Assembly: GCA_963576735.1 (NCBI GenBank)
Contig: OY755180.1
Coordinates: 19,186,678 to 19,250,677 of the forward strand
DNA from: Bedellia somnulentella
Taxonomy: Eukaryota; Arthropoda; Insecta; Lepidoptera; Bedelliidae
DNA length: 64,000 bases
Reading direction: 5' to 3'
Made by a program: the position numbers and the translations under genes. The notes below the pieces were generated by a model that was not told the DNA's origin, made no database searches, and saw only the letters and a list, made by a program, of their open reading frames with translations. Shown here piece by piece: positions 1 through 64,000 of the stretch; position 1 is the first letter of the stretch, and each line of letters starts with the position of its first letter.

Positions 1-179
1 TTGCAAAAGATATCTTTACCGGAAATTGTAGACGTTTATTAATTAATTAATTTACAATTTTTTTAAATTAATTCTTGATATTTTCCTCGCTAGAGAGCTC
101 TGATAAACGCGTGCGATCGCTGCAAATCATAAAGTGCGCGCTATTTATAGGCACGCGCCGCCCGGCGCAAACAACTACG
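1..179. other. unannotated AT-rich host DNA
   Basis: No credible ORF is present. A short GC-rich patch (about 120-175, containing GCGCGC and CGCCGCCCGGCGC) interrupts the AT-rich sequence. It may belong to the repeat that follows, but I cannot place its edge. Confidence 0.4.
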
Positions 180-715
180 ACCCTGCATTTTAAATTTGTA
201 ATATCTCGGTAATATTCACTTAAATTACATGCTGTAAAAAGCATATTGATCTATAATAAATGCACAATTTATTTAAGGTACTTAATTGGATAAGGATTAA
301 TGCTGTATTGTTTAAAATCACTTCGTAAATCACCATTTTTTAGTAAAGAATAAAAATGGTTATGCTGGGTTATCCCTAAGAGATAGACATATACCATGGC
401 GGACTTTTTTGTTGAACTTTTTAAGGTGAACAATAATGTAGTACATTATTTTGGTCTATCTCGTAGGGTTCAGCCAGCGTTTGCAATATAAGCGCAAAAA
501 AACGTGCTTATTTACGACATCACATTAGAAACCTTTAAATTTATCAGTGTTTCTCTACTATATTATGCATTTATTATACATACAAACCTTTCTTAAGAAT
601 CACTCTATCTATTAAAAAAAACCGCATCAAAATCCGTTGCGTAGTTTTAAAGATCTAAGCATACATACGGACATACAGCGAAAGCGACTTTGTTTTATAC
701 TATGTATTGATTCTC
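180..715. repeat. lepidopteran-type interspersed repeat
   Basis: This non-coding stretch resembles a dispersed repeat I associate with many moth and butterfly genomes. Recognisable blocks are the ATATCTCGGTAATATT start, the ATGGCGGAC block near 396, the TTACGACATCACATTAG block near 511, and the end block near 627-712 (CCGCATCAAAATCCGTTGCG, then GCGACTTTGTTTTATACTAT). It contains long imperfect inverted arms (about 363-390 and 451-477) and a 19-bp palindrome (432-450). The class (non-autonomous DNA element or LINE tail) is not decided, and family membership is from memory of the sequence type. Confidence 0.5.
432..450. repeat. perfect 19-bp palindrome
   Basis: AATAATGTA and TACATTATT flank a single central G, giving 9-bp perfect arms. 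It lies inside the loop between the longer imperfect inverted arms of the surrounding repeat, so the whole segment could fold as a nested hairpin. Confidence 0.8.
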
Positions 716-1134
716 ATTTTATTAATTAAAATTTGTTTTAAAACTCAACCTTCTTTTATTTTGTTGCATTTTTTGAAGCTCTATTAAGTTACGCAGGCGC
801 AGTTAGGGCAATTGTGTTGGCCTCAGATTGCAGGTATATGAACTTTCTTACATAATTATTATCAGCAATTTTAGATTCACATTTAATCATTAAATCGTTG
901 CTTGTAAACTTTACCTTCTTTTATTGTGCTGCAATTTTCTAACTCTATTAAACTATGCAGGCACAGCTATTTTACCACAGCATCAGCATTATGCTGGGCA
1001 ACAAAATTGCCCCAAGGTTGCAATCTATATATTGCTTTAGCGATACACTTGATGGCAATATGTTCACATATATGATAACAGGAAATAGGTATTTGGAATA
1101 AAAAACAAGGATACGAAAAGAAGACATTTATTTA
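716..1134. other. non-coding, imperfect direct repeat
   Basis: No gene is visible. Two related segments of about 53 bp lie at 749-802 and 914-966. Both run from CCTTCTTTTATT through CTCTATTAA to a GCAGGC(G/A)CAG end. They are diverged and look like an old local duplication or two fragments of one repeat. Confidence 0.5.
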
Positions 1135-1310
1135 TAACATAACATAACATAAACGTTCACGCCGAATATCCCCGAAGGGGTTGGCAGAGGTACTAATACT
1201 TCTGAACATCACGTGACTTTGTCACCTGGTGTTCAGAGTACCCACGTTTTGCATGGACAGTGTACTCACGTGATAGGGGGCAGGCCTATCGCCTATCTAA
1301 TTTATATTAT
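1135..1310. repeat. lepidopteran-type short interspersed repeat
   Basis: The block contains ATCCCCGAAGGGGTTGGCAG, CACGTGAC, and a matching ACTCACGTGATAGGGGG near its right end. This arrangement is one I associate with abundant short repeats in Lepidoptera. CACGTGA occurs near both ends of its central part, and no protein is encoded. The family name is not known to me. Confidence 0.45.
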
Positions 1311-2440
1311 ATATATTTATTGTTGAACACAAGTAAAGCCACTTTTGTAAGACTACACAAAGCAATATCTTAAAATTATTCAACAGCAACACATAGTTAT
1401 AGTGTAGTAGTCTGCTAAATGACAATACAAAGCAATGTTTTAAAACAAACTGCCAAATTAATCCATATTATAATAGTGCATGCAGCTATATATATATATA
1501 CATATATTTTAACCCCAACCACACAGCTATACACATAATCGAGGTAGCATTTGAACTTACGCAGCAATAATACAAAACTTTATTAAAAACTCACACATAA
1601 AAGAGTTGCATTTAAAGCACTATTGTATCATGCTTGTCTTATTTGATACACTTACTTACAATATGTTACCAATACTGACTAACTAAAATGTTTTTAATTC
1701 ATCAAGACATACTCATTTCAGTTACACACAGTATAGTAGTTCACTATTAAACTATAGAAAACAAAACTAAATTAGCAAAACAAATTTGCAACTGCAACAC
1801 TTATATACTATTCAGAAGCTTCTCGGTCTTATTAGAGGACATTCAAAGTAAGATGGGTATATATATATATATATGATACTCCTTTTCCGCAATGTTCTGA
1901 AAATAAAGAAAATATGCATTAGTTACTTCGGTGATTCTAAGTATAATCTAGTCATAACACCTCCATTCATAACCTTACGATGGGGTACAGAGATCATGTG
2001 TACTGCTCAACATGGTCACCTAACGTTCTTATTTAGGTGTCTATGCCTAGATGAAGCTTTACTTGTACATACATGAACAATACATAATTAAATGAACTGA
2101 GAAGTTTTGGCTAGATATATATACCCTGTTTTATACAAAATAATGTGATTTATAGCCATGAGTATAGGTATGGTGTGGCATAGGTAAGTATAAGTGTTAT
2201 GTCTATTCCAAAATAAGATTGAGAAGTAATATTTAATTTTTGGTTTAACTACTTATTTCATATCATCGTCAATACATACATAGGATCGCGTCAAAAGTTC
2301 TCACTGGGGAAGGCAGATACTATCAATCATTACTTTTAGATTCATATAGCATTCTCTATAGGATTTAGATTGCGAATTGTTTCTTTTTTATTTCTTGTAC
2401 GCTATACTTACGACTTGTAAAAAGTGAAATGAAAACTTAC
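1311..2440. other. AT-rich non-coding stretch
   Basis: I see no supported gene. The stretch is dominated by A/T runs, with a short TA microsatellite at 1858-1874 and another TA-rich run near 1489-1502. The longest plus-strand frame (from 1873) starts inside the TA repeat, has no recognisable motif and is probably chance. Confidence 0.6.
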
Positions 2441-2443
2441 GAT

Positions 2444-2449
2444 TTTATT
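2444..2449 (-). promoter_or_regulatory. poly(A) signal AATAAA
   Basis: On the minus strand AATAAA follows the stop codon at 2463-2465 by about 14 nt. This supports reading the exon just upstream as the last exon of a transcribed gene. Isolated AATAAA is common in AT-rich DNA, so the position relative to the exon is the main support. Confidence 0.4.
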
Positions 2450-2462
2450 AAGTTTCATCCGA

Positions 2463-2615
2463 TCAATATCGGTTTGCCGGATTCTTTGATCTCCGGATGG
2501 GCCTCAAGTTACGAGGGTCCACAACTCCACATGGTCTATCCACTTGTGCATTGGAGGGATGAAGCCAAATAGTGGCTAAATCGGGGATGGTGTTTTGAGT
2601 TTCGAATACACTGGT
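2463..2615 (-). CDS. terminal exon of an unidentified host gene
   Basis: On the minus strand a good acceptor (TTTAACTTTACAG) precedes 50 codons ending in TGA at 2463-2465. Base composition is clearly more balanced than the surrounding AT-rich DNA, and the peptide (containing IWLHPSNAQVDRP and VVDPRNLRPIRR) looks like real protein. An 84-nt GTAAGT...CAG intron (2616-2699) separates it from a possible 24-nt upstream exon (2700-2723). That exon reads in the same phase and is itself preceded by an AG, though an in-frame stop lies just beyond. The protein family is not recognised. Earlier exons were not found, so it may be the 3' end of a gene whose other exons are far upstream, or a gene fragment. 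Confidence 0.4.
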   Translation of the reverse strand, partial: TSVFETQNTIPDLATIWLHPSNAQVDRPCGVVDPRNLRPIRRSKNPANRY

Positions 2616-2723
2616 CTGTAAAGTTAAAAAAATGCACATTAAACTTATACAACACATTTATAATCACTCGCATATTCATAAAGAAACTTATATACTTACT
2701 ATATCAACAAATAGTACTCCATC

Positions 2724-3366
2724 CTTGAAATCCGTTTATTTATATTTAAAACCGATAGAAACATAACAAAACAACACGAAACGACCATCTTGTTTATCTG
2801 GCAAATAACTCATAGAATGACAAATTCTCTCTGCCAACGTCAACAAAATCTTGAAAATTTCTACCTGTTGAAATTTCGTTTACTCAAAGCTGTATAAATG
2901 GTATATTATCCATAATGTGTTATGAGACGAGAAAAATATAAGAGTGTTTTTAATATACCTACATAAACCTCTAAAATGGGTAAATTAATTAGCCGTAAGC
3001 AAAGTGGTAGAAAGACACCAACTAATTTTGAATGAACTCAAATACACACTAAAATAAAAAGTAAAAAACCTAATTGACCGACGGAAAGTGAACGAATAAA
3101 CGTCTTCTCGGCCATGAAAGATTTGTCGTCCTCTCTCGACATACAAGACTGTGCTAACAAAAGTGGGAGGAGTCCGAGAATTTCGGAAGCCACGACAGAC
3201 GAGATATCTCGACTGTTATTACTTGCTATACTAGCGCCGCAGGTTTGGTTTCTAATGTTTCTACTATACTATATTACTGTTACTATACCATATAGAAGCA
3301 AATATGTATATATACAGCATAAAACACATAGTGAATCAGTTGTAGCTGTGTATTTTCGGCTTAGAA
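2724..3366. other. no supported gene
   Basis: The segment around 3050-3260 is less AT-rich than its surroundings and contains ATG in good context on both strands (plus at 3114; a minus-strand ATGGCCGAGAAG near 3105-3116). Neither frame has a recognisable domain. It could be a promoter or first-exon region, but the sequence alone does not show it. Confidence 0.4.
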
Positions 3367-3532
3367 GCTGTGTAGTGTCGGCTTAGAACAGCACTACCCC
3401 ATTTCTTCCAGTGGGTGTACGTAAGGGGCAACTAACGGTATTGGGGGCTTTAAAGGGATTTTGGGATCTAATTTTTTAGCTCTGGCTACCTCTTTCTAGG
3501 GATTTATAGCTGTTAGTATATGTATGTTTGTA
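3367..3532 (+). repeat. degenerate interspersed repeat, copy A
   Basis: Starts near GTGTAGTGTCGGCTTAGAAC and runs through GGTGGGTGTACGTAAG-like and TAACGGTATTGGGGGC blocks to TAGGGATTTATAGC and a TATGTATG tail. The same order of blocks recurs at 4135 and partly at 6275. This copy lacks the middle part (CGATGCGGTTGG onward) found in copy B. The TATGTATGTATG tail is typical of a lepidopteran SINE/LINE-tail family. Confidence 0.55.
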
Positions 3533-4134
3533 TCTCTGACTAAGGAAAAATATGGACATGAAATACCTACAAAAAAAACGTGAATACCTACGAAACATAA
3601 AATGGCTGACCGGTAGTGATGGGTATCGAGTGCTTTTATGAAATCGATATTTTTACTCAAATTGGATTTCATGATAACAGAAAAATATATAAGTATATAA
3701 ATAGTGGTATCACTCTATGAGAATTTCAGAATAAGCGGGGAAAACACTGAATGGTTCGGTATCTTTCGCAGTGGTCAACAGGGTTGTGTTAGTTCCTACG
3801 TGAATTTTCAATTTCTTCATGAATGACTGATAGAAATGCATGAATGTGATTAAGGGTGAAATCATCATTAAATGCCTCTTATACGCTATCAAGTGTTACT
3901 CGCATTGTCGGTGGATGAGTTGCAAGGCATGATAAAAAATTGCACGTGCGTCATTTGATAGAAAGGTAATGATGTCGAATGTAGATACAACTAAAATCAT
4001 GGTTTTTGAGAGAGGAGAATTTAACAGATTGCGTGGTCGAGATTGGTGGTAAAAAAGTGGGACAAGTGAAAGAGTTTGTATACCTAATAGATTATTTCAA
4101 ATAAACATCTTAGTGCAAGCAACATCGAACAGTT
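3533..4134. other. no supported gene
   Basis: AT-rich sequence with only short frames. The minus-strand frame at 3710-3892 has no recognisable motif and is not taken as a gene. Confidence 0.5.
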
Positions 4135-4376
4135 GTGCTGTGTAGTGTCGACTTAGAATAGCACTGCCCTATTTCTTCTGGTGGGTGTACGTAAGAGACA
4201 ACTAACGGTATTGGGGGCTTTTAAGGGATTTTTGGGCGATGCGGTTGGAAACCGATCACCAACAACCTTTATTTTACCATCTTTCCCATTTCCAAAAGTG
4301 GCTGAGGAATTTCTAATTCCTTAGCTCTGGCTACGCCTTCTAGGGATTTATAGCCGTGTGTATATGTATGTATGTA
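4135..4376 (+). repeat. degenerate interspersed repeat, copy B
   Basis: The most complete of the three related copies. It keeps the TAGTGTCGACTTAGAATAGC start, the GGTGGGTGTACGTAAG block, the central CGATGCGGTTGGAAACCGAT block, GTGGCTGAGGAATT, and the tail ending in TATGTATGTATGTATC. Copies A and C each match different parts of it. Confidence 0.55.
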
Positions 4377-4542
4377 TCTTAACAATTAAAACAACTATTA
4401 AGTTTTCAAATATTTAATCACGTACGTTAACATGGTAGTATTCCTCATTTATAGTAAAATTAAATTACAAATACTAACTATCTTCCCAAGAAAATAAGTA
4501 AAATTTGCGTTCAATTAGAAAAAAAGACTGAACATTTTAATA

Positions 4543-5893
4543 TTATTCGTTCCGAAATAGAATTATTTTATTTAGATAATTCCTAAAGGATACCTTTTCA
4601 GTTAGCTTCTTTCCAAAATATCTATAACGGATATCTAAGTATGCTTCGATGACACTTTTTATAAGAAGATACCTATGATTTGAATCGTGTTCACTTTCAC
4701 GCGAAACAAAAACATTGGTCTGATTTTCATAGAAATATTCCATGAGAAATGAAAATATATAGAGGTAATATTTCTCGGGAAAAAAAGTTTTCTTAAGCAT
4801 AATTTTCATTAGCTTTTCGGTTTTATTACATATTTGTTCAACATCTTTTGATGGAAAAGTTAAACCACCTCGAGTCTTTAACTGAATCAAACTTTGTTTG
4901 TATTCACAGAAATCACCAAATAACATTGCATTACACATGTCGCATTTAATTAATCTCGATATTTTTCTCGACACAAATCCAGCAATATACTTGACAACTT
5001 CGTGTGAATAATTGGACATCATGCTGTTAAGGCAATCAATATATTCCTCATATAGGGTACTATCATCTTCTTCAATGTCAATGAACCTGTTCTTTTCAGT
5101 CAGTTCATTGATAGCAGTGACTGGTTTAATTCTACTGGAGCAAGTTAAAACATTAATCTGTTCCAATGGGATGCAGTTTCCAACACCGCCATCTCGGATT
5201 TCAGCTCTAATTAATAGTCTTTTAAATAGCATTTTTTTCAAAATGAAGACTACAAATAAATAGTTGCTTCTTACAAGCCTTGATATTTTCTGACCCAATA
5301 GCTTCTAACCATATTTTTTGTTTTGCTGGGTTTTTAGGCCACCTAAAAGTGAAAAATATAAGTTTAATACTTAAATTACTAATTAATTATATAAAAAAGC
5401 CTAGAAGTATACATTGGTGTTTGATACTATTCCTGTTTCATCAGAGCCTACATACAAAACATGGTCATTACCGAACAATAAATATATTCATACAATTCTG
5501 CATAATATAAAACCTCCAAGTGGCTAGTAACTCTTTTAGTGACGATTAAAAGGGATATCTTAAAATCAGTCATGGAAATAGACAAGGCGATCACTGATAA
5601 CGGCTTATCGATAAAAATAAAAATGATTTGAGATAACATAAATTAAGCCCAACACTATTATAACCTTAAAAATTTATATGAAAAATATAAGCTAAATCAT
5701 GAATGAAAATGAATGTGAAAGCTTTACAAGGCTATTCTATATACATGTTAACAGGGTAAATTCTTTTCTAAAATGTTCTTAGAGGAGAATTATTCACTAA
5801 GTTTAATAAATAACATGCTTACCGATGTAGCGACAAACAAGCCTGTTTACTTGAGTATTTGGATTCACAGCCCACAACACAACACTTTGTAAT
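4543..5893 (-). pseudogene. THAP domain / P-transposase C-terminus gene, broken
   Basis: Two minus-strand exons are visible. Exon 1 (5823-5893) encodes the start of a THAP zinc finger (CCVVGC, then LH) and ends in a GTAAG donor. Exon 2 (from 5342, after TTTTTCACTTTTAG) continues in phase with RWPKNP, a W, and CSLHF. The spacing from the second Cys to the CxxH pair is 44 residues, as expected for THAP domains. After a 7-base A run (5232-5238 on the plus strand, as T) the frame changes by one. The shifted frame continues to the stop at 4543 with hallmarks of a P-element/THAP9 C-terminus: YIAGFVSRK, CDMC, TRGGLTFPS, and a final KIILFRNE. The RNase H-like catalytic core is absent. No ATG lies between the upstream in-frame stop and the first Cys; an ATT sits where a start would be expected. 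It is either a pseudogene or a mis-sequenced short THAP protein. Confidence 0.75.
5343..5822 (-). other. intron of the THAP/P-like gene
   Basis: A 480-nt AT-rich interval bounded on the minus strand by GTAAGC and TTTTTCACTTTTAG. The two flanking exons join in phase within the THAP domain, which is the main support for this intron. The short frames inside it are not supported as genes. Confidence 0.7.
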
Positions 5894-6274
5894 TGTCTAT
5901 TAATGACTAAATATAGATTTTAAACAAATTTCAACTGTTCTCAGAATAAAAATCCAAAACCGAATGCGAATTTATCAAAAAATCTGAATGCGACTTCGAA
6001 ATGTAAACAAACCAAAGCAAAACATAAAATGGCGTACGCCACGCGAATGCTATACGGACCGAGTTTGACAGTTCGATCAGTACTGTTTAACATAATGTTG
6101 TTCACTCGCACTCGATGAAGCATAATAAGGAAAAAAGAGACAAAACATAGTTTGAACTTTTGTTTCCTAAATATATATAAATGCGATTATATATGTCTAC
6201 TGTTTCATTTCCATAGTTTTTCCTTATTCAGAGGTTTGTATGAATTAGTTGAAATATCAGAATTATTCTACATT
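5894..6274. other. upstream region of the THAP/P-like gene
   Basis: No coding frame is supported. It probably includes the 5' end or promoter of the minus-strand THAP gene. A perfect 10-bp palindrome GGCGTACGCC lies at 6031-6040. No clear TATA box was assigned. Confidence 0.4.
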
Positions 6275-6470
6275 GTGCTTCGTATTGCGGTGTAGCTCTG
6301 GTTTAGAAGTCACTACCTTTTTCTTTTTAAGGGTATATGGCTTTTTTAACATTCATTCCTACCGTCTTGTCTTTTATCAACTTCCAAATGCGGCTGAGGA
6401 GTTACTAGCTGTTGAATCTCCGCCTGCCCCTTATTCGGATTTATAGCAATGAGAATATGTATGTATGTAT
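6275..6470 (+). repeat. degenerate interspersed repeat, copy C
   Basis: Matches copies A and B at its two ends: GTGTAGCTCTGGTTTAGAAG at the left, then AATGCGGCTGAGGAGTTACTAG, CGGATTTATAGC and TATGTATGTATTG at the right. The middle is diverged. It ends about 110 bp from the retroelement array. Confidence 0.5.
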
Positions 6471-6579
6471 TGTACACCAAATATATCTGTCGGTTACCTT
6501 AGCTGGTGGGCGCATCGGTGTGCACGTTCGGCGTGTGGGCGGTGTGGGCGGGCGCGAGCGGGGCGGGCGCGGGCGCGCT
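6471..6579. other. GC-rich block flanking the array insertion
   Basis: Composition switches abruptly from AT-rich to strongly GC-rich (GGGCGGTGTGGGCGGGCGCG and similar) and ends in GGGCGCGCT directly against the first LTR. No ORF is seen. It includes the left side of the target site. The target duplication cannot be tested because the right end of the array lies outside the window. Confidence 0.7.
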
Positions 6580-6622
6580 TGTTAGGTGGTCAGTGGTGAG
6601 CAAGTCTTTTTAAAAAGATATA

Positions 6623-6628
6623 TTTATT
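6623..6628 (-). terminator. LTR poly(A) signal AATAAA
   Basis: AATAAA on the minus strand, about 43 bases before the LTR's 3' end. This is the usual place for the R/U5 processing signal of a retroelement. The same signal is at the matching place in all later LTRs (offset +43 from each LTR start). Confidence 0.65.
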
Positions 6629-6978
6629 TAAAGTTACAAAGTTACACTTATGAAATAGAATTAAGATATAGAAATAGACTTAGAAATAACGATACAGTGA
6701 GTCTACGTTGAAGTAAGAATTAGAAGTGACATGAGAGGGTGTTGTATGACTATTTATATTGGTTGGGCGAGAAGGGATAGCGTGGGTTGTGAGTTTGTGG
6801 ACAAAGGATCGTTAAGAGATTGATATATTGAGGGATGTCACTAGGGGGTGGCATCTTTATGATGGACAGATGGTTTGAATGTTTTTTGGGAAAGATTGAC
6901 AAACGCTTTTAATGGGGTTGATTTCAAGAACTTGGGAGGGAAAGGTGGAATAGTACAAAAAAGCTAAACATTAAGAGT

Positions 6979-7096
6979 TGACACAAATGGGTATTTACGA
7001 CTAACTTAGTATGATAGCAAAAAGTTAACATAGAAATAGGGTTGACACTTATGGATGTTTATGACTAACATATTTTAAGGTTTACGTGACTAACTT
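6979..7096 (-). promoter_or_regulatory. U3 repeated blocks, candidate enhancer/promoter
   Basis: Two imperfect 30-bp copies (starting GTTGACAC on the plus strand, about 63 bp apart) and a third shorter copy end in the same GACTAAC core. They lie in U3 next to a TATAA-like sequence, where transcription-factor sites would be expected. The function is inferred from position only. The blocks are preserved in all seven complete LTRs. Confidence 0.4.
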
Positions 7097-7183
7097 ATAA
7101 AAGGAAATATAAAAGAATAGGGTACGCTTAACTAATTGTTAAATACAATGGTTGAATACAATGCAATGAGTGGTTACGTAACA

Positions 7184-7194
7184 CCTCCCCCACT
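7184..7194 (-). other. polypurine tract, unit 1
   Basis: AGTGGGGGAGG on the minus strand lies directly against the 5' end of the LTR and would prime plus-strand DNA synthesis. The env stop codon TAG overlaps its first bases. The same tract borders the other LTRs at 15354, 23525, 31695, 39843, 48023 and 56213. Confidence 0.85.
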
Positions 7195-9083
7195 AGAACA
7201 ACGATTGGGGCTTCTTTGGTCGCAATCGTTGTAGACGAGGAGACTGGGAAACATCGGCGTCTTCTTCGGTATATGAGGCTACCGTCTGCTGTGGCTCCAA
7301 TGGGATAACTTGCGTTCTGCGTGATTTGTCGAAACAGTTGTTAAAGATTTGTATGCACCCGCCGTTACCGCTGTGGTTGTGATGATTTCGACTGAATATT
7401 TTCGTTAGTATTCGGAAACAAGGGCAGCATTTGTAGATGCAGTATGTCGTTAATATGATTCCAATACTCCATGTGAATATGTTAAATTTGTTGGAGTGTT
7501 TCTTTAGGAATGTTTCTTCTTGGCTTTGGAGAACTTCTTTGTATTTGTCTAATTGATCTTTAATTGATCCAAGTGAATCCAATTTGATGTTGTTCAATTT
7601 TAATGGAAGAAGATCTGGATTTGAGAGGGCTTCTTTATCGCTTGGCTTTAGGCAGTCTTCTTCTATACTAATCATAATGGTTGGATGAGTATAGTTAGTG
7701 CTTAGTTCGGTGGTGGATGCCAATGTTATAAAACTTGTGAATAGTTTGCAGCTTTCTTCTAGAGTGATGATGCCAGTGTTCTTTAGGTTGTGATTGGATG
7801 ACGATTGACCGCATTGTAGGACACATTGAGTTTCTTCTTGTAGGATGAAAATCCATCGGTTGTTCTTCAATGGCTGGAACGTGTTGATGTTGGCAGGGAA
7901 ATTGTTCAATTTGCATGATTCCGGGATTGTTGGGGTTGTGCTTAGTAGCACGGCAACTTCGCAGGAGGGACGATTGTTGTAGTTATATATTGGAGCATCG
8001 TTACACGCCATTTTCTGAGGTGCGTATGTCTTGCAGCTCTTCAGGTTGTCCAGTGACGCGTAGTGTTGTCTTGTTGAGCTCATGGCCAGATAGTTGTGCT
8101 CAGGGATGAGGGTGGAGTAGATATTGGAAGCGGGATGTTTAAAGGGAATGGAATATATATGATATAGAATAAAGTTTTCGTTTCTTACAAGGGGAAAGTT
8201 TATTACAAAGACTAATTTGTTTTTGTAAATATAAGACGTAATGCTTGACGATTCTATGATTTCGTGAATATTTTGAATCGTAGGAGGTGCAACTAAGTTG
8301 AGTTCATTTCTTGAATGGGCACTAGTAAGCAATTCTTTGTAAATTTGTTCCGTAGATATTATTGAGGGATGAACGGTTCCGGATTTAGCAAATAAAATAC
8401 TTGTGAGAATGTCATTAATTTCTTGTTCGAGGCTAATTACCGATTCTAATAATTGTATGGAAATTGTAGAAATTTCTTCTGTTGCTTGCAAGTTAAATAT
8501 AGCCGTGTTCGTTCGATTTATGTGATTGTTAAGTTGTATCATGTTACGATTGATGATACCTTCATCGAAATTAATTTTTGACATTGTTTCGTTAAAATTA
8601 GAGACAGTTGACGTAATGACTTGGAGTTGTTGCTTTAAAAGTTTATGGGTATCTAATTCTTGTTTTTCTAACAAGCTTATACATTCGTCATAGTACTTTG
8701 CATCTTTGGCATCGGGTGTTCCGATTAGCCATTTAAGGATGGTGCTGAGTCCATCTAGAATTTCGCGTTTAGAGCGACGAACAGTATAAAATTGTAATTC
8801 CGATAAGCGAGATTCAATTTTATCGAGATTTATTTTTAGGAATGATTTCGTCGTATGTACATTTGAAATCGAGGTATGGTTGTATGTTAACGCGTTATAT
8901 GTATTTGAGAGATGATCTAGAGCCTTTTTGGCTTTAAAAACTGGGTCGAGGTCTTTGTAGACAACGAGTTTCCAGGAGCCTTGGGTAATAAGGATATTCC
9001 CTTCCTCTTCATAGTATAGAGAGGATTTTGAGGGAATTTTTTGGATAAGAGGTTCTCCAGCAACTGACAATGTTGTGAAGTAC
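7193..9083 (-). CDS. env: env, main exon, unit 1
   Basis: Envelope glycoprotein of the insect errantivirus/baculovirus F type, a class I membrane-fusion protein. The exon begins at 9083 after the acceptor TTTAACTTACAG. The open frame has no ATG at its start, so it needs the leader exon (splice donor at 14583/14584), which joins in phase and adds about eight codons plus one split codon with two in-frame ATGs. The predicted product is 638 residues. Counting from the TTG at 9070: a furin-type site RRSKR at 98-102, followed at once by a hydrophobic fusion-peptide-like segment (GLSTILKWLIGTPDA); many N-glycosylation sites; a membrane segment at about 529-546 followed by a Cys cluster (KCCPC); then a basic cytoplasmic tail. 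The stop overlaps the polypurine tract. Confidence 0.88.
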
Positions 9084-9096
9084 CTGTAAGTTAAAT
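9083..9096 (-). promoter_or_regulatory. env splice acceptor, unit 1
   Basis: The minus-strand sequence TTTAACTTACAG|G marks the 3' splice site for env mRNA. Joining to the leader donor gives a continuous frame. The same acceptor is found in units 2-7. Unit 4 has lost the six bases just inside the exon but keeps the AG and the phase. Confidence 0.75.
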
Positions 9097-9111
9097 ATTA
9101 TCGCTTATTAT

Positions 9112-9342
9112 CTAAGAAAAAGTTTTTAAATTGTTGATTAATAGTTTTATTCCTATATATAACTTATAGATTAAGATATAGAAGATTAATTTTATAAGAG
9201 AACATATTATAAAGCTAACATATGGATTATTTATTAGGGTTTCCATGTTATACGCTATAGAATTAGTAGAATTAGTATTATTAATAGAATTAGAACTAAA
9301 ATTATTAGAGCTAGGATTAGGATATGCAAGGGTTAGCTGCAT
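9112..9342 (-). CDS. small membrane-protein ORF between pol and env, unit 1
   Basis: A 76-codon ATG-started frame that I do not recognise. Residues 1-35 are rich in Asn and Ser with three N-glycosylation sequons (N14, N21, N24). Residues about 41-66 are strongly hydrophobic (FIICSLIKLIFYILIY within it) and fit one membrane span, followed by a short basic tail. A strong acceptor (CTATTTTTATTTCAG) ends three bases before GAAATG. Splicing from the leader donor would keep this frame and place the same hydrophobic leader ahead of it, giving 86 residues. It lies 55 bases after the pol stop. The same frame occurs at matching places in units 2-6. A membrane-bound accessory glycoprotein is inferred; starting at its own ATG is also possible. 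Confidence 0.6.
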   Translation of the reverse strand: MQLTLAYPNPSSNNFSSNSINNTNSTNSIAYNMETLINNPYVSFIICSLIKLIFYILIYKLYIGIKLLINNLKTFS

Positions 9343-9346
9343 TTCC

Positions 9347-9361
9347 CTGAAATAAAAATAG
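9347..9361 (-). promoter_or_regulatory. second splice acceptor, before the small ORF, unit 1
   Basis: The minus-strand CTATTTTTATTTCAG|GG has a good pyrimidine tract and AG. The exon would start at 9346, four bases before the ORF's ATG, in the same phase as the env acceptor. Units 5 and 6 have one T changed to A in the tract but keep the AG. Confidence 0.55.
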
Positions 9362-9397
9362 ATTTTAGCTGAAACCGATATTAAAATTAATTTGGTT

Positions 9398-12300
9398 TCA
9401 CTTTACGAAATTGTTGTCGCTGTTATTGTTTGCCACAACGACTGGCCTTAAACGGTTAGCGTGGACTAATTGATTTTTACCTGATTTCCTTATTACATAA
9501 TTATGGTTAAAACCGACCCTGACAATCTGGAAGGGGCCTTCCCACTTCGCGTCTAGATTGTTGGGATTCGGTATTCGCAACATGACTTTATCGTTCAGAT
9601 GGAAATCGGCAATGTTTTTAATATTACTATCGTATCTTGTTTTTGCTTTCTCTTTCATATAGTCTACATTTTCGCGGGCTAGGTCTCTTGAGATTTTAAT
9701 TCGTTCTAATAAGTCTTTGAGGTAGTCGGCGGAGGTGTACTCATTAATATCCTTTATGTTATACAAGTTTCTTGGTTTGTAACCAAAAAGTAATTCGTGA
9801 GGTGTAAACCCAGTAGATTGGTTAGTGGAAGTGTTATGGACCATGATAGCGAGAGGTATGATTTGATCCCAATTATAATTCTTTCGATTGTGATACATTC
9901 TAATATGATCTCGTAATACTGCGTGGAATCTTTCAAGAGCTCCGTTAGTTTGAGGGTGGTATGCTGTACTAAGGGTATGGTTACAATTCAATATTTTCAT
10001 TAAGTCTTTAATTAATGAGTTTACAAATTCTCCACCTCTATCAGAATGGAATCTCTTAGGAACACCAAAGTGTTGGCAAAATTTAAGTAATCCTATTGCG
10101 ATTGAGCTTGGTTGCTTGTCTGGAATGGGATATGCTTGAACGAATCTAGTTAGATCGTCTTGAAGAGTTAAAATATATTTATTTTGATCTTTGGTTATAT
10201 CGGAATATGATACGAGATCTATAGTGACTCGTTCGAAGGGTTCAGTGGGGGCTGAAGTGATAACCATTGGGGCTTTGTAAGTTTTTCTTTGAACTTTATT
10301 CCTTTGACATGTGTTACAATTTTCGACATATGTTTTTATTTGTTCACACATGCCTTTCCAAAAATAAAGATCTCTTATCTTTTTTGTTGTTTCGACTATT
10401 CCTCTATGACCTGCGAGGGGATCGTCATGAAATTGTTTCAAGATATTTGGAATGTCATCAGATGCGGGGGTTGTTACTTTATTTTCACATATGGTGATTT
10501 CACAGCCATAATAATCAGCCAGATAAGAAGTTATGTGAAGCTGTTCTTTTCCTTGCATTTTGCAAGTTTTATCATTTTTTAGGCAAGGGACATAAAGAGA
10601 TTTAATATCGTTATTTTGGAGACAGTGTAATAGGGATTTGAAATAGCATTCTGAGTTCCATGGGTCGAAGTGAGTGGGTCTTGTATAAGAAAATATAATA
10701 TTCTGATTAAAGTGAGATGTTAGAGAATCGAATTCGTATAGGTTTTTGTTTCTATCGAGAAATGGTTTCGGTTGGGAACATATAGCTAATGCTTGTTTAT
10801 ATAAATCGTTACTTTCGGATAGAGAACAAGATACCGGAATATAAATATCTTTGTGACGAGTATCTAACAATTGATCAGGAGAGAATTTAATGTTTTTTGG
10901 ATCAAAGTTATCTAATGAAAGGGAAACGAAGTATTCGTAGTTTATTTGTAAATAGTCGTCGCTTTGTTGGTTTTGAGAGGTGCTAGGAATGGCATTAGTA
11001 TGAAGAATGGTATTTTGTGGAGGTCTAGAAAGTGCGTCAGCGTTTGTATTATTTTTTCCAGCTTTATGAACGATTTGATAATCGTATGCTTCTAGTTTGA
11101 GACGCCAGCGAGCTAAGCGACTGCCGGGGTCTTTGATTGAGAACAACCATATGAGTGGTTTGTGGTCGGTGACGACCGTGAATCTTCTGCCAAATAGATA
11201 AGGACGGTAATGTTTTACTGCTTCGACTATTGCAAGGAGTTCGCGTTCGATTGCGGAGTAATTAGTTTCAGCTTTATTAAGAGTACGGGAGTAGTATGCG
11301 ATTGGTAAATCTTTACCTATTTCACCTTGTGAGAGAACAGCGCCTATAGCATATAGTGAGGCATCTGTTGTGAGGACAAATTCCTTCTCGAAGTTGGGGT
11401 ATTGTAAGATCGGTGGGTTTGTTAAAAGTTTTTTACTCTCTTCGAAACAGTCTTGGTGAATCTTGGACCATATAAAAGGTACATCCTTTTTAAGGAGAAG
11501 AGTTAGGGGTTTCGTAATATTGCTAAAGTTTGGGATAAATCTGCGATAGTAACCTGTAAGGCCAAGGAAAGATTTAATATCTTTACAATTTTTCGGTGTA
11601 GGGAAATTGATCACAGCTGATATTTTATCTGGGTTTGGTTTAACGCCTTCACTAGTTATGATATGACCAAGATAAGCGACTTCATGCCGCATGAATTCAC
11701 ATTTGTCTGGTTGGATTTTTAATTGGAATTTTCTAAGACGACTGAAAATTTCACGGAGTTTTTCTTCATGCTCTTGAATGCTAGATGCAAAGCACACTAT
11801 GTCATCTAAATACACAAAGCACCGTTCTCCTTGTAAACCGTAGAGCACAGAGTCCATAACTCTTTGAAATGTTGCAGGAGCATTTTTGAGGCCAAAGGGC
11901 ATTCGTTTGAATTCAAAATGCCCGTACGGAGTGTTGAATGCTGTCTTCGAAATGTCAGAGGGATTAACTTCTAATTGATGGAAGCCTGACGCCAAATCGA
12001 GCGTAGAAAAGTACTTTGAATGACCTAGTTTATCTAAGATGTCCGTAATATTTGGTAATGGGTAGCTATCCCCGATAGTAATGTCATTAAGTTTGCGATA
12101 ATCGATGACTAGACGCCATTTTTGTTTACCGGATGCGTCTAATTTCTTCGGGACGACCCATATAGGACTACTCCACGGAGAAGAGCTAGGCTGTATTATA
12201 TTTTGTTCGAGCATTTTATTAACCTGAGTTTTTACTTCTTCTTCATGGACTTTTGGGAAGCGGTATGTTTTCGAGTGAATTGGGATTTGAGAAGTTGTAG

Positions 12301-13502
12301 GTATTGAGTGTTTGGTGTGATTACTAAACGATAGTGGATCACCTTCTACATAGAATATATCTGAGAATTCTTCTACAATTCTCATTAGAGAGGATTTTTC
12401 TTCCGAGTTCAAATGTTCGTTCCTTATAAGATTTGAAACTACATTTTTCCTATTGGGATTTGAAGCAATTGGATTCGCATTACTACTTTCGGTAATGTTA
12501 TAGTAATTTATTTGTGCCGTATTTAAATAAATGGAGTGGCTTCCATTATTGGAGTATCTATTGTTACATCGTTGTCGGTTATATTGAGGCAGGTTATTAA
12601 AAATGTATTATTTCGAACCTCAACTAATGATTCAGGTATAAGGATGCCTTCTGCTAGGCTTTGTTTTTTTATGAGTGCGGTTCCCGAGTCCATTGTGTTT
12701 GTATTGCACATTATTACTGTTTCCGATCGGCTATTCAGACTGTGTTCTAAGGTTGAGCAATTGTGTTCATTTAAGTAGTGCAACCGATAAGTTTTATCTT
12801 TAATGTGCATAGTTTTTGATTTAATGTATAACTTGGTATTGAAATAGGATAGAAAATCATTACCTAGAATTCCGTCTGCTTTTATATTAATATCCGCAAC
12901 GTGGAATTTGAATTGTGGGAAATTATCTAAAGATATTTTGGCTGTTCCGTAGCTCCTAATTGAGTTTTGTCCTGAAGATATACCCATAATGGATATGATT
13001 TCGGAGTTATCAATTTTAGAGGACCATATTTTGTTTTTTTGCATAACAGAAATAGCGGCGCCTGTGTCTACGAGTAGCGTTACTGGTTGTCCGTCTATGT
13101 GGAGAGTACAGTGCAATAAATTTTCGGGAGGCACGTTTTCTATTAAAGATATTGTATATTCCGTTAGTTTAATTTCGGGTGTTTTATTTATTTTCTTAGT
13201 TTTAGAACGGCATTTTTTTATTTTGCGTTGTTTGTTTGATTTAGTATTTGTTTTTTGAGACGATTGAGTCGATTGAGACGATTGAGTCGATTGAGTCGAT
13301 TGAGTCGATTGAGACGATTGAGACGATTGAGACGATTGAGACGATTGAGACGATTGAGACGATTGAGGCGATTGAGACGATTGAGTCGATTGAGACGATT
13401 GAGGCGATTGAGACGATTGAGGCGATTGAGGCGATTGAGACGATTGAGTCGATTGGTGGTTCGTTTGCGTACTTGCATCTGCTTTTAATTTAATTGGAGG
13501 TG
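9398..13502 (-). pseudogene. pol: pol (protease-RT-RNase H-integrase), frameshifted, unit 1
   Basis: Ty3/gypsy-type Pol, read in the -1 frame relative to gag. The frame is open from 13581 through the minisatellite, which it reads as a Ser/Thr/Gln linker. Aspartic protease DTG follows (LLVDTG, near 13066). Using the numbering of the downstream frame that starts at 12412: RT motif MPFG near 171-174, YLDD 201-204; RNase H TTDAS near 347 and NADALS; integrase H661/H668/C698/C701 zinc site and catalytic D731, D790, E826 (D,D35E spacing). A WEGPFQIVRV module lies near the end. A one-base deletion in the A run at 12525-12527 (three A instead of four) separates protease from RT, so this copy should not make complete Pol. 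The annotated start is just after the candidate slip site, as no initiation codon is used. Confidence 0.88.
13257..13454 (-). repeat. 9-bp minisatellite, 22 units, unit 1
   Basis: Tandem GA(C/T/G)CGATTGA-type 9-bp units between gag and the protease. Units differ at one base (plus strand GAC, GTC or GGC before GATTGA). Since nine is a multiple of three and no unit makes a stop, all frames stay open. In the pol frame it encodes a Ser-Ser/Thr-Gln repeat. In the gag frame, after the gag stop, it would read as Arg-Leu-Asn, which is probably not translated. Confidence 0.93.
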
Positions 13503-14438
13503 GTTTAACTCCTCCACAGGGAATGAGCTGTTTGTCTCGGCCGTGGAATCGCTCGTGTTCCCGACCTCGAATAAGTTTAAATTATTGACTCTTGCAGTTG
13601 ATTGGTTGTTTGGCTGCATCGAGTTTCTATATGCCCTTTTTCGGCATTCGCTAATGAGATGCCCCATATTTTTGCAGTAACTACATATTTTTGTGGGGAA
13701 ATTCCCATTAGATTGATTGTGTACTGGGACTTGAAGCCTAGAGTTTGTTGATGAATTATTGGGTACTGAGGGCCTGTAATTTGATTTGAATGGTGGTCTC
13801 AGCCCGGTATTAATTGAAATCGGTCGGTTTGTTTTGAAAAGTGATTGCCTAGCACCGTTCATCTTTCGTATCTTATCCTCTTGGATAGCAAAATTAGCGG
13901 CATCTGACAAGTTCGAAAAGTCCCTAGTTCTTAACATAGTGCCGATATCGGAACTGAGTCCGTTTACAAAAACATTAAGGGCGGTTTCTTCCGTAGAAGC
14001 TTTACGACCGGCTAACGTTGCATCGTTTATTTCGCCTGCGAGCTTCTCAATTATTTTAGACCTACATAGGTCGACGCGGTGGAAATAATCGGTGATTGAT
14101 TCCGCCGGTTTTTGGAACATACTCTGTAGTTCTATGCTAATATGTGAGATGGTTTTCACATTAGAGAATCTACTAATTAAGAATTGCTTTAGAATGTCCC
14201 AGTTTTCAAAAGTTCGAATATGTACATCGGAAGCATTATGCCCTATAATTTTATTTAAAGTAAGTACTAGCAGTATTTCCTTTTTATCTTCGCTTGCTAA
14301 GGAAAACGCCGTGTCACAAGATCGAACAAATCTATAGATTTGTTCCGGGTTAGAAGTATCGAAAGTGGGAATTAATTGAGTTAAGGTTCCCAAATCGAAA
14401 TTGGACATGAATAGTTTTGATTCGTTAGAGTTCGGCAT
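13485..14438 (-). CDS. gag: gag, unit 1
   Basis: Structural protein of the retroelement particle, 317 residues from an ATG at 14436-14438. The N-terminal two thirds are helical capsid-like sequence (IYRFVRSCDTAF; SITDYFHRV near 116-124). The C-terminal part is basic and Ser/Asn-rich and contains one CCHC zinc knuckle at about 252-265 (CSYCKNMGHLISEC) for RNA binding. The stop TAA is at 13485-13487. The pol frame overlaps the last 97 bases, allowing -1 frameshifting. A short leader uORF precedes it in unspliced RNA. Confidence 0.9.
   Translation of the reverse strand: MPNSNESKLFMSNFDLGTLTQLIPTFDTSNPEQIYRFVRSCDTAFSLASEDKKEILLVLTLNKIIGHNASDVHIRTFENWDILKQFLISRFSNVKTISHISIELQSMFQKPAESITDYFHRVDLCRSKIIEKLAGEINDATLAGRKASTEETALNVFVNGLSSDIGTMLRTRDFSNLSDAANFAIQEDKIRKMNGARQSLFKTNRPISINTGLRPPFKSNYRPSVPNNSSTNSRLQVPVHNQSNGNFPTKICSYCKNMGHLISECRKRAYRNSMQPNNQSTARVNNLNLFEVGNTSDSTAETNSSFPVEELNHLQLN
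13503..13509 (-). promoter_or_regulatory. candidate -1 frameshift site GTTAAAC
   Basis: GTTAAAC is read G TTA AAC in the gag frame, 16 bases before the gag stop and inside the gag/pol overlap. This heptamer is a known functional slip sequence in arteriviruses. GGAGG and CCTCC flank it and could pair around it. It is present at the same place in all units (21674, 29844, 37991, 46172, 54361, 62625). Confidence 0.5.
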
Positions 14439-14727
14439 TGTTATTAATTTAAATGAGGCTGTTGAAAATAGGAATTAAAGGATGTGTAACAAAAAAAAAT
14501 ATATAAATATATAGAGATTTAGTAGATTTTGATAAATATATTAAAACGTTGGAAGGATTAGGAATAGAGCAAACTTTACTCACCAGAGCACCAACATGGA
14601 AAAAAACATAGTCACGAAAGTAGCAGGTTCGGCAGCTCCTCTTGAAGTCCCAGGGACACCGTTAATTATTAATTTTAATCAACGTTACGAAGCTGACTTT
14701 ACTTCACTTTACTTGCAAAGATGCTTT
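14439..14727 (-). promoter_or_regulatory. untranslated leader with splice donor and uORF, unit 1
   Basis: The leader between the primer site and gag contains CTCTG|GTGAGTAAAG, a near-consensus splice donor with the exon ending at 14584. Two in-frame ATGs (14607-14609, 14595-14597) precede it. In unspliced RNA the frame from the first ATG stops at a TGA (14580-14582) inside the donor, making a nine-codon uORF. After splicing, the same codons open into env or the small ORF. All seven units keep this arrangement. Confidence 0.75.
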
Positions 14728-14745
14728 ATCCTACCGACTGCGCCA
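14728..14745 (-). other. primer binding site (tRNA-Ser type), unit 1
   Basis: TGGCGCAGTCGGTAGGAT on the minus strand is complementary to a tRNA 3' end of the form ATCCTACCGACTGCGCCA, ending in CCA. This resembles insect tRNA-Ser, the primer used by several Drosophila errantiviruses. Four bases (AATT) separate it from the LTR. It is a primer site, not a tRNA gene. Confidence 0.82.
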
Positions 14746-14749
14746 AATT

Positions 14750-15353
14750 TGTTAGGTGGTCAGTGGTGAACAAGTCTTTTTAAAAAGATATATTTATTTA
14801 AAGTTACAAAGTTACACTTATGAAATAGAATTAAGATATAGAAATAGACTTAGAAATAACGATACAGTGAGTCTACGTTGAAGTAAGAATTAGAAGTGAC
14901 ATGAGAGGGTGTTGTATGACTATTTATATTGGTTGGGCGAGAAGGGATAGCGTGGGTTGTGAGTTTGTGGACAAAGGATCGTTAAGAGATTGATATATTG
15001 AGGGATGTCACTAGGGGGTGGCATCTTTATGATGGACAGATGGTTTGAATGTTTTTTGGGAAAGATTGACAAACGCTTTTAATGGGGTTGATTTCAAGAA
15101 CTTGGGAGGGAAAGGTGGAATAGTACAAAAAAGCTAAACATTAAGAGTTGACACAAATGGGTATTTACGACTAACTTAGTATGATAGCAAAAAGTTAACA
15201 TAGAAATAGGGTTGACACTTATGGATGTTTATGACTAACATATTTTAAGGTTTACGTGACTAACTTATAAAAGGAAATATAAAAGAATAGGGTACGCTTA
15301 ACTAATTGTTAAATACAATGGTTGAATACAATGCAATGAGTGGTTACGTAACA
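14750..15353 (-). repeat. LTR2 (604 bp)
   Basis: Serves as 5' LTR of unit 1 and 3' LTR of unit 2. Poly(A) signal at 14793-14798. It differs from LTR1 at the base matching 6600. Confidence 0.9.
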
Positions 15354-15362
15354 CCTCCCCCA

Positions 15363-17253
15363 CTAGAACAACGATTGGGGCTTCTTTGGTCGCAATCGTT
15401 GAAGACGAGGAGACTGGGAAACATCGGCGTCTTCTTCGGTATATGAGGCTACCGTCTGCTGTGGCTCCAATGGGATAACTTGCGTTCTGCGTGATTTGTC
15501 GAAACAGTTGTTAAAGATTTGTATGCACCCGCCGTTACCGCTGTGGTTGTGATGATTTCGACTGAATATTTTCGTTAGTATTCGGAAACAAGGGCAGCAT
15601 TTGTAGATGCAGTATGTCGTTAATATGATTCCAATACTCCATGTGAATATGTTAAATTTGTTGGAGTGTTTCTTTAGGAATGTTTCTTCTTGGCTTTGGA
15701 GAACTTCTTTGTATTTGTCTAATTGATCTTTAATTGATCCAAGTGAATCCAATTTGATGTTGTTCAATTTTAATGGAAGAAGATCTGGATTTGAGAGGGC
15801 TTCTTTATCGCTTGGCTTTAGGCAGTCTTCTTCTATACTAATCATAATGGTTGGATGAGTATAGTTAGTGCTTAGTTCGGTGGTGGATGCCAATGTTATA
15901 AAACTTGTGAATAGTTTGCAGCTTTCTTCTAGAGTGATGATGCCAGTGTTCTTTAGGTTGTGATTGGATGACGATTGACCGCATTGTAGGACACATTGAG
16001 TTTCTTCTTGTAGGATGAAAATCCATCGGTTGTTCTTCAATGGCTGGAACGTGTTGATGTTGGCAGGGAAATTGTTCAATTTGCATGATTCCGGGATTGT
16101 TGGGGTTGTGCTTAGTAGCACGGCAACTTCGCAGGAGGGACGATTGTTGTAGTTATATATTGGAGCATCGTTACACGCCATTTTCTGAGGTGCGTATGTC
16201 TTGCAGCTCTTCAGGTTGTCCAGTGACGCGTAGTGTTGTCTTGTTGAGCTCATGGCCAGATAGTTGTGCTCAGGGATGAGGGTGGAGTAGATATTGGAAG
16301 CGGGATGTTTAAAGGGAATGGAATATATATGATATAGAATAAAGTTTTCGTTTCTTACAAGGGGAAAGTTTATTACAAAGACTAATTTGTTTTTGTAAAT
16401 ATAAGACGTAATGCTTGACGATTCTATGATTTCGTGAATATTTTGAATCGTAGGAGGTGCAACTAAGTTGAGTTCATTTCTTGAATGGGCACTAGTAAGC
16501 AATTCTTTGTAAATTTGTTCCGTAGATATTATTGAGGGATGAACGGTTCCGGATTTAGCAAATAAAATACTTGTGAGAATGTCATTAATTTCTTGTTCGA
16601 GGCTAATTACCGATTCTAATAATTGTATGGAAATTGTAGAAATTTCTTCTGTTGCTTGCAAGTTAAATATAGCCGTGTTCGTTCGATTTATGTGATTGTT
16701 AAGTTGTATCATGTTACGATTGATGATACCTTCATCGAAATTAATTTTTGACATTGTTTCGTTAAAATTAGAGACAGTTGACGTAATGACTTGGAGTTGT
16801 TGCTTTAAAAGTTTATGGGTATCTAATTCTTGTTTTTCTAACAAGCTTATACATTCGTCATAGTACTTTGCATCTTTGGCATCGGGTGTTCCGATTAGCC
16901 ATTTAAGGATGGTGCTGAGTCCATCTAGAATTTCGCGTTTAGAGCGACGAACAGTATAAAATTGTAATTCCGATAAGCGAGATTCAATTTTATCGAGATT
17001 TATTTTTAGGAATGATTTCGTCGTATGTACATTTGAAATCGAGGTATGGTTGTATGTTAACGCGTTATATGTATTTGAGAGATGATCTAGAGCCTTTTTG
17101 GCTTTAAAAACTGGGTCGAGGTCTTTGTAGACAACGAGTTTCCAGGAGCCTTGGGTAATAAGGATATTCCCTTCCTCTTCATAGTATAGAGAGGATTTTG
17201 AGGGAATTTTTTGGATAAGAGGTTCTCCAGCAACTGACAATGTTGTGAAGTAC
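15363..17253 (-). CDS. env: env, main exon, unit 2
   Basis: Protein frame identical to unit 1 env, with a silent change (CTT for CTA Leu near the C-terminus). Acceptor, furin-type site, fusion segment and membrane span are intact. Confidence 0.87.
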
Positions 17254-17281
17254 CTGTAAGTTAAATATTATCGCTTATTAT

Positions 17282-17512
17282 CTAAGAAAAAGTTTTTAAA
17301 TTGTTGATTAATAGTTTTATTCCTATATATAACTTATAGATTAGGATATAGAAGATTAATTTTATAAGAGAACATATTATAAAGCTAACATATGGATTAT
17401 TTATTAGGGTTTCCATGTTATACGCTATAGAATTAGTAGAATTAGTATTATTAATAGAATTAGAACCAAAATTATTAGAGCTAGGATTAGGATATGCAAG
17501 GGTTAGCTGCAT
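17282..17512 (-). CDS. small membrane-protein ORF, unit 2
   Basis: 76 codons. Ser16 is Gly, which removes the first N-glycosylation sequon (N14-F-S). The acceptor upstream (exon start 17516) is intact. Confidence 0.58.
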   Translation of the reverse strand: MQLTLAYPNPSSNNFGSNSINNTNSTNSIAYNMETLINNPYVSFIICSLIKLIFYILIYKLYIGIKLLINNLKTFS

Positions 17513-17567
17513 TTCCCTGAAATAAAAATAGATTTTAGCTGAAACCGATATTAAAATTAATTTGGTT

Positions 17568-20500
17568 TCACTTTACGAAATTGTTGTCGCTGTTATTGTT
17601 TGCCACAACGACTGGCCTTAAACGGTTAGCGTGGACTAATTGATTTTTACCTGATTTCCTTATTACATAATTATGGTTAAAACCGACCCTGACAATCTGG
17701 AAGGGGCCTTCCCACTTCGCGTCTAGATTGTTGGGATTCGGTATTCGCAACATGACTTTATCGTTCAGATGGAAATCGGCAATGTTTTTAATATTACTAT
17801 CGTATCTTGTTTTTGCTTTCTCTTTCATATAGTCTACATTTTCGCGGGCTAGGTCTCTTGAGATTTTAATTCGTTCTAATAAGTCTTTGAGGTAGTCGGC
17901 GGAGGTGTACTCATTAATATCCTTTATGTTATACAAGTTTCTTGGTTTGTAACCAAAAAGTAATTCGTGAGGTGTAAACCCAGTAGATTGGTTAGTGGAA
18001 GTGTTATGGACCATGATAGCGAGAGGTATGATTTGATCCCAATTATAATTCTTTCGATTGTGATACATTCTAATATGATCTCGTAATACTGCGTGGAATC
18101 TTTCAAGAGCTCCGTTAGTTTGAGGGTGGTATGCTGTACTAAGGGTATGGTTACAATTCAATATTTTCATTAAGTCTTTAATTAATGAGTTTACAAATTC
18201 TCCACCTCTATCAGAATGGAATCTCTTAGGAACACCAAAGTGTTGGCATAATTTAAGTAATCCTATTGCGATTGAGCTTGGTTGCTTGTCTGGAATGGGA
18301 TATGCTTGAACGAATCTAGTTAGATCGTCTTGAAGAGTTAAAATATATTTATTTTGATCTTTGGTTATATCGGAATATGATACGAGATCTATAGTGACTC
18401 GTTCGAAGGGTTCAGTGGGGGCTGAAGTGATAACCATTGGGGCTTTGTAAGTTTTTCTTTGAACTTTATTCCTTTGACATGTGTTACAATTTTCGACATA
18501 TGTTTTTATTTGTTCACACATGCCTTTCCAAAAATAAAGATCTCTTATCTTTTTTGTTGTTTCGACTATTCCTCTATGACCTGCGAGGGGATCGTCATGA
18601 AATTGTTTCAAGATATTTGGAATGTCATCAGATGCGGGGGTTGTTACTTTATTTTCACATATGGTGATTTCACAGCCATAATAATCAGCCAGATAAGAAG
18701 TTATGTGAAGCTGTTCGTTTCCTTGCATTTTGCAAGTTTTATCATTTTTTAGGCAAGGGACATAAAGAGATTTAATATCGTTATTTTGGAGACAGTGTAA
18801 TAGGGATTTGAAATAGCATTCTGAGTTCCATGGGTCGAAGTGAGTGGGTCTTGTATAAGAAAATATAATATTCTGATTAAAGTGAGATGTTAGAGAATCG
18901 AATTCGTATAGGTTTTTGTTTCTATCGAGAAATGGTTTCGGTTGGGAACATATAGCTAATGCTTGTTTATATAAATCGTTACTTTCGGATAGAGAACAAG
19001 ATACCGGAATATAAATATCTTTGTGACGAGTATCTAACAATTGATCAGGAGAGAATTTAATGTTTTTTGGATCAAAGTTATCTAATGAAAGGGAAACGAA
19101 GTATTCGTAGTTTATTTGTAAATAGTCGTCGCTTTGTTGGTTTTGAGAGGTGCTAGGAATGACATTAGTATGAAGAATGGTATTTTGTGGAGGTCTAGAA
19201 AGTGCGTCAGCGTTTGTATTATTTTTTCCAGCTTTATGAACGATTTGATAATCGTATGCTTCTAGTTTGAGACGCCAGCGAGCTAAGCGACTGCCGGGGT
19301 CTTTGATTGAGAACAACCATATGAGTGGTTTGTGGTCGGTGACGACCGTGAATCTTCTGCCAAATAGATAAGGACGGTAATGTTTTACTGCTTCGACTAT
19401 TGCAAGGAGTTCGCGTTCGATTGCGGAGTAATTAGTTTCAGCTTTATTAAGAGTACGGGAGTAGTATGCGATTGGTAAATCTTTACCTATTTCACCTTGT
19501 GAGAGAACAGCGCCTATAGCATATAGTGAGGCATCTGTTGTGAGGACAAATTCCTTCTCGAAGTTGGGGTATTGTAAGATCGGTGGGTTTGTTAAAAGTT
19601 TTTTACTCTCTTCGAAACAGTCTTGGTGAATCTTGGACCATATAAAAGGTACATCCTTTTTAAGGAGAAGAGTTAGGGGTTTCGTAATATTGCTAAAGTT
19701 TGGGATAAATCTGCGATAGTAACCTGTAAGGCCAAGGAAAGATTTAATATCTTTACAATTTTTCGGTGTAGGGAAATTGATCACAGCTGATATTTTATCT
19801 GGGTTTGGTTTAACGCCTTCACTAGTTATGATATGACCAAGATAAGCGACTTCATGCCGCATGAATTCACATTTGTCTGGTTGGATTTTTAATTGGAATT
19901 TTCTAAGACGACTGAAAATTTCACGGAGTTTTTCTTCATGCTCTTGAATGCTAGATGCAAAGCACACTATGTCATCTAAATACACAAAGCACCGTTCTCC
20001 TTGTAAACCGTAGAGCACAGAGTCCATAACTCTTTGAAATGTTGCAGGAGCATTTTTGAGGCCAAAGGGCATTCGTTTGAATTCAAAATGCCCGTACGGA
20101 GTGTTGAATGCTGTCTTCGAAATGTCAGAGGGATTAACTTCTAATTGATGGAAGCCTGACGCCTAATCGAGCGTAGAAAAGTACTTTGAATGACCTAGTT
20201 TATCTAAGATGTCCGTAATATTTGGTAATGGGTAGCTATCCCCGATAGTAATGTCATTAAGTTTGCGATAATCGATGACTAGACGCCATTTTTGTTTACC
20301 GGATGCGTCTAATTTCTTCGGGACGACCCATATAGGACTACTCCACGGAGAAGAGCTAGGCTGTATTATATTTTGTTCGAGCATTTTATTAACCTGAGTT
20401 TTTACTTCTTCTTCATGGACTTTTGGGAAGCGGTATGTTTTCGAGTGAATTGGGATTTGAGAAGTTGTAGGTATTGAGTGTTTGGTGTGATTACTAAACG

Positions 20501-21673
20501 ATAGTGGATCACCTTCTACATAGAATATATCTGAGAATTCTTCTACAATTCTCATTAGAGAGGATTTTTCTTCCGAGTTCAAATGTTCGTTCCTTATAAG
20601 ATTTGAAACTACATTTTTCCTATTGGGATTTGAAGCAATTGGATTCGCATTACTACTTTCGGTAATGTTATAGTAATTTATTTGTGCCGTATTTAAAATA
20701 AATGGAGTGGCTTCCATTATTGGAGTATCTATTGTTACATCGTTGCCGGTTATATTGAGGCAGGTTATTAAAAATGTATTATTTCGAACCTCAACTAATG
20801 ATTCAGGTATAAGGATGCCTTCTGCTAGGCTTTGTTTTTTTATGAGTGCGGTTCCCGAGTCCATTGTGTTTGTATTGCACATTATTACTGTTTCCGATCG
20901 GCTATTCAGACTGTGTTCTAAGGTTGAGCAATTGTGTTCATTTAAGTAGTGCAACCGATAAGTTTTATCTTTAATGTGCATAGTTTTTGATTTAATGTAT
21001 AACTTGGTATTGAAATAGGATAGAAAATCATTACCTAGAATTCCGTCTGCTTTTATATTAATATCCGCAACGTGGAATTTGAATTGTGGGAAATTATCTA
21101 AAGATATTTTGGCTGTTCCGTAGCTCCTAATTGAGTTTTGTCCTGAAGATATACCCATAATGGATATGATTTCGGAGTTATCAATTTTAGAGGACCATAT
21201 TTTGTTTTTTTGCATAACAGAAATAGCGGCGCCTGTGTCTACGAGTAGCGTTACTGGTTGTCCGTCTATGTGGAGAGTACAGTGCAATAAATTTTCGGGA
21301 GGCACGTTTTCTATTAAAGATATTGTATATTCCGTTAGTTTAATTTCGGGTGTTTTATTTATTTTCTTAGTTTTAGAACGGCATTTTTTTATTTTGCGTT
21401 GTTTGTTTGATTTAGTATTTGTTTTTTGAGACGATTGAGTCGATTGAGACGATTGAGTCGATTGAGTCGATTGAGACGATTGAGACGATTGAGACGATTG
21501 AGACGATTGAGACGATTGAGACGATTGAGACGATTGAGACGATTGAGGCGATTGAGACGATTGAGTCGATTGAGACGATTGAGGCGATTGAGACGATTGA
21601 GGCGATTGAGACGATTGAGTCGATTGGTGGTTCGTTTGCGTACTTGCATCTGCTTTTAATTTAATTGGAGGTG
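17568..21673 (-). pseudogene. pol: pol with stop codon in RT, unit 2
   Basis: The frame is open from the gag overlap through protease into RT, then stops at a TAG (20163-20165) where the other copies have TTG Leu, just after the first catalytic Asp motif (FSTLD). The rest is open, including an internal ATG at 20072, so a 834-codon fragment with YLDD, RNase H and integrase remains. It lacks the homopolymer frameshift of units 1, 3 and 7. Private changes include Val in NVIPSTS and Leu in LLKLCQ. Confidence 0.88.
21428..21625 (-). repeat. 9-bp minisatellite, 22 units, unit 2
   Basis: Same length as unit 1 but a different internal order: two adjacent T-type units early and a run of eight A-type units (plus-strand GTC and GAC variants). 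Confidence 0.92.
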
Positions 21674-22609
21674 GTTTAACTCCTCCACAGGGAATGAGCT
21701 GTTTGTCTCGGCCGTGGAATCGCTCGTGTTCCCGACCTCGAATAAGTTTAAATTATTGACTCTTGCAGTTGATTGGTTGTTTGGCTGCATCGAGTTTCTA
21801 TATGCCCTTTTTCGGCATTCGCTAATGAGATGCCCCATATTTTTGCAGTAACTACATATTTTTGTGGGGAAATTCCCATTAGATTGATTGTGTACTGGGA
21901 CTTGAAGCCTAGAGTTTGTTGATGAATTATTGGGTACTGAGGGCCTGTAATTTGATTTGAATGGTGGTCTCAGCCCGGTATTAATTGAAATCGGTCGGTT
22001 TGTTTTGAAAAGTGATTGCCTAGCACCGTTCATCTTTCGTATCTTATCCTCTTGGATAGCAAAATTAGCGGCATCTGACAAGTTCGAAAAGTCCCTAGTT
22101 CTTAACATAGTGCCGATATCGGAACTGAGTCCGTTTACAAAAACATTAAGGGCGGTTTCTTCCGTAGAAGCTTTACGACCGGCTAACGTTGCATCGTTTA
22201 TTTCGCCTGCGAGCTTCTCAATTATTTTAGACCTACATAGGTCGACGCGGTGGAAATAATCGGTGATTGATTCCGCCGGTTTTTGGAACATACTCTGTAG
22301 TTCTATGCTAATATGTGAGATGGTTTTCACATTAGAGAATCTACTAATTAAGAATTGCTTTAGAATGTCCCAGTTTTCAAAAGTTCGAATATGTACATCG
22401 GAAGCATTATGCCCTATAATTTTATTTAAAGTAAGTACTAGCAGTATTTCCTTTTTATCTTCGCTTGCTAAGGAAAACGCCGTGTCACAAGATCGAACAA
22501 ATCTATAGATTTGTTCCGGGTTAGAAGTATCGAAAGTGGGAATTAATTGAGTTAAGGTTCCCAAATCGAAATTGGACATGAATAGTTTTGATTCGTTAGA
22601 GTTCGGCAT
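21656..22609 (-). CDS. gag: gag, unit 2
   Basis: 317 residues, same as unit 1, including Phe in NLNLFEVG and the CCHC knuckle. Leader donor at 22754, primer site at 22899-22916. Confidence 0.9.
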   Translation of the reverse strand: MPNSNESKLFMSNFDLGTLTQLIPTFDTSNPEQIYRFVRSCDTAFSLASEDKKEILLVLTLNKIIGHNASDVHIRTFENWDILKQFLISRFSNVKTISHISIELQSMFQKPAESITDYFHRVDLCRSKIIEKLAGEINDATLAGRKASTEETALNVFVNGLSSDIGTMLRTRDFSNLSDAANFAIQEDKIRKMNGARQSLFKTNRPISINTGLRPPFKSNYRPSVPNNSSTNSRLQVPVHNQSNGNFPTKICSYCKNMGHLISECRKRAYRNSMQPNNQSTARVNNLNLFEVGNTSDSTAETNSSFPVEELNHLQLN

Positions 22610-22920
22610 TGTTATTAATTTAAATGAGGCTGTTGAAAATAGGAATTAAAGGATGTGTAACAAAAAAAAATATATAAATATATAGAGATTTAGTAGATTT
22701 TGATAAATATATTAAAACGTTGGAAGGATTAGGAATAGAGCAAACTTTACTCACCAGAGCACCAACATGGAAAAAAACATAGTCACGAAAGTAGCAGGTT
22801 CGGCAGCTCCTCTTGAAGTCCCAGGGACACCGTTAATTATTAATTTTAATCAACGTTACGAAGCTGACTTTACTTCACTTTACTTGCAAAGATGCTTTAT
22901 CCTACCGACTGCGCCAAATT

Positions 22921-23524
22921 TGTTAGGTGGTCAGTGGTGAACAAGTCTTTTTAAAAAGATATATTTATTTAAAGTTACAAAGTTACACTTATGAAATAGA
23001 ATTAAGATATAGAAATAGACTTAGAAATAACGATACAGTGAGTCTACGTTGAAGTAAGAATTAGAAGTGACATGAGAGGGTGTTGTATGACTATTTATAT
23101 TGGTTGGGCGAGAAGGGATAGCGTGGGTTGTGAGTTTGTGGACAAAGGATCGTTAAGAGATTGATATATTGAGGGATGTCACTAGGGGGTGGCATCTTTA
23201 TGATGGACAGATGGTTTGAATGTTTTTTGGGAAAGATTGACAAACGCTTTTAATGGGGTTGATTTCAAGAACTTGGGAGGGAAAGGTGGAATAGTACAAA
23301 AAAGCTAAACATTAAGAGTTGACACAAATGGGTATTTACGACTAACTTAGTATGATAGCAAAAAGTTAACATAGAAATAGGGTTGACACTTATGGATGTT
23401 TATGACTAACATATTTTAAGGTTTACGTGACTAACTTATAAAAGGAAATATAAAAGAATAGGGTACGCTTAACTAATTGTTAAATACAATGGTTGAATAC
23501 AATGCAATGAGTGGTTACGTAACA
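22921..23524 (-). repeat. LTR3 (604 bp)
   Basis: 5' LTR of unit 2 and 3' LTR of unit 3; ends and poly(A) signal (22964-22969) as in the others. Confidence 0.9.
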
Positions 23525-23533
23525 CCTCCCCCA

Positions 23534-25424
23534 CTAGAACAACGATTGGGGCTTCTTTGGTCGCAATCGTTGAAGACGAGGAGACTGGGAAACATCGGCG
23601 TCTTCTTCGGTATATGAGGCTACCGTCTGCTGTGGCTCCAATGGGATAACTTGCGTTCTGCGTGATTTGTCGAAACAGTTGTTAAAGATTTGTATGCACC
23701 CGCCGTTACCGCTGTGGTTGTGATGATTTCGACTGAATATTTTCGTTAGTATTCGGAAACAAGGGCAGCATTTGTAGATGCAGTATGTCGTTAATATGAT
23801 TCCAATACTCCATGTGAATATGTTAAATTTGTTGGAGTGTTTCTTTAGGAATGTTTCTTCTTGGCTTTGGAGAACTTCTTTGTATTTGTCTAATTGATCT
23901 TTAATTGATCCAAGTGAATCCAATTTGATGTTGTTCAATTTTAATGGAAGAAGATCTGGATTTGAGAGGGCTTCTTTATCGCTTGGCTTTAGGCAGTCTT
24001 CTTCTATACTAATCATAATGGTTGGATGAGTATAGTTAGTGCTTAGTTCGGTGGTGGATGCCAATGTTATAAAACTTGTGAATAGTTTGCAGCTTTCTTC
24101 TAGAGTGATGATGCCAGTGTTCTTTAGGTTGTGATTGGATGACGATTGACCGCATTGTAGGACACATTGAGTTTCTTCTTGTAGGATGAAAATCCATCGG
24201 TTGTTCTTCAATGGCTGGAACGTGTTGATGCTGGCAGGGAAATTGTTCAATTTGCATGATTCTAGGATTATTGGGGTTGTGCTTAGTAGCACGGCAACTT
24301 CGCAGGAGGGACGATTGTTGTAGTTATATATTGGAGCATCGTTACACGCCATTTTCTGAGGTGCGTATGTCTTGCAGCTCTTCAGGTTGTCCAGTGACGC
24401 GTAGTGTTGTCTTGTTGAGCTCATGGCCAGATAGTTGTGCTCAGGGATGAGGGTGGAGTAGATATTGGAAGCGGGATGTTTATAGGGAATGGAATATATA
24501 TGACATAGAATAAAGTTTTCGTTTCTTACAAGGGGAAAGTTTATTACAAAGACTAATTTGTTTTTGTAAATATAAGACGTAATGCTTGACGATTCTATGA
24601 TTTCGTGAATATTTTGAATCGTAGGAGGTGCAACTAAGTTGAGTTCATTTCTTGAATGGGCACTAGTAAGCAATTCTTTGTAAATTTGTTCCGTAGATAT
24701 TATTGAGGGATGAACGGTTCCGGATTTAGCAAATAAAATACTTGTGAGAATGTCATTAATTTCTTGTTCGAGGCTAATTACCGATTCTAATAATTGTATG
24801 GAAATTGTAGAAATTTCTTCTGTTGCTTGCAAGTTAAATATAGCCGTGTTCGTTCGATTTATGTGATTGTTAAGTTGTATCATGTTACGATTGATGATAC
24901 CTTCATCGAAATTAATTTTTGACATTGTTTCGTTAAAATTAGAGACAGGTGACGTAATGACTTGGAGTTGTTGCTTTAAAAGTTTATGGGTATCTAATTC
25001 TTGTTTTTCTAACAAGCTTATACATTCGTCATAGTACTTTGCATCTTTGGCATCGGGTGTTCCGATTAGCCATTTAAGGATTGTGCTGAGTCCATCTAGA
25101 ATTTCGCGTTTAGAGCGACGAACAGTATAAAATTGTAATTCCGATAAGCGAGATTCAATTTTATCGAGATTTATTTTTAGGAATGATTTCGTCGTATGTA
25201 CATTTGAAATCGAGGTATGGTTGTATGTTAACGCGTTATATGTATTTGAGAGATGATCTAGAGCCTTTTTGGCTTTAAAAACTGGGTCGAGGTCTTTGTA
25301 GACAACGAGTTTCCAGGAGCCTTGGGTAATAAGGATATTCCCTTCCTCTTCATAGTATAGAGAGGATTTTGAGGGAATTTTTTGGATAAGAGGTTCTCCA
25401 GCAACTGACAATGTTGTGAAGTAC
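23534..25424 (-). CDS. env: env, main exon, unit 3 (divergent)
   Basis: Open and same length, but the most changed env in the array. Replacements include Thr to Pro (ITSPVSN), Tyr to Cys and Phe to Tyr (ILCHIYSIPYKHP), TPTIPE to TPIILE, and Asn to Ser in PASINT. They fall between about 24230 and 24960, and a further silent change lies near 25081. The furin-type site and membrane span are unchanged. Confidence 0.86.
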
Positions 25425-25452
25425 CTGTAAGTTAAATATTATCGCTTATTAT

Positions 25453-25683
25453 CTAAGAAAAAGTTTTTAAATTGTTGATTAATAGTTTTATTCCTATATA
25501 TAACTTATAGATTAAGATATAGAAGATTAATTTTATAAGAGAACATATTATAAAGCTAACATATGGATTATTTATTAGGGTTTCCATGTTATACGCTATA
25601 GAATTAGTAGAATTAGTATTATTAATAGAATTAGAACTAAAATTATTAGAGCTAGGATTAGGATATGCAAGGGTTAGCTGCAT
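25453..25683 (-). CDS. small membrane-protein ORF, unit 3
   Basis: Identical to unit 1 (Ser16, all three sequons). Acceptor exon start at 25687. Confidence 0.58.
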   Translation of the reverse strand: MQLTLAYPNPSSNNFSSNSINNTNSTNSIAYNMETLINNPYVSFIICSLIKLIFYILIYKLYIGIKLLINNLKTFS

Positions 25684-25738
25684 TTCCCTGAAATAAAAAT
25701 AGATTTTAGCTGAAACCGATATTAAAATTAATTTGGTT

Positions 25739-28700
25739 TCACTTTACGAAATTGTTGTCGCTGTTATTGTTTGCCACAACGACTGGCCTTAAACGGTTAG
25801 CGTGGACTAATTGATTTATACCTGATTTCCTTATTACATAATTATGGTTAAAACCGACCCTGACAATCTGGAAGGGGCCTTCCCACTTCGCGTCTAGATT
25901 GTTGGGATTCGGTATTCGCAACATGACTTTATCGTTCAGATGGAAATCGGCAATGTTTTTAATATTACTATCGTATCTTGTTTTTGCTTTCTCTTTCATA
26001 TAGTCTACATTTTCGCGGGCTAGGTCTCTTGAGATTTTAATTCGTTCTAATAAGTCTTTGAGGTAGTCGGCGGAGGTGTACTCATTAATATCCTTTATGT
26101 TATACAAGTTTCTTGGTTTGTAACCAAAAAGTAATTCGTGAGGTGTAAACCCAGTAGATTGGTTAGTGGAAGTGTTATGGACCATGATAGCGAGAGGTAT
26201 GATTTGATCCCAATTATAATTCTTTCGATTGTGATACATTCTAATATGATCTCGTAATACTGCGTGGAATCTTTCAAGAGCTCCGTTAGTTTGAGGGTGG
26301 TATGCTGTACTAAGGGTATGGTTACAATTCAATATTTTCATTAAGTCTTTAATTAATGAGTTTACAAATTCTCCACCTCTATCAGAATGGAATCTCTTAG
26401 GAACACCAAAGTGTTGGCAAAATTTAAGTAATCCTATTGCGATTGAGCTTGGTTGCTTGTCTGGAATGGGATATGCTTGAACGAATCTAGTTAGATCGTC
26501 TTGAAGAGTTAAAATATATTTATTTTGATCTTTGGTTATATCGGAATATGATACGAGATCTATAGTGACTCGTTCGAAGGGTTCAGTGGGGGCTGAAGTG
26601 ATAACCATTGGGGCTTTGTAAGTTTTTCTTTGAACTTTATTCCTTTGACATGTGTTACAATTTTCGACATATGTTTTTATTTGTTCACACATGCCTTTCC
26701 AAAAATAAAGATCTCTTATCTTTTTTGTTGTTTCGACTATTCCTCTATGACCTGCGAGGGGATCGTCATGAAATTGTTTCAAGATATTTGGAATGTCATC
26801 AGATGCGGGGGTTGTTACTTTATTTTCACATATGGTGATTTCACAGCCATAATAATCAGCCAGATAAGAAGTTATGTGAAGCTGTTCGTTTCCTTGCATT
26901 TTGCAAGTTTTATCATTTTTTAGGCAAGGGACATAAAGATATTTAATATCGTTATTTTGGAGACAGTGTAATAGGGATTTGAAATAGCATTCTGAGTTCC
27001 ATGGGTCGAAGTGAGTGGGTCTTGTATAAGAAAATATAATATTCTGATTAAAGTGAGATGTTAGAGAATCGAATTCGTATAGGTTTTTGTTTCTATCGAG
27101 AAATGGTTTCGGTTGGGAACATATAGCTAATGCTTGTTTATATAAATCGTTACTTTCGGATAGAGAACAAGATACCGGAATATAAATATCTTTGTGACGA
27201 GTATCTAACAATTGATCAGGAGAGAATTTAATGTTTTTTGGATCAAAGTTATCTAATGAAAGGGAAACGAAGTATTCGTAGTTTATTTGTAAATAGTCGT
27301 CGCTTTGTTGGTTTTGAGAGGTGCTAGGAATGGCATTAGTATGAAGAATGGTATTTTGTGGAGGTCTAGAAAGTGCGTCAGCGTTTGTATTATTTTTTCC
27401 AGCTTTATGAACGATTTGATAATCGTATGCTTCTAGTTTGAGACGCCAGCGAGCTAAGCGACTGCCGGGGTCTTTGATTGAGAACAACCATATGAGTGGT
27501 TTGTGGTCGGTGACGACCGTGAATCTTCTGCCAAATAGATAAGGACGGTAATGTTTTACTGCTTCGACTATTGCAAGGAGTTCGCGTTCGATTGCGGAGT
27601 AATTAGTTTCAGCTTTATTAAGAGTACGGGAGTAGTATGCGATTGGTAAATCTTTACCTATTTCACCTTGTGAGAGAACAGCGCCTATAGCATATAGTGA
27701 GGCATCTGTTGTGAGGACAAATTCCTTCTCGAAGTTGGGGTATTGTAAGATCGGTGGGTTTGTTAAAAGTTTTTTACTCTCTTCGAAACAGTCTTGGTGA
27801 ATCTTGGACCATATAAAAGGTACATCCTTTTTAAGGAGAAGAGTTAGGGGTTTCGTAATATTGCTAAAGTTTGGGATAAATCTGCGATAGTAACCTGTAA
27901 GGCCAAGGAAAGATTTAATATCTTTACAATTTTTCGGTGTAGGGAAATTGATCACAGCTGATATTTTATCTGGGTTTGGTTTAACGCCTTCACTAGTTAT
28001 GATATGACCAAGATAAGCGACTTCATGCCGCATGAATTCACATTTGTCTGGTTGGATTTTTAATTGGAATTTTCTAAGACGACTGAAAATTTCACGGAGT
28101 TTTTCTTCATGCTCTTGAATGCTAGATGCAAAGCACACTATGTCATCTAAATACACAAAGCACCGTTCTCCTTGTAAACCGTAGAGCACAGAGTCCATAA
28201 CTCTTTGAAATGTTGCAGGAGCATTTTTGAGGCCAAAGGGCATTCGTTTGAATTCAAAATGCCCGTACGGAGTGTTGAATGCTGTCTTCGAAATGTCAGA
28301 GGGATTAACTTCTAATTGATGGAAGCCTGACGCCAAATCGAGCGTAGAAAAGTACTTTGAATGACCTAGTTTATCTAAGATGTCCGTAATATTTGGTAAT
28401 GGGTAGCTATCCCCGATAGTAATGTCATTAAGTTTGCGATAATCGATGACTAGACGCCATTTTTGTTTACCGGATGCGTCTAATTTCTTCGGGACGACCC
28501 ATATAGGACTACTCCACGGAGAAGAGCTAGGCTGTATTATATTTTGTTCGAGCATTTTATTAACCTGAGTTTTTACTTCTTCTTCATGGACTTTTGGGAA
28601 GCGGTATGTTTTCGAGTGAATTGGGATTTGAGAAGTTGTAGGTATTGAGTGTTTGGTGTGATTACTAAACGATAGTGGATCACCTTCTACATAGAATATA

Positions 28701-29843
28701 TCTGAGAATTCTTCTACAATTCTCATTAGAGAGGATTTTTCTTCCGAGTTCAAATGTTCGTTCCTTATAAGATTTGAAACTACATTTTTCCTATTGGGAT
28801 TTGAAGCAATTGGATTCGCATTACTACTTTCGGTAATGTTATAGTAATTTATTTGTGCCGTATTTAAATAAATGGAGTGGCTTCCATTATTGGAGTATCT
28901 ATTGTTACATCGTTGTCGGTTATATTGAGGCAGGTTATTAAAAATGTATTATTTCGAACCTCAACTAATGATTCAGGTATAAGGATGCCTTCTGCTAGGC
29001 TTTGTTTTTTTATGAGTGCGGTTCCCGAGTCCATTGTGTTTGTATTGCACATTATTACTGTTTCCGATCGGCTATTCAGACTGTGTTCTAAGGTTGAGCA
29101 ATTGTGTTCATTTAAGTAGTGCAACCGATAAGTTTTATCTTTAATGTGCATAGTTTTTGATTTAATGTATAACTTGGTATTGAAATAGGATAGAAAATCA
29201 TTACCTAGAATTCCGTCTGCTTTTATATTAATATCCGCAACGTGGAATTTGAATTGTGGGAAATTATCTAAAGATATTTTGGCTGTTCCGTAGCTCCTAA
29301 TTGAGTTTTGTCCTGAAGATATACCCATAATGGATATGATTTCGGAGTTATCAATTTTAGAGGACCATATTTTGTTTTTTTGCATAACAGAAATAGCGGC
29401 GCCTGTGTCTACGAGTAGCGTTACTGGTTGTCCGTCTATGTGGAGAGTACAGTGCAATAAATTTTCGGGAGGCACGTTTTCTATTAAAGATATTGTATAT
29501 TCCGTTAGTTTAATTTCGGGTGTTTTATTTATTTTCTTAGTTTTAGAACGGCATTTTTTTATTTTGCGTTGTTTGTTTGATTTAGTATTTGTTTTTTGAG
29601 ACGATTGAGTCGATTGAGACGATTGAGTCGATTGAGTCGATTGAGTCGATTGAGACGATTGAGACGATTGAGACGATTGAGACGATTGAGACGATTGAGA
29701 CGATTGAGGCGATTGAGACGATTGAGTCGATTGAGACGATTGAGGCGATTGAGACGATTGAGGCGATTGAGGCGATTGAGACGATTGAGTCGATTGGTGG
29801 TTCGTTTGCGTACTTGCATCTGCTTTTAATTTAATTGGAGGTG
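25739..29843 (-). pseudogene. pol: pol, frameshifted, unit 3
   Basis: The same one-base loss as unit 1, in the A run at 28866-28868, splits protease from the RT-to-integrase frame. Private changes are Tyr for Ser in DIKYLYVPC and Ile for Lys in RKSGINQ near the C-terminus. Catalytic residues of RT, RNase H and integrase are present. Confidence 0.87.
29598..29795 (-). repeat. 9-bp minisatellite, 22 units, unit 3
   Basis: Unit order is identical to unit 1, including the three adjacent T-type units near the left end that no other copy has. Confidence 0.92.
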
Positions 29844-30779
29844 GTTTAACTCCTCCACAGGGAATGAGCTGTTTGTCTCGGCCGTGGAATCGCTCGTGTT
29901 CCCGACCTCGAATAAGTTTAAATTATTGACTCTTGCAGTTGATTGGTTGTTTGGCTGCATCGAGTTTCTATATGCCCTTTTTCGGCATTCGCTAATGAGA
30001 TGCCCCATATTTTTGCAGTAACTACATATTTTTGTGGGGAAATTCCCATTAGATTGATTGTGTACTGGGACTTGAAGCCTAGAGTTTGTTGATGAATTAT
30101 TGGGTACTGAGGGCCTGTAATTTGATTTGAATGGTGGTCTCAGCCCGGTATTAATTGAAATCGGTCGGTTTGTTTTGAAAAGTGATTGCCTAGCACCGTT
30201 CATCTTTCGTATCTTATCCTCTTGGATAGCAAAATTAGCGGCATCTGACAAGTTCGAAAAGTCCCTAGTTCTTAACATAGTGCCGATATCGGAACTGAGT
30301 CCGTTTACAAAAACATTAAGGGCGGTTTCTTCCGTAGAAGCTTTACGACCGGCTAACGTTGCATCGTTTATTTCGCCTGCGAGCTTCTCAATTATTTTAG
30401 ACCTACATAGGTCGACGCGGTGGAAATAATCGGTGATTGATTCCGCCGGTTTTTGGAACATACTCTGTAGTTCTATGCTAATATGTGAGATGGTTTTCAC
30501 ATTAGAGAATCTACTAATTAAGAATTGCTTTAGAATGTCCCAGTTTTCAAAAGTTCGAATATGTACATCGGAAGCATTATGCCCTATAATTTTATTTAAA
30601 GTAAGTACTAGCAGTATTTCCTTTTTATCTTCGCTTGCTAAGGAAAACGCCGTGTCACAAGATCGAACAAATCTATAGATTTGTTCCGGGTTAGAAGTAT
30701 CGAAAGTGGGAATTAATTGAGTTAAGGTTCCCAAATCGAAATTGGACATGAATAGTTTTGATTCGTTAGAGTTCGGCAT
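29826..30779 (-). CDS. gag: gag, unit 3
   Basis: 317 residues, identical to unit 1. Leader donor at 30924, primer site at 31069-31086. Confidence 0.9.
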   Translation of the reverse strand: MPNSNESKLFMSNFDLGTLTQLIPTFDTSNPEQIYRFVRSCDTAFSLASEDKKEILLVLTLNKIIGHNASDVHIRTFENWDILKQFLISRFSNVKTISHISIELQSMFQKPAESITDYFHRVDLCRSKIIEKLAGEINDATLAGRKASTEETALNVFVNGLSSDIGTMLRTRDFSNLSDAANFAIQEDKIRKMNGARQSLFKTNRPISINTGLRPPFKSNYRPSVPNNSSTNSRLQVPVHNQSNGNFPTKICSYCKNMGHLISECRKRAYRNSMQPNNQSTARVNNLNLFEVGNTSDSTAETNSSFPVEELNHLQLN

Positions 30780-31090
30780 TGTTATTAATTTAAATGAGGC
30801 TGTTGAAAATAGGAATTAAAGGATGTGTAACAAAAAAAAATATATAAATATATAGAGATTTAGTAGATTTTGATAAATATATTAAAACGTTGGAAGGATT
30901 AGGAATAGAGCAAACTTTACTCACCAGAGCACCAACATGGAAAAAAACATAGTCACGAAAGTAGCAGGTTCGGCAGCTCCTCTTGAAGTCCCAGGGACAC
31001 CGTTAATTATTAATTTTAATCAACGTTACGAAGCTGACTTTACTTCACTTTACTTGCAAAGATGCTTTATCCTACCGACTGCGCCAAATT

Positions 31091-31694
31091 TGTTAGGTGG
31101 TCAGTGGTGAACAAGTCTTTTTAAAAAGATATATTTATTTAAAGTTACAAAGTTACACTTATGAAATAGAATTAAGATATAGAAATAGACTTAGAAATAA
31201 CGATACAGTGAGTCTACGTTGAAGTAAGAATTAGAAGTGACATGAGAGGGTGTTGTATGACTATTTATATTGGTTGGGCGAGAAGGGATAGCGTGGGTTG
31301 TGAGTTTGTGGACAAAGGATCGTTAAGAGATTGATATATTGAGGGATGTCACTAGGGGGTGGCATCTTTATGATGGACAGATGGTTTGAATGTTTTTTGG
31401 GAAAGATTGACAAACGCTTTTAATGGGGTTGATTTCAAGAACTTGGGAGGGAAAGGTGGAATAGTACAAAAAAGCTAAACATTAAGAGTTGACACAAATG
31501 GGTATTTACGACTAACTTAGTATGATAGCAAAAAGTTAACATAGAAATAGGGTTGACACTTATGGATGTTTATGACTAACATATTTTAAGGTTTACGTGA
31601 CTAACTTATAAAAGGAAATATAAAAGAATAGGGTACGCTTAACTAATTGTTAAATACAATGGTTGAATACAATGCAATGAGTGGTTACGTAACA
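31091..31694 (-). repeat. LTR4 (604 bp)
   Basis: 5' LTR of unit 3 and 3' LTR of unit 4; poly(A) signal at 31134-31139. Confidence 0.9.
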
Positions 31695-31703
31695 CCTCCC
31701 CCA

Positions 31704-33588
31704 CTAGAACAACGATTGGGGCTTCTTTGGTCGCAATCGTTGAAGACGAGGAGACTGGGAAACATCGGCGTCTTCTTCGGTATATGAGGCTACCGTCTGC
31801 TGTGGCTCCAATGGGATAACTTGCGTTCTGCGTGATTTGTCGAAACAGTTGTTAAAGATTTGTATGCACCCGCCGTTACCGCTGTGGTTGTGATGATTTC
31901 GACTGAATATTTTCGTTAGTATTCGGAAACAAGGGCAGCATTTGTAGATGCAGTATGTCGTTAATATGATTCCAATACTCCATGTGAATATGTTAAATTT
32001 GTTGGAGTGTTTCTTTAGGAATGTTTCTTCTTGGCTTTGGAGAACTTCTTTGTATTTGTCTAATTGATCTTTAATTGATCCAAGTGAATCCAATTTGATG
32101 TTGTTCAATTTTAATGGAAGAAGATCTGGATTTGAGAGGGCTTCTTTATCGCTTGGCTTTAGGCAGTCTTCTTCTATACTAATCATAATGGTTGGATGAG
32201 TATAGTTAGTGCTTAGTTCGGTGGTGGATGCCAATGTTATAAAACTTGTGAATAGTTTGCAGCTTTCTTCTAGAGTGATGATGCCAGTGTTCTTTAGGTT
32301 GTGATTGGATGACGATTGACCGCATTGTAGGACACATTGAGTTTCTTCTTGTAGGATGAAAATCCATCGGTTGTTCTTCAATGGCTGGAACGTGTTGATG
32401 TTGGCAGGGAAATTGTTCAATTTGCATGATTCCGGGATTGTTGGGGTTGTGCTTAGTAGCACGGCAACTTCGCAGGAGGGACGATTGTTGTAGTTATATA
32501 TTGGAGCATCGTTACACGCCATTTTCTGAGGTGCGTATGTCTTGCAGCTCTTCAGGTTGTCCAGTGACGCGTAGTGTTGTCTTGTTGAGCTCATGGCCAG
32601 ATAGTTGTGCTCAGGGATGAGGGTGGAGTAGATATTGGAAGCGGGATGTTTAAAGGGAATGGAATATATATGATATAGAATAAAGTTTTCGTTTCTTACA
32701 AGGGGAAAGTTTATTACAAAGACTAATTTGTTTTTGTAAATATAAGACGTAATGCTTGACGATTCTATGATTTCGTGAATATTTTGAATCGTAGGAGGTG
32801 CAACTAAGTTGAGTTCATTTCTTGAATGGGCACTAGTAAGCAATTCTTTGTAAATTTGTTCCGTAGATATTATTGAGGGATGAACGGTTCCGGATTTAGC
32901 AAATAAAATACTTGTGAGAATGTCATTAATTTCTTGTTCGAGGCTAATTACCGATTCTAATAATTGTATGGAAATTGTAGAAATTTCTTCTGTTGCTTGC
33001 AAGTTAAATATAGCCGTGTTCGTTCGATTTATGTGATTGTTAAGTTGTATCATGTTACGATTGATGATACCTTCATCGAAATTAATTTTTGACATTGTTT
33101 CGTTAAAATTAGAGACAGTTGACGTAATGACTTGGAGTTGTTGCTTTAAAAGTTTATGGGTATCTAATTCTTGTTTTTCTAACAAGCTTATACATTCGTC
33201 ATAGTACTTTGCATCTTTGGCATCGGGTGTTCCGATTAGCCATTTAAGGATGGTGCTGAGTCCATCTAGAATTTCGCGTTTAGAGCGACGAACAGTATAA
33301 AATTGTAATTCCGATAAGCGAGATTCAATTTTATCGAGATTTATTTTTAGGAATGATTTCGTCGTATGTACATTTGAAATCGAGGTATGGTTGTATGTTA
33401 ACGCGTTATATGTATTTGAGAGATGATCTAGAGCCTTTTTGGCTTTAAAAACTGGGTCGAGGTCTTTGTAGACAACGAGTTTCCAGGAGCCTTGGGTAAT
33501 AAGGATATTCCCTTCCTCTTCATAGTATAGAGAGGATTTTGAGGGAATTTTTTGGATAAGAGGTTCTCCAGCAACTGACAATGTTGTC
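31704..33588 (-). CDS. env: env, main exon, unit 4
   Basis: Protein from the TTG at 33581 onward is the same as unit 1. Six bases just inside the exon are missing compared with the other units, so the spliced product would be two residues shorter (636) in its hydrophobic leader. The AG and the phase are kept. Confidence 0.87.
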
Positions 33589-33616
33589 CTGTAAGTTAAA
33601 TATTATCGCTTATTAT

Positions 33617-33847
33617 CTAAGAAAAAGTTTTTAAATTGTTGATTAATAGTTTTATTCCTATATATAACTTATAGATTAAGATATAGAAGATTAATTTTAT
33701 AAGAGAACATATTATAAAGCTAACATATGGATTATTTATTAGGGTTTCCATGTTATACGCTATAGAATTAGTAGAATTAGTATTATTAATAGAATTAGAA
33801 CTAAAATTATTAGAGCTAGGATTAGGATATGCAAGGGTTAGCTGCAT
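33617..33847 (-). CDS. small membrane-protein ORF, unit 4
   Basis: Identical to unit 1. Acceptor exon start at 33851. Confidence 0.58.
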   Translation of the reverse strand: MQLTLAYPNPSSNNFSSNSINNTNSTNSIAYNMETLINNPYVSFIICSLIKLIFYILIYKLYIGIKLLINNLKTFS

Positions 33848-33902
33848 TTCCCTGAAATAAAAATAGATTTTAGCTGAAACCGATATTAAAATTAATTTGG
33901 TT

Positions 33903-36900
33903 TCACTTTACGAAATTGTTGTCGCTGTTATTGTTTGCCACAACGACTGGCCTTAAACGGTTAGCGTGGACTAATTGATTTTTACCTGATTTCCTTATTA
34001 CATAATTATGGTTAAAACCGACCCTGACAATCTGGAAGGGGCCTTCCCACTTCGCGTCTAGATTGTTGGGATTCGGTATTCGCAACATGACTTTATCGTT
34101 CAGATGGAAATCGGCAATGTTTTTAATATTACTATCGTATCTTGTTTTTGCTTTCTCTTTCATATAGTCTACATTTTCGCGGGCTAGGTCTCTTGAGATT
34201 TTAATTCGTTCTAATAAGTCTTTGAGGTAGTCGGCGGAGGTGTACTCATTAATATCCTTTATGTTATACAAGTTTCTTGGTTTGTAACCAAAAAGTAATT
34301 CGTGAGGTGTAAACCCAGTAGATTGGTTAGTGGAAGTGTTATGGACCATGATAGCGAGAGGTATGATTTGATCCCAATTATAATTCTTTCGATTGTGATA
34401 CATTCTAATATGATCTCGTAATACTGCGTGGAATCTTTCAAGAGCTCCGTTAGTTTGAGGGTGGTATGCTGTACTAAGGGTATGGTTACAATTCAATATT
34501 TTCATTAAGTCTTTAATTAATGAGTTTACAAATTCTCCACCTCTATCAGAATGGAATCTCTTAGGAACACCAAAGTGTTGGCAAAATTTAAGTAATCCTA
34601 TTGCGATTGAGCTTGGTTGCTTGTCTGGAATGGGATATGCTTGAACGAATCTAGTTAGATCGTCTTGAAGAGTTAAAATATATTTATTTTGATCTTTGGT
34701 TATATCGGAATATGATACGAGATCTATAGTGACTCGTTCGAAGGGTTCAGTGGGGGCTGAAGTGATAACCATTGGGGCTTTGTAAGTTTTTCTTTGAACT
34801 TTATTCCTTTGACATGTGTTACAATTTTCGACATATGTTTTTATTTGTTCACACATGCCTTTCCAAAAATAAAGATCTCTTATCTTTTTTGTTGTTTCGA
34901 CTATTCCTCTATGACCTGCGAGGGGATCGTCATGAAATTGTTTCAAGATATTTGGAATGTCATCAGATGCGGGGGTTGTTACTTTATTTTCACATATGGT
35001 GATTTCACAGCCATAATAATCAGCCAGATAAGAAGTTATGTGAAGCTGTTCTTTTCCTTGCATTTTGCAAGTTTTATCATTTTTTAGGCAAGGGACATAA
35101 AGAGATTTAATATCGTTATTTTGGAGACAGTGTAATAGGGATTTGAAATAGCATTCTGAGTTCCATGGGTCGAAGTGAGTGGGTCTTGTATAAGAAAATA
35201 TAATATTCTGATTAAAGTGAGATGTTAGAGAATCGAATTCGTATAGGTTTTTGTTTCTATCGAGAAATGGTTTCGGTTGGGAACATATAGCTAATGCTTG
35301 TTTATATAAATCGTTACTTTCGGATAGAGAACAAGATACCGGAATATAAATATCTTTGTGACGAGTATCTAACAATTGATCAGGAGAGAATTTAATGTTT
35401 TTTGGATCAAAGTTATCTAATGAAAGGGAAACGAAGTATTCGTAGTTTATTTGTAAATAGTCGTCGCTTTGTTGGTTTTGAGAGGTGCTAGGAATGGCAT
35501 TAGTATGAAGAATGGTATTTTGTGGAGGTCTAGAAAGTGCGTCAGCGTTTGTATTATTTTTTCCAGCTTTATGAACGATTTGATAATCGTATGCTTCTAG
35601 TTTGAGACGCCAGCGAGCTAAGCGACTGCCGGGGTCTTTGATTGAGAACAACCATATGAGTGGTTTGTGGTCGGTGACGACCGTGAATCTTCTGCCAAAT
35701 AGATAAGGACGGTAATGTTTTACTGCTTCGACTATTGCAAGGAGTTCGCGTTCGATTGCGGAGTAATTAGTTTCAGCTTTATTAAGAGTACGGGAGTAGT
35801 ATGCGATTGGTAAATCTTTACCTATTTCACCTTGTGAGAGAACAGCGCCTATAGCATATAGTGAGGCATCTGTTGTGAGGACAAATTCCTTCTCGAAGTT
35901 GGGGTATTGTAAGATCGGTGGGTTTGTTAAAAGTTTTTTACTCTCTTCGAAACAGTCTTGGTGAATCTTGGACCATATAAAAGGTACATCCTTTTTAAGG
36001 AGAAGAGTTAGGGGTTTCGTAATATTGCTAAAGTTTGGGATAAATCTGCGATAGTAACCTGTAAGGCCAAGGAAAGATTTAATATCTTTACAATTTTTCG
36101 GTGTAGGGAAATTGATCACAGCTGATATTTTATCTGGGTTTGGTTTAACGCCTTCACTAGTTATGATATGACCAAGATAAGCGACTTCATGCCGCATGAA
36201 TTCACATTTGTCTGGTTGGATTTTTAATTGGAATTTTCTAAGACGACTGAAAATTTCACGGAGTTTTTCTTCATGCTCTTGAATGCTAGATGCAAAGCAC
36301 ACTATGTCATCTAAATACACAAAGCACCGTTCTCCTTGTAAACCGTAGAGCACAGAGTCCATAACTCTTTGAAATGTTGCAGGAGCATTTTTGAGGCCAA
36401 AGGGCATTCGTTTGAATTCAAAATGCCCGTACGGAGTGTTGAATGCTGTCTTCGAAATGTCAGAGGGATTAACTTCTAATTGATGGAAGCCTGACGCCAA
36501 ATCGAGCGTAGAAAAGTACTTTGAATGACCTAGTTTATCTAAGATGTCCGTAATATTTGGTAATGGGTAGCTATCCCCGATAGTAATGTCATTAAGTTTG
36601 CGATAATCGATGACTAGACGCCATTTTTGTTTACCGGATGCGTCTAATTTCTTCGGGACGACCCATATAGGACTACTCCACGGAGAAGAGCTAGGCTGTA
36701 TTATATTTTGTTCGAGCATTTTATTAACCTGAGTTTTTACTTCTTCTTCATGGACTTTTGGGAAGCGGTATGTTTTCGAGTGAATTGGGATTTGAGAAGT
36801 TGTAGGTATTGAGTGTTTGGTGTGATTACTAAACGATAGTGGATCACCTTCTACATAGAATATATCTGAGAATTCTTCTACAATTCTCATTAGAGAGGAT

Positions 36901-37990
36901 TTTTCTTCCGAGTTCAAATGTTCGTTCCTTATAAGATTTGAAACTACATTTTTCCTATTGGGATTTGAAGCAATTGGATTCGCATTACTACTTTCGGTAA
37001 TGTTATAGTAATTTATTTGTGCCGTATTTAAAATAAATGGAGTGGCTTCCATTATTGGAGTATCTATTGTTACATCGTTGTCGGTTATATTGAGGCAGGT
37101 TATTAAAAATGTATTATTTCGAACCTCAACTAATGATTCAGGTATAAGGATGCCTTCTGCTAGGCTTTGTTTTTTTATGAGTGCGGTTCCCGAGTCCATT
37201 GTGTTTGTATTGCACATTATTACTGTTTCCGATCGGCTATTCAGACTGTGTTCTAAGGTTGAGCAATTGTGTTCATTTAAGTAGTGCAACCGATAAGTTT
37301 TATCTTTAATGTGCATAGTTTTTGATTTAATGTATAACTTGGTATTGAAATAGGATAGAAAATCATTACCTAGAATTCCGTCTGCTTTTATATTAATATC
37401 CGCAACGTGGAATTTGAATTGTGGGAAATTATCTAAAGATATTTTGGCTGTTCCGTAGCTCCTAATTGAGTTTTGTCCTGAAGATATACCCATAATGGAT
37501 ATGATTTCGGAGTTATCAATTTTAGAGGACCCTATTTTGTTTTTTTGCATAACAGAAATAGCGGCGCCTGTGTCTACGAGTAGCGTTACTGGTTGTCCGT
37601 CTATGTGGAGAGTACAGTGCAATAAATTTTCGGGAGGCACGTTTTCTATTAAAGATATTGTATATTCCGTTAGTTTAATTTCGGGTGTTTTATTTATTTT
37701 CTTAGTTTTAGAACGGCATTTTTTTATTTTGCGTTGTTTGTTTGATTTAGTATTTGTTTTTTGAGACGATTGAGTCGATTGAGACGATTGAGTCGATTGA
37801 GTCGATTGAGACGATTGAGACGATTGAGACGATTGAGACGATTGAGACGATTGAGACGATTGAGACGATTGAGACGATTGAGGCGATTGAGACGATTGAG
37901 TCGATTGAGACGATTGAGGCGATTGAGACGATTGAGTCGATTGGTGGTTCGTTTGCGTACTTGCATCTGCTTTTAATTTAATTGGAGGTG
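33903..37990 (-). CDS. pol: pol, intact, unit 4
   Basis: Continuous from the gag overlap to the TGA at 33903. The open part downstream of the linker is 1245 codons. Protease DTG lies at 23-25, RT MPFG at about 412-415 and YLDD at 442-445, RNase H TTDAS near 588, integrase zinc-site residues near 902-942, and catalytic D972, D1031, E1067 (numbering from 37640). Gly replaces Trp in KIGSSK after the protease motif, as in units 5 and 6. The Lys variant QGKEQ is shared with units 1 and 7. Of the seven copies this is the best candidate for a functional Pol. Confidence 0.92.
37763..37942 (-). repeat. 9-bp minisatellite, 20 units, unit 4
   Basis: The map equals unit 2 with two units missing near the right end; both have the eight-unit A-type run. 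Confidence 0.92.
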
Positions 37991-38926
37991 GTTTAACTCC
38001 TCCACAGGGAATGAGCTGTTTGTCTCGGCCGTGGAATCGCTCGTGTTCCCGACCTCGGATAAGTTTAAATTATTGGCTCTTGCAGTTGATTGGTTGTTTG
38101 GCTGCATCGAGTTTCTATATGCCCTTTTTCGGCATTCGCTAATGAGATGCCCCATATTTTTGCAGTAACTACATATTTTTGTGGGGAAATTCCCATTAGA
38201 TTGATTGTGTACTGGGACTTGAAGCCTAGAGTTTGTTGATGAATTATTGGGTACTGAGGGCCTGTAATTTGATTTGAATGGTGGTCTCAGCCCGGTATTA
38301 ATTGAAATCGGTCGGTTTGTTTTGAAAAGTGATTGCCTAGCACCGTTCATCTTTCGTATCTTATCCTCTTGGATAGCAAAATTAGCGGCATCTGACAAGT
38401 TCGAAAAGTCCCTAGTTCTTAACATAGTGCCGATATCGGAACTGAGTCCGTTTACAAAAACATTAAGGGCGGTTTCTTCCGTAGAAGCTTTACGACCGGC
38501 TAACGTTGCATCGTTTATTTCGCCTGCGAGCTTCTCAATTATTTTAGACCTACATAGGTCGACGCGGTGGAAATAATCGGTGATTGATTCCGCCGGTTTT
38601 TGGAACATACTCTGTAGTTCTATGCTAATATGTGAGATGGTTTTCACATTAGAGAATCTACTAATTAAGAATTGCTTTAGAATGTCCCAGTTTTCAAAAG
38701 TTCGAATATGTACATCGGAAGCATTATGCCCTATAATTTTATTTAAAGTAAGTACTAGCAGTATTTCCTTTTTATCTTCGCTTGCTAAGGAAAACGCCGT
38801 GTCACAAGATCGAACAAATCTATAGATTTGTTCCGGGTTAGAAGTATCGAAAGTGGGAATTAATTGAGTTAAGGTTCCCAAATCGAAATTGGACATGAAT
38901 AGTTTTGATTCGTTAGAGTTCGGCAT
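37973..38926 (-). CDS. gag: gag, unit 4
   Basis: 317 residues with a private Val to Ala (STARANN) and the Phe to Ser change (NLNLSEVG) shared with units 5 and 6. Leader donor at 39071, primer site 39216-39233. Confidence 0.9.
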   Translation of the reverse strand: MPNSNESKLFMSNFDLGTLTQLIPTFDTSNPEQIYRFVRSCDTAFSLASEDKKEILLVLTLNKIIGHNASDVHIRTFENWDILKQFLISRFSNVKTISHISIELQSMFQKPAESITDYFHRVDLCRSKIIEKLAGEINDATLAGRKASTEETALNVFVNGLSSDIGTMLRTRDFSNLSDAANFAIQEDKIRKMNGARQSLFKTNRPISINTGLRPPFKSNYRPSVPNNSSTNSRLQVPVHNQSNGNFPTKICSYCKNMGHLISECRKRAYRNSMQPNNQSTARANNLNLSEVGNTSDSTAETNSSFPVEELNHLQLN

Positions 38927-39237
38927 TGTTATTAATTTAAATGAGGCTGTTGAAAATAGGAATTAAAGGATGTGTAACAAAAAAAAATATATAAATATAT
39001 AGAGATTTAGTAGATTTTGATAAATATATTAAAACGTTGGAAGGATTAGGAATAGAGCAAACTTTACTCACCAGAGCACCAACATGGAAAAAAACATAGT
39101 CACGAAAGTAGCAGGTTCGGCAGCTCCTCTTGAAGTCCCAGGGACACCGTTAATTATTAATTTTAATCAACGTTACGAAGCTGACTTTACTTCACTTTAC
39201 TTGCAAAGATGCTTTATCCTACCGACTGCGCCAAATT

Positions 39238-39842
39238 TGTTAGGTGGTCAGTGGTGAACAAGTCTTTTTAAAAAGATATATTTATTTAAAGTTACAAAGT
39301 TACACTTATGAAATAGAATTAAGATATAGAAATAGACTTAGAAATAACGATACAGTGAGTCTACGTTGAAGTAAGAATTAGAAGTGACATGAGAGGGTGT
39401 TGTATGACTATTTATATTGGTTGGGCGAGAAGGGATAGCGTGGGTTGTGAGTTTGTGGACAAAGGATCGTTAAGAGATTGATATATTGAGGGATGTCACT
39501 AGGGGGTGGCATCTTTATGATGGACAGATGGTTTGAATGTTTTTTTGGGAAAGATTGACAAACGCTTTTAATGGGGTTGATTTCAAGAACTTGGGAGGGA
39601 AAGGTGGAATAGTACAAAAAAGCTAAACATTAAGAGTTGACACAAATGGGTATTTACGACTAACTTAGTATGATAGCAAAAAGTTAACATAGAAATAGGG
39701 TTGACACTTATGGATGTTTATGACTAACATATTTTAAGGTTTACGTGACTAACTTATAAAAGGAAATATAAAAGAATAGGGTACGCTTAACTAATTGTTA
39801 AATACAATGGTTGAATACAATGCAATGAGTGGTTACGTAACA
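39238..39842 (-). repeat. LTR5 (605 bp)
   Basis: One extra T in the T run near 39540, as in LTR7. Otherwise as the other LTRs. Poly(A) signal at 39281-39286. Confidence 0.9.
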
Positions 39843-39851
39843 CCTCCCCCA

Positions 39852-41742
39852 CTAGAACAACGATTGGGGCTTCTTTGGTCGCAATCGTTGTAGACGAGGA
39901 GACTGGGAAACATCGGCGTCTTCTTCGGTATATGAGGCTACCGTCTGCTGTGGCTCCAATGGGATAACTTGCGTTCTGCGTGATTTGTCGAAACAGTTGT
40001 TAAAGATTTGTATGCACCCGCCGTTACCGCTGTGGTTGTGATGATTTCGACTGAATATTTTCGTTAGTATTCGGAAACAAGGGCAGCATTTGTAGATGCA
40101 GTATGTCGTTAATATGATTCCAATACTCCATGTGAATATGTTAAATTTGTTGGAGTGTTTCTTTAGGAATGTTTCTTCTTGGCTTTGGAGAACTTCTTTG
40201 TATTTGTCTAATTGATCTTTAATTGATCCAAGTGAATCCAATTTGATGTTGTTCAATTTTAATGGAAGAAGATCTGGATTTGAGAGGGCTTCTTTATCGC
40301 TTTGCTTTAGGCAGTCTTCTTCTATACTAATCATAATGGTTGGATGAGTATAGTTAGTGCTTAGTTCGGTGGTGGATGCCAATGTTATAAAACTTGTGAA
40401 TAGTTTGCAGCTTTCTTCTAGAGTGATGATGCCAGTGTTCTTTAGGTTGTGATTGGATGACGATTGACCGCATTGTAGGACACATTGAGTTTCTTCTTGT
40501 AGGATGAAAATCCATCGGTTGTTCTTCAATGGCTGGAACGTGTTGATGTTGGCAGGGAAATTGTTCAATTTGCATGATTCCGGGATTGTTGGGGTTGTGC
40601 TTAGTAGCACGGCAACTTCGCAGGAGGGACGATTGTTGTAGTTATATATTGGAGCATCGTTACACGCCATTTTCTGAGGTGCGTATGTCTTGCAGCTCTT
40701 CAGGTTGTCCAGTGACGCGTAGTGTTGTCTTGTTGAGCTCATGGCCAGATAGTTGTGCTCAGGGATGAGGGTGGAGTAGATATTGGAAGCGGGATGTTTA
40801 AAGGGAATGGAATATATATGATATAGAATAAAGTTTTCGTTTCTTACAAGGGGAAAGTTTATTACAAAGACTAATTTGTTTTTGTAAATATAAGACGTAA
40901 TGCTTGACGATTCTATGATTTCGTGAATATTTTGAATCGTAGGAGGTGCAACTAAGTTGAGTTCATTTCTTGAATGGGCACTAGTAAGCAATTCTTTGTA
41001 AATTTGTTCCGTAGATATTATTGAGGGATGAACGGTTCCGGATTTAGCAAATAAAATACTTGTGAGAATGTCATTAATTTCTTGTTCGAGGCTAATTACC
41101 GATTCTAATAATTGTATGGAAATTGTAGAAATTTCTTCTGTTGCTTGCAAGTTAAATATAGCCGTGTTCGTTCGATTTATGTGATTGTTAAGTTGTATCA
41201 TGTTACGATTGATGATACCTTCATCGAAATTAATTTTTGACATTGTTTCGTTAAAATTAGAGACAGTTGACGTAATGACTTGGAGTTGTTGCTTTAAAAG
41301 TTTATGGGTATCTAATTCTTGTTTTTCTAACAAGCTTATACATTCGTCATAGTACTTTGCATCTTTGGCATCGGGTGTTCCGATTAGCCATTTAAGGATG
41401 GTGCTGAGTCCATCTAGAATTTCGCGTTTAGAGCGACGAACAGTATAAAATTGTAATTCCGATAAGCGAGATTCAATTTTATCGAGATTTATTTTTAGGA
41501 ATGATTTCGTCGTATGTACATTTGAAATCGAGGTATGGTTGTATGTTAACGCGTTATATGTATTTGAGAGATGATCTAGAGCCTTTTTGGCTTTAAAAAC
41601 TGGGTCGAGGTCTTTGTAGACAACGAGTTTCCAGGAGCCTTGGGTAATAAGGATATTCCCTTCCTCTTCATAGTATAGAGAGGATTTTGAGGGAATTTTT
41701 TGGATAAGAGGTTCTCCAGCAACTGACAATGTTGTGAAGTAC
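39852..41742 (-). CDS. env: env, main exon, unit 5
   Basis: Open, with one private change (Pro to Gln, CLKQSDK). Furin-type site and membrane span intact. Confidence 0.87.
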
Positions 41743-41770
41743 CTGTAAGTTAAATATTATCGCTTATTAT

Positions 41771-42001
41771 CTAAGAAAAAGTTTTTAAATTGTTGATTAA
41801 TAGTTTTATTCCTATATATAACTTATAGATTAAGATATAGAAGATTAATTTTATAAGAGAACATATTATAAAGCTAACATATGGATTATTTATTAGGGTT
41901 TCCATGTTATACGCTATAGAATTAGTAGAATTAGTATTATTAATAGAATTAGAACCAAAATTATTAGAGCTAGGATTAGGATATGCAAGGGTTAGCTGCA
42001 T
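41771..42001 (-). CDS. small membrane-protein ORF, unit 5
   Basis: Gly16 variant, so the first sequon is lost. The acceptor pyrimidine tract has one T to A change. Exon start at 42005. Confidence 0.56.
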   Translation of the reverse strand: MQLTLAYPNPSSNNFGSNSINNTNSTNSIAYNMETLINNPYVSFIICSLIKLIFYILIYKLYIGIKLLINNLKTFS

Positions 42002-42056
42002 TTCCCTGAAATATAAATAGATTTTAGCTGAAACCGATATTAAAATTAATTTGGTT

Positions 42057-45000
42057 TCACTTTACGAAATTGTTGTCGCTGTTATTGTTTGCCACAACGA
42101 CTGGCCTTAAACGGTTAGCGTGGACTAATTGATTTTTACCTGATTTCCTTATTACATAATTATGGTTAAAACCGACCCTGACAATCTGGAAGGGGCCTTC
42201 CCACTTCGCGTCTAGATTGTTGGGATTCGGTATTCGCAACATGACTTTATCGTTCAGATGGAAATCGGCAATGTTTTTAATATTACTATCGTATCTTGTT
42301 TTTGCTTTCTCTTTCATATAGTCTACATTTTCGCGGGCTAGGTCTCTTGAGATTTTAATTCGTTCTAATAAGTCTTTGAGGTAGTCGGCGGAGGTGTACT
42401 CATTAATATCCTTTATGTTATACAAGTTTCTTGGTTTGTAACCAAAAAGTAATTCGTGAGGTGTAAACCCAGTAGATTGGTTAGTGGAAGTGTTATGGAC
42501 CATGATAGCGAGAGGTATGATTTGATCCCAATTATAATTCTTTCGATTGTGATACATTCTAATATGATCTCGTAATACTGCGTGGAATCTTTCAAGAGCT
42601 CCGTTAGTTTGAGGGTGGTATGCTGTACTAAGGGTATGGTTACAATTCAATATTTTCATTAAGTCTTTAATTAATGAGTTTACAAATTCTCCACCTCTAT
42701 CAGAATGGAATCTCTTAGGAACACCAAAGTGTTGGCAAAATTTAAGTAATCCTATTGCGATTGAGCTTGGTTGCTTGTCTGGAATGGGATATGCTTGAAC
42801 GAATCTAGTTAGATCGTCTTGAAGAGTTAAAATATATTTATTTTGATCTTTGGTTATATCGGAATATGATACGAGATCTATAGTGACTCGTTCGAAGGGT
42901 TCAGTGGGGGCTGAAGTGATAACCATTGGGGCTTTGTAAGTTTTTCTTTGAACTTTATTCCTTTGACATGTGTTACAATTTTCGACATATGTTTTTATTT
43001 GTTCACACATGCCTTTCCAAAAATAAAGATCTCTTATCTTTTTTGTTGTTTCGACTATTCCTCTATGACCTGCGAGGGGATCGTCATGAAATTGTTTCAA
43101 GATATTTGGAATGTCATCAGATGCGGGGGTTGTTACTTTATTTTCACATATGGTGATTTCACAGCCATAATAATCAGCCAGATAAGAAGTTATGTGAAGC
43201 TGTTCGTTTCCTTGCATTTTGCAAGTTTTATCATTTTTTAGGCAAGGGACATAAAGAGATTTAATATCGTTATTTTGGAGACAGTGTAATAGGGATTTGA
43301 AATAGCATTCTGAGTTCCATGGGTCGAAGTGAGTGGGTCTTGTATAAGAAAATATAATATTCTGATTAAAGTGAGATGTTAGAGAATCGAATTCGTATAG
43401 GTTTTTGTTTCTATCGAGAAATGGTTTCGGTTGGGAACATATAGCTAATGCTTGTTTATATAAATCGTTACTTTCGGATAGAGAACAAGATACCGGAATA
43501 TAAATATCTTTGTGACGAGTATCTAACAATTGATCAGGAGAGAATTTAATGTTTTTTGGATCAAAGTTATCTAATGAAAGGGAAACGAAGTATTCGTAGT
43601 TTATTTGTAAATAGTCGTCGCTTTGTTGGTTTTGAGAGGTGCTAGGAATGGCATTAGTATGAAGAATGGTATTTTGTGGAGGTCTAGAAAGTGCGTCAGC
43701 GTTTGTATTATTTTTTCCAGCTTTATGAACGATTTGATAATCGTATGCTTCTAGTTTGAGACGCCAGCGAGCTAAGCGACTGCCGGGGTCTTTGATTGAG
43801 AACAACCATATGAGTGGTTTGTGGTCGGTGACGACCGTGAATCTTCTGCCAAATAGATAAGGACGGTAATGTTTTACTGCTTCGACTATTGCAAGGAGTT
43901 CGCGTTCGATTGCGGAGTAATTAGTTTCAGCTTTATTAAGAGTACGGGAGTAGTATGCGATTGGTAAATCTTTACCTATTTCACCTTGTGAGAGAACAGC
44001 GCCTATAGCATATAGTGAGGCATCTGTTGTGAGGACAAATTCCTTCTCGAAGTTGGGGTATTGTAAGATCGGTGGGTTTGTTAAAAGTTTTTTACTCTCT
44101 TCGAAACAGTCTTGGTGAATCTTGGACCATATAAAAGGTACATCCTTTTTAAGGAGAAGAGTTAGGGGTTTCGTAATATTGCTAAAGTTTGGGATAAATC
44201 TGCGATAGTAACCTGTAAGGCCAAGGAAAGATTTAATATCTTTACAATTTTTCGGTGTAGGGAAATTGATCACAGCTGATATTTTATCTGGGTTTGGTTT
44301 AACGCCTTCACTAGTTATGATATGACCAAGATAAGCGACTTCATGCCGCATGAATTCACATTTGTCTGGTTGGATTTTTAATTGGAATTTTCTAAGACGA
44401 CTGAAAATTTCACGGAGTTTTTCTTCATGCTCTTGAATGCTAGATGCAAAGCACACTATGTCATCTAAATACACAAAGCACCGTTCTCCTTGTAAACCGT
44501 AGAGCACAGAGTCCATAACTCTTTGAAATGTTGCAGGAGCATTTTTGAGGCAAAAGGGCATTCGTTTGAATTCAAAATGCCCGTACGGAGTGTTGAATGC
44601 TGTCTTCGAAATGTCAGAGGGATTAACTTCTAATTGATGGAAGCCTGACGCCAAATCGAGCGTAGAAAAGTACTTTGAATGACCTAGTTTATCTAAGATG
44701 TCCGTAATATTTGGTAATGGGTAGCTATCCCCGATAGTAATGTCATTAAGTTTGCGATAATCGATGACTAGACGCCATTTTTGTTTACCGGATGCGTCTA
44801 CTTTCTTCGGGACGACCCATATAGGACTACTCCACGGAGAAGAGCTAGGCTGTATTATATTTTGTTCGAGCATTTTATTAACCTGAGTTTTTACTTCTTC
44901 TTCATGGACTTTTGGGAAGCGGTATGTTTTCGAGTGAATTGGGATTTGAGAAGTTGTAGGTATTGAGTGTTTGGTGTGATTACTAAACGATAGTGGATCA

Positions 45001-46171
45001 CCTTCTACATAGAATATATCTGAGAATTCTTCTACAATTCTCATTAGAGAGGATTTTTCTTCCGAGTTCAAATGTTCGTTCCTTATAAGATTTGAAACTA
45101 CATTTTTCCTATTGGGATTTGAAGCAATTGGATTCGCATTACTACTTTCGGTAATTTTATAGTAATTTATTTGTGCCGTATTTAAAATAAATGGAGTGGC
45201 TTCCATTATTGGAGTATCTATTGTTACATCGTTGTCGGTTATATTGAGGCAGGTTATTAAAAATGTATTATTTCGAACCTCAACTAATGATTCAGGTATA
45301 AGGATGCCTTCTGCTAGGCTTTGTTTTTTTATGAGTGCGGTTCCCGAGTCCATTGTGTTTGTATTGCACATTATTACTGTTTCCGATCGGCTATTCAGAC
45401 TGTGTTCTAAGGTTGAGCAATTGTGTTCATTTAAGTAGTGCAACCGATAAGTTTTATCTTTAATGTGCATAGTTTTTGATTTAATGTATAACTTGGTATT
45501 GAAATAGGATAGAAAATCATTACCTAGAATTCCGTCTGCTTTTATATTAATATCCGCAACGTGGAATTTGAATTGTGGGAAATTATCTAAAGATATTTTG
45601 GCTGTTCCGTAGCTCCTAATTGAGTTTTGTCCTGAAGATATACCCATAATGGATATGATTTCGGAGTTATCAATTTTAGAGGACCCTATTTTGTTTTTTT
45701 GCATAACAGAAATAGCGGCGCCTGTGTCTACGAGTAGCGTTACTGGTTGTCCGTCTATGTGGAGAGTACAGTGCAATAAATTTTCGGGAGGCACGTTTTC
45801 TATTAAAGATATTGTATATTCCGTTAGTTTAATTTCGGGTGTTTTATTTATTTTCTTAGTTTTAGAACGGCATTTTTTTATTTTGCGTTGTTTGTTTGAT
45901 TTAGTATTTGTTTTTTGAGACGATTGAGTCGATTGAGACGATTGAGTCGATTGAGTCGATTGAGACGATTGAGACGATTGAGACGATTGAGACGATTGAG
46001 ACGATTGAGACGATTGAGGCGATTGAGGCGATTGAGACGATTGAGTCGATTGAGACGATTGAGGCGATTGAGACGATTGAGGCGATTGAGGCGATTGAGG
46101 CGATTGAGACGATTGAGTCGATTGGTGGTTCGTTTGCGTACTTGCATCTGCTTTTAATTTAATTGGAGGTG
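42057..46171 (-). CDS. pol: pol, open, altered RT motif, unit 5
   Basis: Continuous frame of 1245 codons downstream of the linker. The conserved Gly of the MPFGLKNAP motif is Cys (codon 44550-44552), a position that is almost invariant in Ty3/gypsy RTs and close to the template and primer grip, so activity is doubtful. Private changes are Leu to Val in KKVDASG and Asn to Lys in YYKITES. Confidence 0.9.
45917..46123 (-). repeat. 9-bp minisatellite, 23 units, unit 5
   Basis: Has a doubled G-type unit in the middle and three adjacent G-type units near the right end (plus-strand GGC variant). Confidence 0.92.
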
Positions 46172-47107
46172 GTTTAACTCCTCCACAGGGAATGAGCTGT
46201 TTGTCTCGGCCGTGGAATCGCTCGTGTTCCCGACCTCGGATAAGTTTAAATTATTGACTCTTGCAGTTGATTGGTTGTTTGGCTGCATCGAGTTTCTATA
46301 TGCCCTTTTTCGGCATTCGCTAATGAGATGCCCCATATTTTTGCAGTAACTACATATTTTTGTGGGGAAATTCCCATTAGATTGATTGTGTACTGGGACT
46401 TGAAGCCTAGAGTTTGTTGATGAATTATTGGGTACTGAGGGCCTGTAATTTGATTTGAATGGTGGTCTCAGCCCGGTATTAATTGAAATCGGTCGGTTTG
46501 TTTTGAAAAGTGATTGCCTAGCACCGTTCATCTTTCGTATCTTATCCTCTTGGATAGCAAAATTAGCGGCATCTGACAAGTTCGAAAAGTCCCTAGTTCT
46601 TAACATAGTGCCGATATCGGAACTGAGTCCGTTTACAAAAACATTAAGGGCGGTTTCTTCCGTAGAAGCTTTACGACCGGCTAACGTTGCATCGTTTATT
46701 TCGCCTGCGAGCTTCTCAATTATTTTAGACCTACATAGGTCGACGCGGTGGAAATAATCGGTGATTGATTCCGCCGGTTTTTGGAACATACTCTGTAGTT
46801 CTATGCTAATATGTGAGATGGTTTTCACATTAGAGAATCTACTAATTAAGAATTGCTTTAGAATGTCCCAGTTTTCAAAAGTTCGAATATGTACATCGGA
46901 AGCATTATGCCCTATAATTTTATTTAAAGTAAGTACTAGCAGTATTTCCTTTTTATCTTCGCTTGCTAAGGAAAACGCCGTGTCACAAGATCGAACAAAT
47001 CTATAGATTTGTTCCGGGTTAGAAGTATCGAAAGTGGGAATTAATTGAGTTAAGGTTCCCAAATCGAAATTGGACATGAATAGTTTTGATTCGTTAGAGT
47101 TCGGCAT
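46154..47107 (-). CDS. gag: gag, unit 5
   Basis: 317 residues with the Ser variant NLNLSEVG. Leader donor at 47252, primer site 47397-47414. Confidence 0.9.
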   Translation of the reverse strand: MPNSNESKLFMSNFDLGTLTQLIPTFDTSNPEQIYRFVRSCDTAFSLASEDKKEILLVLTLNKIIGHNASDVHIRTFENWDILKQFLISRFSNVKTISHISIELQSMFQKPAESITDYFHRVDLCRSKIIEKLAGEINDATLAGRKASTEETALNVFVNGLSSDIGTMLRTRDFSNLSDAANFAIQEDKIRKMNGARQSLFKTNRPISINTGLRPPFKSNYRPSVPNNSSTNSRLQVPVHNQSNGNFPTKICSYCKNMGHLISECRKRAYRNSMQPNNQSTARVNNLNLSEVGNTSDSTAETNSSFPVEELNHLQLN

Positions 47108-47418
47108 TGTTATTAATTTAAATGAGGCTGTTGAAAATAGGAATTAAAGGATGTGTAACAAAAAAAAATATATAAATATATAGAGATTTAGTAGATTTTG
47201 ATAAATATATTAAAACGTTGGAAGGATTAGGAATAGAGCAAACTTTACTCACCAGAGCACCAACATGGAAAAAAACATAGTCACGAAAGTAGCAGGTTCG
47301 GCAGCTCCTCTTGAAGTCCCAGGGACACCGTTAATTATTAATTTTAATCAACGTTACGAAGCTGACTTTACTTCACTTTACTTGCAAAGATGCTTTATCC
47401 TACCGACTGCGCCAAATT

Positions 47419-48022
47419 TGTTAGGTGGTCAGTGGTGAACAAGTCTTTTTAAAAAGATATATTTATTTAAAGTTACAAAGTTACACTTATGAAATAGAAT
47501 TAAGATATAGAAATAGACTTAGAAATAACGATACAGTGAGTCTACGTTGAAGTAAGAATTAGAAGTGACATGAGAGGGTGTTGTATGACTATTTATATTG
47601 GTTGGGCGAGAAGGGATAGCGTGGGTTGTGAGTTTGTGGACAAAGGATCGTTAAGAGATTGATATATTGAGGGATGTCACTAGGGGGTGGCATCTTTATG
47701 ATGGACAGATGGTTTGAATGTTTTTTGGGAAAGATTGACAAACGCTTTTAATGGGGTTGATTTCAAGAACTTGGGAGGGAAAGGTGGAATAGTACAAAAA
47801 AGCTAAACATTAAGAGTTGACACAAATGGGTATTTACGACTAACTTAGTATGATAGCAAAAAGTTAACATAGAAATAGGGTTGACACTTATGGATGTTTA
47901 TGACTAACATATTTTAAGGTTTACGTGACTAACTTATAAAAGGAAATATAAAAGAATAGGGTACGCTTAACTAATTGTTAAATACAATGGTTGAATACAA
48001 TGCAATGAGTGGTTACGTAACA
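47419..48022 (-). repeat. LTR6 (604 bp)
   Basis: 5' LTR of unit 5 and 3' LTR of unit 6; lacks the extra T of LTR5 and LTR7. Poly(A) signal at 47462-47467. Confidence 0.9.
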
Positions 48023-48031
48023 CCTCCCCCA

Positions 48032-49922
48032 CTAGAACAACGATTGGGGCTTCTTTGGTCGCAATCGTTGTAGACGAGGAGACTGGGAAACATCGGCGTC
48101 TTCTTCGGTATATGAGGCTACCGTCTGCTGTGGCTCCAATGGGATAACTTGCGTTCTGCGTGATTTGTCGAAACAGTTGTTAAAGATTTGTATGCACCCG
48201 CCGTTACCGCTGTGGTTGTGATGATTTCGACTGAATATTTTCGTTAGTATTCGGAAACAAGGGCAGCATTTGTAGATGCAGTATGTCGTTAATATGATTC
48301 CAATACTCCATGTGAATATGTTAAATTTGTTGGAGTGTTTCTTTAGGAATGTTTCTTCTTGGCTTTGGAGAACTTCTTTGTATTTGTCTAATTGATCTTT
48401 AATTGATCCAAGTGAATCCAATTTGATGTTGTTCAATTTTAATGGAAGAAGATCTGGATTTGAGAGGGCTTCTTTATCGCTTGGCTTTAGGCAGTCTTCT
48501 TCTATACTAATCATAATGGTTGGATGAGTATAGTTAGTGCTTAGTTCGGTGGTGGATGCCAATGTTATAAAACTTGTGAATAGTTTGCAGCTTTCTTCTA
48601 GAGTGATGATGCCAGTGTTCTTTAGGTTGTGATTGGATGACGATTGACCGCATTGTAGGACACATTGAGTTTCTTCTTGTAGGATGAAAATCCATCGGTT
48701 GTTCTTCAATGGCTGGAACGTGTTGATGTTGGCAGGGAAATTGTTCAATTTGCATGATTCCGGGATTGTTGGGGTTGTGCTTAGTAGCACGGCAACTTCG
48801 CAGGAGGGACGATTGTTGTAGTTATATATTGGAGCATCGTTACACGCCATTTTCTGAGGTGCGTATGTCTTGCAGCTCTTCAGGTTGTCCAGTGACGCGT
48901 AGTGTTGTCTTGTTGAGCTCATGGCCAGATAGTTGTGCTCAGGGATGAGGGTGGAGTAGATATTGGAAGCGGGATGTTTAAAGGGAATGGAATATATATG
49001 ATATAGAATAAAGTTTTCGTTTCTTACAAGGGGAAAGTTTATTACAAAGACTAATTTGTTTTTGTAAATATAAGACGTAATGCTTGACGATTCTATGATT
49101 TCGTGAATATTTTGAATCGTAGGAGGTGCAACTAAGTTGAGTTCATTTCTTGAATGGGCACTAGTAAGCAATTCTTTGTAAATTTGTTCCGTAGATATTA
49201 TTGAGGGATGAACGGTTCCGGATTTAGCAAATAAAATACTTGTGAGAATGTCATTAATTTCTTGTTCGAGGCTAATTACCGATTCTAATAATTGTATGGA
49301 AATTGTAGAAATTTCTTCTGTTGCTTGCAAGTTAAATATAGCCGTGTTCGTTCGATTTATGTGATTGTTAAGTTGTATCATGTTACGATTGATGATACCT
49401 TCATCGAAATTAATTTTTGACATTGTTTCGTTAAAATTAGAGACAGTTGACGTAATGACTTGGAGTTGTTGCTTTAAAAGTTTATGGGTATCTAATTCTT
49501 GTTTTTCTAACAAGCTTATACATTCGTCATAGTACTTTGCATCTTTGGCATCGGGTGTTCCGATTAGCCATTTAAGGATGGTGCTGAGTCCATCTAGAAT
49601 TTCGCGTTTAGAGCGACGAACAGTATAAAATTGTAATTCCGATAAGCGAGATTCAATTTTATCGAGATTTATTTTTAGGAATGATTTCGTCGTATGTACA
49701 TTTGAAATCGAGGTATGGTTGTATGTTAACGCGTTATATGTATTTGAGAGATGATCTAGAGCCTTTTTGGCTTTAAAAACTGGGTCGAGGTCTTTGTAGA
49801 CAACGAGTTTCCAGGAGCCTTGGGTAATAAGGATATTCCCTTCCTCTTCATAGTATAGAGAGGATTTTGAGGGAATTTTTTGGATAAGAGGTTCTCCAGC
49901 AACTGACAATGTTGTGAAGTAC
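48032..49922 (-). CDS. env: env, main exon, unit 6
   Basis: Protein identical to unit 1 env; open and with all features. Confidence 0.87.
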
Positions 49923-49950
49923 CTGTAAGTTAAATATTATCGCTTATTAT

Positions 49951-50181
49951 CTAAGAAAAAGTTTTTAAATTGTTGATTAATAGTTTTATTCCTATATATA
50001 ACTTATAGATTAAGATATAGAAGATTAATTTTATAAGAGAACATATTATAAAGCTAACATATGGATTATTTATTAGGGTTTCCATGTTATACGCTATAGA
50101 ATTAGTAGAATTAGTATTATTAATAGAATTAGAACCAAAATTATTAGAGCTAGGATTAGGATATGCAAGGGTTAGCTGCAT
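49951..50181 (-). CDS. small membrane-protein ORF, unit 6
   Basis: Gly16 variant as in units 2 and 5. Acceptor exon start at 50185. Confidence 0.56.
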   Translation of the reverse strand: MQLTLAYPNPSSNNFGSNSINNTNSTNSIAYNMETLINNPYVSFIICSLIKLIFYILIYKLYIGIKLLINNLKTFS

Positions 50182-50236
50182 TTCCCTGAAATATAAATAG
50201 ATTTTAGCTGAAACCGATATTAAAATTAATTTGGTT

Positions 50237-53200
50237 TCACTTTACGAAATTGTTGTCGCTGTTATTGTTTGCCACAACGACTGGCCTTAAACGGTTAGCG
50301 TGGACTAATTGATTTTTACCTGATTTCCTTATTACATAATTATGGTTAAAACCGACCCTGACAATCTGGAAGGGGCCTTCCCACTTCGCGTCTAGATTGT
50401 TGGGATTCGGTATTCGCAACATGACTTTATCGTTCAGATGGAAATCGGCAATGTTTTTAATATTACTATCGTATCTTGTTTTTGCTTTCTCTTTCATATA
50501 GTCTACATTTTCGCGGGCTAGGTCTCTTGAGATTTTAATTCGTTCTAATAAGTCTTTGAGGTAGTCGGCGGAGGTGTACTCATTAATATCCTTTATGTTA
50601 TACAAGTTTCTTGGTTTGTAACCAAAAAGTAATTCGTGAGGTGTAAACCCAGTAGATTGGTTAGTGGAAGTGTTATGGACCATGATAGCGAGAGGTATGA
50701 TTTGATCCCAATTATAATTCTTTCGATTGTGATACATTCTAATATGATCTCGTAATACTGCGTGGAATCTTTCAAGAGCTCCGTTAGTTTGAGGGTGGTA
50801 TGCTGTACTAAGGGTATGGTTACAATTCAATATTTTCATTAAGTCTTTAATTAATGAGTTTACAAATTCTCCACCTCTATCAGAATGGAATCTCTTAGGA
50901 ACACCAAAGTGTTGGCAAAATTTAAGTAATCCTATTGCGATTGAGCTTGGTTGCTTGTCTGGAATGGGATATGCTTGAACGAATCTAGTTAGATCGTCTT
51001 GAAGAGTTAAAATATATTTATTTTGATCTTTGGTTATATCGGAATATGATACGAGATCTATAGTGACTCGTTCGAAGGGTTCAGTGGGGGCTGAAGTGAT
51101 AACCATTGGGGCTTTGTAAGTTTTTCTTTGAACTTTATTCCTTTGACATGTGTTACAATTTTCGACATATGTTTTTATTTGTTCACACATGCCTTTCCAA
51201 AAATAAAGATCTCTTATCTTTTTTGTTGTTTCGACTATTCCTCTATGACCTGCGAGGGGATCGTCATGAAATTGTTTCAAGATATTTGGAATGTCATCAG
51301 ATGCGGGGGTTGTTACTTTATTTTCACATATGGTGATTTCACAGCCATAATAATCAGCCAGATAAGAAGTTATGTGAAGCTGTTCGTTTCCTTGCATTTT
51401 GCAAGTTTTATCATTTTTTAGGCAAGGGACATAAAGAGATTTAATATCGTTATTTTGGAGACAGTGTAATAGGGATTTGAAATAGCATTCTGAGTTCCAT
51501 GGGTCGAAGTGAGTGGGTCTTGTATAAGAAAATATAATATTCTGATTAAAGTGAGATGTTAGAGAATCGAATTCGTATAGGTTTTTGTTTCTATCGAGAA
51601 ATGGTTTCGGTTGGGAACATATAGCTAATGCTTGTTTATATAAATCGTTACTTTCGGATAGAGAACAAGATACCGGAATATAAATATCTTTGTGACGAGT
51701 ATCTAACAATTGATCAGGAGAGAATTTAATGTTTTTTGGATCAAAGTTATCTAATGAAAGGGAAACGAAGTATTCGTAGTTTATTTGTAAATAGTCGTCG
51801 CTTTGTTGGTTTTGAGAGGTGCTAGGAATGGCATTAGTATGAAGAATGGTATTTTGTGGAGGTCTAGAAAGTGCGTCAGCGTTTGTATTATTTTTTCCAG
51901 CTTTATGAACGATTTGATAATCGTATGCTTCTAGTTTGAGACGCCAGCGAGCTAAGCGACTGCCGGGGTCTTTGATTGAGAACAACCATATGAGTGGTTT
52001 GTGGTCGGTGACGACCGTGAATCTTCTGCCAAATAGATAAGGACGGTAATGTTTTACTGCTTCGACTATTGCAAGGAGTTCGCGTTCGATTGCGGAGTAA
52101 TTAGTTTCAGCTTTATTAAGAGTACGGGAGTAGTATGCGATTGGTAAATCTTTACCTATTTCACCTTGTGAGAGAACAGCGCCTATAGCATATAGTGAGG
52201 CATCTGTTGTGAGGACAAATTCCTTCTCGAAGTTGGGGTATTGTAAGATCGGTGGGTTTGTTAAAAGTTTTTTACTCTCTTCGAAACAGTCTTGGTGAAT
52301 CTTGGACCATATAAAAGGTACATCCTTTTTAAGGAGAAGAGTTAGGGGTTTCGTAATATTGCTAAAGTTTGGGATAAATCTGCGATAGTAACCTGTAAGG
52401 CCAAGGAAAGATTTAATATCTTTACAATTTTTCGGTGTAGGGAAATTGATCACAGCTGATATTTTATCTGGGTTTGGTTTAACGCCTTCACTAGTTATGA
52501 TATGACCAAGATAAGCGACTTCATGCCGCATGAATTCACATTTGTCTGGTTGGATTTTTAATTGGAATTTTCTAAGACGACTGAAAATTTCACGGAGTTT
52601 TTCTTCATGCTCTTGAATGCTAGATGCAAAGCACACTATGTCATCTAAATACACAAAGCACCGTTCTCCTTGTAAACCGTAGAGCACAGAGTCCATAACT
52701 CTTTGAAATGTTGCAGGAGCATTTTTGAGGCAAAAGGGCATTCGTTTGAATTCAAAATGCCCGTACGGAGTGTTGAATGCTGTCTTCGAAATGTCAGAGG
52801 GATTAACTTCTAATTGATGGAAGCCTGACGCCAAATCGAGCGTAGAAAAGTACTTTGAATGACCTAGTTTATCTAAGATGTCCGTAATATTTGGTAATGG
52901 GTAGCTATCCCCGATAGTAATGTCATTAAGTTTGCGATAATCGATGACTAGACGCCATTTTTGTTTACCGGATGCGTCTAATTTCTTCGGGACGACCCAT
53001 ATAGGACTACTCCACGGAGAAGAGCTAGGCTGTATTATATTTTGTTCGAGCATTTTATTAACCTGAGTTTTTACTTCTTCTTCATGGACTTTTGGGAAGC
53101 GGTATGTTTTCGAGTGAATTGGGATTTGAGAAGTTGTAGGTATTGAGTGTTTGGTGTGATTACTAAACGATAGTGGATCACCTTCTACATAGAATATATC

Positions 53201-54360
53201 TGAGAATTCTTCTACAATTCTCATTAGAGAGGATTTTTCTTCCGAGTTCAAATGTTCGTTCCTTATAAGATTTGAAACTACATTTTTCCTATTGGGATTT
53301 GAAGCAATTGGATTCGCATTACTACTTTCGGTAATGTTATAGTAATTTATTTGTGCCGTATTTAAAATAAATGGAGTGGCTTCCATTATTGGAGTATCTA
53401 TTGTTACATCGTTGTCGGTTATATTGAGGCAGGTTATTAAAAATGTATTATTTCGAACCTCAACTAATGATTCAGGTATAAGGATGCCTTCTGCTAGGCT
53501 TTGTTTTTTTATGAGTGCGGTTCCCGAGTCCATTGTGTTTGTATTGCACATTATTACTGTTTCCGATCGGCTATTCAGACTGTGTTCTAAGGTTGAGCAA
53601 TTGTGTTCATTTAAGTAGTGCAACCGATAAGTTTTATCTTTAATGTGCATAGTTTTTGATTTAATGTATAACTTGGTATTGAAATAGGATAGAAAATCAT
53701 TACCTAGAATTCCGTCTGCTTTTATATTAATATCCGCAACGTGGAATTTGAATTGTGGGAAATTATCTAAAGATATTTTGGCTGTTCCGTAGCTCCTAAT
53801 TGAGTTTTGTCCTGAAGATATACCCATAATGGATATGATTTCGGAGTTATCAATTTTAGAGGACCCTATTTTGTTTTTTTGCATAACAGAAATAGCGGCG
53901 CCTGTGTCTACGAGTAGCGTTACTGGTTGTCCGTCTATGTGGAGAGTACAGTGCAATAAATTTTCGGGAGGCACGTTTTCTATTAAAGATATTGTATATT
54001 CCGTTAGTTTAATTTCGGGTGTTTTATTTATTTTCTTAGTTTTAGAACGGCATTTTTTTATTTTGCGTTGTTTGTTTGATTTAGTATTTGTTTTTTGAGA
54101 CGATTGAGTCGATTGAGACGATTGAGTCGATTGAGTCGATTGAGACGATTGAGACGATTGAGACGATTGAGACGATTGAGACGATTGAGACGATTGAGGC
54201 GATTGAGACGATTGAGTCGATTGAGACGATTGAGGCGATTGAGACGATTGAGGCGATTGAGACGATTGAGGCGATTGAGGCGATTGAGGCGATTGAGACG
54301 ATTGAGTCGATTGGTGGTTCGTTTGCGTACTTGCATCTGCTTTTAATTTAATTGGAGGTG
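50237..54360 (-). CDS. pol: pol, open, altered RT motif, unit 6
   Basis: Continuous 1245-codon frame after the linker, with the same Gly to Cys change as unit 5 (codon 52730-52732) but without unit 5's Val and Lys changes. The unit 5 copy therefore gained those later, or unit 6 lost them by exchange. Confidence 0.9.
54097..54312 (-). repeat. 9-bp minisatellite, 24 units, unit 6
   Basis: Longest in the array. It keeps three adjacent G-type units near the right end as in unit 5, but has a single G-type unit in the middle. Confidence 0.92.
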
Positions 54361-55296
54361 GTTTAACTCCTCCACAGGGAATGAGCTGTTTGTCTCGGCC
54401 GTGGAATCGCTCGTGTTCCCGACCTCGGATAAGTTTAAATTATTGACTCTTGCAGTTGATTGGTTGTTTGGCTGCATCGAGTTTCTATATGCCCTTTTTC
54501 GGCATTCGCTAATGAGATGCCCCATATTTTTGCAGTAACTACATATTTTTGTGGGGAAATTCCCATTAGATTGATTGTGTACTGGGACTTGAAGCCTAGA
54601 GTTTGTTGATGAATTATTGGGTACTGAGGGCCTGTAATTTGATTTGAATGGTGGTCTCAGCCCGGTATTAATTGAAATCGGTCGGTTTGTTTTGAAAAGT
54701 GATTGCCTAGCACCGTTCATCTTTCGTATCTTATCCTCTTGGATAGCAAAATTAGCGGCATCTGACAAGTTCGAAAAGTCCCTAGTTCTTAACATAGTGC
54801 CGATATCGGAACTGAGTCCGTTTACAAAAACATTAAGGGCGGTTTCTTCCGTAGAAGCTTTACGACCGGCTAACGTTGCATCGTTTATTTCGCCTGCGAG
54901 CTTCTCAATTATTTTAGACCTACATAGGTCGACGCGGTGGAAATAATCGGTGATTGATTCCGCCGGTTTTTGGAACATACTCTGTAGTTCTATGCTAATA
55001 TGTGAGATGGTTTTCACATTAGAGAATCTACTAATTAAGAATTGCTTTAGAATGTCCCAGTTTTCAAAAGTTCGAATATGTACATCGGAAGCATTATGCC
55101 CTATAATTTTATTTAAAGTAAGTACTAGCAGTATTTCCTTTTTATCTTCGCTTGCTAAGGAAAACGCCGTGTCACAAGATCGAACAAATCTATAGATTTG
55201 TTCCGGGTTAGAAGTATCGAAAGTGGGAATTAATTGAGTTAAGGTTCCCAAATCGAAATTGGACATGAATAGTTTTGATTCGTTAGAGTTCGGCAT
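54343..55296 (-). CDS. gag: gag, unit 6
   Basis: 317 residues with the Ser variant, identical to unit 5. Leader donor at 55441, primer site 55586-55603. Confidence 0.9.
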   Translation of the reverse strand: MPNSNESKLFMSNFDLGTLTQLIPTFDTSNPEQIYRFVRSCDTAFSLASEDKKEILLVLTLNKIIGHNASDVHIRTFENWDILKQFLISRFSNVKTISHISIELQSMFQKPAESITDYFHRVDLCRSKIIEKLAGEINDATLAGRKASTEETALNVFVNGLSSDIGTMLRTRDFSNLSDAANFAIQEDKIRKMNGARQSLFKTNRPISINTGLRPPFKSNYRPSVPNNSSTNSRLQVPVHNQSNGNFPTKICSYCKNMGHLISECRKRAYRNSMQPNNQSTARVNNLNLSEVGNTSDSTAETNSSFPVEELNHLQLN

Positions 55297-55607
55297 TGTT
55301 ATTAATTTAAATGAGGCTGTTGAAAATAGGAATTAAAGGATGTGTAACAAAAAAAAATATATAAATATATAGAGATTTAGTAGATTTTGATAAATATATT
55401 AAAACGTTGGAAGGATTAGGAATAGAGCAAACTTTACTCACCAGAGCACCAACATGGAAAAAAACATAGTCACGAAAGTAGCAGGTTCGGCAGCTCCTCT
55501 TGAAGTCCCAGGGACACCGTTAATTATTAATTTTAATCAACGTTACGAAGCTGACTTTACTTCACTTTACTTGCAAAGATGCTTTATCCTACCGACTGCG
55601 CCAAATT

Positions 55608-56212
55608 TGTTAGGTGGTCAGTGGTGAACAAGTCTTTTTAAAAAGATATATTTATTTAAAGTTACAAAGTTACACTTATGAAATAGAATTAAGATATAGA
55701 AATAGACTTAGAAATAACGATACAGTGAGTCTACGTTGAAGTAAGAATTAGAAGTGACATGAGAGGGTGTTGTATGACTATTTATATTGGTTGGGCGAGA
55801 AGGGATAGCGTGGGTTGTGAGTTTGTGGACAAAGGATCGTTAAGAGATTGATATATTGAGGGATGTCACTAGGGGGTGGCATCTTTATGATGGACAGATG
55901 GTTTGAATGTTTTTTTGGGAAAGATTGACAAACGCTTTTAATGGGGTTGATTTCAAGAACTTGGGAGGGAAAGGTGGAATAGTACAAAAAAGCTAAACAT
56001 TAAGAGTTGACACAAATGGGTATTTACGACTAACTTAGTATGATAGCAAAAAGTTAACATAGAAATAGGGTTGACACTTATGGATGTTTATGACTAACAT
56101 ATTTTAAGGTTTACGTGACTAACTTATAAAAGGAAATATAAAAGAATAGGGTACGCTTAACTAATTGTTAAATACAATGGTTGAATACAATGCAATGAGT
56201 GGTTACGTAACA
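55608..56212 (-). repeat. LTR7 (605 bp)
   Basis: Has the extra T near 55910, as LTR5. Poly(A) signal at 55651-55656. Confidence 0.9.
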
Positions 56213-56221
56213 CCTCCCCCA

Positions 56222-58112
56222 CTAGAACAACGATTGGGGCTTCTTTGGTCGCAATCGTTGTAGACGAGGAGACTGGGAAACATCGGCGTCTTCTTCGGTA
56301 TATGAGGCTACCGTCTGCTGTGGCTCCAATGGGATAACTTGCGTTCTGCGTGATTTGTCGAAACAGTTGTTAAAGATTTGTATGCACCCGCCGTTACCGC
56401 TGTGGTTGTGATGATTTCGACTGAATATTTTCGTTAGTATTCGGAAACAAGGGCAGCATTTGTAGATGCAGTATGTCGTTAATATGATTCCAATACTCCA
56501 TGTGAATATGTTAAATTTGTTGGAGTGTTTCTTTAGGAATGTTTCTTCTTGGCTTTGGAGAACTTCTTTGTATTTGTCTAATTGATCTTTAATTGATCCA
56601 AGTGAATCCAATTTGATGTTGTTCAATTTTAATGGAAGAAGATCTGGATTTGAGAGGGCTTCTTTATCGCTTGGCTTTAGGCAGTCTTCTTCTATACTAA
56701 TCATAATGGTTGGATGAGTATAGTTAGTGCTTAGTTCGGTGGTGGATGCCAATGTTATAAAACTTGTGAATAGTTTGCAGCTTTCTTCTAGAGTGATGAT
56801 GCCAGTGTTCTTTAGGTTGTGATTGGATGACGATTGACCGCATTGTAGGACACATTGAGTTTCTTCTTGTAGGATGAAAATCCATCGGTTGTTCTTCAAT
56901 GGCTGGAACGTGTTGATGTTGGCAGGGAAATTGTTCAATTTGCATGATTCCGGGATTGTTGGCGTTGTGCTTAGTAGCACGGCAACTTCGCAGGAGGGAC
57001 GATTGTTGTAGTTATATATTGGAGCATCGTTACACGCCATTTTCTGAGGTGCGTATGTCTTGCAGCTCTTCAGGTTGTCCAGTGACGCGTAGTGTTGTCT
57101 TGTTGAGCTCATGGCCAGATAGTTGTGCTCAGGGATGAGGGTGGAGTAGATATTGGAAGCGGGATGTTTAAAGGGAATGGAATATATATGATATAGAATA
57201 AAGTTTTCGTTTCTTACAAGGGGAAAGTTTATTACAAAGACTAATTTGTTTTTGTAAATATAAGACGTAATGCTTGACGATTCTATGATTTCGTGAATAT
57301 TTTGAATCGTAGGAGGTGCAACTAAGTTGAGTTCATTTCTTGAATGGGCACTAGTAAGCAATTCTTTGTAAATTTGTTCCGTAGATATTATTGAGGGATG
57401 AACGGTTCCGGATTTAGCAAATAAAATACTTGTGAGAATGTCATTAATTTCTTGTTCGAGGCTAATTACCGATTCTAATAATTGTATGGAAATTGTAGAA
57501 ATTTCTTCTGTTGCTTGCAAGTTAAATATAGCCGTGTTCGTTCGATTTATGTGATTGTTAAGTTGTATCATGTTACGATTGATGATACCTTCATCGAAAT
57601 TAATTTTTGACATTGTTTCGTTAAAATTAGAGACAGTTGACGTAATGACTTGGAGTTGTTGCTTTAAAAGTTTATGGGTATCTAATTCTTGTTTTTCTAA
57701 CAAGCTTATACATTCGTCATAGTACTTTGCATCTTTGGCATCGGGTGTTCCGATTAGCCATTTAAGGATGGTGCTGAGTCCATCTAGAATTTCGCGTTTA
57801 GAGCGACGAACAGTATAAAATTGTAATTCCGATAAGCGAGATTCAATTTTATCGAGATTTATTTTTAGGAATGATTTCGTCGTATGTACATTTGAAATCG
57901 AGGTATGGTTGTATGTTAACGCGTTATATGTATTTGAGAGATGATCTAGAGCCTTTTTGGCTTTAAAAACTGGGTCGAGGTCTTTGTAGACAACGAGTTT
58001 CCAGGAGCCTTGGGTAATAAGGATATTCCCTTCCTCTTCATAGTATAGAGAGGATTTTGAGGGAATTTTTTGGATAAGAGGTTCTCCAGCAACTGACAAT
58101 GTTGTGAAGTAC
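56222..58112 (-). CDS. env: env, main exon, unit 7
   Basis: Open, protein as unit 1; a base difference at 56963 is silent in env. The acceptor (exon start 58112) lies about 85 bp from the insertion and is unchanged. Confidence 0.87.
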
Positions 58113-58185
58113 CTGTAAGTTAAATATTATCGCTTATTATCTAAGAAAAAGTTTTTAAATTGTTGATTAATAGTTTTATTCCTAT

Positions 58186-58298
58186 ATATAACTTATCGAA
58201 GACCTGTTTCGCCTAGCCCAAGACCAAAGGGGATACTCGGAGCTGACTGCCAACCTCCAGTAGTGGAGAGGCACTAGAAGAAGAAGAATATAACTTAT
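58186..58298 (+). mobile_element. 91-bp LINE/SINE-tail insertion with 11-bp target duplication
   Basis: ATATAACTTAT occurs at 58186-58196 and again at 58288-58298, flanking 91 bp that are absent from the other six units. The insert ends in an AGAAGAAGAAGA tail on the plus strand and contains CCAACCTCCAGTAGTGGAGA, typical of a 5'-truncated non-LTR element or SINE. The gain of 102 bp (insert plus one duplication) fits the longer period of this unit. The exact family is not known to me. Confidence 0.85.
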
Positions 58299-58473
58299 AG
58301 ATTAAGATATAGAAGATTAATTTTATAAGAGAACATATTATAAAGCTAACATATGGATTATTTATTAGGGTTTCCATGTTATACGCTATAGAATTAGTAG
58401 AATTAGTATTATTAATAGAATTAGAACTAAAATTATTAGAGCTAGGATTAGGATATGCAAGGGTTAGCTGCAT
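58213..58473 (-). pseudogene. small membrane-protein ORF, interrupted, unit 7
   Basis: The first 62 residues, including the Asn-rich part and most of the membrane segment, match the other units. The insertion replaces the C-terminal tail with a Ser-rich unrelated end, giving 86 codons. The acceptor before it (exon start 58477) is intact. Confidence 0.7.
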
Positions 58474-58528
58474 TTCCCTGAAATAAAAATAGATTTTAGC
58501 TGAAACCGATATTAAAATTAATTTGGTT

Positions 58529-61500
58529 TCACTTTACGAAATTGTTGTCGCTGTTATTGTTTGCCACAACGACTGGCCTTAAACGGTTAGCGTAGACTAA
58601 TTGATTTTTACCTGATTTCCTTATTACATAATTATGGTTAAAACCGACCCTGACAATCTGGAAGGGGCCTTCCCACTTCGCGTCTAGATTGTTGGGATTC
58701 GGTATTCGCAACATGACTTTATCGTTCAGATGGAAATCGGCAATGTTTTTAATATTACTATCGTATCTTGTTTTTGCTTTCTCTTTCATATAGTCTACAT
58801 TTTCGCGGGCTAGGTCTCTTGAGATTTTAATTCGTTCTAATAAGTCTTTGAGGTAGTCGGCGGAGGTGTACTCATTAATATCCTTTATGTTATACAAGTT
58901 TCTTGGTTTGTAACCAAAAAGTAATTCGTGAGGTGTAAACCCAGTAGATTGGTTAGTGGAAGTGTTATGGACCATGATAGCGAGAGGTATGATTTGATCC
59001 CAATTATAATTCTTTCGATTGTGATACATTCTAATATGATCTCGTAATACTGCGTGGAATCTTTCAAGAGCTCCGTTAGTTTGAGGGTGGTATGCTGTAC
59101 TAAGGGTATGGTTACAATTCAATATTTTCATTAAGTCTTTAATTAATGAGTTTACAAATTCTCCACCTCTATCAGAATGGAATCTCTTAGGAACACCAAA
59201 GTGTTGGCAAAATTTAAGTAATCCTATTGCGATTGAGCTTGGTTGCTTGTCTGGAATGGGATATGCTTGAACGAATCTAGTTAGATCGTCTTGAAGAGTT
59301 AAAATATATTTATTTTGATCTTTGGTTATATCGGAATATGATACGAGATCTATAGTGACTCGTTCGAAGGGTTCAGTGGGGGCTGAAGTGATAACCATTG
59401 GGGCTTTGTAAGTTTTTCTTTGAACTTTATTCCTTTGACATGTGTTACAATTTTCGACATATGTTTTTATTTGTTCACACATGCCTTTCCAAAAATAAAG
59501 ATCTCTTATCTTTTTTGTTGTTTCGACTATTCCTCTATGACCTGCGAGGGGATCGTCATGAAATTGTTTCAAGATATTTGGAATGTCATCAGATGCGGGG
59601 GTTGTTACTTTATTTTCACATATGGTGATTTCACAGCCATAATAATCAGCCAGATAAGAAGTTATGTGAAGCTGTTCTTTTCCTTGCATTTTGCAAGTTT
59701 TATCATTTTTTAGGCAAGGGACATAAAGAGATTTAATATCGTTATTTTGGAGACAGTGTAATAGGGATTTGAAATAGCATTCTGAGTTCCATGGGTCGAA
59801 GTGAGTGGGTCTTGTATAAGAAAATATAATATTCTGATTAAAGTGAGATGTTAGAGAATCGAATTCGTATAGGTTTTTGTTTCTATCGAGAAATGGTTTC
59901 GGTTGGGAACATATAGCTAATGCTTGTTTATATAAATCGTTACTTTCGGATAGAGAACAAGATACCGGAATATAAATATCTTTGTGACGAGTATCTAACA
60001 ATTGATCAGGAGAGAATTTAATGTTTTTTGGATCAAAGTTATCTAATGAAAGGGAAACGAAGTATTCGTAGTTTATTTGTAAATAGTCGTCGCTTTGTTG
60101 GTTTTGAGAGGTGCTAGGAATGGCATTAGTATGAAGAATGGTATTTTGTGGAGGTCTAGAAAGTGCGTCAGCGTTTGTATTATTTTTTCCAGCTTTATGA
60201 ACGATTTGATAATCGTATGCTTCTAGTTTGAGACGCCAGCGAGCTAAGCGACTGCCGGGGTCTTTGATTGAGAACAACCATATGAGTGGTTTGTGGTCGG
60301 TGACGACCGTGAATCTTCTGCCAAATAGATAAGGACGGTAATGTTTTACTGCTTCGACTATTGCAAGGAGTTCGCGTTCGATTGCGGAGTAATTAGTTTC
60401 AGCTTTATTAAGAGTACGGGAGTAGTATGCGATTGGTAAATCTTTACCTATTTCACCTTGTGAGAGAACAGCGCCTATAGCATATAGTGAGGCATCTGTT
60501 GTGAGGACAAATTCCTTCTCGAAGTTGGGGTATTGTAAGATCGGTGGGTTTGTTAAAAGTTTTTTACTCTCTTCGAAACAGTCTTGGTGAATCTTGGACC
60601 ATATAAAAGGTACATCCTTTTTAAGGAGAAGAGTTAGGGGTTTCGTAATATTGCTAAAGTTTGGGATAAATCTGCGATAGTAACCTGTAAGGCCAAGGAA
60701 AGATTTAATATCTTTACAATTTTTCGGTGTAGGGAAATTGATCACAGCTGATATTTTATCTGGGTTTGGTTTAACGCCTTCACTAGTTATGATATGACCA
60801 AGATAAGCGACTTCATGCCGCATGAATTCACATTTGTCTGGTTGGATTTTTAATTGGAATTTTCTAAGACGACTGAAAATTTCACGGAGTTTTTCTTCAT
60901 GCTCTTGAATGCTAGATGCAAAGCACACTATGTCATCTAAATACACAAAGCACCGTTCTCCTTGTAAACCGTAGAGCACAGAGTCCATAACTCTTTGAAA
61001 TGTTGCAGGAGCATTTTTGAGGCCAAAGGGCATTCGTTTGAATTCAAAATGCCCGTACGGAGTGTTGAATGCTGTCTTCGAAATGTCAGAGGGATTAACT
61101 TCTAATTGATGGAAGCCTGACGCCAAATCGAGCGTAGAAAAGTACTTTGAATGACCTAGTTTATCTAAGATGTCCGTAATATTTGGTAATGGGTAGCTAT
61201 CCCCGATAGTAATGTCATTAAGTTTGCGATAATCGATGACTAGACGCCATTTTTGTTTACCGGATGCGTCTAATTTCTTCGGGACGACCCATATAGGACT
61301 ACTCCACGGAGAAGAGCTAGGCTGTATTATATTTTGTTCGAGCATTTTATTAACCTGAGTTTTTACTTCTTCTTCATGGACTTTTGGGAAGCGGTATGTT
61401 TTCGAGTGAATTGGGATTTGAGAAGTTGTAGGTATTGAGTGTTTGGTGTGATTACTAAACGATAGTGGATCACCTTCTACATAGAATATATCTGAGAATT

Positions 61501-62624
61501 CTTCTACAATTCTCATTAGAGAGGATTTTTCTTCCGAGTTCAAATGTTCGTTCCTTATAAGATTTGAAACTACATTTTTCCTATTGGGATTTGAAGCAAT
61601 TGGATTCGCATTACTACTTTCGGTAATGTTATAGTAATTTATTTGTGCCGTATTTAAATAAATGGAGTGGCTTCCATTATTGGAGTATCTATTGTTACAT
61701 CGTTGTCGGTTATATTGAGGCAGGTTATTAAAAATGTATTATTTCGAACCTCAACTAATGATTCAGGTATAAGGATGCCTTCTGCTAGGCTTTGTTTTTT
61801 TATGAGTGCGGTTCCCGAGTCCATTGTGTTTGTATTGCACATTATTACTGTTTCCGATCGGCTATTCAGACTGTGTTCTAAGGTTGAGCAATTGTGTTCA
61901 TTTAAGTAGTGCAACCGATAAGTTTTATCTTTAATGTGCATAGTTTTTGATTTAATGTATAACTTGGTATTGAAATAGGATAGAAAATCATTACCTAGAA
62001 TTCCGTCTGCTTTTATATTAATATCCGCAACGTGGAATTTGAATTGTGGGAAATTATCTAAAGATATTTTGGCTGTTCCGTAGCTCCTAATTGAGTTTTG
62101 TCCTGAAGATATACCCATAATGGATATGATTTCGGAGTTATCAATTTTAGAGGACCATATTTTGTTTTTTTGCATAACAGAAATAGCGGCGCCTGTGTCT
62201 ACGAGTAGCGTTACTGGTTGTCCGTCTATGTGGAGAGTACAGTGCAATAAATTTTCGGGAGGCACGTTTTCTATTAAAGATATTGTATATTCCGTTAGTT
62301 TAATTTCGGGTGTTTTATTTATTTTCTTAGTTTTAGAACGGCATTTTTTTATTTTGCGTTGTTTGTTTGATTTAGTATTTGTTTTTTGAGACGATTGAGT
62401 CGATTGAGACGATTGAGTCGATTGAGTCGATTGAGACGATTGAGACGATTGAGACGATTGAGACGATTGAGACGATTGAGACGATTGAGGCGATTGAGAC
62501 GATTGAGTCGATTGAGACGATTGAGGCGATTGAGACGATTGAGGCGATTGAGGCGATTGAGACGATTGAGTCGATTGGTGGTTCGTTTGCGTACTTGCAT
62601 CTGCTTTTAATTTAATTGGAGGTG
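58529..62624 (-). pseudogene. pol: pol, frameshifted, unit 7
   Basis: Same one-base loss as units 1 and 3 (A run at 61656-61658). It has a private His to Tyr change near the C-terminus (QLVYANR). RT, RNase H and integrase motifs are intact in the downstream frame. Confidence 0.87.
62388..62576 (-). repeat. 9-bp minisatellite, 21 units, unit 7
   Basis: Equals the unit 1/3 map minus one T-type unit in the early run, which fits slippage by one repeat. Confidence 0.92.
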
Positions 62625-63560
62625 GTTTAACTCCTCCACAGGGAATGAGCTGTTTGTCTCGGCCGTGGAATCGCTCGTGTTCCCGACCTCGAATAAGTTT
62701 AAATTATTGACTCTTGCAGTTGATTGGTTGTTTGGCTGCATCGAGTTTCTATATGCCCTTTTTCGGCATTCGCTAATGAGATGCCCCATATTTTTGCAGT
62801 AACTACATATTTTTGTGGGGAAATTCCCATTAGATTGATTGTGTACTGGGACTTGAAGCCTAGAGTTTGTTGATGAATTATTGGGTACTGAGGGCCTGTA
62901 ATTTGATTTGAATGGTGGTCTCAGCCCGGTATTAATTGAAATCGGTCGGTTTGTTTTGAAAAGTGATTGCCTAGCACCGTTCATCTTTCGTATCTTATCC
63001 TCTTGGATAGCAAAATTAGCGGCATCTGACAAGTTCGAAAAGTCCCTAGTTCTTAACATAGTGCCGATATCGGAACTGAGTCCGTTTACAAAAACATTAA
63101 GGGCGGTTTCTTCCGTAGAAGCTTTACGACCGGCTAACGTTGCATCGTTTATTTCGCCTGCGAGCTTCTCAATTATTTTAGACCTACATAGGTCGACGCG
63201 GTGGAAATAATCGGTGATTGATTCCGCCGGTTTTTGGAACATACTCTGTAGTTCTATGCTAATATGTGAGATGGTTTTCACATTAGAGAATCTACTAATT
63301 AAGAATTGCTTTAGAATGTCCCAGTTTTCAAAAGTTCGAATATGTACATCGGAAGCATTATGCCCTATAATTTTATTTAAAGTAAGTACTAGCAGTATTT
63401 CCTTTTTATCTTCGCTTGCTAAGGAAAACGCCGTGTCACAAGATCGAACAAATCTATAGATTTGTTCCGGGTTAGAAGTATCGAAAGTGGGAATTAATTG
63501 AGTTAAGGTTCCCAAATCGAAATTGGACATGAATAGTTTTGATTCGTTAGAGTTCGGCAT
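62607..63560 (-). CDS. gag: gag, unit 7
   Basis: 317 residues, identical to unit 1 (Phe variant). Leader donor at 63705, primer site 63850-63867. Confidence 0.9.
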   Translation of the reverse strand: MPNSNESKLFMSNFDLGTLTQLIPTFDTSNPEQIYRFVRSCDTAFSLASEDKKEILLVLTLNKIIGHNASDVHIRTFENWDILKQFLISRFSNVKTISHISIELQSMFQKPAESITDYFHRVDLCRSKIIEKLAGEINDATLAGRKASTEETALNVFVNGLSSDIGTMLRTRDFSNLSDAANFAIQEDKIRKMNGARQSLFKTNRPISINTGLRPPFKSNYRPSVPNNSSTNSRLQVPVHNQSNGNFPTKICSYCKNMGHLISECRKRAYRNSMQPNNQSTARVNNLNLFEVGNTSDSTAETNSSFPVEELNHLQLN

Positions 63561-63871
63561 TGTTATTAATTTAAATGAGGCTGTTGAAAATAGGAATTAA
63601 AGGATGTGTAACAAAAAAAAATATATAAATATATAGAGATTTAGTAGATTTTGATAAATATATTAAAACGTTGGAAGGATTAGGAATAGAGCAAACTTTA
63701 CTCACCAGAGCACCAACATGGAAAAAAACATAGTCACGAAAGTAGCAGGTTCGGCAGCTCCTCTTGAAGTCCCAGGGACACCGTTAATTATTAATTTTAA
63801 TCAACGTTACGAAGCTGACTTTACTTCACTTTACTTGCAAAGATGCTTTATCCTACCGACTGCGCCAAATT

Positions 63872-64000
63872 TGTTAGGTGGTCAGTGGTGAACAAGTCTT
63901 TTTAAAAAGATATATTTATTTAAAGTTACAAAGTTACACTTATGAAATAGAATTAAGATATAGAAATAGACTTAGAAATAACGATACAGTGAGTCTACGT
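63872..64000 (-). repeat. LTR8, partial (129 bp)
   Basis: The start of the eighth LTR matches the others, with A at the base where LTR1 has G, and includes the poly(A) signal at 63915-63920. Whether this is the right end of the array or another unit follows cannot be seen. Confidence 0.88.

What the first reader, a model, noticed from the sequence alone, without database searches (positions are those of the whole stretch)
6580..64000. At least seven errantivirus units in tandem sharing single LTRs
Units follow LTR-internal-LTR-internal with no host DNA or target duplications between them, all in one orientation, for over 57 kb. Independent insertions would not give this. Unequal crossing over between LTRs or insertion of a rolling-circle/one-LTR-circle concatemer would. 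Differences between copies (minisatellite length, lesions, insertion in unit 7) argue against a simple assembly loop. Long arrays of an env-bearing retroelement are unusual and could act as a satellite-like or small-RNA-producing locus.
Basis: partly seen in the sequence, partly recalled or inferred. Interest (0 to 1): 0.8.

Follow-up and report, generated by a model that had tools for sequence, protein, structure and literature searches.

The report
Sixteen-unit tandem moth retrovirus array
Near one end of a moth or butterfly contig, an insect retrovirus is repeated head-to-tail sixteen times, and the sequence suggests that two separate insertions were joined and then multiplied by faulty chromosome exchange, like a satellite repeat in the making.

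Summary
From 6580 to the window's end, seven complete 8.15-8.26 kb units of one env-bearing errantivirus run head-to-tail, sharing single ~604-bp LTRs. The source assembly shows the whole array: 16 units, 128.5 kb, C12:19193257-19321763, 21 kb from the contig end, where a 183-bp satellite lies.
The origin is probably not concatemer insertion. Both outer ends are exact LTR termini, but their flanking 4-mers differ (CGCT, ATAT), whereas a single provirus on C6 has a perfect 4-bp duplication. The right end lies inside the terminal repeat of a Polinton-like element; that site is uninterrupted at 10 of 10 other places fetched, and its missing half does not border the array's left end. The right-most 2.3 kb is of another lineage.
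Differences among the main units look neutral, are reshuffled, and block U3-U6 recurs as U11-U14. Best reading: two insertions fused by recombination, then expansion by unequal exchange. A haplotype-join artefact cannot be excluded without reads. Known kind of structure; unusually long and informative.

The parts
1..6579 (.). Left flank: AT-rich DNA with repeat fragments; last ~100 bp are 70% G+C and end in CGCT at the LTR terminus
6580..7183 (-). LTR1, outermost LTR of the array; one private substitution not seen in any of the other 17 LTR copies compared (16 array LTRs, one of C6)
6580..14749 (-). Unit 1 (LTR + internal region; env 7193-9097, pol 9398-13581 in two frames, gag 13485-14474)
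14750..22920 (-). Unit 2
22921..31090 (-). Unit 3; 8 clustered env substitutions private among the window units
31091..39237 (-). Unit 4; env 2 codons shorter (6-bp in-frame deletion)
39238..47418 (-). Unit 5
47419..55607 (-). Unit 6
55608..63871 (-). Unit 7, with a private insertion
58197..58287 (+). 91-bp insertion in unit 7 with an 11-bp direct duplication (58186-58196 / 58288-58298) and an AGA-rich end; reads like the truncated 3' end of a non-LTR retrotransposon
   Evidence: sequence; translated tail; LINE resemblance recalled
63872..64000 (-). LTR8, cut by the window end; array goes on for 71 kb to C12:19321763
13255..13455 (-). 9-bp minisatellite in the start of the pol frame, read as Ser-Ser-Gln / Ser-Pro-Gln / Ser-Thr-Gln repeats; one per unit, 14-24 copies over the 16 array units
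48032..49936 (-). env frame of unit 6 (634 aa, Baculo_F; RSKR at residue 108); open at 632-634 aa in 7 of 7 window units

Best explanation
A 128.5-kb, 16-unit array of one lepidopteran errantivirus, close to a contig end. Shown: units alternate internal region and single LTR; the two outer ends are exact LTR termini in different surroundings without a matching target duplication; the right-most 2.3 kb belongs to another lineage of the element; differences among the main units are neutral-like, reshuffled, and partly duplicated in an ordered block. Inferred: two copies of the element inserted independently, one at a CGCT site and one inside the terminal repeat of a Polinton-like element (ATAT site). 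Homologous recombination between them fused the two loci, leaving the left flank of one and the right flank of the other, with the intervening or reciprocal part lost. The resulting direct repeats of LTR and internal region then expanded and were partly homogenised by unequal exchange (crossing over and conversion) between sister or homologous chromatids, including at least one exchange offset by about 8 units. Each inner LTR is at once the 3' LTR of one unit and the 5' LTR of the next. The array now behaves like a very long-period satellite made of whole proviruses.
For: Structure. Flanks: left CGCT, right ATAT; the single C6 provirus has AACG on both sides, so the family does make 4-bp duplications. 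The right-flank sequence continues uninterrupted past ATAT at 10 of 10 other places fetched and in the element's own opposite terminal repeat; over 787-977 bp further out, 9 of those 10 match that opposite repeat at 98.5-99.6%; the 2.2 kb of left flank next to the array has no match to it. Distances per 10 kb: 12 main units among themselves mean 13.3; U16 to them 49-62; C6 to them 55-69; U16 to C6 50. U16 has 30 fixed differences from the main units: 2 in the LTR, none in unit positions 603-5843, 28 in 5844-8126; 17 of the 30 equal C6, i.e. a crossover-like switch. Coding changes between lineages 24 synonymous: 12 non-synonymous, within main units 11: 27, Fisher P = 0.002. Exchange: 24 of 78 pairs of informative sites fail the four-gamete test in the 12 main units; 17 of 36 in the window alone, 8 of 21 with substitutions only. 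Lag-8 pairs are closest, 6.3 per 10 kb (4 pairs), P = 0.0014 in one of 13 lags tried. U9 and U15 share one deletion junction; U12/U13 and U15/U16 share minisatellite alleles.
Against: No reciprocal product (Polinton-like end + ATAT + LTR) was found in the assembly (one pattern, up to 2 mismatches); the searches of the left flank and of the left-site counterpart did not complete. The left flank does hold short pieces (49-255 bp, 80-90% identical, same orientation) related to the outer end of the Polinton-like element, at 1151-1220, 3376-3530 and 4146-4388, so an old relative of that element near the left site, and a common origin of both flanks, is not fully excluded. Neighbouring units are not significantly more alike in the window (P = 0.25) and only weakly so in the array (P = 0.06). 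U16-private coding changes are 0 synonymous: 4 non-synonymous, so the selection signal comes from the C6 branch (16:4) and from the sites that separate the main units from U16 and C6 (8:4, P = 0.038), not from U16 itself. A lost or rearranged flank after a single insertion would also give mismatched ends. No reads were available, and an ordered lag-8 block could also come from joining two haplotypes.
Confidence: 0.57

Rival explanations
1. One insertion only. The element integrated once in the Polinton-like terminal repeat, expanded in place by unequal exchange between its LTRs, and the left flank was later replaced by an unrelated rearrangement.
For: Expansion by exchange is seen in any case. 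Terminal units of arrays escape homogenisation (recalled), so a diverged U16 is expected at an edge. The left flank holds diverged pieces of Polinton-like end sequence.
Against: The left end is an exact LTR terminus, which a random rearrangement would rarely leave. The pieces in the left flank are only 80-90% identical, scattered, and 2.2 kb or more from the array, while other copies of that end are 98.5-99.6% identical. The sites separating the main units from U16 and C6 are 8:4 synonymous to non-synonymous against 11:27 within the main units, as lineages that replicated separately would be.
Confidence: 0.22
2. Insertion of a ready-made concatemer, or repeated recombination of one-LTR circles into a resident provirus.
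For: Tandem LTR elements with one shared LTR could come from one-LTR circular DNA or tandem transcripts; PMC11899658 discusses this (passages read).
Against: An integrase-made concatemer should carry one matching 4-bp duplication; it does not. Ordered duplication of a four-unit block and a shared deletion junction need exchange within the array. Circles could still have supplied some units, such as the U9/U15 haplotype.
Confidence: 0.1
3. Assembly artefact: fewer units per chromosome, with two haplotypes or dispersed copies strung together by the assembler.
For: The lag-8 similarity would also arise if two ~8-unit haplotypes were joined. No reads could be inspected, and the assembly method is unknown.
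Against: Unit-specific substitutions, private insertions with their own duplications (U7, U12, U16), deletions and minisatellite lengths; longest exact repeat in the window part 6,647 bp, shorter than typical long reads (recalled); the repeated block is colinear for only 4 units. Only two other copies of 99% or more with the LTR-env junction are listed outside the array, one of them a fragment (lower bounds), too few to build 16 units from dispersed copies.
Confidence: 0.1

Closest known systems
Tandem LTR-retrotransposons of rice and other plants sharing inner LTRs (PMC11899658; abstract, sections 8, 9 and 10, and passages read)
   Same: Alternating LTR and internal region with single shared inner LTRs; internal regions 94% and 99% identical at the two loci described.
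   Different: The two rice loci described have two units each and a matching target duplication, and the authors exclude fusion of two nearby insertions at TLI1; here 16 units, an env-bearing animal element, and mismatched flanks that point to fusion.
Cassandra long tandem arrays in plants (PMC7215508; abstract and passages read)
   Same: Tandem arrays of an LTR element, up to 12 repeats; unequal crossing over proposed.
   Different: Short non-coding TRIM elements; no gag, pol or env.
Tandem TE insertions as a source of satellites in Drosophila (McGurk and Barbash; recalled, not held)
   Same: Two insertions of one family as the seed of an array (recalled). PMC11899658 cites 'previous data on Drosophila' for tandem TE insertions.
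   Different: Not compared directly; nothing of that paper was seen here.
Kangaroo centromeric retrovirus arrays (KERV by recall; seen only as cited in PMC11899658)
   Same: Tandem structures like these, reported at centromeres of two kangaroo species.
   Different: Mammal, centromere; here an insect, near a contig end.
Insect errantiviruses / iERVs (PMC12992720; passages read)
   Same: gag, pol, F-type env between LTRs.
   Different: The one passage with 'tandem' there is about a 151-bp repeat in a 5' UTR, not arrays of whole elements.

Membership tests
Errantivirus (insect endogenous retrovirus, Metaviridae) | gag, pol (protease, RT, RNase H, integrase) and F-type env between LTRs | tested here: met
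   Pfam: Baculo_F 6e-43, RVT_1, RT_RNaseH, rve, retroviral protease; Retrotrans_gag 3e-4 but below its cut-off
Errantivirus (insect endogenous retrovirus, Metaviridae) | Relatives are insect env proteins | tested here: met
   35 relatives among 7991 scored candidates, best 65% identity; 8 of 35 carry an organism name, all lepidopteran (Galleria, Plutella, Brenthis, Ostrinia, Anticarsia, Cydia)
Errantivirus (insect endogenous retrovirus, Metaviridae) | LTR with TG...CA ends and 4-bp target duplication | tested here: met
   604-bp LTR, TGTTA...TAACA; AACG duplication at the single C6 copy
Errantivirus (insect endogenous retrovirus, Metaviridae) | Infectious particles | not testable with these tools
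   none
Tandem LTR-retrotransposon | Internal regions alternating with single shared LTRs, LTR at both ends | tested here: met
Tandem LTR-retrotransposon | Whole array flanked by one matching target duplication (as in the rice loci described) | tested here: not met
   CGCT left, ATAT right
Array seeded by two independent insertions | Two different integration sites at the two ends | tested here: met
   diverged pieces of the right-hand element in the left flank keep this short of proof
Array seeded by two independent insertions | End units from different replicated lineages | tested here: met
   Right 2.3 kb of U16 against the main units; P = 0.038 for the selection contrast on those sites, 0:4 on U16's own
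Satellite DNA | Tandem units homogenised by exchange | tested here: met
Satellite DNA | High-copy, non-coding repeat forming heterochromatin | tested here: inconclusive
   Only 16 units, with long open frames; chromatin not testable
piRNA cluster | Small RNAs made from the locus | not testable with these tools
   none
Polinton/Maverick (right flank) | Long terminal inverted repeats, retroviral-type integrase, DNA polymerase, packaging ATPase, capsid genes | tested here: inconclusive
   Inverted repeats and integrase with chromodomain met; ATPase hit weak and below cut-off, no polymerase or capsid model hit

The most novel reading that the evidence does not exclude
An ectopic exchange between two retroviral insertions joined two distant stretches of DNA, so that the array marks the fusion point of a rebuilt chromosome end; afterwards recombination, not retrotransposition, made nearly all near-identical copies of this family in the genome and is turning whole proviruses into a chromosome-end satellite.
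Probability: 0.25. Interest if true: 0.65.

Novelty: new member of a known kind. Interest (0 to 1): 0.45.

Why it matters
How tandem LTR elements start is left open in the plant study read here (PMC11899658). This locus offers a readable case: two ends with different integration sites, a lineage switch inside the last unit, and sixteen units whose variants record later exchanges. It also shows an envelope-bearing insect retrovirus whose near-identical copies lie mostly at one locus (13 of the 15 listed LTR-env junctions at 99% or more, a lower-bound count) and were, by inference, made there by recombination; this matters for copy-number and activity estimates made from assemblies.

Tried and rejected
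Simple assembly loop: rejected on unit-specific variants; haplotype joining could not be rejected.

Concatemer or circle insertion as sole origin: disfavoured by the flanks.

Conversion of unit 3's env by a functional relative: its 8 clustered changes are mostly non-synonymous, so unlikely; one of the eight, and two of unit 3's changes in pol, recur in U11, so they are not all private to unit 3.

Adjacency in the window: not significant (P = 0.25); the minisatellite gave no neighbour signal either (P = 0.92, lag 2 P = 0.09).

Related arrays in viral contigs: two scans with env found no relatives. Papers: nine searches; in their listings I saw no title reporting an insect array of this length, but most papers were seen only as listings. 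Passages were read in PMC13172572, PMC12992720, PMC6516634 and PMC9659126 and the abstract of PMC12368964; none described such an array in what I saw. McGurk and Barbash is not held.

Not answered: own-genome search of the left flank, of a gag piece (49, 56, 59, 99, 103, 107, 109), of a pol piece (50) and of the left-site counterpart pattern (101, 106, 110). The reciprocal-product pattern was answered with 0 matches.

The diverged pieces found there made me lower the best explanation from 0.60 to 0.57 and raise the single-insertion rival from 0.20 to 0.22.
Full report
OBSERVATION. The window holds one long direct-repeat array. Self-alignment gives a period of about 8,170 bp from 6580 to 64000 at 99.4-99.9% identity. 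LTRs start at 6580, 14750, 22921, 31091, 39238, 47419, 55608 and 63872, the last cut by the window end. The seven complete LTRs are 604-605 bp, begin TGTTA and end TAACA on the + strand, and are bordered directly by internal sequence: the 60 nt to the left of LTR2-LTR8 is identical in 7 of 7, the 60 nt to the right of LTR1-LTR7 comes in two versions. Unit lengths are 8170, 8171, 8170, 8147, 8181, 8189 and 8264 bp.

WHAT THE UNIT IS. On the minus strand each unit carries gag (329-aa frame, open in 7 of 7), pol and env (632-634-aa frame, open in 7 of 7); pol is one uninterrupted frame in 3 of 7 window units, while three share a frameshift and one has an in-frame stop. Pfam finds Baculo_F in env (6e-43), protease, RT, RNase H and integrase in pol, and a sub-cut-off gag hit. 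Env has an RSKR site at residue 108. Of 7991 candidates scored, 35 env relatives were found, up to 65% identical; the 8 that carry an organism name are all from moths or butterflies. This is a lepidopteran errantivirus. The sequence just inside the 5' LTR reads as a primer-binding site starting TGGCGC; that it fits the tRNA-Ser site of 17.6/297-type elements is recalled, not tested. A 9-bp minisatellite in the start of the pol frame codes for Ser-Ser-Gln-like repeats and changes length in whole codons.

THE WHOLE LOCUS. The own-genome search placed the window at C12:19186678-19250677 of a 548.9-Mb assembly in 486 contigs. Fetching the rest and comparing it with unit 1 gives 16 units from C12:19193257 to 19321763, 128.5 kb: U8, U11, U13 and U14 are full-length; U9 and U15 lack the same stretch from inside the LTR into env, with an identical junction; U10 has a large deletion; U12 carries a 4,793-bp insertion with a GTAT duplication, direct terminal repeats identical over about 300 bp, and RT, RNase H and integrase domains; U16 carries a 419-bp insertion with an A-rich end. 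Read as they stand, the 329-aa gag frame is open in 16 of 16 units and the 632-634-aa env frame in 13 of 16. The last LTR ends at 19321763. The contig ends at 19343138, inside a 183-bp satellite that begins near 19334615. Of 15 listed matches of 99% or more that cover the LTR-env junction, 13 are in this array, one is a complete single provirus on C6 and one is a fragment on C35; such counts are lower bounds by the tool's own statement.

THE ENDS. Both outer ends are exact LTR termini. The 4 nt outside are CGCT on the left and ATAT on the right. The C6 provirus has AACG on both sides and 0 differences in 604 bp between its LTRs, so this family makes 4-bp duplications and the array's ends do not match. 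The right flank lies in a terminal inverted repeat of an element with a chromodomain integrase, Polinton-like in layout, though no polymerase or capsid model gave a hit. At 10 of 10 other places that I fetched (of 33 matches listed, this locus included; some are the two ends of one element), and at the opposite terminal repeat of the same element, the sequence runs on uninterrupted to the left of ATATGACATTG. Further out, 9 of the 10 match that opposite repeat over 787-977 bp at 98.5-99.6%; the tenth (L034) shares only the last ~30 nt. The array's left flank is different: its last 120 nt, and the 2.2 kb next to the array, show no match to this outer end. Against this clean picture, the left flank does hold short pieces, 49-255 bp and 80-90% identical, of related sequence at 1151-1220, 3376-3530 and 4146-4388; similar pieces lie near the C35 copy, so they look like a dispersed repeat, but an old relative of the Polinton-like element cannot be excluded. 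On balance the two ends come from two integration sites. A search for the missing counterpart (Polinton-like end + ATAT + LTR) found nothing in the assembly.

LINEAGES. Counting substitutions outside the minisatellite, the 12 main units U1-U8 and U11-U14 differ by 13.3 per 10 kb on average. U16 differs from them by 49-62, the independent C6 copy by 55-69, and U16 from C6 by 50. U16's 30 fixed differences from the main units are 2 in the LTR and 28 in positions 5844-8126; 17 of the 30 equal C6. So U16 is a mosaic: main type over most of its left part, another lineage on its right, next to the right flank. U9 and U15 carry a third haplotype in their left parts (13 per 10 kb between them, 29-43 to main units). 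Coding changes between the lineages are 24 synonymous to 12 non-synonymous, those within the main units 11 to 27 (P = 0.002), and the first departs from the neutral 24.5% synonymous expected (P = 1e-7). The caveat is that U16's own private coding changes are 0 to 4; the signal comes from the C6 branch (16:4) and the sites separating the main units from U16 and C6 (8:4, P = 0.038). In plain terms the lineages diverged while replicating, and the main units' differences arose after amplification. U9, U10, U15 and U16 were left out of the 12 'main units' because of deletions or divergence.

EXCHANGE. In the window, 17 of 36 pairs of shared variants fail the four-gamete test, 8 of 21 with substitutions only. 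Over the 12 main units it is 24 of 78, with at least 4 recombination intervals. About 0.02 coincidental double hits would be expected in the window set, so the sharing is not chance. Of 13 lags tried, lag 8 has the smallest distance (6.3 per 10 kb, 4 pairs, P = 0.0014; about 0.02 after allowing for 13 lags). Pairing U3-U6 with U11-U14 in order ties for the best of 24 orders. U12/U13 and U15/U16 share minisatellite alleles, and a pol frameshift is shared by the non-adjacent U1, U3, U7 and U11 and absent from C6. Neighbours are only weakly more alike (P = 0.06), and not in the window (P = 0.25). This is what unequal exchange in a short array would give; joining of two haplotypes could mimic the lag-8 part.

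MECHANISM. Best supported: two independent insertions fused by recombination, which gives a tandem with one shared LTR, the left flank of one and the right flank of the other; then growth and partial homogenisation by unequal exchange; then private insertions in U7, U12 and U16. Fusion and exchange are inferred from the sequence; no intermediate was seen. Single insertion with later loss of a flank remains possible. Concatemer insertion alone does not explain the ends.

COMPARISON. Tandem LTR elements with shared inner LTRs are known. PMC11899658 (abstract, sections 8-10 and passages) describes them as frequent in rice and other plants, with a matching target duplication at both loci described in detail, and leaves the origin open. 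Cassandra arrays reach 12 repeats (PMC7215508; abstract and passages). Kangaroo and Drosophila cases are cited in PMC11899658; the Drosophila paper was not held. So this is a known kind of structure, here in an env-bearing insect retrovirus, with more units than in those I read of, and with ends that tell its origin.

VERDICT. Real in the assembly, and more informative than the window alone shows. Number of units per chromosome, small-RNA output and chromatin state need reads and experiments.

Noticed in passing
L021:3615-9999 and L022 (C12:19334615-19343138): A 183-bp satellite (34.9 copies in L021, going on to the contig end by eye) follows the array and the Polinton-like element; it may be this species' chromosome-end satellite.
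   Followed up: partly
L018:665-9901, L021 (C12:19321764 on): Polinton-like element with long inverted terminal repeats; near-identical ends in several other places of the genome, so probably recently active.
   Followed up: partly
window 13255-13455 and equivalents: Coding 9-bp minisatellite (Ser-Ser/Pro/Thr-Gln) at the start of pol, 14-24 copies across the array units and 22 in the C6 copy.
   Followed up: partly
window 1151-1220, 3376-3530, 4146-4388, 6348-6470: Short diverged relatives of sequence that also lies in the outer end of the Polinton-like element (first three) or near the C35 copy; probably a dispersed repeat.
   Followed up: partly
window 4543-5304: THAP9-like transposase fragment on the minus strand; the best relative with an organism name is from Colias.
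   Followed up: partly
C30:3410275-3450724 and C30:3818576-3822634: Several 89-92% relatives of the LTR-env region, four places within 41 kb and two further on, not at 8-kb spacing; perhaps an older, broken-up cluster.
   Followed up: no
L012:3459-8251 (in U12): A 4.8-kb LTR retrotransposon with identical terminal repeats, inserted in one unit only; a stretch near its end reads like part of a tRNA (recalled).
   Followed up: partly
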